A stretch of DNA of 44,858 bases from a virus (IMGVR_UViG_3300025154_000172:1-44858), one strand, 5' to 3'. Positions 1 through 44,858 are shown, counted from the first letter of the stretch. Translations and numbers: made by a program. The notes: generated by a model not told the origin, from the letters alone.

Positions 1-104
1 ATGGCTCTGGCTCTGGCTATGGCTCTGGCTATGGCTCTGGCTCTGGCGATGGCTCTGGCTATGGCGATGGCTATGGCGATGGCTATGGCGATGGCGATGG
101 CTAA
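1..104 (+). CDS. 3' end of the glycine-X repeat protein gene
   Basis: Reading from base 3 gives alternating Gly with Ser, Tyr or Asp, every glycine as GGC, and stop TAA at 102-104. This is the same gene as the one at 44491-44811, cut open by the linear representation of a circular molecule. It is partial only because the window starts inside it. Confidence 0.8.
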   Translation, partial: GSGSGYGSGYGSGSGDGSGYGDGYGDGYGDGDG

Positions 105-151
105 AATAAGTTTTTACCACTTACGATAAAAAGCAATGACCGAGAAAGACT
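1..151. repeat. Terminal direct repeat, left copy
   Basis: Bases 1-151 match 44708-44858 with three differences: two single-base codon changes inside the GGC-rich repeat, and an A/T difference at 145 versus 44852. The offset is 44707, which gives a unit genome of about 44.7 kb. Such an overlap is expected from a circular assembly or from a terminally redundant, circularly permuted phage. The mismatches suggest population variants or errors in a low-complexity stretch. Confidence 0.85.
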
Positions 152-660
152 ACACCGAAATCAACTGACTAAAAATCAGCAAGAAACTGTTAAGGGGCTG
201 ATGTTGAATCTACAAGGAGGATGTCGATACTCGATTCTATACCATGGACAATTACATAGCTGAATGTAAAACACAAGGGCTGACACCGCTGACAGTAGAA
301 CATCTGAAACAGATATGATTGACCGAAGAACGGAGCGAGGAGAATAAAGCGATAGCAGATAAACTAGGGCTGAAAATGTCAGGGTATGTGGATCCAGACG
401 GTACATGGTCTAACACAGATGACTATGGCTATCTGAGTTCTGCGTCCCCAGTCGATAATGACGGCACGAGAGCATTCAAATTCTATAAAGATGAAGGTAG
501 ACTCTACAAGTATTACAATAGAAACTACGCTCGTACCTGCTTATATCTAGTAGAAGATAAGAAGCCACGTTATGATAGCGACTTAGACATCGAGTGAAAG
601 AAGCTAAATATTATTAAAATGCTCAATGAAATGATAGACTACATCAATAGTACGCTTTAA
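136..660 (+). CDS. C-type-lectin-like (FISUMP-like) small protein, 174 aa
   Basis: The ATG opens a 174-codon frame crossed by five in-frame TGA codons (Gly). Residues about 75-150 carry LGLKMSGYVDPDGTW, then DDYGYLSSAS, an aromatic stretch ending NYARTCLYLVED. This order resembles the Fibrobacter succinogenes major paralogous domain (GY...G...YGYYWSSS...g.sVRC...), a lectin-like fold used for surface recognition, but the match is by eye and weak. The last residues, MLNEMIDYINSTL, resemble the end of the protein at 40846 (NKIIDYINTL). In the right-end copy of this start (44843) the fourth codon is TAA, so the two ends disagree on whether the gene is intact. Confidence 0.7.
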
Positions 661-677
661 CTATTTAACCAACAACG

Positions 678-908
678 ATGCCAAACAGAGCTAAACAGTT
701 TGTAGATTGATTAGAAAAATGACTATCTATGGCTTGGGAGAATAAACCTAAATGATTATCAGTATTCTATTATGTTTACGCTAGAGATACAGAAGCTAGA
801 GATGAGAATAATCCTGACTGACCTATACAGATAAGCAGAAGCATATTCGCCAGTAAATTTGATGAATATACAATCAAACAAGATATAGACCAATTCTTTA
901 ATTCTTAA
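678..908 (+). CDS. Hypothetical protein, 76 aa
   Basis: Open from ATG to TAA with four internal TGA codons. The product is a soluble mixed-charge protein (MPNRAKQFVDGLEKG...). It follows the 136 gene by 17 bases and precedes the KITTKEE gene by 10, as in a small-gene operon. No family recognised. Confidence 0.6.
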
Positions 909-918
909 TTTACAGAAT

Positions 919-1098
919 ATGCCAAACAAGATAACAACTAAAGAGGAAATGAAGTCTGAGTGATTTAAGGAGGTGGATTGGAAGTATGGTGATTTTTATA
1001 TTCGGCATAGTGACCTAAAGGTTAGGCTAGTTAATGTTTTATCAAAAGATAAAGTAGAGATATATCGAGAAAAAGATAGATGGGATAAGGTAAAATAA
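919..1098 (+). CDS. KITTKEE-family small protein, copy 1 (59 aa)
   Basis: Begins MPNKITTKEEMKSEGFKEV, with the glycine encoded by TGA. It is nearly identical in DNA and protein to the gene at 42391 and clearly related to the next gene at 1121. The conserved part is KITTKEEM, a W..Y/G.. segment and a Ser/His-x-x-Leu-Lys helix. This copy has a longer C terminus (EIYREKDRWDKVK) than the 42391 copy, which stops after VEI. Function unknown. Confidence 0.7.
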
Positions 1099-1120
1099 TT
1101 TTTATATGCTAATTTATTCG

Positions 1121-1324
1121 ATGAATAAAATAACCACTAAAGAGGAAATGGAGGCAGAATGATATAAAAAAGGTAACTGGACGTACTGAAATTACGATGT
1201 ACGATCTAGCCAGTTAAAAACGAGACTTGTAAAAGTGCTCGAAGATTTAGATAAGCTAGAGGTGCGTGCCGAGTTTTCCAACTATACACCACTAATTGCA
1301 TTAGCTAGTAATAAAAAAAAGTAA
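1121..1324 (+). CDS. KITTKEE-family small protein, copy 2 (67 aa)
   Basis: Begins MNKITTKEEMEAEGYKKG and keeps the W.YG and S.LK.RLV positions of the neighbouring copy, so it is a diverged tandem paralogue. Its C terminus (KLEVRAEFSNYTPLIALAS) is unrelated to the other copies. The gene is preceded by a T-rich stretch (AATTTTTATATGCTAAT) of the kind found before many starts in this genome. Confidence 0.7.
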
Positions 1325-1345
1325 AATAAAACCGAATAGAATCTA

Positions 1346-1372
1346 TTGCAATTACATAGGATAATCTATAAT
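1346..1372 (+). promoter_or_regulatory. Promoter candidate TTGCAA-N15-TATAAT
   Basis: TTGCAA at 1346-1351 and TATAAT at 1367-1372, 15 bases apart, 33 bases before the next ATG. The same hexamers, usually with a 16-base spacer, occur before 29848, 33133 and 34678. Confidence 0.5.
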
Positions 1373-1404
1373 ACATATATTCATCCTCTAACTAAAACAA
1401 AACC

Positions 1405-1677
1405 ATGCAACCAATATTTAGAACTAAAGACCTCCAAATCAAGCGACTGAAATCGAAAGTAAGGCAATTAGAAAAAGAAAGAAGCGAGGAGCGAACGCAT
1501 AGATGACATACGTTACCATACATGGCTGTGGTGGCACTTAATATGATAATGGAGTTCACTAAACAATTTGAGGATGATGAATATGGAGAATGCACCAATA
1601 TAAAGGATCTGACCTTACAAGAGTTCCATAGATATATAATGCAGTACATAAATATAGAAAGAGAGAGATGAATATAA
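1405..1677 (+). CDS. Hypothetical coiled-coil protein, 90 aa
   Basis: The first 35 residues are rich in Lys, Arg, Glu and Gln with heptad-like spacing (LQIKRLKSKVRQLEKE), followed by a methionine-rich helix (VVALNMIMEF). Two TGA codons are in frame, one next to the stop. It lies between a promoter candidate and the hairpin before the small terminase gene. Family unknown. Confidence 0.6.
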
Positions 1678-1696
1678 ATAATATAAAGATTTCAAT

Positions 1697-1724
1697 TTGC
1701 ATTTAAAATAATTCTGACTATAAA
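1697..1724 (+). promoter_or_regulatory. Promoter candidate TTGCAT-N16-TATAAA
   Basis: TTGCAT at 1697-1702, 16 bases, TATAAA at 1719-1724. The spacing matches the other TTGCAA-N16-TATAAT sites. The start point would fall inside the hairpin at 1726-1746, so the transcript of the small terminase gene would begin with or inside that hairpin. Confidence 0.4.
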
Positions 1725-1725
1725 G

Positions 1726-1751
1726 ACTATAACAACAAGTTATAGTTTTTT
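1726..1751 (+). terminator. Intrinsic terminator: 8-bp hairpin plus T6
   Basis: ACTATAAC (1726-1733) pairs perfectly with GTTATAGT (1739-1746) across loop AACAA, followed by TTTTTT. It closes the left small-gene group before the packaging and tail genes. It overlaps the promoter candidate just upstream, so one of the two may not be used, or it acts as an early attenuator. Confidence 0.65.
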
Positions 1752-1768
1752 ATTATATTTTTGATCTG

Positions 1769-2305
1769 ATGGCAAGGAATTTTAATAGGCTGATGAAAGA
1801 GGAACACGAATATAAAAAGAAGCCTAACTGAAAGAATGATACAGGCAGCCCAGATAAATACAAAGAGGAATACTGTATAAAGATTATAGAATACTTTAAA
1901 CTAAGCCCATACGAAGATAAAGTATCATGTACAAGCTATAATGAGAAAACATGAGCAGAAAAGGAATATATTAAATCACGACCAGTCGATTTCCCTACGA
2001 TAGAATGATTTGCGTCAAGTATTGATGTATGTGTTGACACTTTAAACGAACGGTGTAGAAAATATAAAGAGTTTTCCTACGCACATAGAAAAGCAAAGCA
2101 ATTACAAAAAGAGATACTAATTAAGAACTGACTAAACTGACTATATAAAGAATGATTTGCAAAGTTCGTGGCAATAAACTGTTTCCCTGATATGCAGGAT
2201 AAGATAGTAGAGGATATAAACCAGACAATAGACTTCAACTTAGATGGTAAGAGCATACGTGAGTTGGAAGAATTAAGAAAGCAAATACTAAGTAGCAAGA
2301 AGTAA
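1769..2305 (+). CDS. terS: Terminase small subunit
   Basis: 178 aa DNA-packaging subunit that recognises phage DNA and hands it to the large subunit. Recognised by the small-terminase pattern: DFPTIEGFASSIDV around residue 75-90 (helix-turn-helix region), LNE[W]CRKYKEF at about 93-103, then AHRKAKQLQKEILIKNGLNGLYKEG and AKFVAINCF. The bracketed W (codon CGG at 2051) falls where the family has tryptophan. Six TGA codons fall at glycine sites such as EGFAS, NGL.G and KEGF. The gene sits far from the large terminase at 13204, with the tail genes between. Confidence 0.8.
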
Positions 2306-2332
2306 TAATTTTAATTACTAACTAAAGTTATT

Positions 2333-3250
2333 TTGGCAACAACTTTATCGGATCTACGCACACAATGCTACGAGCTTCTAAGAGAAGAAGAGAACAGCTC
2401 AGCCTACTCATATACCATAGTAGACCAGATGATAAACTCAGCTCAATTAAGGATCTGTACTGGAGCTTGCATAAACCCTTTGACTAAGGAGATGGTAGCT
2501 AAGGGCGACTTACCGTTCATAAACACTGATTATTTCTACTCAAGTGTCGGTGACATCACCCTAACTGCTGACGCGACCGTCTGAGCTACTTCCTTATCAG
2601 CGACAACCACAAACTTTGCTTCTTCAGGGAAATTATATATAGCAGGGAACATAATAACCTATACATGAAAGACAGCTAGTACGTTCACATGAGTGACTGG
2701 GGTACTTTTTGCGTTCAAATCAGGTGAGAGAGTAAGTCAGGCGTTCACGCTACCGACAGACTTTGCGAGCATAAAGAATGTGACATATAATAATAACTAC
2801 AGGATGGAGTCAAAGGAGTTTGACGATATATTCGAGGAGCTGAATAAGCTGAAAGGTAGGAACTACGGAACAAGCGAGTACAACCCTGACTATAATAATA
2901 CCAACCTATTACCGACGTTCTATACTATAAAGGATGGTACGTATCTAATAATATTCAATGTAAATAATACAGGGGACATGATCAGATTGAGATACGAGAA
3001 GCTACCTACAACAATGAGTGCAACCACAGATACAGCGACAATAAGCAATGATATATACGCCAAAGGCACTATTCTATATTTAGCGGTAGGAGAGTTATTG
3101 TACAATAGATGAGAAGAGGGCAGAGCAGGCGAACTATTGAACTTTGCGTATGGGCAATTGAGAGAGATGTTCAAGTTTTACAACAACGCCAGCTATGAGA
3201 GTTTGAACTGAAAGCAGTATAAATGTTGAAAATGAAGATTAAATATATAA
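2333..3250 (+). CDS. Head-tail adaptor / tail tubular A-like protein, 305 aa
   Basis: TTG start, chosen because the frame opens directly into LSDLRTQCYELLREE, typical of podoviral adaptor proteins that cap the portal (T7 gp11 and P22 gp4 type). There follow YTIVDQMINSAQLRI, a beta-rich middle with Thr/Ser repeats, and a helical C terminus (LLYNRGEEGRAGELLNFAYGQL) like the protomer-protomer helices of such rings. TGA codons occur throughout and would break the frame into fragments under the standard code. Assignment rests on layout between the small terminase and a nozzle-like protein as well as sequence feel; no invariant motif is available. Confidence 0.6.
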
Positions 3251-3252
3251 AT

Positions 3253-3273
3253 AAGTCAAGGATTTTTTGACTT
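3253..3273 (+). terminator. Hairpin after the adaptor gene
   Basis: AAGTCAA (3253-3259) pairs with TTGACTT (3267-3273) over a 7-base loop, three bases after the stop. There is no clear T-tract, so it may be a processing or stability hairpin. The remaining 110 bases before the next gene are AT-rich; TTACAT-N15-TATAAT (3356-3382) lies just before the next start. Confidence 0.45.
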
Positions 3274-3383
3274 TGGCTTATAATACATAAAGTCATCGCC
3301 TCTGCACGAGAGAGAAAAGTTGTCTTTAGGTAATAATACTACAAATATCACATAATTACATTTTACTTATTTATGATATAATA

Positions 3384-4964
3384 GTGTCATATCAGGAAGC
3401 AAAGCGAATAGATATGTGAAGTGAAGATGGACCTTTCTCGAAAGGATACATTGACAATACACAAAATTTATTTCTAATGGACGGTGCAAGTCCTTATTTA
3501 AGAAATTGCAGACTAGATGGTAACTCAATAATACAAAGACCATGACATTGATTATTCGCTACCCTAACAGCAGGAAGCTATCCGAAAGGGATAGGCGGTT
3601 ATCTAAGGACTACAGCAAGCAATGATAGGTTGGTGGTTCGTCACAATATCGATGCTACGCATAAATTGAGTACCATAACAACTGCAGGAGTAACAGCAGA
3701 CATTTTGACTGACTCCAATATATCCAGTGATGCAAGGATGTTTTTCCAGAATGTAGGGGATGTTATATATTGTATGAATTGAGTAGATTATTTTGGGAAA
3801 CTCAATGGTACAACATATACTGTCCCTAGTACAGGGGTAAGTAATTTTGCTCCATCGTTTTCGGTCATCTTCAATTCTAGTCATTGGGCTAGTGGATGGA
3901 GTACTAACGCTAACAAGGTATATAAATCTGTCTGAGATAACTACGAGGACTTCAATTCAACAGGATCGGATACATTCACATTTGGTGAAGCGCTTACATG
4001 ATTATGTGCGAACAACGAGGCGTTATTCTATTTCACTAAGAGTACAATCAGTGTGACAGGTACAGGCGATATAACAGACACAGCATGAACTATAACGTAT
4101 GTAACAAGACCGCTAGAGGTTAAGGAGGGGTCAGTAAACCACGCAAGCATAGTATCAGCAGGGAATATGATATATTTCTTAACACCATCAAATAAACTAG
4201 GGATAGTGACTAAGGGTCAGAGCAACGAGTGATTTGAGGTACAGGAGCTGTCCGAAAGAAAATATGCAGGTATAAGCACAATACTTAGTGGACTAGCTGT
4301 AGACCAGTCAGACTCATTTGGATATTACCTACCTAAAGAGAATATCATCAAATGGTTTGTAAAATCAGCGGGGTCATCAATCAACGATATATGTATAATC
4401 TATGATATAGGGAAGGACGCATTCTTGGTAGACGATGGTAAATATTTTTTTGGTGGGCTTTTTTTCAAGGGTGCTAACTATACTATAAGTATGGTAGAAC
4501 CCAAAGTATATCAGGACGAGTATGGGAACGATGACGAGGATGGGGCGATAGGGTTCGAGTATCGGACAAAGGAATACTATATAAGTGATCCTACATATAA
4601 GAAGATACTACGAGAGAGCAGGACACTACTGGATATAAATGAATTAGCGAGTTTAACACAGGAGATATGGATAGATGAAGCACAGGCGGATACAAAGACA
4701 GTGGATTCAGATAATATCACTATAAGTGTGTGAGGGATAGGAACAGATCCAGTGTGAACATTCGCTATAGGAGAAGATGGATGATGAGAGGATACAGACT
4801 ACCAAGAGATTTACATCCTAAGAACTAAGGGCAACTTAAATAAAATAGGTAGAAAGGTGCAGTTCAGATATACAAACCAAGTAGTAGGTAGTAAGGTAAG
4901 ATTGAAGAATATCTCAGCTAAAGTAGAAATCAAACCTGAGCTAAGCAGTAACCTCACAACATAA
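3384..4964 (+). CDS. Tail nozzle-like / stabilisation protein, 526 aa
   Basis: GTG start chosen because MSYQEAKRIDMG leads straight into the conserved-looking FSKGYIDNTQNLF; ATG at 3414 is the alternative. The protein then shows ASPYLRNCRLDG and RPGHGLFATLTAGSYPKGIGG, and a long series of beta strands with APSFSVIFNSSHWASGW. This layout resembles P22 gp10 and T7 gp12 proteins: beta-propeller tail tube or nozzle proteins whose first part lists the initial residues of virion-bound DNA-stabilising factors. The position right after the adaptor fits. Twelve or so TGA codons, e.g. RPGHG and DYFGK-adjacent sites, are needed for full length. Family assignment is inference. Confidence 0.6.
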
Positions 4965-4991
4965 TTATTTATCATATAACAATTTCTAAAG

Positions 4992-6563
4992 ATGACAGCA
5001 TGACCGTTTCAGACATGATTTAAAACAACATTAGCTGCTAAATTAAACCCAGCTGTTACAACAATAACGTTAGCAACAGCACCTACAGCTACGACAGGTA
5101 GGCTTTATCTAAAGAACTGAACTCAAGAAGAATGGATAAGTTTTACTGGTGTTAGTGGTAGCACATGTACAGGGCTAACTAGAACATTGAGTCAAACAGC
5201 TGATCCAGCAACAGCAGGTACAGGGCTGACATGGATAGCAGGTACAAAAGTAAAACTAGTACAGATGCACGACCAGTGCTGGAATTCAGCAGAAACTGAG
5301 ACAATTAGTGGAATAAAGACATTTTCGGGTGCTAATACGCATAGTGGTAATAACACATTTACAGGGACAAATACATTTTCTAGTACAAGTAAAGCGACAC
5401 TGAATTTACAACAAGTAACAACAACTCAAAGAGATGCGTTGACATGAGTAGCGAATGGAACGATAGTATATAATACTACGACATGAGAGCTGAACCAGTA
5501 TATAGGATGAGCATGGAGCGCTGTCGCAGCAGGAAGTACACAGCCTGACGGTAGTACAACAGTTGCAGGTAAATTTGAAGAAGCGACAGTAGCAGAACAA
5601 GGGACAGCTACAGCAACGGGTTCAACAGGAGCTAGACTTGTGGTAGCTAACGCCAACCTAGTAAAGACCTCAAGTGGAGCATGAGACGAGAACAAAGTCC
5701 CGGTATTGAATTCTAATGGACAGCTAGCCAACAGATTTACAAGTAAGATTGGCGGGACATGAGCAGATTGAGCACAAACAGATGCTGATTTAACACTTAC
5801 TTGAAGCGACAACACAATCATAACGAAGAATTTTACATCACGAACAGCAGGAAGCGTAGCAAGGACTTGTACTATAACTCCTGCAAATTGTGTTGTACAT
5901 ATAAAGATTAAATGAGATGCTGATTTTACTAATTGGACATTCAATTTTACTGGTAAATGATGACCATGATGAGCAGGTTGATCTTGATTTTCTTCTAATT
6001 GAACAGCATGAACAGTAGCAAGTGTATTGTATCAATCAACAAGCAATGGAGCTGGAGGGTTATGAGCTTGAAATACTGGTTGATCAGATACTACGGCGTG
6101 AGGTGGTGGAGCATGATGTTGAGCTAGTGGTACAACAACTGGATGATGAGCTGGTTGAGTAAGGATGTATCCCGATATAATATATATACAGAACAATAGA
6201 AGGATATATATGTCAGCTTGATGAGGTTGAGGATGAGGTTGAGCTTCTTGATGAGATGCTTGAGCTTGAGGTGCAGGATGATGAGCTTTGATCATAGAAG
6301 TATGGGGTAATTTAACTATGAACAATGGTTCAACGGTGTTTAGTTTATGATGAGTAGATTGAGTGGCATCTTCTTGAGCCTGAAGTTGAGGATGAGGTGG
6401 TGGTTGAGGATCATTGGTAATATTATATAATGGCACATTAACTTGAACATATCAGACATTAACTATCTCTTGAGGATCAGGGGGAGCTGCATGAGCACAA
6501 TGAGATGTGTGAGGAGCTGGCTGAGTATGATTATCAGTAATAGAGCAGAGCATAACACGATAA
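4992..6563 (+). CDS. Glycine-rich receptor-binding tail protein, 523 aa
   Basis: N-terminal about 100 residues look like the virion-attachment domain of phage tail proteins (AVTTITLATAPTATTGRLYLK, then EEWISFTGV and TGLTRTLSQ). The middle contains Thr/Ser repeats (FSGANTHSGNNTFTGTNTF). From residue about 315 on, the protein is built of glycine-rich runs such as GGPGGAGGSGFSS, separated by short beta segments (RMYPDIIYIQNN, ALIIEVWGNLTMNNG, SLVILYN). This recalls polyglycine-II adhesins at the tips of T-even-like long tail fibres (S16 gp38 type). About 54 glycines are TGA, more than in any other gene here, so under the standard code this is pure fragments. Likely binds the host surface. Confidence 0.7.
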
Positions 6564-6587
6564 ATTTATCTTCATAAAATATAAATA

Positions 6588-9377
6588 ATGGCTACACAAG
6601 CTGAGATGAGAGCGTTAATGTTAAAAAACAACCCTAACTATAAATGATTAGGTACGCCAACAATACCGACAAGAAAACCTACGGTAATACCACCTGTAAA
6701 TACACAGCAAGTAGCTCCAGTAGCTTCTGGTTTTCGTGACCAATGACTAAAATCAATAGGCACACAGACAACGGAAGGGATAGCTACAAAGACAGGAGTA
6801 ATCAAATCTAAACCCACAACAGTGACCGCATTATCAACTGAGTTGAATCAACGGTGAGCAAACGCTAGTAAAACTTTTGGGACTGATGTATCTAAATATG
6901 ATGCTAGAGATGAACAGACAGCACAAAATATAGTGGCTAGTGGAGAGACACCTGAAGCTTATCTAGCTAAACAGGCATGATTTAGTCAAGCTAGTGCTAC
7001 AGACCAAGCAAACACATTGGATGCTATCAAGAAAAGGATAGGAGCGTTTGGTACTACAGCAGCAACTGAAGGCGAAGTACCACCCACTACTGAGACCGCT
7101 ACAACAGGGAAGCCATGATATTATAAATGAGCCAATGGTGAAGACATAGCTATATTAGGATATGGTGATTTGGATACAGAGACGCAATGATTGATTGATC
7201 AGATGAGTGATGCCGATAAGAAGTTATTGGATATGAAATGGGGGAATGATGTACAAGGGAAAGCTGAATATCTAAGGCAAGGCAAAAGAGAGCAGGAATA
7301 CGCTAAATGACAAAGAGATCTGACTATCAAAATACAAGATTTGGAGGGGAAAACTTTAGAGATACAAGCGAGTCAGAGACTAAGAGACGCAGGCAAGAAT
7401 GTCGATAATCTTATACAGAATTACGCTTATCTTGGTCAGATGTGAGCTCCTGGAGTATCAAGCCAAAGATTGACAGCAGTGGCAGGACATATAACAGAAG
7501 CCGAGAAGAAGTTCGCAGAGCTTAAACAAATAGAAGCCAATGTGGCACAAATAAGACAACTATGATTAAAGATAGATACAGCACAATATGAGAAACAGAT
7601 GGCTGATATAGCTGATGACCTGAATATGAAAGTAGGATCACAGATCCAGAACGCTTTGAACGATATGACAGCAGCAGATATGGCAGGGCAATTAGATACA
7701 GTGGACTGAATTACACAATTTAAGAGAAGTTTATTAGAGAGATTGGATAACTCTATAAGTGGATATACTGAGGGTAGTCTGAAACAGATGCAGTACGTCA
7801 CAGAACAATATACCAAGATAGCAGATGACGCACAGGTAAGGATAAAAGAACGACAAACCAACGCCAACACTATAAATAGTGAGATGAGTACAGTTAAAGG
7901 ATACTATGTTGACGGTAATGGTAGCCCAATATATGATTCTAAGGGGGATACTATAGTAATGCCAGAGAAGCCACCAATGGATCCCATTTTTGATAAAACA
8001 TCGGGCAAACTGATAACATTTTCTAATGACGCAAACGGTCAGATAGTAGCTAAAGTACAGCAAGCTATCCCAGAAGCGACATTTGCACAACAAACAGTAA
8101 CTAACTACGCACAATTAGTCAATAGTGGTAAACTAAAAATGAGTGACGTTCCAGCAGATATGCAAGAATCAGTAGCTAACGCTATGGCTACAGTGCCTAC
8201 ACAATGATATACATGACCACAATATACACCAGTAGATACAGTAACAATAACGGCTAATGTAAACCAAGTAAAAGCACAATGAGATGGCAGTGTTTGAGGC
8301 CAATGTTGAGCATTTGTTAACGATTATTTGCAGGGGATGTGATTAGGTAGGATGTTTATAGACCCTATCGATGCTAAGAAAGCGAATAAGAATAGTGATA
8401 CTCCTACGGTAGGAAGTGTAGCTATATTTGATTACTCAAGTAGTCCTAATTCAAGTTTGGCACAGCAGAAATACGGACATGTAGCGGTAGTAACAGCAGT
8501 GGATTTAGCTAAAGGCACAATGACATTGAAAGAAAGCAACAAAGCAGGAGAAGAGAAGGTATTCAGTAGGACAGTACCTATCAATAAAGCTTATGGGTTC
8601 TTTGATCCTACAAAAGCACTTGAAACAGCATGAACTGAATGACAATGAGGAGCTACATATAATTGATTATCACAAGAAGATCAGAATTATGTAGATGCTC
8701 TAGCTGGTTATCAAGCAGATTTACCATCTAAAATGAATAAGAATTATACTAAATATATATCAGCCGCCAAAGAAATTGACCCTAACCGAGACCAAAACAA
8801 GTATTCTGCTAGAAAGAAGTTTCTAGGTGATTGGGCAGCAGGAAGTACAGCACAGAATATAACATCTATCAATACTACAGTATGACATCTAAGTACATTA
8901 CTTACAGCATCTAAATGATTGGGTAATTCAAAAGTCCAGATAAAGAATACATTTACTAATCGAGCTAAAGACCAATTCGGTGATCCAAGTATAACTAATT
9001 TTGATACAGCAGCTGATGCAGTATGAAGTGAATTAGCTAAGGTATTCAAATGATGAACAGCAAGCCCAACAGAACAGGAGATTAAGGAACGGTCTAGTAT
9101 ATTTACAAAATCAAAATCTGAAGAGCAATTGAATGCAGCAGTAAAACAAGCGGCTAAATTATTGAGTTCTAGAATGAAAGCTTTGACTGAAACATACAAT
9201 AGGAATATAGGTAAATATCCTGATGAAAGTATTTTGTATCCTGAGACTATAGAGACATTAAATATAGTATGAATAGATCCTAATCAGTTTGTTTGATGAG
9301 CAATCCAAAATAATCAATGAGGGAGTTATGATGACATAATAGGTGGTTGAGCTATAAGTAATGCCAATTGACGATAA
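6588..9377 (+). CDS. Large virion protein with CHAP peptidoglycan peptidase domain, 929 aa
   Basis: Residues 1-550 are mostly helical, Gln/Ala-rich, with coiled-coil stretches. Residues about 567-690 form a CHAP domain: GQCGAFVNDYLQG with the nucleophile Cys573, PTVGSVAIFDYS, and YGHVAVVTAVD with His631, ending GFFDP. CHAP enzymes cut peptide or amide bonds in peptidoglycan; in a virion protein the usual role is local wall opening for DNA entry. The C terminus ends with a helical segment and LNIVGIDPNQF. Adjacent to another very large virion protein, it fits an ejection or internal virion protein of a short-tailed phage, but a tail-tip location cannot be excluded. Confidence 0.8.
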
Positions 9378-9401
9378 AATTTAATTTCTAATATATATCT
9401 T

Positions 9402-12400
9402 ATGGTAGATTTATGATTCTTGCAAGGGAAATGACTTCCGCAGAAATGATTCCCACAAATGCAGACACAAGATACAACAAAAACACAGCCACTACCAATA
9501 AAGATGCAGTCACCATTTTCTGGTATATCCTGAGTAAATAAGCCAACGATAGGAAGCCAATTCTATCAGCCTAAGTGAGCAGAACAGACACAAGTAAGTA
9601 ATATGAAACCAGAAGTTAAGGCAAAAATAAGCAAAGAGACATGAATTTGACAACCACAGATATCTGAGAATATACCAGTACAGAATGAGATGTGAGCTAC
9701 ATTCAAGAATATAACTTTGGATCAAGAGAACACATTAAAAACAAGATTAAAGCAAGATTTCCCTGATTTAGTACCAGAAGCAAGACTAGCTAAAGCACAA
9801 GAGATAGTAAGTTGATGGGAGACCAAGTGATTAGTAAAACCAGCAGAGACAGAAGCAGTAATGCAAGGTTGAGTAAAAGGTTGAGCAGCTAGACTTTGAG
9901 GCACATGATGAAAAGGTGAACGAATAAATCCAATAGGTAAGACAGTAGAGGAATTAGATAACCAAATCCAAAAGATAGGTGTAGTAGATTTTACTGCTGA
10001 TAGGGAGACAGCACTACAGCAAAGGATAGCGACACTTACACCATCAGAATTACAGGATTATAAACAGGAACGAGAGGCGTTAAAACAGAATACCCCTAGA
10101 ACAGCTAATCTATTCCAAAAAACAGTAAAAGGGAAGACATTAGTATGACAAATGTGGAATGTAATAACATGAGATACCAAAGATTTACCACAAGAAGAAG
10201 CATTTAAGAACTTCGTAGAGGAACAAGAAAAATCGTTTGTAGATCAGATGGTAGGAGTGGGGACAGAATGACCTAAATTTGCTAATATGATGGCTAATAT
10301 TCCATGAAGTGCATTAAAGACTATCAGTGCGGTAGCTAGAGGTATGACAAATCCTGTGGATACTATGGTTTGATTATATAAATTGATAGCTACTCCAGAA
10401 TGAAGACAGATGCTAGGCGAAAGATATGGTAGTTGGGAATGATTTGCTAAAACATTAGAATCTGATCCTGTTTGAGTAGCTAGTGATATACTTACAGTTG
10501 TTGAATGAGGTGCGAATATAGCTAAAATGTGAGCTAAAATGGCTTGAGCGACAACTACGGCAGCTAAGATAGGTAAATTTGCTAAAACAGCTTGAGCAGC
10601 AAGTGATTTATGAGTAAGGAATATATTACCTGTCGTAAAAAGTAAGATATTGTGAACGACAAAATGAACTCCTGTATTAAAACAAGTAGTTAAATATTCA
10701 GTAATGGCTACAGAACCATTATCTTTTTTGACTGAATGAGCTAAAGCAGTTAAAGGTAAGTTACCCAGTGCTGAAGACACCCTACAGAGAATGAATAGAC
10801 TTACTAAGTGAGAACAAGAGAAGTTCCAGCAACAACAAGGTAAGAATGTAGGAGTATGGTTGAATGAGAGATGAATAGTTGATACTCCATCAAATACAGT
10901 AGCAAAATTAGGAGAATATTTTACGGAGAATAAGGCTAAGGTCGATGAATGACTAGAGAAGATACAAGGTAAATATACAAATGAAGATATAAAACTTATG
11001 TCAGATGATACAGTAAGGTACGCAGATAGTACAAGAGATCCATGACTAAAAAGAATGCAAGAACTTAATGCTAAAGCAAATTGAGAATGACTAGAGATGA
11101 AAGAAGTAAATGAACTAAAGAGATATTTTGAGCAAAAGAATAAGTTTAGTTATGGTAGAGATTTAACAGCTTGAGAGAAGACAGCATGGGCTACTAATGT
11201 AGATACAGCAGTAAGAGAACGACAGATGAAAACAGCAGAAGAAAATGGATTTGGTAACCTAAGAGAAATGAATAAGGAAACACAGTGAGCTAAATTCATC
11301 ATGGATAAACTCGCAAAGAATGAGAACGGTAGATTAGGGAATAACGCCATAACTATCACAGATTGGATAGTCGCAGCACCAGCAATGGTAGAACCAAGTC
11401 TTTTAGCTTGATTAGTAGCTAAGAAGGTATTTGGTAGTAATTGGTTTGCTAAGAACTATGCTAAGATCATAAATAGGATAAACTGACATAAAAATATAGC
11501 GAATAAGGTAGCAGACTTACAAACGATAAGTAAGATACAGGACGAGAAGGCGTTTCAGAAATGGTTAGATGAAGGTAAACAACAATCCAACCAGAATACT
11601 ATAGCCAATAAATCATTATCAACTAAAATTCCAGAAACTAAATGATTGATAACTAAAAAACAATCAGATATAAAACTTAATCAAAAGGTAAACACACAAA
11701 CTAAATGATTACCAAGTCCTGAGACAGTAACACCGTCAAAGATGGGTACACCACAACAACCTATACCATTAAAATGACAAGTAAGTAAAGATATAGCACC
11801 TACAGGTAGATTAAGAAAAACTGTTTGATATAAAGACGCTCCTATGATATGAGATATGACTAAATTATGAAAAATTACTGATATTAGACATTCTTGATGA
11901 TGATTTCCTAAATATGAGATAAAAATAGAATGATATCCATGATATAAAAAAATAGAAGATATTGGATGAGTACATGAACCGAAACCTCTTAAACCTAAGA
12001 CAGACTCAGTATCTGATTTCGCCAAAGAGATGGAATCAACAGCACCTAAACAGACGGAAGGTAAAGTAAATAAAGAATGAATATGAACATCAAGGAAGAT
12101 GGCTATGGACGCTATATTAGAAAATTATGGTATAAAGAGTATAGATGATCTCCCCAATGATATAGCTAAAAAAGTTGTAGAAGCGGCAAGAAGTAGAAGT
12201 ACAAAGATGGAGGCAGAAATAGAAACATTACTTAAACCATATAAAAAAACTTTATCTTCTAAACAAACAAATGCTTCAAGCAATCCTAGTAGTAATAGCA
12301 ATTCTCTTAATCCTAAGGTTCAGTGAGAAGCTCCAGTAAAGAAAGCACCACTACAGGAGAAGATAGTCCAGCCAGTAGTGAGAGTGAAAGCTCCTGAAGA

Positions 12401-12842
12401 ACTTTATCATACTTCAACACAAGAAATCTGAAAGCTTACTGATGATAAGGTGCTACGAACCACGCCTGATAGTAAATATACGTTAAAATATGGCAAAGAA
12501 TGAAGTAGGAATACATATAAAGTCAGTTCTGAATGATTGAATATATTAGATTGAACATCTAAAAAATGAATAGACATAATGGAGGGCATAAACAAAAAAT
12601 TATGAGATAAATGATTTTCTGCTGGTGTTATATCAGACGACTGAAAGGTTATTAGTTTTGTTCTTAAAGATAAGAATATAGTAGCAGAATTAAAGAAGAT
12701 GTGATATGATTGACTAAGGACAACGGAAAGTTCTTTGAAATGATGAGCAGAAAGTGTTTGAATAATAAACCCAAGTAAAATAAAATGAATGGAAGCCACC
12801 AAGACTAAGTGACTCCCTACTAAGAGTAAAGGATTGAAGTAA
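9402..12842 (+). CDS. Giant virion protein with C-terminal ADP-ribosyltransferase-like domain, 1146 aa
   Basis: The longest gene. N-terminal half is helical; residues about 290-460 hold Ala/Gly-rich amphipathic helices after NPVDTMVGLYKLIATPEGRQ and DPVGVASDILTVVEGG, a pattern common in ejected internal virion proteins. The last about 150 residues read ELYHTSTQE, LWTTPDSKYTLKYGKEG, then KKMGYDGLR and ESVGIINPSKIKG. That order (LYHGT, a TP..YA..Y segment, GYDGl, E..v.NPS.Ik) is that of phage polyvalent ADP-ribosyltransferase domains with His, Tyr and a late Glu as core residues. If correct, the protein would modify a host target after injection. Linkers between are Lys/Pro/Gln-rich. More than seventy TGA codons are in frame. 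Confidence 0.7.
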
Positions 12843-12869
12843 GTTTTTATCTTTTAAACATATATAAGA

Positions 12870-13076
12870 ATGTTAATATCAAGAGTATTAGAATGAGAGC
12901 CACGAACAAAGGCTATAATATGATATTGTAATGAAACTAATTGAGAAAGTAGGTATAAATGATTTTCTATATCTATAAAGAACTATCTATTGATAAGGAT
13001 TACTTATGTATTTGGGTATATAAACCCTTGATGTAAAAGATTATGATTGTCTTTATTTAATAACAAAATATGCTAA
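12870..13076 (+). CDS. Hypothetical protein, 68 aa
   Basis: Open ATG-TAA frame with six TGA codons (MLISRVLEGEP...GYINPGCKRLGLSL). Preceded by a T-rich leader (GTTTTTATCTTTTAAA). Its TAA overlaps the ATG of the next gene (TAATG), a translational-coupling arrangement. The hydrophobic middle (YLLIRITYVFGYI) could be membrane-associated. No family recognised. Confidence 0.5.
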
Positions 13077-13216
13077 TGCCAGTAATGAAAAAGAAAATGA
13101 AGGCCATGAAAAAGGAATATTGAGCTAAGAAATGAGAAAGTGTATATTACGCTATGGAGAACAAGATGAAGAAGACGTGAATCCCTTTAAAAAAGAAATC
13201 CAAATGAAAGAAGTAA
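13076..13216 (+). CDS. Small lysine-rich protein of the YGAKKGESVYYA type, 46 aa
   Basis: Starts on the A of the preceding stop. Very basic (about one third Lys), with KKEYGAKKGESVYYAMENK, the signature of tiny lysine-rich phage proteins often found beside packaging or capsid genes. The glycines in YGAKKGES are TGA codons. Role unknown; nucleic-acid binding is plausible from charge. Too short for routine gene calls, and it overlaps the large terminase start by 13 bases. Confidence 0.65.
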
Positions 13217-14859
13217 TCCTAAAAAGATTAGAGACAATAATCAATGCTAACAAGGATGTAAGGCTTCAGCAAATTGAGATTTCACTTTGTAAGCAAGACA
13301 TCCTATACTTTTTCAATACTTATTTATATACAGATAGAAACAAGACTATATACTGAGATGAGTATCCTGATGTACTTCCATTCCTATTGTATGAGTTTCA
13401 AGAGGAATATGTAAACGAGGTATGGGAAAGCATAACAGAGGGTAATAAACCAGTAAATGAAAGAAAGCTAGATGTTCTTACAAATATATTTGTAGAGAAG
13501 TCAAGGCAGATGGGTATTTCTTGGGTAACTGCTGGGATATTCTTGTATGGATTCTTATTCCACAAGCACAAATACACTATAATATCAAGAACTGCAGAAG
13601 AGGTAGATAAAAGTTGAGATATGGATTCGATGTTTGAGAAGTTAAGATTTATGATAAGAAATCTTCCTGACTGGATGTTGCCCAAAGGGTTCAGCAAAGA
13701 ACAAGGCAAAGATAAGACAAACGCATATATGAATATTACTGATCCTGAATGAACGGCTAGTATAACCTGAAAAACAGCTAATCCTGATGCGGGAAGATGA
13801 GGAACAAGAAACGCAATATTCATGGATGAAATGGCGTCAATGGCTTATGCACACGAAATAGATATGGCGGCTGGTTCTAATACACCTTGTAGGATATACA
13901 ATTCTACTCCTAATGGAGAATGAAACGAGTTCTATCGTAAAAGGAAGTTGGCTATGCCAAGTAAAGACGAATACGGGAGCATAAAGAAACCTGAGATTAA
14001 ATGACTTAGGTATCATCGAAAAGAGCATCCTTTGTATGATGAAGCATGGTATGCTTGGAAGACACAAGGTATGACTAAAGAGGAGATTGCAAGAGAACTC
14101 GAGATAAATTACAATGTAGCTATCAAATGAAGAGTATACCCTGAATTCAATGTAGAAAGCGAGAAATTAGAGTACGATATAAATAAACCATTGTATATCG
14201 CATTAGATAATTCCCACGGTTGATCAGACCCTAACGCTATAATAGTAATGCAACCAGAAGATCAGTATATGAATATAATTGATTCAATAGAACTGTTTAC
14301 TACACCACAGAACTGTGCAGAATTTTTATCAGGGCAACCAAGATTTGAGCTTACTGATAGCCAGTTGATATTCCTAGAAAGATATAAGAAGTATAACCGA
14401 CAAAAAGCAATCTTCATAGCAGACCCATACGACACTATGTCGGCAATGTGAAATAGTACGATATTAGAAGATTATAGGAAAGTAGGGATCAATTTATTCA
14501 TACCAAACGAAAGGAATAAGGAAAGACAAATAAGCAAGACAAGAACGAATATATACAAAGTAAGATACAACGATCATTGTTTGGATTTCGCTAGTGCTAT
14601 AATGAACAGTAGGTATCCAGAGGTTAGGGAGTCAAGCCAATGAACTACACCTCATTTATTGCCAGTACATAACCAGTTTTCGCATTATAGGACAGCACTA
14701 GAATATATGGTAAACTATTACTTGGAGAACCAGACACCAAACAAGAAGAGAATAGCAGACGATCCAAGACCTCAGAGGGACATGATAACATGAAAACTAT
14801 TCTCTAGGATTCAACCACAGAGACAACACCGTAATTATATTACGTGAGGTTTGAGATAA
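13204..14859 (+). CDS. terL: Terminase large subunit
   Basis: 551 aa packaging ATPase and nuclease. Walker A-like KSRQMGIS at residues 99-106, Walker B IFMDEMA with Asp208-Glu209 preceded by NPDAGRGGTRN, coupling motif NSTPNGEG, and RNase H-like nuclease segments [21 protein letters not shown] and CLDFASAI. The ATG at 13204 is chosen over 13132 because the earlier stretch is the shifted reading of the lysine-rich gene. RYH[W][11 protein letters not shown] uses CGA for a tryptophan at a site where terminases have W..HP..d..W. Glycine TGA codons sit inside the Walker B region (R-G-G). Confidence 0.93.
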
Positions 14860-14868
14860 GACTTCAAT

Positions 14869-14896
14869 TTGCTTTGAATCGAATTCTGTGTATATA
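14869..14896 (+). promoter_or_regulatory. Promoter candidate TTGCTT-N16-TATATA
   Basis: TTGCTT at 14869-14874 and TATATA at 14891-14896, 16 bases apart, in the 67-base gap before the portal gene. Same spacing as the other sites in this genome; would drive the head genes. Confidence 0.45.
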
Positions 14897-14926
14897 TAAA
14901 TTTAGTATTTATAACCAATATAAATA

Positions 14927-16828
14927 ATGGAAGAGCAACATGAATATCCAAATTACAGACCTACAAGCAAGGAAGCTCAGACTATCGACAGGATCGATAC
15001 AAGATTTAACGATATGAGAAATACTAGAAGGAACGTAGATAAAGACCGATGAATTTATCAGCAAATGATAGACGCGGTCTATACTCCTTATCCTGACGAA
15101 AGGTCGTCATCTGTTGTGCCATTGTCTTCATCTATTATCGAGCTTTACGTTGCCGATTGTATGAAACTACAGACTGAGTATAACTTCAGAGGTGAGACTT
15201 CTAAACATAACACCCAAGCCAAAGCTCTGGAATATGTATGGAAATACGATTACAGGAGAAACAATCGCAAGAAGACGTTTATTGATAACGAGTACATAAC
15301 AGCAGGGTTTGGTACTTCCGTCATTTATACTGGTTATGAATCATATACTAAAGAACAAAGCAACCCAATTATAGGAGATGATATGAGTATTGATTGGGAG
15401 AAGGAAACTATCACTGAAGTAAATATCATAGTAAAGAATATAGATATAAGAGATTACTATGTAGATGACCAAGCTATCGAAGGGATCGAGGATGCAGTAG
15501 ACTGTATCTATGACCAATGGATAGCGTATGATAGGTTCAAGAGTTTTAAGACCAACCCATTTTATAAAAACATAGATAAGGTAAGTTCTACCCAATATAG
15601 TAACGAGAACAGACCATATACAGTAGAAGAACAACAGTCTAAACAAGGTAAATTTGTTAAACTAAGACATTACTGGAACGTAGAGAATGACGAGTATATC
15701 GTGGTAGCGAACGGAGTGATAGTAAGAGAACATCCAATGATAAGCACAATAGATGGCAAGAAGGCTTTACCGTTTGTTATTAGGAGACTAGGTAAAAAGA
15801 ACAACAGTATATATGGTAGAGGTATTTGTGAAGCACTTATGATGTTCAATTCAGAAGTAAACAACCTAAGGGAATTACTTATGGATGGTATCAGAAGGAG
15901 TAATACTCAAGTCTTGGCTATCGGGAATGGTTTGAGCTTCAATGGTAGGAATTTCAGCTATGATAACGAGATATTGGAGTTTGATGGCAACCTAGCTCAG
16001 AACTTCCAGCAATTGAGTGGAAACCCACCAAATCAGGCTATATTCAGTTATATATCACAACTTTATAAGGATATAGCAATCTATGTAGGTATAGACATCC
16101 AGAACATCATAGGAAACTCACAACAGACAGCATACCAAACAGAGGTACAGAGGGAAGCTAGCCAAAAGAGGATAAATGTATGGCTAGGGAATAGAGACTC
16201 AGACTTTGAGAGGTTTGCTAATCTATACAAGGATTTACTACAAAGATACTTCCCACTAAAGACAGCAGAGGGGATATACAAGACCATAGAGATAGAAGAC
16301 GAGGAATTGATAGGCGAAGGTGAAACAAAGAGATTCAGGAAGAAGAAAGGCAAATCAATGTTTGAGGTGACACCGGAGATGTTAAGAGGGGATATATATA
16401 TTGATGTCTATACTAATTTTTCATCATCAACATTGAACGCAGTAGCACAAGAGAACAAGATGAATTTCTTCCAGAAAGCACCATTGATAGCACAATGATA
16501 CGCAACAGCTAAACAGATGTGAGCAGACTTAGAAAGCGTATTACCATTAAAACAGGCTATAAACGATCTAGCAGCAAGCATGAATATAGAGACTATTGGT
16601 ACAGATGACGATTCTGACGTAAAAGCAGCTAAGAATAAGTTAATGAGCGAGCTACAGACTATGTTACAGAGAAGCCAATGAACGCTACAACAACCTTGAG
16701 CTGAGGTAAGTGCTACTACATGAACAGAACAAGCTCCACAGCAACAGCCACAACCACAGGAAACGCAAACCATGAAGCAACCAAGCCAATTTTTACAAGA
16801 ATGAATGCCACAAGCACCAAAACTTTAA
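14927..16828 (+). CDS. Portal protein
   Basis: 633 aa; the dodecameric ring through which DNA enters and leaves the head. Recognised by the portal-like flow: an N-terminal helix, QQMIDAVYTPYPDERSSSVVP, a central region with RGICEALMMFNSEVNNLREL, the helical stem ending in SQQTAYQTEVQREASQKRI, and LGNRDSDFERFANLYKDLL. The C-terminal 70 residues are Gln/Pro-rich and probably disordered. TGA is sparse in the first 500 residues and frequent in the tail. Placed between large terminase and the scaffold/capsid genes, as usual. Confidence 0.88.
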
Positions 16829-16843
16829 TTCTTAATCAAAAAT

Positions 16844-17122
16844 ATGTATCTAGTCATAGACGAAAAGGAAATAACGTTAAAAAAATGAGAAATATTTTTA
16901 ACTGCTGGAGATGTTTCTGAATTATTGGAGTACAAAAAAGTATTTCTCAAATTTCTTGACAAAGCCGTCCATGCACAACAGACACAATTAGCTAGTTGCA
17001 CATTAAGATGAAAGGAAGAGAAAGCATATAACGCAATAGAGACAGTTATAGGACTAAAGAAAGATTTAGAAGATTTACAATGAGTGTATAACAAGTATTT
17101 AGAAGACAATAGCAAGAAATAA
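16844..17122 (+). CDS. Hypothetical protein between portal and scaffold, 92 aa
   Basis: Helical, charged protein (MYLVIDEKEITLKKGE...VIGLKKDLEDLQGVYNKYLED) with three TGA codons. It lies in the head operon 15 bases after the portal gene. The following 82 bases contain two small AT-rich hairpins (TATCT/AGATA and AAGT/ACTT) and no convincing promoter. Function unknown; a head-assembly accessory role is only inferred from place. Confidence 0.55.
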
Positions 17123-17204
17123 CTATTTATCTTGTGGGGGATGCAAAAGTATCTCTCCATAGATAAGTCGTTGAGACTTACTTTATATCTTACCCAACAA
17201 CCCA

Positions 17205-17930
17205 ATGTCAGAAGAAGACAAAGACTACTTGGAGGGGGAGCAAAAAGATGAGACCTCTGATGATGATCAGAACTACTCTCCCGACCAAAAAGAAGACCAA
17301 GATGAGGCAAAAGAAAAGCGTAAATCCCAGCAAGATGAAGGGAACCGCCAAGAGAACCTCAGGCTAAGAAATCTATTGGTCGAAGCCGAAGTTGCTAAGG
17401 CTAAAAACGATGGTAACAGTTTGAAGAATCTACACGATACAGACCCAAAGATTGCAGAATCTGTAGCTAAAAAGTTTTGATACGACTCTTATGATGAAGC
17501 TATAAAGGCTTATGAAAAATGAGTAAAAGGCGACTGACTTAATGATCAGAAGCCTGAAAGTTCTGAGAAGGACTTTGAGAAATGGTATCAAAAACGCAAG
17601 ACTGAGGAAACTCATGTCGAGGCTATGGCTAAAGCCGAGAAGTTACTCAACAAGATCAAAGATGAGGAGCTACAAAAGGAAGCTAAAGTTTATTTTGATA
17701 AGATGTCAAAATGAAAGAAGCTTACTATTGAAGAGGCTGAGGAGTTTGCGGATATGGCTACTCTGTATGTGAATAAAGAAACTATCAAATCCGAGAGGTA
17801 TTCCAAATGATTAGCTGATTTAGCTAGTTCATGAGTAAGTGCTTCAAAGAAATGAGGTAAAGCTGATGAGGATAACCGAGTTATCCAAAACGGTAAAATG
17901 GTTTTTTTAGATTCTAACAACACTAAATAA
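17205..17930 (+). CDS. Scaffolding protein candidate, 241 aa
   Basis: Strongly charged, Glu/Asp/Lys/Gln-rich and almost entirely helical, opening MSEEDKDYLEGEQKDE and continuing with LRLRNLLVEAEVAKAK. This composition and its location between portal and capsid genes are typical of phage scaffolding proteins, which guide procapsid assembly and then leave. No sequence motif proves it. Its TAA overlaps the next ATG (TAATG). Confidence 0.6.
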
Positions 17931-18523
17931 TGGCAAGACTAGACTGAAAACCTTCACAAAGTGAAGTAATGAAACAAAGGCGAGCTGATAAAAAAGCCGC
18001 TCAAGCGACAGAACAAGTAGTAACATCTGAATGACTTGTTAAACGACCGAAAGCTACCCAGCCCAAAGTTGAGAAACAACCTGACCTAAATTCTCAGATA
18101 TTAGAGAGGTTAGATAGATTAGAGAAAGAGAATGCTGAATTGAAAGCTTCTAAAGAGAACCCGTTCAAGAAAGCACATGAGAAATACGAATGACCGCTAG
18201 CATACAGCTATAAGCTACGAGGATGAGTACCTGTGCTTAGTTATGTATCAGTAATGAAAGATCCTACCAAAGACCTGACTTTTAAAAACCAGAATGGGAT
18301 TCTTGAGAATAACCAGCTAATGAGACTCGAACTTGCCAACGGTACAACTGTTGACGTAGATAGTATCGAATTTGGCAATAACTTCACAAGAAGCGATAAG
18401 ATGGAAGCTAAATTCGAGCATGGAGAAGTCATCACTACTGAAAACCATAAATACGCAAAAGAGTACAGATTTGAATCTAAAGAGTTTGGTGAATTCGTTG
18501 TTTTATCTCAAATAATCAATTAG
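17930..18523 (+). CDS. Hypothetical head-region protein, 197 aa
   Basis: First 80 residues are disordered and basic with a short coiled coil (ILERLDRLEKENAELKA); the rest is beta-rich (VPVLSYVSVMKDPTKDLTF, LMRLELANGTTVDVDSIEFG). The C-terminal part could be an OB or beta-sandwich domain. Translationally coupled to the scaffold candidate. No family recognised. Confidence 0.6.
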
Positions 18524-18527
18524 CCCC

Positions 18528-18983
18528 ATGTATATATGAGAAAAAGAAATCCTCAAAGTAAATAACAATACTATTGTATTTGCTGACGGGACAGAGAAGG
18601 AGTATACAGATACCCAATTAACTTATGTACAAACAGAAAAGAAATTGGACGCTACTGAGTTTATGGACTTGGTTTCTAAGAGACTGGTCGATGATTTTAT
18701 GAAAGTTATCAAGAACGCTGAGGATATTGGCGATACAGACAAGTTATCGAAAGCGATAATAGATGTCATTGAGGAGCATAATGTAAGCGAAATAGAGCTT
18801 AGATTTGCTGTGAAATTGGCACAAATGAAGTGTATCGAGATATTCAACATCGTTCAAACTAGCTTTGATTATAATCTGAATATTGCCATAGGGAAAGCAT
18901 TTGGCACTTACGAGGAATGATGATTTCATACTATATTCCAAGAGAATATCAGGATGAATGATATAAAGAGATTCCTTAATTAA
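18528..18983 (+). CDS. Hypothetical head-region protein, 151 aa
   Basis: Begins MYIGEKEILKVNNNTIVFADG, a beta hairpin region like the preceding protein's C terminus, then a mainly helical body (FMDLVSKRLVDDFMKVIKNAE). Ends with an EEGGFHTIF segment containing two adjacent TGA glycines. Follows the previous stop by four bases. Function unknown. Confidence 0.6.
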
Positions 18984-19004
18984 ACTTTTATATTTTAATA
19001 AATT

Positions 19005-19502
19005 ATGTCAATGGGGAAAGCAGTGACCGCGTTAAACACGCCAAACACTACATCAAACTTCCTACCTGCTGATGGTAATTGGGAGCTTAGATTGCTTCCT
19101 ATGAAAGCGTCTTTGGCGATGGTCGAAGGAGTAGCTATCACAGCAGAAACAAATGGAGCAGATGTTACAGGATATTACAGAACACAAGTAGCAGTAGAAA
19201 ATCTTAATGGTGATGACACTATGGGGATTCTCGCTGAACCAATTGCAACAACTGATACAGATTATGCAACAGCAGGTAAACTCAAGGGAGTATATGTTCC
19301 TATGACGCCAGAAGCTGAAGCTTACTTTACAGTAGGTGCATGAACATTCACAGTAGCTGACGTTGGGAATACAGTTGAATTGCACTCTGATTTCAAATCA
19401 TTGGCAGTAGATACTGAAGGTAAAGGAGCAACCATTACTGGATACATTTCTTCTACGAGAGGGAAATGTAAATTCAATATGCCTAAGACAGAAGTTGCTT
19501 AG
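19005..19502 (+). CDS. Capsid decoration or minor head protein candidate, 165 aa
   Basis: Ala/Thr/Gly-rich, beta-rich protein (LNTPNTTSNFLPADGNWELRL) directly before the major capsid gene. Size, composition and place fit a head decoration or cement protein. Only one TGA, and the gene has its own T-rich leader (CTTTTATATTTTAAT) as the capsid gene does, suggesting strong expression. No diagnostic motif. Confidence 0.55.
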
Positions 19503-19546
19503 TTTAAACTAATTGAATAATTTTTATATTTTAATTTAAAAGAAAG

Positions 19547-20566
19547 ATGGCTACAACACCAGTTTTAAATTCGTTGAGTCTTTCTCAATATACTGATCTT
19601 ATCACTAGAAGTTTCGACAATGGGTTGAAATCACTAGTATCAATGATGAGAAAATCAGGGATCGTAGTAGAAAATCCAATGCCTATGCATACAGGAGATA
19701 CTAGAAGATTCGGAGAAAGATTACACATGACACAATACGCTTCAAAAAGAGATGAAGGTTCAGCCTCTTCTTTGGCTTCAGTACAATATGGATACGAAAA
19801 AGATTTGACTATCTACACTATATCTTTGGCTGTTTCTATTACTGAAAGAATGAGAAGTGCGGGGAAAAATCAAGAGATTTTGGATAAGATTACTAAACTA
19901 GTAAATATCTGTCCTGAAACCATTGATCTTGACCTTACACACAGATTGACGTTCGCTACAGCTACAACTTACACAGACAGAGATGGAGATTCTATCAATA
20001 TCGCAGTAGGTGATACTTTGGCGTTGCTTTCTGCTGTTCATACTTTGACAGGTTCAAGCACCACTTACAGCAACATCATCTCTGGTAACCCACAATTCTC
20101 AAAAGGGACATTAGAAAACGCAGAGAAGTTGTTCGCTGAAGAGACATTCGACAATCTTGGGATCAAGATGGCGATGAAAGGTAAAGTAATCATCACAACT
20201 GATGACCCTAATACTAATAACGCTGTTAGAGAGCTATTGGGGGCTTCTGCTGATATTACTTCTAGCAACTCAGGGACTATCAATGTTTACAAGAACGGAT
20301 ACAAGCACGTTTCGTTACCTAGATTAGCTACAACAGCGGCTGGAGCAGTAGATTCAACAAAAAGAAAATACCGGTTCTTGGCTTCTGAAGATGATTCAGA
20401 TTTCTATCTATCAGTATTGAAAGAGCCTTATCTTAAGACTCCATCAGCTGGTAACAACGGAGAAGACCTCCTTACAGAGAATCGAACCTACACAGCTTCC
20501 GCTACAATAGGTATGACGATTGTCACTGGACGCCGAATTAAGGGATCCACGGGATTATGAACCTAG
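19547..20566 (+). CDS. Major capsid protein
   Basis: 339 aa, HK97-fold size, in the expected place after portal and scaffold candidate. Shows the N-terminal helix LSLSQYTDLITRSFDNGLKSLV, the beta extension with MHTGDTRRFGERLHMT, the spine-helix region NPQFSKGTLENAEKLFAEETF, and KGKVIITTDDP. Only 1 of 25 glycines is TGA, three codons from the end; the rest are GGN. Preceded by AATTTTTATATTTTAATTT. The C terminus extends past that TGA to GLGT under the phage code. Confidence 0.85.
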
Positions 20567-20601
20567 AGCATAGTTCTTAACTAACATAATGCGTTTTTCT
20601 T

Positions 20602-20615
20602 CTCTACGTATAGAG
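20602..20615 (+). terminator. Short hairpin after the capsid gene
   Basis: CTCTA (20602-20606) pairs with TAGAG (20611-20615) around CGTA, in the 95-base gap between capsid and beta-helix genes. No T-tract follows, so it may modulate rather than end transcription. A 38-codon frame starting at 20589 overlaps the next gene and is not called. Confidence 0.3.
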
Positions 20616-20661
20616 TCGGGGCTGGAGGTGGTAATTCTTTTAGTTATTAACTATTTACAAA

Positions 20662-21672
20662 ATGGCTTTAAATCAAAATGCAGGATACGGACAAGCTATG
20701 CTTAACGCTATCCATACAGCAGTAGGAGGGACGTTTTGAAATGTACTAGTCGTAATGAATAGTGCAGATGTTGACGAAAAAAATTATCAGCATCTTCAGG
20801 ATTTATTCCCAACAGATGGTGATGGTAGAGTAAGATTCTATACATCATTAGCTTCAGCTTATGCTGAAACAGAAAGTAACAATAACGATGTTATTATCTT
20901 AGATGGTAACTCTACACATGAGCTTACAGCACAGCTTATTGTTTCAAACAATAGAGTACACTTCATCGGTATGGATTACTTGTTAGGAATTGACAGACCG
21001 TATGGATGTAGCACTAAGATCAACTATGCAGACGGAATTGCTACAGCGTTACCATTCATGATTAAGAATATCGGGGTTAGGAATAGCTTCAGGGGTATCA
21101 AATTCATGAATAACAATACTGATGCACAAGTAGTCGGTACAGTAGGGGAGGGCGGAGAATACGCTTACTATGAAAATTGTGAGTTCTACAACTCTACTCA
21201 GCTTGATTCTGATACGGTAGCAGAATTGGTACTTGGAGGAGATAGCCCAATATTCAAGAACTGTGTATTCGGATCATTAGCTGATGCGGTATCTGGAGAT
21301 AAAATCAGACCAGCGGTATTGATTGATGGATCAGTAGTTACTGGATGAGCTGGCGTTACAAGAGACGCATTATTCGATGGATGTAGGTTCTGGAAGAAGG
21401 CATGAGGAACAGCCACAGTAATGGTAAAGGTAGCCGCTGACGCTGACTTGGAAAGACTTTGTGAATTCCATGATTGTCAATTTATAGCTAGCATGTTAGG
21501 TTCAACACCAGCAGTGGCTATAGCATTGGGAGCTTCATTAACAAACGGAGCGATCCTTTTGACTGGAGATACTTCAGGATATGATGTCACTAAATTAGCA
21601 ACAGGAACAGGAGTTATCAGTTGTTTGAACGCTAAAGTGGCGACAGCAACAATTTGACTTCAATGCACTTAG
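20662..21672 (+). CDS. Right-handed beta-helix-like virion protein, 336 aa
   Basis: After an N-terminal segment with LNAIHTAVGG, the protein has rung-like repeats with alternating short strands and turns: NDVIILDGNSTHEL, NNRVHFIGMD, VRNSFRGIKFMNNNTD, YYENCEFYNST, SPIFKNCVFGS. These resemble parallel beta-helix rungs (pectate-lyase type) used in phage decoration or tailspike proteins. It follows the capsid gene, so a head decoration or fibre role is plausible. Few TGA codons, like the capsid gene. Confidence 0.65.
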
Positions 21673-21682
21673 TAGCATATAG

Positions 21683-21706
21683 GATAGATAGGGAGACTTA
21701 TCTATC
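21683..21706 (+). terminator. Terminator-like hairpin after the head genes
   Basis: GATAGATA (21683-21690) pairs perfectly with TATCTATC (21699-21706) over an 8-base loop, followed by TTATTATA. Weak T-tract; sits between the head block and the tail fibre block, 11 bases after the stop. Confidence 0.5.
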
Positions 21707-21744
21707 TTATTATACAACTAGATTTTAACTCTTTATAAAACCAA

Positions 21745-22140
21745 ATGAAACTTTACTCTGACGAGATCTTAATGTTTGACGCTAAAGCTGAGACAGCTAC
21801 AGCTACAGCCTACAACATTAGAGACTACCAGCACATTATGCTTACACTTAGTTCGGCTTCTAGTGCTAATTTCACTATAAAATTCCAATGATCTATGAGT
21901 GATACAGCTCCTGATTTTTCAGCTGCACAATCAGATACTAATCGTTGGGATTACATCCAAGTCAAAGACTATGAAGACAATGCTAGTATTGATGGTGATA
22001 CATGAGTAGCGTTCGCAGGTACTGACGACGTAAGACAACTAGAATTTAACGTAAACTGATTAAAATGGATTTCTGCGAGTATAACAACATACGCTGCATG
22101 AGATATTAGTTTGAGATGCCAAGCATTCTCTAATACTTAG
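21745..22140 (+). CDS. Beta-sandwich virion protein, 131 aa (stand-alone copy of a duplicated module)
   Basis: Contains FTIKFQGSMSDTAPDFSAA, SDTNRWDYIQVKDYED and ASIDGDTGVAF. The same block recurs as the C-terminal 115 residues of the next gene with about 60 percent identity by eye. The core is beta-rich with no catalytic pattern; likely a capsid or fibre-binding module. Four TGA glycines align with glycine positions of the second copy. Confidence 0.65.
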
Positions 22141-22164
22141 TTTTATTATATAAAATATCATTTA

Positions 22165-23091
22165 ATGGCAAGAACTTATTCAGAAGAGGTGGCGTTGCTC
22201 ACATCAGCTATCCCAGCTTTAGCTGCTTATGATTTTGACGGTGACGCTTTAGATATAAGTGGGAATAGCGAAGACGCCACTGTGACAGGAGCGACACTAT
22301 CGACTGATAGACGAGGGATAGCAAATAGATGTTATCTATTAGATGGCACAAACGACAAGATCGCTTGTGGTAACATAGGTACTAATCTCAGTGTCTCTAT
22401 GTGGATAAATGTTGTTGATATAACTGCAACTGACCAGATATTGGAAGGTTCGGCAAACGCCAAATACATACTATCAACGGCAGGAGCTTTGACATCCGAT
22501 GAATTCACTGATTTTTATGTGGACTGAGTGGCTAGTACAACTTTGACAGCAGGTCGACATCATTTGGTGGCAACTAAAACGACATGATTAGCTATGAGTG
22601 CGGCGACCATAGGGCTGATAGACGCTTCTTACGGTAATTTCTATGTGGATGATGTTTATTTCTTCCCAGTAGAATTGACTGCAGCACAAGTCCTATCAAT
22701 CTATAACCAGCAAAGGATACAGGGCGCTCCAGTAACACACACACTAGTGAAGTTCTCAACACCATATTTAGTAAAAGATTATATGCACGAGATACTGACT
22801 TTGAGTTCAGCAGGGACTGGAACGTTCACTATAAAATTCTGTGGTAGTATGTCAGACACAGCTCCAAATTTCGCAGCAGCACAAAGTAATACGAATAGAC
22901 GAGATTATGTAGATATAAAAGACTATCAGAGTTGATCTAGTATAGATGGCGATACTGGGGTAGCGTTTACCGCTGATGATGTCAGGATATTTGAGGTCAA
23001 TACTAACGGACTAAAACGGATCTGATGAATTCTGACCAGCTATACTGCAGGCACAGTAAGTCTAAGACTTCAATGTTTCGGAAATTCTTAG
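22165..23091 (+). CDS. LamG-like (concanavalin-fold) protein with C-terminal duplicated module, 308 aa
   Basis: Residues about 20-190 form a laminin-G/concanavalin jelly roll: YDFDGDALDISGN, the TD[R][W]GIANRCYLLDG segment, SVSMWINV, then G[W]HHLVAT and NFYVDDVYFFPVELTAAQV. The [W] in WHHLVAT (codon CGA at 22555) is the family's conserved tryptophan. The C-terminal 115 residues duplicate the protein at 21745. LamG domains in phages bind sugars or surface proteins, so this is probably a tail or capsid adhesin. Confidence 0.8.
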
Positions 23092-23113
23092 TTTTATATT
23101 ATATATTTATTAA

Positions 23114-23941
23114 ATGAGTAAAATTGAAAGGGAGCTTGAACAAGCACAAGAGAAACTAGATAACACTATGTTATCATTAAACCAAAGTAAATTAGAGTTG
23201 GAAGCAAAACAGAAATCTCTAAAAGAACTAAATAAACAAGAGAAATCGCTTCAATGTAGTATTGAGTCACTAAAACAGGCATTATCTGACGATGATGTGG
23301 CACTTAGTGTCGCTCAAGAAAATAACAAGTCTATATTATCTTCTATGGACAATGAGAAGCTTAAACTTCAAGCAGAATTGGAGGCTATTAGGAGTTTTAT
23401 AGAGGAGGAATGAGTGAAATTAGTTGAAGCTAAGAAGATAAACGAGAAACAGGTCGAAGAGTTCGCTAGTAATCATGTGGAGGCTGTCAATGAAAGCAAC
23501 AAAATAAAAGCTGAACTAGAGAAATGAATCGAAGAGATCAAAGACTCCAATAATCCTCTGATAGAAGAGAACAAAAAACTATCAATAGAGAGAGATAAAA
23601 TCTTGAAAGAGATTGAAGATAACGAGGAGAAGAAGAAAAGCCAAATGATAGTGCTTTCTAAGATTTTACAGAACGAGAATAGCTTGAATAGCATCTTATC
23701 TAAAATAGAAAAAAACACAGTGTTGCTTGCTGATTTAGAGAACAAGTACAACAGCATAAATATTCTGATAAAAGAGGCGGAAGAGAAGCTAAAGGTTGTG
23801 GTTGTAGAACTAGAAAAACAACAAACAGAGAAGAACCAATTTATTAAAGACAAGATTGCACTTGCTGAACAGAAACAAGCGTATGACCAAAAAGAAGCAA
23901 GAGTTAAAGAGATTTTCCAAAACGCTTGACTCAAATTTTAA
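23114..23941 (+). CDS. Long coiled-coil protein, 275 aa
   Basis: Almost the whole length is heptad-repeat coiled coil (ERELEQAQEKLDNTMLSLNQ and further). Only three TGA codons. It lies between two tail-fibre-type proteins, so a rod or fibre-attachment role is possible. Not long enough, nor placed, as a tape measure. No family. Confidence 0.65.
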
Positions 23942-23956
23942 CTATAATCTAAAAAA

Positions 23957-26296
23957 ATGGGTAGAAGAGATGAATTATGGAATTTACGTCTATGAACATA
24001 CATAGAGACCACATCTCCTGATGGATATGATATACTGATCAATTGAACGGATAGATACCTGAATTGGAACACTGTATCGGGTAGTGGTTGATATTGAATA
24101 AGAGATAACGCTGGTATACTGGAAACAAAAAATAGTGGTGGTGCTTGGAGTCCAATTTCGTCCAGTAGTGGTGGTCTATGGGGCAATATCACTGGTACGC
24201 TATCAGACCAAGCAGACTTACAAGCTGAGCTAGACCTGAAAGAGCTATTATCGAACAAATCAACCGATGTCGCACTCGGTAGCTCGAACACGCTATACCC
24301 GACACAGAACGCCGTCAAGACGTACGTTGATGGGCTTATTACTGGGCTATTGGATTATAGATGATGATATGACGCTTCGCCGAACACACGACCAGCTACT
24401 GGCGGATCGGGGACAGCGGGAGCGATATTGAAGGGCGATACTCGGGTAATATCTGTAACTGGGACTTTAGGCGGGACGGTTGTAGCTGTTGGTGATTATA
24501 TTATCGCTAATACCGATACTCCATGACAGACAGATGGTAATTGGGACATACTTAACGGTAGCGTCTCTTATGTACCATTAGACGCGGCTGGTACGATAAC
24601 AGGAGCGACAGGACAAGCTCAGAAATTCACACTCGGAGTCATAACAGGAAAACTATATCCGACTGCTGACTCGGCTACGGCTGTTCAGGTATTGAAAGCT
24701 GATGGCACTACCGCTATAGCTACTTTCGATACCACTAATGGGAACTTCAGTATCGGCACAACATCAACCGCAAGAAATTTCAATCTAGTGAAAACCACTG
24801 ACGGGACAGCTAATACCATGGGTGGGATAAGCCAAGCCACAACATTCACTAATATAGCGTTGTCATATACTGATAACACCTTTACTACTACCGCTTCGTT
24901 GACTACTAATCAATCATGAGTACGTGATTTCGTGAACACCACTATGACGTGCCAGACAGCGGCTGACGCCAACACATATAACGTCAGCTCCTCAATCAGA
25001 GCGTTAAATGTAGTAACAAGACATCAAGGTAGTGCAACTTATGGAAGAACTAATGCGATACAAATCGACCAATATAATACTGGTGCTGGAACGATCACGA
25101 ACGCTCTTGGAGTGAATTATCAATTAAGACCGACAGCTGGGACAATCACGAACGCTTTTGGGTTCTATGTGTCAAATCCTACGACTGCCAGTGTCACTAA
25201 TTTCAGGGGTTTTTATGCTACCAATATCACAAACTTTGGGACACTGGCTTATGGGATGGAGCTAGGTTTATCCAGCGGAACAGGTAAATATAATATCTAT
25301 GTTTCAGGAACAGCCCCAAGTCATTTTACTGGAAATGTAAGTATAGGAACGGTAGCAACCGCAAATAAACCTTTAGAAATAGTCGGTATTAAAGATACTG
25401 TGATAAGAATTACATCAACCAAAAACGCTTCAGATTGGACATTGACAGACACTATCGGCGGACTTGAGTTTTATGGGTCTGATACTTCAGGACAAGGAGC
25501 TGGTATAAAAGCTTCAATAAGAGCCGTTCAAGACGACTCCACTTTTGGTGATGATTTTGGGTTGATGTTCTCGACTGGGCAGTCAGCGAACGATGTCGAG
25601 GCAATGAGGATAACGAGTGGCGGGAAGGTCGGTATTGGGTTGACTGTACCGACAGCTATACTTCATCTAAAAGCTTGAACTGCGACAGCTTCAACTGCTC
25701 CGCTTAAATTCACTTCTGGGACATTGACTACCGCTCCTGAAGCTGGTGCTGTTGAATTTTTAACAGACGCTTATTACGCTACTATCACGACATGAACTGC
25801 AAGGAAAACATTCGCTTTTTTGGAAGCTCCAATATTTACGACAAGTATCCAAACACCTACTATCGAACTCGGACACGCTACGGATACAACAATCGCTCGT
25901 GTCAGTGCTGGCGTTATTTCTGTTGAGGGTATCACAGTCCCTACAATCTCAAGTACAAACACATTAACGAACAAAAGGATAACACAAAGAGTGGCTACAA
26001 CCACTGATGACGCTACTGCTGTTATAGATATAGATGCCGTAGATGTATATGAACTGACAGCGGTAGCTAATGCTACTACGTTATCTACTACTGGTACTCC
26101 TACGGACGGTCAGAAGCTGATAATCAGACTCAAAGATGCGGGTGTCGCTAAATGATTGACTTGGGACGCTATATTTGTGGAGATAGGTATCTCGTTACCA
26201 GCTATAACGGTAGCAGGTAAACGGATGTATATAGGTGCTACATATAACGCATGAGCTAGTAAATGGCACTGCATATCGTATTCTTTAGAAGCTTAG
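23957..26296 (+). CDS. Tail fibre protein, 779 aa
   Basis: N-terminal SGGLWGNITGTLSDQADLQA followed by YPTQNAVKTYVDG is a standard trimeric phage fibre shaft start. Then GDT[W]VISVTGTLGG and a DGNWDIL block, Thr/Gly-rich beta shaft with GNVSIGT and GGKVGIGLTVP repeats, and the terminal domain SSTNTLTNKRITQRV ... TLSTTGTPTDGQKLI ... KDAGVAKGLTWD ... YNAGASKWHCIS. That last domain is common at the tips of phage fibres. TGA codons are few and codon choice is richer in G/C than neighbours (CGC/ACC/GCC usage), hinting at recent acquisition or recombination. Confidence 0.85.
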
Positions 26297-26319
26297 AACT
26301 TTATTTATTAAGGCAACCA

Positions 26320-26952
26320 ATGGCTATAGCGTTTGATAGTTCATCAGAAGGCAACGAAGCCTCTGTCACGTCGCTGACGTTCGCACATACATGTACAGGG
26401 GCGAGGAGGATGTTGTTCGTGTTTGTTTTGGGTTATCTAGGCGATTTGATTACTGGAGTGACCTACAACGGGGTAGCGATGACGCAAGTAGCGAAGAAGA
26501 ACACCTGAGTGTTTTGGCTTTACTTGTTCTGCCTTAAAGCTCCCGCTCTTGGCACTAATAATATAGTTGTTACTCGTTCTGACTCCAATCGGATTGAAGC
26601 AGTCGGGCTATCTTATACAGGGGTAGAACAGACCAATGTCGTAGATAGTTCCGCAACACAAACTACTGCTAGCACTACATCAATAACGCAAACGACAACA
26701 TCTGTAGCTGATAACTGCTGGGCTGTATGTGGGACTATACTACAACCAACGACAGCATGAGCAGGTAGCACATTGAGAAGATTCGCGACCTCTTGGGTGA
26801 CCGGTTTCGATACTGACTGAGCGACAACGCCAGCTGGAACGATATCAATGACTCAAACTTGGGCATCTCCTGCTAATGAAGCATGAATAATAGCGTCATT
26901 CGCTCCATATATACCATTACCACCTAACTCGAATTTTTTTAGCATTTTATAA
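26320..26952 (+). CDS. Beta-rich tail-associated protein, 210 aa
   Basis: ATG at 26320 chosen, after the previous stop at 26296, over an in-frame ATG at 26263 inside the fibre gene. Sequence FDSSSEGNEASVTSLTFAHT, LITGVTYNGVAMTQV, GLSYTGVEQTNVVD matches a recurrent viral/bacterial beta-sandwich domain found next to fibres. The tail (FAPYIPLPPNSNFFSIL) is proline-rich. Probably a virion adhesin; exact role unknown. Confidence 0.65.
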
Positions 26953-26959
26953 TATACAC

Positions 26960-27274
26960 ATGGAAATTAACAAGATTGATGACAACCAAATCGAGGTAGT
27001 CAAAACAGAACAAGTCACAACTAAAGCAACTTTTACTTATGAGTACCTTATCTGACAGAGAGACGCTATCCAATACCAAAAAGACAGAGAGAACGCTCTA
27101 AGGGATGCGGAACTACTAGAGATTGATGAATTGTTGAAATGATGTGAGAAACTTAGTGTAACCGCTAAAGTAGAAGAAGTGCCAGTAGAAGTAACACCAA
27201 TAGAAGAGACTATTGAACCTATCGATATTATTGAACCTATCAAAGAAGATGTTGTATTAGAGGATAATATCTAG
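26960..27274 (+). CDS. Small acidic protein downstream of fibre genes, 104 aa
   Basis: MEINKIDDNQIEVVKTEQV, then a helical part (RDAIQYQKDRENALRDAELLEID) and a Glu/Pro/Val-rich acidic tail. Size, charge and location suggest a fibre-associated chaperone or linker, but no motif supports this. Starts seven bases after the previous stop. Confidence 0.55.
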
Positions 27275-27300
27275 TATGTTTTATTTGTTTAAATCAAATA

Positions 27301-27543
27301 ATGGCGTTGCCTTGTATCCAAACAGACAGACTAATTGCTTTAGAAATCAATTGAAAACAGATGGCACAGGACATTTCTGATATCAAAAAAAAAGTAGATA
27401 AAATAGACGAGAAATTCGATGTACTTATAGATAAATTAGAGGCTAAATTCGCCGCTAAATGGACAGAGGTTGCTATTAGACGGTTTGTCTGATTAGTTAT
27501 GGGTATAATTATCACTGCGGTAATATATTCGGTTATTAAGTAA
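27301..27543 (+). CDS. XhlA-like holin-associated membrane protein, 80 aa
   Basis: An amphipathic coiled coil (DISDIKKKVDKIDEKFDVLIDKLEAK) followed by one C-terminal membrane segment (VGLVMGIIITAVIYSVI). This N-coil/C-membrane layout is that of haemolysin XhlA-type proteins that work with holins. The residue before the segment, codon CGG at a membrane boundary, reads as Trp under this code. Next to a second holin-like gene. Confidence 0.65.
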
Positions 27544-27566
27544 CTTTTATATCTTAATCTTATATC

Positions 27567-27812
27567 ATGAGTTCGTTCCTTAGACTTAATGGAGAAGACC
27601 TAATAAAAGGTGCGATAGTCGCATCGCTTACAGCGGTACTTGGTAGCATATATGCTATCCTACAGACATGATTAGTCCCTACATTAGTTGAGCTGAAAAC
27701 TATCTGTCTAGCGTGAGTAGGTGCAGGTTGCTCGTATCTTATCAAGAATATTCTTACTAACTCTTCGGGTTTATTTTTAATCAAAGAAGATGCTTTATTG
27801 GCAAAAGAATAA
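27567..27812 (+). CDS. Holin, 81 aa
   Basis: Two membrane segments (GAIVASLTAVLGSIYAILQTG and TICLAGVGAGCSYLIKNIL) separated by a short polar loop with LVPTLVELK, then TNSSGLF and a charged tail. This is the layout of small class II-like phage holins that make inner-membrane holes at the end of infection. Own T-rich leader (CTTTTATATCTTAATC). The 96 bases after it hold no gene I can support. Confidence 0.75.
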
Positions 27813-27908
27813 TCCCAACAGGTGACGAGATAACGAGGACGGCTGATGACGGCGAGTTGTTTTAGTTTTTTTGGCGATATTGGTTTTTTATCTTCTAAAA
27901 ACATAGTT

Positions 27909-28175
27909 ATGGAGATAGACAAAAAACAGTTACATGATGATCACGATATATTGGCTAATAAGATACTGGATTGCAAAGATATATTAAGATGTCTATTAGA
28001 CTGAAAAAGTGTAGGCAGTATCCACGATATAAATCGTGTAGCTAAGAGATATATTGTGAGATTACATGTGCTTGAAAAAGAGCGACAGAAACATATAGCT
28101 GAGGTGTTGAAGTACGGGAAAGATGAGTTCTATAGCAAAGACACTAAAGAGCGTATAGATTTCTTTAATAGATAA
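27909..28175 (+). CDS. Hypothetical protein, 88 aa
   Basis: Charged helical protein (MEIDKKQLHDDHDILANKILDCKDILRCLLDG) with many His and Lys. One TGA in frame. First of five small genes between holin and peptidase. No family. Confidence 0.55.
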
Positions 28176-28182
28176 TATAGCG

Positions 28183-28380
28183 ATGGAGAAACTGGAGAGA
28201 ATAGCTATAATAGATGAGAAACTGGATAACTTCCAGAATATGATTGCTGTATTACAGCAAGAGATAGCTGATTTACTGCAAGAGAAAGAAGATTTAGAGC
28301 ATCCACATACAACTATATGATTCCAATATGGTAAGAAAGACCCCAAGCAAGTGGCTGATGATTTTTGAGGTAGTTTTTAG
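28183..28380 (+). CDS. Hypothetical coiled-coil protein, 65 aa
   Basis: MEKLERIAIIDEKLDNFQNMIAVLQQEIADLLQ is heptad-like; the C terminus FQYGKKDPKQVADDFGGSF ends with a TGA glycine. Seven bases after the previous stop. Confidence 0.5.
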
Positions 28381-28395
28381 CCCTTTACATAAACT

Positions 28396-28605
28396 ATGGA
28401 AGATATACTCAATGGCTGTGACCCTTCAATTTTTGACCGTAAAGATTTAATGTCTGATGAGTGAGTGTTTATCACAAAAGATATGATAAAGAACAAATGT
28501 GTATGTCTTAAAAAAAATGCGTGCATAGAAATAGTAAGAGCATTGAAAGAGAATAACCCTGAATATGCGTTTGATTTACTCATTAAGATGAAAGGGTTAT
28601 GATAG
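28396..28605 (+). CDS. Hypothetical cysteine-containing protein, 69 aa
   Basis: MEDILNGCDPSIFDRKDLM... with KNKCVCLKKNACIEIVRAL, four Cys in total. Last codons TTA TGA TAG overlap the start of the next gene. No family. Confidence 0.5.
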
Positions 28606-28703
28606 AGCGAAGCGAAAGTAAATGACCTGATTGGATATTTATGTTTTTGATTTCTATAGTGATCGTAGTAATAAACGTATATTTATTTGTATTATCAAAA
28701 TAA
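28599..28703 (+). CDS. Very small single-span membrane protein, 34 aa
   Basis: ATG lies inside the end of the previous gene. Product is a short polar N terminus (MIERSESKGPD, Gly = TGA) followed by one strongly hydrophobic span (WIFMFLISIVIVVINVYLFVL) and SK. In the lysis region this could be a spanin-like or holin-accessory peptide. Confidence 0.5.
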
Positions 28704-28706
28704 TAT

Positions 28707-28868
28707 ATGGATGAACTACAAAAAAGACTCGATAAAAGACAGTCTCTATTGGAGCGTAAGCAAGAATTAGAGGCGTGTATAGATGTTCTTGATATAAGTG
28801 CCACCCACGAACTGAAAGTGTTGTTAAAAGAGCTTGCTAAGATAGAAATAAGCCTAACTAAGATATAA
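28707..28868 (+). CDS. Small coiled-coil protein, 53 aa
   Basis: Entirely helical and heptad-like (DELQKRLDKRQSLLERKQ...LKVLLKELAKIEISLTKI), no TGA. Starts three bases after the previous stop; its 3' end overlaps a TATAAT (28864-28869) that precedes the structured RNA below. Confidence 0.5.
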   Translation: MDELQKRLDKRQSLLERKQELEACIDVLDISATHELKVLLKELAKIEISLTKI

Positions 28869-28945
28869 TATTAAGAGGGGCGTATACGACTGCTATTGTT
28901 ATGGTCAGCTATACGGGTATGACCCGAGTCCCTCAATAGTCTTTT
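28869..28945 (+). ncRNA. Three-way-junction RNA with T-tract
   Basis: TATT-AA-GAGGG (28869-28879) pairs with CCCTC-AATA (28930-28938) with an AA bulge. Inside, GTATA (28882-28886) pairs with TATAC (28910-28914) and GGGT-ATG-ACCC (28915-28925) makes a second hairpin. TCTTTTTAG follows, so the element could terminate transcription ahead of the peptidase gene or be a small RNA. TATAAT at 28864-28869 precedes it, without a matching upstream hexamer. Confidence 0.5.
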
Positions 28946-28964
28946 TAGATTTTTATCATATCTG

Positions 28965-29795
28965 ATGACAGATTTAGAGATAAACGATTGAGCACGAGAT
29001 AATCCCACCAAGCAAGATTATCAGTTTCAAGCATTAGAAGACATCAAACACGAAGACCCTGAATATGCTGAATGATGAGCTAAACAACGACCTAAAGAGA
29101 AGCTTATAGTACAAAATCAATGAGCAAATCCTTCATGCACTTGCTATTCTAATGGGCATATAGCGAACGCACTAAATATCCTAGAAGATATAGAGCTATT
29201 AGAGCATAGACCGCAAGTACAGCCATGAATACGACGGGATGAGTTCTGCAAACTAAGGAATAATTACAAGACATGAACATCTATCCAGACTATGGCTCAG
29301 TTTTTCAAAAAAAAAGGTATAATTGAGTGATATGTATCGATAGCGAACTCGGAGCAGAATATCGTAGCTAAAATGAAGAAAGCGATAGACAACGGAAACT
29401 TCATGTGTAGCTGAAGCAGTGACGCTGATTGGGGTATGATAAAAAAGACTGGCGAATACACACTAAGGACTGATTGAAAGTTCGTATGACACGCACGATG
29501 TTATGTCGATTACTGATCAGACTACTTCTGGGCGTTGAATAGTTTCGGACCTAATCGGGGGATACATGGCGGATATTTCAAAGTGCCATTCGATATGGTA
29601 GAGGGTACATACTCTAAGCTATGTATGATAGATAAGAACGATAGCCTATACTTCCAGAAACTTAAAGATAGAGAGAAGGCTAAACAGATGATAGCGATAG
29701 CTAAAGAGTTGTATACCACAGGAAACCAAGAAGTGAAAACCTATTTTGACGACATAAAGCTATCAGCTAATATGGATAGATTGTATGGTAAATAA
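28965..29795 (+). CDS. Papain-like cysteine peptidase, 276 aa
   Basis: Shows the papain catalytic set in order: NQGANPSCTCYSNGH with oxyanion Gln52 and nucleophile Cys58, GHA[W]CYVDYG with His176, and ALNSFGPN[W]GIHGGYF with Asn192. The NSxGxxWGxxGYF pattern is diagnostic of the family; its second Trp is encoded by CGG at 29556. Twenty or so TGA glycines. Directly after the holins and small membrane proteins, it may serve in lysis, or process host or virion proteins. No signal peptide seen. Confidence 0.8.
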
Positions 29796-29813
29796 AAAAA
29801 GTCTAATAATCTC

Positions 29814-29841
29814 TTGCAAAATCAAATTATTTGAATATAAT
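29814..29841 (+). promoter_or_regulatory. Promoter TTGCAA-N16-TATAAT
   Basis: TTGCAA 29814-29819, 16 bases, TATAAT 29836-29841. Best example of the shared promoter pattern. It lies after a gene end and immediately before the structured RNA at 29848, so it probably drives that RNA. Confidence 0.65.
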
Positions 29842-29847
29842 GACCAA

Positions 29848-29977
29848 AATTCAATCGCGAGAGTAATACCCATTAGTTTGAAAATTTCCTAAGCAATTAG
29901 GTAATGAAACACCGGAAGGTGGATGGGCTGACCCACTCTATTTTGATCTCGCGATTGGATAGGGTGGGTTTTCTTTT
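29848..29977 (+). ncRNA. Structured phage RNA 1 with interleaved helices and terminator
   Basis: Helix A: CAATCGCGAGA (29852-29862) with TCTCGCGATTG (29947-29957), 11 perfect pairs. Between them are two GNRA hairpins, CCTAA-GCAA-TTAGG (29888-29901) and CACC-GGAA-GGTG (29910-29921). Helix B: CCCACTCTAT (29932-29941) with ATAGGGTGGG (29959-29968), one G-U, followed by TTTTCTTTT. The strand order is A-B-A'-B', so A and B form a pseudoknot or exclude each other as in a riboswitch or attenuator. Own promoter upstream, replication gene 17 bases downstream. Family not recognised. Confidence 0.75.
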
Positions 29978-29993
29978 ATCTGAAATATATATT

Positions 29994-30680
29994 ATGGCAC
30001 AAAGATTACAATTTACTAATGATATGGCTAGATGATTATGTAACTTTTCTGATGATGATATTGGGAAAATATTTAGATCTATAACTAGTTTTATTTATGA
30101 GGGTATAGAAATTAAGCTTCCTGAAAAATTACAATGAGTATATTTTATACTAAAACCATACATTGATGATGATATAGAAAGGCACACCAAATATATCAAA
30201 TGAAAGAAAAACTGATGAGTAGCATCATGAATCACAAGAGCTTCGACTATAAAGAAAAAGCACAAACGAAGCAAATGAACAGAATGAACAGAATGAACAG
30301 AATGAACAACTGATAATGATAATGATATATATACTAGTAATATAGAAATAGTAAGTAATATAAAAGAGAAAGATTTAGAAAAATTAAAGAAAGAATTTCC
30401 GGAAAAAAATATTGAAGTAGAGATCAAGAAAATGTGTAATAATCGGGCAGGTAAATGAAAGCAAATAAAAAAACCCATACAAGCATTAAGGAACTGGTTA
30501 TTACCCAAAGAATGGCAAAACGGATATGTTATTGGAATAGAAAACAAAACAGATGATCAATGGGTTACAGAATTTTTGTCGGGTAAGAATGCGTTCAATG
30601 ATAAATACTGATGGGATAAGTATCAGGAAGTTAAAGACCTATGGATTAAGAAATGTTTAGCCCAGCCTTTATCACTTTAG
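29994..30680 (+). CDS. Replication initiator / replisome organiser-like protein, 228 aa
   Basis: N terminus resembles phage DUF6291-type replisome organisers: a helical start, then VYFILKPYIDDDIERHTKYIKGKKNGG. A low-complexity linker with TEGTEGTEGT (four TGA codons) separates it from a C-terminal domain (EIEIKKMCNN, QALRNWLLPKEW). Direct neighbour of the primase-helicase, supporting a role in loading replication proteins at the origin. Directly downstream of structured RNA 1, so that RNA may control it. Confidence 0.6.
30276..30308 (+). repeat. Tandem TGAACAGAA repeat inside the initiator gene
   Basis: Three complete 9-base units plus TGAACA, in frame, encoding Gly-Thr-Glu. Iteron-like repeats inside replication initiator genes can mark phage origins; it may equally be protein-linker slippage. 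Confidence 0.6.
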
Positions 30681-30690
30681 TAAAAACAAA

Positions 30691-32499
30691 ATGAATGAAT
30701 TCGTAAACGCTATGTTTGAGATATATCCTAGATTCGCTGAATGTACAATTCAAACTTTTGATGACAATAAAGAAAGAAAAAACCAATCTCTTGCTAGAAA
30801 AATTATAAACACAGAAGAAAATTATCAAAAGGTTGATTTATTAAATACACAATGAGCGGGTATATTCTTCTCTGTAAATCCTATGATTGAATGAAAAAGG
30901 GATAAAGAAAGTGTTATATGAATATCTAGTCGGATATGTGAGATAGATTGAATGGATAAGGATTTACAAAGAAAACTTATCGACAATTGTCCTTTGAAAC
31001 CATCAATGATAATCGAGAGTAATTCATCATATCACTTGTATTGGTTTGCTAAAGATTGAACAAAAGAGAAACGATATGATATAGCTAATGGATTGAGAAA
31101 TTACTTTGATTGAGATCCTGCCGTTGTAGATATATCAAGAGTGCTTAGATTACCTTGATACAATCATTTGAAGGATGAGATAAAGCCATACCCTATAACT
31201 ATTTTAGAGATACAATGAGAACAATTCACAGAAGAGCAGATGATTTTAGCTTATCCGAATAAATTATCACTTACAGAAATTAAACAATCACTAATAATAA
31301 AAGACAGTCAAGCAAAAAGAGATTTATGATGAGATTATTATCGGGATAGGGTAAAAAATATGAATACTCAAAATATGCTAGAGGAAATTAGTGGTACGCA
31401 GTTTGTATCTAATGATCAAATATCGTTTAGTAAAAATAGTAATTGAACAGAGCAAATTATAATAAACTGAAAGAGTACCTGATGTTGGATAGATAAAAAT
31501 GGTAAGATTGGTAGTTCTGCATGATGATGACCAAACTGGACTAATCGGGTATTTCGATATAGTACTTGTACTGGTAAGGAATTGGCTCAATGGATTAACG
31601 AAAAACATCCAGAGATGGTAATACAAAAAACAGTACAGAAAAAAGAATCTAGTAAATCTAAAGATATTGTAGCTGAAGAGAAAACACAGATAGATTTTGA
31701 ATCAGTTACTCCATTTACTCGGGGACTACCTATACTTGATGATAAATTTTGAAGATTCTGACTTAATCAGTTTGTTGTTACAATATGAGAAAGTCAGAGC
31801 TGAAAAACTGAATTTACGTTCTTCCAAGCAAGACAGAATGCTAAATTATGATATAAAGTTTGTTATATCTGATTAGAGATGACAAAAAAAAATATGATAA
31901 TAAGGATATGCCAAAAAAGAGCGTGAGTCACAAAAAAGGAACGAGACAATAAAACCATATCACAATCCCAAAAAGATATAATGAGACAAAAATATGATGA
32001 GTTATGGGATTATCCTAATCTTGATCTAGTTTATCTAGCAAAACCCACGATAGAAGATATAAAATCCACGATCAAAGAAAAACAAATGCAATGATATGAA
32101 CTATTTTATCTAGATAATATGTGATTTATTGTTTGAGATGTATCAGAGATAGAACTCACAACACTTATATCTAGGGAATTAAAAGAATTAACAAATACAC
32201 AGCCTATATCAATAAATTTATTACATCATTTTAATAAATGAAGCTCTAAAGATAGGATATGACCAAGGGGCATGGCTAGTATGAGGAGTAGTTGAAAGAT
32301 AGAGAATGATGCTGATTATGTTATGCAAGTATGGAGAGATTTAGATGATGATATACCAACAGAAGACAGAAAGATTGTAGGTATATATCTACAAAAAGAT
32401 AGAGTGTGGTGAGATCCGAGTAACTGTAAAATAGAGTTTGATAGAGCAGAATATGTTCCATATATTAAAACTACACAAGAAAATAATTTACCATTTTAG
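30691..32499 (+). CDS. Primase-helicase fusion, 602 aa
   Basis: N-terminal archaeo-eukaryotic-type primase: ISS[W]ICEIDGMDKD (acidic motif), KPSMIIESNSSYHLYWFA (Ser-His motif), DPAVVDISRVLRLPGYNH. C-terminal RecA/DnaB-like helicase: Walker A GESQSGKT at residues 366-373 (both Walker glycines are TGA), LFYLDNMGFIV as Walker B, LLHHFNKG, PRGMASMRSSGKIENDADYV and LQKDRVWG. Synthesises primers and unwinds the fork. This is the genome's central replication enzyme; no DNA polymerase gene is visible. Confidence 0.88.
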
Positions 32500-32515
32500 A
32501 TTTTAAAATCATTCT

Positions 32516-32803
32516 ATGTACCTAAAACTAAACAAGATCAAAAAAGTATCTACCAAATACGGTTTTGATACAATCATAACACATATATGACTATACAAAG
32601 ACGATGATACTTACGTGAAATTCATCAAACATGATGATAAGATATTGGAGTTGATAAGTTGACACAAGATAGATATATCCATTTTAGAGATAAAAGAATT
32701 TTTAAAGGATGGTGATATAGAGAAGATACTTCCTAGAGATGTGAATTTATTTGATGAAATTTTACCTTTTGATACAACCATATGACTTATTCAAAACCAG
32801 TAA
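32516..32803 (+). CDS. Hypothetical protein, 95 aa
   Basis: Starts MYLKLNKIKKVSTKYGFDTII, mixed alpha/beta, acidic C terminus (IPFDTTIGLIQNQ). Three TGA codons. Overlaps the next gene by 22 bases. Replication-region position, function unknown. Confidence 0.55.
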
Positions 32804-32955
32804 TAACCACAACCTGACTAAAAAAGACTGTTATCTTACGAAGAGTAACCGATAAGGTTAAGATAGCCAATATATTGGCTCGTGCTATCCTAGCCTACGA
32901 GCAGTCAAAAATAACGCTCCCTAAATTATGGGATATTTATCGTCAATTACAATAA
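32782..32955 (+). CDS. Hypothetical basic protein, 57 aa
   Basis: MTYSKPVITTTGLKKTVIL...LARAILAYEQSKITLPKLWDIYRQ; basic and helical. Starts inside the previous gene in another frame and ends two bases before the next ATG, as expected of a compact operon. Family unknown. Confidence 0.5.
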
Positions 32956-32957
32956 TC

Positions 32958-33092
32958 ATGATATACCGCTACCGAGATACCTCAACGACTTTTATAGACG
33001 TTTACTCCCAAGAGGAGCTAGCAGAGCTTATGGAAGAAGACTTTTATGTCATAACGATTATCGAAGATGATCCTAGCACTAGAGAAGAATAA
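32958..33092 (+). CDS. Hypothetical acidic protein, 44 aa
   Basis: MIYRYWDTSTTFIDVYSQEELAE..., strongly acidic C terminus. Short, but placed in a continuous run of coupled genes ending just before structured RNA 2. Confidence 0.45.
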   Translation: MIYRYRDTSTTFIDVYSQEELAELMEEDFYVITIIEDDPSTREE

Positions 33093-33098
33093 AAAAAC

Positions 33099-33126
33099 TT
33101 GCAATGAAGAAAAAAATAAATATAAA
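33099..33126 (+). promoter_or_regulatory. Promoter TTGCAA-N16-TATAAA
   Basis: TTGCAA 33099-33104, 16 bases, TATAAA 33121-33126, seven bases before structured RNA 2. Same geometry as the promoter of structured RNA 1. Confidence 0.6.
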
Positions 33127-33132
33127 GATATT

Positions 33133-33222
33133 GCACCCTAACACAAAGAGCCTTAGAAAATAAGGCGATCTCTAATACAGGAATGTGTTGGGTGCAGGTC
33201 GCTTTATGTTCTAAGGTTTTTT
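33133..33222 (+). ncRNA. Structured phage RNA 2 with interleaved helices and terminator
   Basis: Helix A: GCACCC-T-AACACA (33133-33145) with TGTGTTGGGTGC (33184-33195), one bulged T. Inside, GCCTTA-GAAAA-TAAGGC (33150-33166). Helix B: CCTTAGAA (33151-33158) with TTCTAAGG (33209-33216), extended by TAAGGCGA/TCGCTTTA (33161-33168 / 33199-33206), then TTTTTT. B uses bases of the internal hairpin, and helix A's 3' strand lies inside B, so the A and B states compete. Same A-B-A'-B'-T layout and promoter as RNA 1, without sequence similarity. Confidence 0.72.
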
Positions 33223-33226
33223 GATT

Positions 33227-33880
33227 ATGGAAGAGTTGCTATATATTATGTATATGGATGAACCATGAATGAGATGTATTTATAAAATATGAGTTTCTAC
33301 CATAGATAGAGTAGAAAGAAGGGTCCAAGAAGTACAGTGTTGAAATCCATTCAAAGTAAAAATATTAAAAACATTTGTAATTAAATCAGCGTGAAGATAT
33401 GAATATATGCTTCATACAATACTTAGAAAATTTAGGCTAGAATGAGAACGATTTGATTTATGAGCAGAAATGTTAGATTATGTATTTAGGCAAATGGATA
33501 TACGAAGAAATATTTATACATATTCTACTAAATTGTCAATTATTAAATGAGACAGAGATATAAACAAGATATATAATGGTAAACCTATAGTAAATTATGT
33601 TTCAGTAGATACTTATGAACAAGATATACAAGATTTAAGAAAAATGAATATAAATGAAAATTATATTATAGATCGTATACATAAAATAGAAGAAAAAAGA
33701 GATAAATCGTATGATAAACATAAAAAGAAAGAAAAAAAAATATATAAAAAGAAGAACTTATATAAGTATCTAATAAGGAATAATAGAAACTTAATTGTGA
33801 AATGTTTTTGGTCAGAAACACCAGCTTATAGTTATATGAATAAAAAGTTAAAAATGGATTTATTTATTAGATGAGTATAA
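33227..33880 (+). CDS. GIY-YIG superfamily protein (T5orf172/MUG113-like), 217 aa
   Basis: CIYKIGVSTIDRVERRVQEV, NPFKVKILKTF, RYEYMLHTILRKF and LEGE[W]FDLGAEML follow the T5orf172 order: KIG..., R...lq, Np..., E..lH, GEWF. The Trp75 of GEWF is codon CGA (33449). Residues 140-200 form a very basic helical region (KKKEKKIYKKKN). Such nucleases are mobile or repair-associated. Five bases follow RNA 2's T-tract before the ATG, so this gene is the natural target of any switch. Confidence 0.78.
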
Positions 33881-33937
33881 TCCACAGAAAAAAACAAATA
33901 CTGCTGTTGTGATGATTTTAGATAGCAATGAGAACTG

Positions 33938-34243
33938 ATGTATTTTATTACTAAACGTAGAACTTTGCAAAATTATATCAAAGATCGATTAAAATCTAGG
34001 GATAAGGAAATAGGGGATAAACTTATCTGTGAGTTTGTGTGATGTAATAAAGATGTTTCGGATATACATCACATCTTGTGTAGTTTTAGGTGATCACGCA
34101 AAAGTGCATCTGATGGATCTGATTTGATATGATTATGTAGAACACACCATACATGGGTACATAATCACAATAATTATGATAATAGACTTTTACTTCTTGA
34201 TCGTGTAGCATGAATTATGCAAAATATAAGGCTAAATCAATAA
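33938..34243 (+). CDS. HNH endonuclease, 101 aa
   Basis: ICEFVGCNKDVSDIHHIL with paired cysteines, then GSDLIGLCRTHHTWVHNH, is a compact HNH/zinc-binding nuclease: C..C, H-H core, second Cys and HH..H. In phages such proteins assist packaging or act as mobile nucleases. ATG at 33938 is the first start after the in-frame TAG. The gene overlaps the next by 34 bases. Confidence 0.8.
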
Positions 34244-34620
34244 TCATAGACTGATATAAATTTGATAGTACTATAGAGTGAGACTATTATCTATATCTAA
34301 AAAATAAATGAATAGATGAATTTACTATACATCCTAAATATGAACTACAACCTAAGTTTGTAATATGAGACAATAAAATCATGGCAGTGAATTATATGGC
34401 GGATTTTAGTATAATGGTAGACTGAAAGGAATGTGTAATAGATATAAAAGGTATGGCAACAGAGACAGCGAAGCTCAAACGCAAAATGTTTATGTATAAA
34501 TATCCTGATAAAGAACTACAACGAATAGTTAGATATAAAAAAGAACGAGTAGACTATTTCGATAATATTAAACGTAGAAAGGAGGCGAAAAAACTAAAAG
34601 TACAAAAAGTCAACCAGTAA
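34210..34620 (+). CDS. DUF1064-type phage nuclease (restriction-endonuclease-like fold), 136 aa
   Basis: NYAKYKAKSIIIDGYKFDSTIEGDYYL, FTIHPKYELQPKF, NYMADFSIMVDGKECVIDIKGM and LKRKMFMYKYPDKEL match the DUF1064 pattern; Glu, Asp and the D.KG pair form the PD-(D/E)xK metal site. Members are thought to be Holliday-junction or recombination nucleases. Glycines at DGYKF and EGDYY are TGA. Starts inside the HNH gene. Confidence 0.78.
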
Positions 34621-34643
34621 ATATCTAGGTACTAAACCATATT

Positions 34644-34671
34644 TTGCAAGAAAAATATATAAAACTATCAT
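34644..34671 (+). promoter_or_regulatory. Promoter candidate TTGCAA-N16-TATCAT
   Basis: TTGCAA 34644-34649 and TATCAT 34666-34671 at the shared 16-base spacing, seven bases before the structured segment at 34678. Confidence 0.5.
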
Positions 34672-34677
34672 TATCCC

Positions 34678-34795
34678 TTGATTTATCGAAAAAAAAGAGT
34701 ATACTTCAGATACACAACTAGAGAGCAACCATCCTGAACTGAGGATATAAAACATACAGAATACGCTGTCTAGCTATCTACACTATACGTTTTAT
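34678..34795 (+). ncRNA. Structured leader RNA with nested helices
   Basis: Four nested helices: GTATA 34699-34703 with TATAC 34784-34788; AGATA 34708-34712 with TATCT 34775-34779; CTAGAGAGC 34718-34726 with GCTGTCTAG 34765-34773 (one mismatch); ATCCT 34731-34735 with AGGAT 34742-34746. GTTTTATATTC follows. It occupies most of the 192-base gap before the gene at 34813. Confidence 0.5.
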
Positions 34796-34812
34796 ATTCT
34801 TAATAACTTACC

Positions 34813-34980
34813 ATGTTTACTTCTAAAGGACAAAGAGAAGATTACGACAACGAGATCAAATTTGAAGAAAGTAGAGAGATCAGGAAAAAACAATTGAACA
34901 AACAAGCTGAAAAAATTATTGATAGACAGATTGAGATGTATAATGACATCAATGCTTTATTTGGATATACTCGTAATTAA
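34813..34980 (+). CDS. Hypothetical charged protein, 55 aa
   Basis: MFTSKGQREDYDNEIKFEESREIRKKQLNKQ, helical and charged, no TGA. One base separates it from the next ATG. Function unknown. Confidence 0.5.
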   Translation: MFTSKGQREDYDNEIKFEESREIRKKQLNKQAEKIIDRQIEMYNDINALFGYTRN

Positions 34981-34981
34981 G

Positions 34982-35185
34982 ATGTTATTCTCAGAGATGA
35001 CAGAAGAACAAAAAGACCAGTTCTATAAAGAACAAGAAGCTAGAATAGAGAAATTAAGGAGAATTAGACCATGAATAAACCTTGATAAAGTAGAAACCAT
35101 TAAACCTAAAGAGCAAAAGAAGTATGACTACTGGAAATTCCATCGTAAACCTATGGGGCATCCAGATAACCGGAAAACAATCTAA
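34982..35185 (+). CDS. Hypothetical protein, 67 aa
   Basis: MLFSEMTEEQKDQFYKEQEARIEKLRRI..., basic and aromatic C terminus (YDYWKFHRKPMGHPDN). One TGA glycine. Coupled to the previous gene and 25 bases before the SSB gene. No family. Confidence 0.5.
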
Positions 35186-35210
35186 TGTTTTATATTTTAA
35201 TGAAAATATT

Positions 35211-35801
35211 ATGTGATTTACAATGAGTGACACTATGTGAACTTATGCTAGGATTTTGCTTAAAGATCAGCTAGGGTTCAAAGTTGGTAAAAAGGAATGA
35301 GATGAGCGACACAACGAGTTATTTGATGTTGTCAGTGGCGAGTTTATCAGTATTACTGAAGGTAAGTATACTAACGCTGAATGAGAAGAGAAAGAGCTAG
35401 TAAAGATTACTTTACGAGATGATACCGTAGGTAAGATTATTGTCTCTACCGCATGGACTAGCGTAGCTAGGAACATCATCAATTCGTTTGCTGGAGAAGA
35501 GAAGCTAGGTAAAATCGAGATGTGATTGTATAAAAAAGCCGGTAAAAACGGGAAGTATTATCCTAATATCTGGATCAAGAATGATTGAGCTAAATTGAAA
35601 CGGAAGTATACGGTAGAACAACAATCTGAGTTAGTTAAAGAGGTAGAATTTAAAGGTAAGAAAATGAGGGATTTTGTAGAACTAGAGAATGTGCTCAGAA
35701 AAGAATATGGCGCTATCAACAAGAAATCCCAATACACAGAAAAAGATGCTCCAGAAGTAAAAGAAGAGATAGATGTAGATAATTCCGATCTTCCTTTCTA
35801 A
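35211..35801 (+). CDS. ssb: Single-stranded DNA-binding protein, 196 aa
   Basis: OB-fold-like strands (GEFISITEGKYTNAEGEEKELVKITL, GKIIVSTAWTSVARNIINSF, LGKIEMGLYKK, YPNIWIKNDG) followed by an acidic tail ending DNSDLPF, the classic SSB C-terminal tip that recruits host replication proteins. Coats single-stranded DNA at the fork. Preceded by a strong T-rich leader (TGTTTTATATTTTAATG). An ATG at 35223 is an alternative start. Confidence 0.78.
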
Positions 35802-35826
35802 TGTTTTATATATTTTCTGTCTACCT

Positions 35827-36426
35827 ATGAGCTACTCAAAAAACGATGTCAAGGATATGATTTACAATATATTCGAGATTTATGATCTACCTTTCTCCCC
35901 TAAATTTGGGGAGAGGTTTGAAGCATGGCTCAATGATAAATGACTAAATGGGAATAACTGAGCGAATGATAATAGACTATGAGATTTTTACGAAGCTGAA
36001 GTAGAGTCGTTTATCTACTGAGGGATAGATAGAGACCCCATGGAAAACTTAATTAAAAGGATCGAATCTAATATCAATAAGTTAAGAAACTGAGTAGCTA
36101 AAGAGACAAGAGATGAGTTAGAGTTCGATCTCAATGATTTCAATATCAATATCTCAGGATACGAATATAATTATGATCAGAGATGTATAGATCTGGATAG
36201 AAAGATAGATAACGAGTACAAGAATAAAGTTAACGAGATAAAGGTTGATGCTGTGATGAACAAATATCTAAAGAGTACGTTCGCTTACGAGCAACAATCA
36301 CTTAATATCTCAAAAGCTACACTAAAGAGACGGAAAAACCTCAATAAATGATATATAAAGACAGCTAAACATATAGCTGATAATCAGATACAAGCTAATG
36401 TAGACGCTAAAAGGAATGGGTTTTAA
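35827..36426 (+). CDS. Hypothetical helical protein downstream of SSB, 199 aa
   Basis: MSYSKNDVKDMIYNIFEIYDL, mostly charged helix, with an Asn/Gly-rich stretch (DKGLNGNNGANDNRLGD, four TGA glycines). C-terminal third is basic. The same T-rich leader (TGTTTTATATATTTTCT) as SSB implies co-expression and a replication or recombination role. A 21-base inverted repeat lies inside its 5' part. Confidence 0.55.
35894..35914. promoter_or_regulatory. Inverted repeat TCTCCCC-N7-GGGGAGA
   Basis: Perfect 7-base arms (35894-35900 and 35908-35914) around TAAATTT, unusually GC-rich in this AT-rich genome and only 67 bases into the coding region. Could be an operator, a pause hairpin or chance. Confidence 0.35.
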
Positions 36427-36442
36427 CTAAATAACATAACAT

Positions 36443-36649
36443 ATGCGAGAACTATATAGATACAAAATACGAAAGCTATCAGCTAGCTGAATAAAGGACA
36501 CGACTATCCAACACCTTCTTTGAATATCTATGGGGACGTTGAAAAGCATCTTATCTGATGATAAGTATACCCCAAGCGAGAGAACGCAAAGAAGGGTAAA
36601 GATAGCGTTAGATAACTTTTTAGCTGATTTATCGGGTAAATGAGACTAG
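36443..36649 (+). CDS. Cro/C1-type helix-turn-helix regulator, 68 aa
   Basis: SASGIKDTTIQHLLGISMGTLKSIL followed by YTPSERTQRRVKIALDNF is a compact HTH DNA-binding protein of the Cro/repressor type. Ends overlapping the next gene by 10 bases. Likely controls the right-end early or accessory genes. Confidence 0.65.
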
Positions 36650-36882
36650 ATACACAGGAATGAAAAATGTGGTTGTTGCTTGATGTAAATCGTGATCACC
36701 GAGTAAGTGTATTAGATTTACAGAAAGTCAGCAACTCGATGTGTGTATCGACAGTATTAAGCAATATGCGTAGGAGATATAATCTCACGCTAGAGAACAA
36801 AGAGGAACACCAAAAGAATTGAATGATTTATTCGTATTACCGCTTAACATGATGAAGTGCCTGAAATGTGGGAAAGATATAA
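36640..36882 (+). CDS. Small winged-helix-like protein, 80 aa
   Basis: KMWLLLDVNRDHRVSVLDLQKVSNSM...VLSNMRRRYNLTLENKE...IYSYYRL resembles small phage winged-helix or HTH domain proteins with a recognition helix and a beta wing. Overlaps both neighbours (10 and 34 bases), so the three genes form a nested regulatory cluster. Confidence 0.5.
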
Positions 36883-37052
36883 ACTATCAAGAGTGATTAT
36901 ATACAGAACAAAACTATGTGTCTTGTCTAGATTGTAAAATATGATCACATAAGAGACGTATCGAAAGAATGGACAAGCTGTATTGGATCACTACAGGCTG
37001 TATGTACGCCGTAATTATTGGTATGATGATACATTTCTTGGTTTCCTGATAA
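36849..37052 (+). CDS. Zinc-ribbon membrane protein, 67 aa
   Basis: MMKCLKCGKDINYQEG...VSCLDCKIG is a four-cysteine zinc ribbon; the C terminus (YWITTGCMYAVIIGMMIHFLV) is one membrane span. A membrane-anchored zinc-ribbon could be an anti-host or regulatory protein; function unknown. Confidence 0.55.
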
Positions 37053-37083
37053 CTAAAGTATTGCAATAAATGATGTATAATGG

Positions 37084-37111
37084 TTTACAAAACAAGAAAA
37101 ATCAGTATAAT
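37084..37111 (+). promoter_or_regulatory. Promoter TTTACA-N16-TATAAT
   Basis: TTTACA 37084-37089, 16 bases, TATAAT 37106-37111 in the 112-base gap before the gene at 37165. Confidence 0.5.
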
Positions 37112-37125
37112 AACGTTGTTAAAAT

Positions 37126-37158
37126 GATAGTACATCTATCTCTGGAGACAGATTTTAT
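37126..37158 (+). terminator. Two tandem hairpins with T-tract
   Basis: GATAG-TACAT-CTATC (37126-37140) followed at once by TCTG-GAGA-CAGA (37141-37152, GNRA loop) and TTTTAT. They lie about 8 bases after the expected start of the promoter at 37084, so the transcript begins with them; could be a short RNA or attenuator. Confidence 0.45.
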
Positions 37159-37164
37159 ATCTTT

Positions 37165-37515
37165 ATGTATGGAATGACAAAAACAAAAGTATTTACCGTT
37201 ATTGGTGTAGTTATCTTGATCATCCTTTGATTTGCTTTATTTCATAAGGATAGGTCATCCATCTCTGAACTCTACGCTCAGAAATGAATAATAGTAACAC
37301 AGAAGGCTGAGTTATTACAACAAGATTTAGAGATAAGGAATCAGATTGACGCTATCAATAAAGAGATAGCTAAAATTGATTCAAAACTATATAGTTTAAT
37401 AAACTGAACAGGTTTTATACAGGCTTGACAACCACAAGAATTGTCGCCAATACAATTACTTGACAATTATATATCTGGAACACAGACTGAAAGCGTAAGC
37501 CAATCCCAACAATAA
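37165..37515 (+). CDS. Single-span membrane protein with coiled coil, 116 aa
   Basis: MYGMTKTKVFTVIGVVILIILGFALF is an N-terminal membrane anchor, followed by a coiled coil (AELLQQDLEIRNQIDAINKEIAKIDSKL) and a Gln/Ser-rich end (ATG at 37174 is an alternative start). Its last 90 bases are also coding in the frame of the next gene, so it overlaps the transglycosylase-like protein; they may work as a pair at the cell envelope. Confidence 0.6.
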
Positions 37516-38009
37516 ATTGAAGTTGAGTTATAGAGAGGACAACAAATATATTAAGGTATTACTGACATAATTATTACACTCGAAAGAATATAGCAGATAG
37601 TTATTGAGTGAAGGTCGAAGTTATGATAGCGATAGCACGAGCAGATACACATCTATGATACGCCACCAAGAGTAAAAATAATGTAGGCAATGTGGGTAAT
37701 AATGATAGATGAGACACAGTAGATTACGAAACATTAGAGAAATGAATTAAGGCGATAGCGTATACGCTAAACAATAAATATCTTTGAGACAAACAAACTA
37801 TATGAGATTTAAGTTATGCGGGTAACTGCAACATAAGATGTGATAAGGTATACGCAACAAGCCGTTCTAATCGAGAAACTAATGTATTGAATTTACTAAG
37901 TTTAATTTATGAAAAACACATATGACCAGACTTTTTCTTTAGAAAATTAGAAATACATAACGGAAAAGAAATACCACCTATGCCACCAGATACATATAGA
38001 AAGAATTAA
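37425..38009 (+). CDS. Lytic transglycosylase-like protein, 194 aa (start uncertain)
   Basis: In frame 0 the readable protein includes NILRYYGHNYYT, EVMIAIARADTHLGYATK, NNVGNVGNNDRGD and EKGIKAIAYTLNNKYLG, close to lysozyme/transglycosylase-like domains whose early helix carries the catalytic acid (here candidate Glu/Asp near IARADT) and whose NxGN repeat follows. No ATG precedes the conserved part; TTG at 37425, 91 bases inside the previous gene, is the best start, GTG 37608 would cut into the domain. Alternatively a frameshift joins it to the membrane protein upstream. Confidence 0.6.
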
Positions 38010-38031
38010 TTTTACTTCTTAATTAGATTAG

Positions 38032-38322
38032 ATGAAACGATACAATAATTCATTATATATGTTTTATATATTTATATTATCTGTTATATTTTTTATGTGT
38101 TTTGTAGCATATAAGGAGTTATTCCTTGATATGTCATCTAAAGAAGTATCAAATAATCTATCACAGCAGCTAAAAGATACACAACTCTCTATGGAGATGT
38201 TGGTAACTGAAATATGCTGAATACCACTATCAATTATAGAAGAGAATTGAATTATTCAACCATCTGATGAAGATATATATAAACGGAACTCCACTACTGG
38301 TACGGTATTATATGAGAAATAG
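38032..38322 (+). CDS. Membrane protein, 96 aa
   Basis: N-terminal span (LYMFYIFILSVIFFMCFVAY) and a polar body (SSKEVSNNLSQQLKDTQLSME). Two TGA codons near the end. Part of a run of small membrane proteins. No family. Confidence 0.55.
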
Positions 38323-38356
38323 TTTTTATATTATTTTATCCTTTTTATTATGTAAC

Positions 38357-38530
38357 ATGAACTTATTATATTATATAATATGACTTATTTTTTGATGTGC
38401 TTGGGGAATTGTTATATGTCAAGAATCATATATCATATCGGTAGATAAGGTCTGATACGTTACTACGGCACATTATAAATTTTATGATATTGTATTCCAT
38501 CCTTACGAGCTAGGCATGCTATGCAAATAA
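38357..38530 (+). CDS. Small membrane protein, 57 aa
   Basis: MNLLYYIIGLIFGCAWGIVICQESY is a membrane or signal segment; the rest is VGYVTTAHYKFYDIVFHPYELG. Leader is TTTTTATATTATTTTATCC. Unknown. Confidence 0.5.
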
Positions 38531-38560
38531 GGTTTTTATATTTTTAATAACCATATACAG

Positions 38561-38878
38561 ATGACTAAACCAACTTACGCAACAATCAAATTCACGGCAG
38601 TAGAGATTGCTACTATGAGAGCGGTAATGATGTTGAATTCAAACAAAATTTCAGAACATTGACAGCAAGATTTCAGGGTGGTAGCTAAAGAGGAGGAGCT
38701 TACGGCACTAGAGACTTTCAAAGAGCTAGGGAAAGCGATCAAGAATAAAAATTATATAGATTCAGAGTTATCGTTTGGTACGGAACAGAAAGCGATACTT
38801 ATCAAGTTCTTATCATCGTATCCGTTCCCAGTAAGCGAACTGGAGATGAAGTATTCATTGCTAGAAAGATTGAAATAG
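38561..38878 (+). CDS. Hypothetical protein, 105 aa
   Basis: TYATIKFTAVEIATMRAVMM, KEEELTALETFKELGKAIK; soluble, alpha/beta, one TGA. Strong leader GGTTTTTATATTTTTAAT. The 97 bases that follow hold a short hairpin (TATAC/GTATA at 38926-38941) and nothing else clear. Confidence 0.55.
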
Positions 38879-38975
38879 TGTGTATGAAACCGTTTCGGGA
38901 TAATATATAGAAACCACAGCAAACATATACATATCGGTATAACATATATAGCTTTTAGATTATTAAAAAATTAAC

Positions 38976-39143
38976 ATGAAATTTTCACTCACGAAAAACA
39001 CTAAAACTTTATTAGGTGCGACACTATACCAAATCAAAGCAGAGATGTCATTTGGTTCTATATCTAAATGAGAACTTTGATGATGGATAGAGAAAGAGGA
39101 GAACTTGTCACAAGAAGATAATGCTTTATTATTTAATGCATAA
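38976..39143 (+). CDS. N-terminal fragment of a GELGGWIEKEENLSQ-type phage protein, 55 aa
   Basis: MKFSLTKNTKTLLGATLYQIKAE followed by SKGELGGWIEKEENLSQ is the start of a known family of phage proteins (usually far longer, with hexapeptide-like repeats after NLSQ.GNAWV). Here it stops after DNALLFNA, right where a homing endonuclease gene begins. A matching C-terminal remnant follows that gene. Possibly a truncated, interrupted gene. Confidence 0.6.
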
Positions 39144-39144
39144 A

Positions 39145-39561
39145 ATGGAACTACGAGAAAATATAAAATGATTTGAATGACTTTATCAAATAAGTTCTAT
39201 TTGAAGAGTAAAATCATTAGATAGAATTATATCAAGATGTAATTGAACAAAAATATCAGTAAAAGAAAAAATACTGAAAAATAAAAAATCATATAAATGA
39301 TATGGAATTATTTGATTAAATTTAAATGGTAATACCTTTACGAAATATATACATAGATTAGTTTCAGAAGCATTTATACAAAACTCAGAGAATAAAAAAA
39401 CCGTTAATCATAAAGATTGAAATAAATTAAATAATTCAATTAGTAATCTTGAACGAGCTACATATCACGATAATGCAATACATTCATACCAAAAGTTATG
39501 AAGAATCTGAACTAACCAATATAAAAAAATAAAGACTATAAACCATCAGAAGAAGATATAG
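39145..39561 (+). CDS. NUMOD4-HNH homing endonuclease, 138 aa
   Basis: KGFEGLYQISSIGRVKSLDR is the NUMOD4 DNA-binding module; IHRLVSEAF, TVNHKDGNKLNNSISNLE[W]AT and DNAIHSYQKLG form the HNH nuclease. The Trp104 of NLEWAT is codon CGA at 39454. Sits directly between two pieces of one former gene, typical of self-spreading endonucleases. TGA glycines at EGL, SIG, KDGN. Confidence 0.88.
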
Positions 39562-39632
39562 AAGAAATCCAAGAGATGACTATTTCTGATGTAGAGAAAT
39601 TAGTAGGAAAGAAAGTGAAAATTATAAAATAA
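39525..39632 (+). pseudogene. C-terminal remnant of the interrupted GELGGWIEKEENLSQ gene
   Basis: Open from 39525, reading KNKDYKPSEEDIEEIQEM...SDVEKLVGKKVKIIK and ending TAA. The ending (ISDVEKLVG.KVKIIK) is the usual end of the family that starts at 38976 and is in the same frame number. ATG at 39576 could start an 18-codon remnant. Confidence 0.5.
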
Positions 39633-39656
39633 TTTTATTATTACAAATAAATAAAT

Positions 39657-39941
39657 ATGCTTGTATTCTGAGACAAAAAACAAATCAATATCAATAGGTG
39701 GATTGAGGAAGAGAGTAAGAAATTACATAATGTAAAATATCTACAAGCTATAATAAATACACAAGAACAAAAAGATATTCTTAAACAATATAGTGATTTG
39801 ATTACTGAGAATAAATATACTAGAGATAAATATATTAGGTCGCTTAATAAAATTAAGGCAGAGAATATTCTCCAGTGATTAATAGAGCCTATATTAAAAT
39901 ATAAGGTAGATTATTTCAATGCTATTACAATTCTACATTAA
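39657..39941 (+). CDS. Hypothetical charged helical protein, 94 aa
   Basis: MLVFGDKKQININRWIEEESKKLHNVKYLQAI... with long helices, two TGA codons. T-rich leader precedes. The next 95 bases include only a possible 15-codon frame (39971-40018). No family. Confidence 0.5.
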
Positions 39942-40036
39942 CGTTAAAGCGTGAAGAATATGTTAAAAAGATGAAAAAGAAATTGAAAACCGAAAAAGCT
40001 ATTATCGCACCATTTTAAATTTTTACTATATATATT

Positions 40037-40630
40037 ATGATAGAGATTAAATGATACAGAGAGTTTATTGAAAAAAGATGATGATGAGAACATTGATATG
40101 GGGACATGAAACAATATGAAATTTTTTATATTGATGATTGAATAAAATATATAGCTAAACTAGATAACGACTATTGAGATTGTTATTCTTGATACATATC
40201 AGCAACACGAGGGAATATTGAAATTGAAAATGTAGATGAATTTTGAACGATTCACTTTATTCCTATATGAAAGATTGAAGTAAATAATATCAATGATTTT
40301 GTGGATGTGGATGAAGATTGATGAGACCATTATTATCCATCTTGATATGCAAAAATAAGAGATAAATATATTAATATGTTTAAAAAAACAAGTAGATTTA
40401 AGGAAAATAGACAAGTGTATTTGTTTATGTGACCATCATGAATTGGGAAAAGTTATATAGCACACAATACCAATTTAGATGTTTATGAAACAGATAGAAG
40501 TAATTTTCTACCAAGTATTATTAATGCAAGTATTATTGTTATATGAAATAAATATGAATTTAAAATTGATGATATAAAGGATATGTGTGGTGATGATGTT
40601 GATTTTGTATATGTAAATTTTAATTCTTAA
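40037..40630 (+). CDS. P-loop NTPase, kinase-like, 197 aa
   Basis: Residues 130-139 read MGPSGIGKSY, a canonical Walker A whose first two glycines are TGA codons (40430 and 40439); then NLDVYETDRSNFL. Short P-loop plus D-rich segment resembles polynucleotide or nucleoside kinase-like proteins. The N-terminal 120 residues, with GGGEHGYGDMKQYEI and many aromatic residues, are unknown; they might recognise a substrate. No clear Walker B. Confidence 0.65.
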
Positions 40631-40642
40631 ACTATATAGATT

Positions 40643-40819
40643 ATGGAAAAAGATTTGGTACGAGCAACTATATTATGAGCTGTGATGTTCATATCGCTAT
40701 GACGATATATGGGGTATAAGATTGGGGTAAATAAGTATGACGAATATTATTATTATTACATCAATCAGTATCCAGCGATGGAAACCATAAATAAAGCTCA
40801 AGATTTAGGCATAAAATAA
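40643..40819 (+). CDS. Small membrane protein, 58 aa
   Basis: MEKDLVRATILGAVMFISL is a hydrophobic N terminus (two TGA glycines), then a tyrosine run (DEYYYYYINQYP). Function unknown. Confidence 0.5.
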
Positions 40820-40845
40820 TGGCTTTTATATTATTAACTAGATAG

Positions 40846-41508
40846 ATGACAACACAACCAACAATGATAGATAAGATTATGGAAGAAATATGTGAGAATT
40901 GAAAATCTGATTTATGAGAAGACAGAAAGATGATAAGAAAAACACTAGAACAAAATCTCAAGCAAACCACGCAAGTAAGCGAACTGATTTCTAAATTACA
41001 AATAAAATATTGATATGCTAAGTGATGATATGTGTATGGTACATGTGATGATTGTTGAGAAAGACTTAAGAATGTAGAAAAAAGAGCATGGAGATGTGAA
41101 AGTTGTGCTAATGATAAAATTTTACAATCCCTAGCACCAGCTCCAGCACAACCACAAGTACAGGTAAGTAAACTTCTTAGAGATTATGAATTACGAATGG
41201 AAGCAGAACAGAACATTCTTAGAGGTATTGATGAACATAAACTACCCAATCAATCAGCGTTATGTAAATGAAGAATATCAGTAATATCACAAGCGATTAA
41301 AGACCTCTCCAATCTCGCACCAACCAAAACACAAGTGATTAAACTCAGTAAATTAGATGAAAACCTACAATACTGTTGACAATGGACAGAAACAACAAAA
41401 GAATGATATACTGCTTGATGAACCAAGAATTGAGAAGAATTAGTGAAAAAGATAAATGAAATTATAGAAACACAAAATAAAATCATTGACTACATCAACA
41501 CGCTTTAG
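40846..41508 (+). CDS. Zinc-ribbon, coiled-coil protein, 220 aa
   Basis: A helical N terminus, a C4 zinc ribbon (GTCDDCGERL ... RWACESCAN-like, four Cys), Pro/Gln linker (LAPAPAQPQVQ), long charged helices and the end KIIDYINTL shared with the 136 gene. The LAPAPAQP-plus-ELRMEAEQN stretch is echoed by the small gene at 42543. Likely DNA- or protein-binding; role unknown. Confidence 0.55.
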
Positions 41509-41525
41509 ATTATAAATAATCAAAG

Positions 41526-41900
41526 ATGAACGAAGAAATTCAGAAGCTAATAGAAAAATACGATACTAGTTGAAAATTATATCCTAGTGATATGCTTACA
41601 ACAACAAAACTAGAATGCTATAAAGAGTTCATCCAAGACCTAAAGCAACTAAAATGAGAGGATGAATCCATACGTCTTTCCGCCTCCGACAAGACGCAGG
41701 TAGCCACACAGCTAGAGAAGGATAGTGTTGAGAAGAAACGAAAATATAAAATTGTGAATAAAGAATGAGAAGTGGTAGCAAGAGCAGATACTTATTGAGA
41801 ACTTAGTGAGATGAAACAATCAATGTTGGATAGTAAGAAATTCCCCATAGGAAAAGTTAAAGCTATGGTAATAACTACTTGTGATGAAACCAACCCTTAG
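41526..41900 (+). CDS. Hypothetical protein, 124 aa
   Basis: MNEEIQKLIEKYDTSGKLYPSDM, then a basic middle (KDSVEKKRKYKIVNKEGEVV) and a C-terminal VKAMVITTCDETNP. Four TGA codons. Followed by 47 bases of AT-rich DNA. No family. Confidence 0.5.
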
Positions 41901-41947
41901 CGAGTAGAGTAGCCTATAAAGTACCTTTTATTTAATTGATTGAGAGA

Positions 41948-42184
41948 ATGGATTTCTGAGATGTGTTTATATCAAAAGATTGAAAGATATATGAACATAT
42001 AATGCTACATTGATTTGGTTGAAGTTGAAAATTAGAATTGCTTAATATAGAAACCAAATTAACTGAACGATTTAATGTTTGATATTGAGAAATAAATTGT
42101 TCAGATTTGATTGATAAAAAGATATGAAAAAAAGCTCCACGATATATAAGATTGTTGTGATATAAATATGTACTATATAGCTAG
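41948..42184 (+). CDS. Hypothetical protein, 78 aa
   Basis: MDFGDVFISKDGKIYEHIMLHGFGGSGKLELLN..., rich in TGA glycines (nine), beta-rich. The GFGGSGK resembles a P-loop but the spacing and context are wrong for one. The last 8 bases form part of a hairpin (42177-42193). Confidence 0.45.
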
Positions 42185-42207
42185 TTTAGCTATCTCTCAC
42201 AGAGAGA
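42177..42207 (+). terminator. Two tandem hairpins at a gene end
   Basis: ATAGCTA-GTT-TAGCTAT (42177-42193) is a perfect 7-base stem, followed without gap by TCTCTC-ACA-GAGAGA (42193-42207), both spanning the stop at 42182. No T-tract; could stabilise the mRNA end or pause transcription. Confidence 0.4.
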
Positions 42208-42244
42208 ATACTCCACCAACAAGATTTATCTTCTAAATATAGAT

Positions 42245-42388
42245 ATGAACAAGATAACAACAAAAGAGCTTTGTCGAAGATGTAAAAAAACTATAGAGTT
42301 TTGTTGAAGGTGATATTTATTTGGATGACCATATTGTTGTGATACACGACCACAAATAAACAAACATTTTTATATATTTTATAGATAG
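42245..42388 (+). CDS. KITTKEE-start zinc-finger-like small protein, 47 aa
   Basis: MNKITTKELCRRCKKTIEFCGRGY...YCCDT combines the KITTKE start of the 919/1121/42391 family with a C..C..C..CC cluster. Looks like a shared leader segment fused to a metal-binding body. Function unknown. Confidence 0.5.
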
Positions 42389-42390
42389 TG

Positions 42391-42537
42391 ATGAGCAACA
42401 AGATAACAACTAAAGAGGAAATGAAGTCTGAGTGATTTAAGGAGGTGGATTGGAAGTATGGTGATTTTTATATTCGGCATAGCGACCTAAAAGCTAGATT
42501 AGTGAATGTTCTATCACCAGATAACGTAGAGATATAG
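42391..42537 (+). CDS. KITTKEE-family small protein, copy 3 (48 aa)
   Basis: Begins MSNKITTKEEMKSEGFKEV and is nearly identical over 130 bases to the gene at 919. Ends at VEI where the 919 gene continues. The duplication links the far left and far right of the map, which are neighbours on the circular genome. Confidence 0.7.
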
Positions 42538-42542
42538 CTTGA

Positions 42543-42686
42543 GTGGATTTCAGTAAATCACTTCAAGACCTAAAATCCCTAGCACCAGTTGAACCGAAAG
42601 CATTACAAGCATTGATAGCTAAATATCAGGAACGACACGAAGCAGAACAGATGATAGATGCAATGGAGAAGTTCTTGAAGACCTAA
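42543..42686 (+). CDS. Small protein, GTG start, 47 aa (possible gene fragment)
   Basis: Reads SKSLQDLKSLAPVEPKALQ and ERHEAEQMIDAMEKFLKT. The LKSLAP...EAEQ order echoes LQSLAPAPAQPQ...MEAEQN in the protein at 40846, so it may be a duplicated fragment. Start is GTG at 42543 after an in-frame TAA. Confidence 0.4.
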   Translation: MDFSKSLQDLKSLAPVEPKALQALIAKYQERHEAEQMIDAMEKFLKT

Positions 42687-42715
42687 ACGCTTTACTTAGT
42701 TAATAGACTAGAGAG

Positions 42716-43213
42716 ATGGAAAACCCAATAGAAGATATAATGAAAGCTATCCAGAAGAGATACGACGACTGTATGGATGGCGATGGATTAGATGACTACA
42801 ATAATGGATTTCTTGCAGGGCTGATTATCGCTAAGAATATATGCAAGGAGCATAATGTAGTTCCAATCGATGTAGATAAACTCATAGATCAGATAGAAGG
42901 TTTACAAGTAGAGTTAGATTGGTATAAGAATAAAAACATAGATAAAGCACCAAGCGAAGAATGAATAAGACGTGATAATGATGGCGATATTATAGGACTG
43001 AAAAGCGAGAGCGAAGAATGAAGATGTGCTACATTCAGCAAAGGCAAGATGAGTAAGTGTCCTGATTTTATAGGAGAGAAAGGCGAGAGGGAGGTGGTAG
43101 AGATGTTATTATGACGAGATGAATGAAGTAAAGATAATAATATGTTAGTATATTGATACCATAAGAATTGAGTGATATATATAACAAGAATTGAGGAATA
43201 CAAGTCAGAATAG
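42716..43213 (+). CDS. Hypothetical protein, 165 aa
   Basis: MENPIEDIMKAIQKRYDDCMDGDGLDDYNNGF, a charged helical N half, and a C-terminal half with TFSKGKMSKCPDFIGEKGE and VYGYHKNGVIYITRIEEY (TGA glycines). Perhaps a small enzyme or nucleic-acid binder; no signature recognised. Confidence 0.5.
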
Positions 43214-43241
43214 AATATCTTTATCCCTTTACCAACCTAAG

Positions 43242-43379
43242 ATGCTAAGCGACAAGAATAGCGAGAAGATGAAGCGAGAAAGAGATATATGGGATTGGAT
43301 AGTAATTGGATTTGATATAATATGGAGATGAATACTAATAATAATATTGTTGAGTATTTTATATTTATTATTTAGATAA
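43242..43379 (+). CDS. Small membrane protein, 45 aa
   Basis: Charged N terminus (MLSDKNSEKMKRERD) and a single span (WIVIGFDIIWRGILIIILLSILYLLF). Two bases separate it from the next ATG. Confidence 0.45.
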
Positions 43380-43380
43380 G

Positions 43381-43488
43381 ATGTCCAAACAAATAAAGAC
43401 TAGAGAGAAGATGAAGCGACTGTTACTATTGGTCGCTAGTATAAAAAAAATAATAAATGAAAATATTTGAACAGAAATAATTGAGTAA
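43381..43488 (+). CDS. Small basic peptide, 35 aa
   Basis: MSKQIKTREKMKRLLLLVASIKKIINENIGTEIIE, one TGA. Short and unproven; kept because of tight packing between coding neighbours. Confidence 0.35.
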
Positions 43489-43515
43489 TAATTTTTATCT
43501 CAATCATAAGGTACA

Positions 43516-43692
43516 ATGAAAATGAAGTTCCACGATAAGCCACTATATAATAAATGGGAACAAGATATAAAGAAACTAAAAGAGGATAACAAGAGGAGAA
43601 TAAAGATACTGAAAGCGACACTACCCAAAGCAACCTGTGAAGAAGAAAAGGAATATATAGAAAAAAGAATAAAGTTTTTACAATCTAACTAG
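43516..43692 (+). CDS. Small charged protein, 58 aa
   Basis: MKMKFHDKPLYNKWEQDIKKLKEDNKRRI..., helical, no TGA. Preceded by AGGTACA, a string repeated before the next gene, which may act as a weak ribosome-binding site. Confidence 0.5.
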   Translation: MKMKFHDKPLYNKWEQDIKKLKEDNKRRIKILKATLPKATCEEEKEYIEKRIKFLQSN

Positions 43693-43697
43693 GTACA

Positions 43698-43895
43698 ATG
43701 GAGAAAAATGGAACTAGAAATATTTATTATTGTATACTAATGTTATGAAAATTTATAGCTAATATTTGACTTATTTCTTCCATATATTTTTATTTCAAAT
43801 ATAACTACTTCATCATAACTATTATATCTATAGTATTCTTTCTTGCAGTATTGGAAGTAACTGTAGAACTTTTATATGATTTGAAACATAACTAG
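43698..43895 (+). CDS. Two-span membrane protein, 65 aa
   Basis: Spans FIANIGLISSIYFYF and YFIITIISIVFFLAVLEV between short polar ends. Its leader AGGTACA repeats that of the gene at 43516. Could be a holin-like or superinfection protein. Confidence 0.5.
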
Positions 43896-43927
43896 AATGG
43901 AAACCTCAAAGACAGAGAAGAAGAACC

Positions 43928-44040
43928 CTCCGCAGTAACAATAAGCGGAGAGATATGGGGGAGGATGGTAGTGACGTCCACCGACCACGAGGGTAGTACC
44001 TCGCCTCCCCCAATTAAATTACATCTTGTCGCCTCCGACA
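43928..44040 (+). ncRNA. GC-rich three-way-junction RNA
   Basis: Three parts: hairpin CTCCGC (43928-43933) with GCGGAG (43945-43950); an 8-base helix GGGGGAGG (43957-43964) with CCTCCCCC (44004-44011) enclosing GGT-a-GTG/CAC-cg-ACC (43967-43986) and CGAGG-GTAGTA-CCTCG (43988-44003); and TGTCG-CCTC-CGACA (44027-44040). GC content is far above the surroundings. No promoter or T-tract seen nearby. A 13-codon frame (43897-43938) precedes it. Confidence 0.6.
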
Positions 44041-44076
44041 TAACATAAAGTTTTTACCTATTTACCTTATTATATT

Positions 44077-44445
44077 ATGGAAACAATTAAGATTGATGAT
44101 GTAGAGTATGTTAAATTATCCGACATACCTAAAACTAATACAAAAGCTAAAACAATGAAATGACTACCGTACGTGATGTGTAGAACTAATTCAGCGTGAG
44201 TATTTGCTGGATATTTAGAAAGCAGGAAAGGGAAAGAGGTTAAGTTATTAAAAGCAAGAAGGATGCGGTATCGAGATTGAGCAGCAAGTCTATCTCAATT
44301 AGCTACTGAATGAACAACTAAACCAGAGAACTGTAAATTCCCTTGCGAGGTAGAAGAGGTTGAATTGACTGAAGCGATAGAGATTATACCAATAACATCT
44401 AGGGCACAGGAAAGTATTTCAAATGTCCCTGTTTGGAAACAGTAA
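44077..44445 (+). CDS. DUF6948-type phage protein, 122 aa
   Basis: NSAGVFAGYLESRKGKEV, ARRM[W]Y[W]DGAASLSQLA, EGTTKPENCKFPCEVEEVELTEAIEI, and VPVWKQ match the family end to end. The bracketed tryptophans are CGG (44266) and CGA (44272); glycines of SAG, RDG-type and EGTT sites are TGA. Function of the family unknown; it is often found next to glycine-X repeat proteins, as here. Confidence 0.85.
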
Positions 44446-44490
44446 TAATAACATCTTCTTCTACTGTTTTAATCATTTAAATTTGATGCA

Positions 44491-44811
44491 ATGGAAACTA
44501 AAGATATGGAATTAACTGGCTATGGCTCTGGCTATGGCTCTGGCTATGGCTATGGCTCTGGCTATGGCGATGGCTCTGGCTATGGCTCTGGCTATGGCTA
44601 TGGCTCTGGCTATGGCGATGGCTCTGGCTCTGGCTCTGGCTCTGGCTATGGCTCTGGCTATGGCTCTGGCTATGGCTATGGCTCTGGCTATGGCGATGGC
44701 TCTGGCTATGGCTCTGGCTATGGCGATGGCTCTGGCTATGGCTCTGGCTCTGGCGATGGCTCTGGCTATGGCGATGGCTATGGCGATGGCTATGGCGATG
44801 GCGATGGCTAA
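44491..44811 (+). CDS. Glycine-X repeat protein, 106 aa
   Basis: METKDMELTG then about 48 dipeptides of Gly with Tyr, Ser or Asp. All glycines are GGC, while other genes use TGA freely. Resembles Gly-X low-complexity proteins seen beside DUF6948 genes in other phages. The DNA is a six-base repeat array prone to slippage, which accounts for many small frames in every phase. Function unknown; perhaps an aggregation, adhesion or structural domain. Confidence 0.75.
   Translation: METKDMELTGYGSGYGSGYGYGSGYGDGSGYGSGYGYGSGYGDGSGSGSGSGYGSGYGSGYGYGSGYGDGSGYGSGYGDGSGYGSGSGDGSGYGDGYGDGYGDGDG
44518..44811 (+). repeat. Hexamer repeat array GGC-TAT/TCT/GAT
   Basis: GGC followed by TAT, TCT or GAT, repeated about 48 times with no interruption. 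The same array starts the window. Slippage here explains the two codon differences between the terminal copies. Confidence 0.85.
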
Positions 44812-44858
44812 AATAAGTTTTTACCACTTACGATAAAAAGCAATGACCGAGTAAGACT
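44708..44858. repeat. Terminal direct repeat, right copy
   Basis: Matches bases 1-151 with three differences. In this copy the 136-type gene start (44843) is followed by GAG TAA, so it would stop after three codons; the left copy reads GAG AAA. Confidence 0.85.

Follow-up and report, generated by a model that had tools for sequence, protein, structure and literature searches.

Genetic codes seldom change at sense codons, and one proposed cause of altered codes is escape from viruses. The code of the Absconditabacteria we take to be NCBI table 37. In these bacteria (SR1), UGA is read as glycine and both CGA and CGG as tryptophan (Shulgina & Eddy 2021, PMC8629427); CGA and CGG are read by tRNA(UCG) and tRNA(CCG), and tRNAs consistent with the change have been reported. 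Clades with reassigned CGA or CGG have GC contents of 0.26–0.38, and the most advanced host has 30 CGA, 24 CGG and 35 UGG per 10,000 codons (PMC8629427). In the literature that we searched, phages that follow a sense-codon change of their host are known for AGG read as methionine only, where they are predicted and lack a cognate tRNA (PMC8629427). Phages of Gracilibacteria and Absconditabacteria read TGA as glycine and have been annotated with code 25 (PMC10746230, PMC13059738), a code in which CGA and CGG are arginine; these two codons are not discussed there. Other phages recode stop codons and carry suppressor tRNAs.

Here, we analysed a single IMG/VR virus record, IMGVR_UViG_3300025154_000172 (44,858 bases, GC 0.353), the whole of which we call the window. 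At a probability of about 90%, we consider it a near-complete tailed-phage genome, written in a code with TGA as Gly and CGA and CGG as Trp, free of tRNA genes and decoded by its host, probably a member of the Absconditabacteria. Since this code has already been described for Absconditabacteria (PMC8629427), the code itself is not new: TGA, CGA and CGG have the same meanings, and the window and these bacteria are both low in GC and encode Arg mainly by AGA, although here the code occurs in a phage without tRNAs. New here, and more interesting than the code, is a clade of TGA=Gly phages that is mixed for the meaning of CGA and CGG. The window resembles the AGG=Met phages in following a sense-codon change without a cognate tRNA, but differs in the codon, in the hosts and in having relatives with the old as well as the new codon meaning, which have not been reported for those phages (PMC8629427). 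It shares TGA=Gly with the phages annotated with code 25, one of which, RSA-ATP1, has four tRNA genes whereas the window has none. Like stop-recoded phages it uses a non-standard code; unlike them it also changes a sense codon, and no suppressor tRNA was found. Our literature search, with preprints and most subscription papers outside its scope, returned no report of a phage that reads CGA or CGG as Trp.

Gene content of the window

The two ends of the window have 148 of 151 bases in common, so the genome is probably close to complete and either circular or terminally redundant. When only TAA and TAG are taken as stops, genes for packaging, for head and tail proteins, for a peptidase, a primase-helicase and nucleases are found on the + strand; the 56 predicted genes end on TAA (36) or TAG (20), the gene calling itself having assumed these stops. 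The genes considered below are:

1769..2305, + strand, terminase small subunit; CGG at 2051
13132..14859, + strand, terminase large subunit; CGA at 14017 and 14398, both at Trp columns
14927..16828, + strand, putative portal protein; CGA at 15047, at a Trp column
19547..20566, + strand, major capsid protein (HK97 fold, from predicted-model matches); CGG at 20372, CGA at 20483 and 20534
22165..23091, + strand, structural protein with a LamG-like stretch; CGA at 22900, CGG at 23017; CGA at 22555 unconfirmed
28896..29795, + strand, papain-like peptidase; CGG at 29556 in N[W]G
30691..32499, + strand, primase-helicase (RepB primase and DnaB_C); seven CGA/CGG, conserved Arg as AGA/AGG
33221..33880, + strand, GIY-YIG-like (MUG113) nuclease; CGA at 33449
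34210..34620, + strand, DUF1064/Holliday-junction resolvase; CGA at 34522 and 34546
39121..39561, + strand, NUMOD4-HNH homing endonuclease; CGA at 39154 and 39454
44077..44445, + strand, DUF6948 protein; CGG at 44266, CGA at 44272

The terminase large subunit matches PHROG 5989 and PHROG 2. The product of 14927..16828 is named a putative portal from its place in the gene order and from a weak match to a PHROG head-tail adaptor. A family search with the capsid protein gave no match; its predicted model resembles capsids of phages as well as encapsulins (E about 1e-8, TM about 0.4) and reaches a TM of 0.75 with the best viral model. As judged from these model matches, the product of 19547..20566 is an HK97-fold capsid protein, and its presence together with a terminase places the window among the HK97-fold tailed phages (Caudoviricetes). 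Named phages gave no match in searches by DNA similarity with the window or with the capsid and portal proteins, and neither did a scan of the viral collection with the helicase. The junction of the window ends (1-103 and 44491-44811) holds a gene of Gly-Ser/Gly-Tyr hexamer repeats. The highest counts of in-frame TGA in the genome, 54 and 71, are found in a glycine-rich virion gene (4992-6563) and a long gene (9402-12842), respectively.

Codon meanings derived from alignment columns

We aligned the window genes to TGA=Gly relatives and to standard-code contigs and calculated log2-odds for each codon, masking CGA, CGG and TGA in the window and in the TGA=Gly relatives and counting only residues from unambiguous codons. 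The initial annotation had read CGA and CGG as Trp and suggested a Codetta-type tabulation; the tabulation bears this reading out, with CGA and CGG assigned to Trp, CGT/CGC, AGA and AGG to Arg, and TGA to Gly. For CGA (21 columns), Trp reached +62.1 bits, followed by Tyr at +9.2, with Gly at −44.2 and Arg at −51.2. CGG (6 columns, all six majority Trp) gave +32.6 bits for Trp and −12.4 for Arg, TGA +154.3 bits for Gly (120 columns), TGG in the same test +125.4 bits for Trp, and CGT/CGC +20.4 bits for Arg (11 columns from all relatives; the 6 in the standard-code subset do not decide the matter by themselves). Standard-code references alone yielded the same assignments for CGA, CGG, AGA and AGG (CGA, Trp +34.6 and Arg −25.5; CGG, Trp +23.0 and Arg −11.6; AGA, Arg +90.2; AGG, Arg +33.4 bits). 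In total, Trp is the majority residue in 19 of the 27 informative CGA/CGG columns; a location of these codons mainly at conserved Arg columns, for which we looked specifically, was found nowhere (0/27 majority Arg). When codons were shuffled among columns 20,000 times, at most 4 majority-Trp CGA/CGG columns were obtained. The eight columns without a Trp majority (Tyr, Phe, Glu, Val, Pro) amount to a share close to that of the TGG control, in which 20 of 30 columns are majority Trp and 10 are not. On the evidence of these aligned codons, the code of the window is shown to be TGA=Gly and CGA=CGG=Trp, with Arg encoded by AGA, AGG, CGT and CGC; its stops are TAA and TAG only.

Summed over six Pfam domains, profile scores were highest with Trp (383.7 bits), followed by Tyr (362.3), Phe (361.1), Leu (351.1), Arg (341.4) and Gln (341.2); RepB_primase and DUF6291 scored slightly better with Arg than with Trp, by 1.7 and 0.4 bits. 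The RepB_primase difference speaks for plain code 25, in which CGA and CGG would be Arg and the Trp motifs would have arisen by chance, as do database practice and a 2026 Absconditicoccaceae phage paper that annotates with code 25. The absence of any majority-Arg column, the Arg log-odds of −51 and −12 bits and the occurrence of Trp at three capsid sites in nearly all standard-code relatives leave this reading a negligible probability, and we rule it out on the column table. C-to-U editing of mRNA is known to convert CGG to UGG in plant organelles such as mitochondria, and with CGA and CGG as Arg in the DNA it would account for CGG at Trp columns. Editing is excluded for CGA because the edited codon would be UGA, which is Gly here; CGA columns favour Trp and disfavour Gly, and CGA outnumbers CGG by 63 to 26, so that we give this explanation practically no credence.

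Individual sites and protein families

The seven codons for which hallmark tryptophans had been claimed are CGA (39454, 33449, 22555, 44272) or CGG (29556, 44266, 2051), and the control arginines are encoded by AGG (KSRQ, PRGM) or AGA (ISRVLR, GRV..DR), as stated. Six of the seven sites gained independent support as Trp; the LamG site at 22555 was left unconfirmed, with no family match and a single aligned relative that has Asn there. Among 15 standard-code relatives, 10 have Trp at 22900 and 12 at 23017, two other sites of the same gene. Both CGA codons of the HNH gene fall on Trp residues of 1u3e, a homing endonuclease of solved structure, and the profiles for this gene score higher with Trp than with Arg (NUMOD4, 44.6 vs 38.6; HNH_3, 40.2 vs 35.8 bits). 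The papain-like site aligns to the NWG of ficin (weakly, E=0.0075), and PHROG 16701 scores 23.4 bits with Trp vs 18.8 with Arg. For the terminase small subunit (PHROG 3064, 74.6 vs 67.7 bits; GP3_package, 25.0 vs 20.3), position 2051 is Trp in a standard-code relative, as are both DUF6948 sites, where Trp was the best of six residues tried (108.6 bits vs 94.8 with Arg). The GIY-YIG-like nuclease gains 7.3 bits in Pfam (52.6 vs 45.3).

Further sites lie outside this set. Position 14017 of the terminase large subunit is Trp in 44 of 74 relatives, the remainder being standard-code contigs of distant families, and position 15047 of the putative portal is Trp in 13/13. The resolvase scores 112.7 bits with Trp vs 106.6 with Arg, and its sites at 34522 and 34546 are Trp in 1/3 and 1/1 standard-code phages; for the primase-helicase, DnaB_C gives 70.0 vs 69.4 bits and RepB_primase 32.3 vs 34.0. 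In the alignments, the clearest case for CGA and CGG as Trp is made by the capsid protein, which has no other Trp codon than its CGG and two CGA (20372, 20483, 20534), at which 29/30, 26/28 and 25/27 standard-code relatives have Trp.

TGA is scarce as a Gly codon in the capsid gene and nearby structural genes (19005-20566, 20662-21672, 23957-26296); it accounts for 1 of 25 Gly codons in the capsid gene and 1 of 16 in 19005-19502, and for 50–90% in many other genes. Unlike its use of TGA for Gly, the capsid gene does not avoid CGA/CGG for Trp (3/3).

Codon usage, decoding and host

The 56 predicted genes contain 63 CGA, 26 CGG and 83 TGG (47.8, 19.7 and 63.0 per 10,000 codons) and 460 in-frame TGA. 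CGA and CGG thus encode 89 of 172 tryptophans (52%, compared with 61% in the most advanced host), and counting them raises the Trp content from 0.63% with TGG alone to 1.30%. CGA is more frequent in the window than in every host of PMC8629427, all of which stay below 37 per 10,000. The phage therefore does not merely follow a sense-codon change, as half of its tryptophans rely on the changed codons. At least one CGA or CGG is present in 39 of the 56 genes, so the earlier warning that code 25 would mistranslate most proteins was justified: annotation of such phages or of Absconditabacteria with code 25 puts Arg for Trp, here at 89 residues.

A tRNA search of the window with ARAGORN and with Rfam, even at E=1, found none, and ARAGORN found none on 20 related loci. 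An unusual phage-borne tRNA for CGA/CGG that tRNA finders overlook has a precedent of sorts in the tRNA-Gly(TCA) of an Absconditicoccaceae phage; given the absent ARAGORN and Rfam matches, we reject it as highly improbable. Since no tRNA was found on the phage, host tRNAs must, we infer, read CGA and CGG as Trp: the phage would depend on host tRNAs with anticodons UCG and CCG that carry Trp, and about half of its tryptophans would have shifted onto these codons. Two tRNA pools could also compete, so that CGA/CGG would be decoded as a mixture of Trp and Arg or differently early and late in infection, and conservation would be compatible with minority misreading. We consider such ambiguity improbable, because Trp columns are spread between 2051 and 44272 over genes for packaging, head, tail, nuclease and DUF proteins, and CGA/CGG account for 35 of 83 Trp in the structural half and 54 of 89 elsewhere.

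By analogy of the genetic code alone, the host is most likely an Absconditabacterium. As the code alone points to the host and a Trp meaning of CGG has been predicted for some Gracilibacteria (PMC8629427), the code may be right and the host another lineage that shares it, such as a member of the Gracilibacteria reading both codons as Trp; among TGA=Gly bacteria, however, CGA=Trp has been reported for Absconditabacteria only (PMC8629427), and we regard another lineage as unlikely, though less so than the preceding alternatives. Scanning the genome collection for Absconditabacteria with a tRNA-Gly(UCA) pattern returned chance matches only. For phage contigs that otherwise lack a host assignment, the genetic code can serve as a pointer to the host.

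Relatives on either side of the codon change

Relatives were collected by IMG/VR scans with terminase, portal and capsid alignments, and their code class was derived from the same log-odds. The TGA=Gly relatives have terminases 47–63% identical to that of the window and form one clade, in which three code classes occur: CGA/CGG=Trp, CGA=Arg with TGA=Gly, and nearly devoid of CGA/CGG. L002 (CGA, Trp +13.7 and Arg −9.1; CGG, Trp +27.1 and Arg −15.3) and L003 (CGA, Trp +13.2 and Arg −14.7; CGG, Trp +15.5 and Arg −6.0) are Trp-coded; L004, too short for a decision of its own, was placed with L003 through its near-identical terminase, and L008 is tentatively Trp-coded (3 CGA columns only). L001 (CGA, Arg +46.2 and Trp −56.1) and L014 (Arg +27.7 and Trp −70.7) read CGA as Arg with TGA as Gly, as do the more distant L044, L101 and L103, the last with CGG also as Arg (Arg +20.4, Trp −24.9). 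L006 and L009 are nearly empty, with about 6 CGA+CGG per 10,000 codons. More distant standard-code relatives have the same capsid protein; L104 and L105, in which TGA is not Gly by log-odds, were handled as standard code.

Some close relatives thus read CGA as Arg, and one phage family straddles the code change; because these relatives retain the old meaning, it can be followed site by site how a virus crosses a codon change. Between the window and L001 (terminase 63% identical), AGR/CGY codons of the window face CGR of L001 16 times and CGR codons of the window face TGG 6 times, whereas CGR never faces CGR. In this codon alignment, the swap of CGR meaning is complete. The existence of CGA=Arg relatives and of relatives almost free of CGA/CGG suggests a route in which CGA would first be emptied of Arg; the genome would then tolerate either meaning of CGA, and Trp would fill the codon later.

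Gene trees

In the terminase tree the window pairs with L001 (support 100/99), whereas seven other genes joined group L001 with L014 (100/99) and L002 with L003 (97/99). In tree tests whose groups were chosen after the codes were seen, so that the p-values need caution, the terminase rejects the Trp-coded phages as one group (p=0.0004) and L001 with L014 (p=0.012), the capsid protein rejects the window with L001 (p=0.004), and the seven genes reject the window with L001 (p=0.005) and are compatible with a Trp-coded group (p=0.30). Because other genes reject the pairing of window and L001 found with the terminase, there was either gene transfer across the code boundary or more than one switch of the code. 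In the simplest reading, the terminase gene would have passed, in either direction, between Trp-coded and Arg-coded lineages with its CGA codons adapted; the alternative is at least two independent code switches. We lean towards the view that one TGA=Gly clade crossed the Arg-to-Trp boundary of CGA/CGG repeatedly or swaps genes across it, and that genomes emptied of CGA/CGG serve as the bridge. If so, a sense-codon change of the host is no lasting barrier to phages.

In the sister-group TGA=Gly phages L106, L107 and L108, CGA and CGG are also sparse (10–23 per 10,000 codons), so that the thinning of these codons extends beyond the clade of the window.
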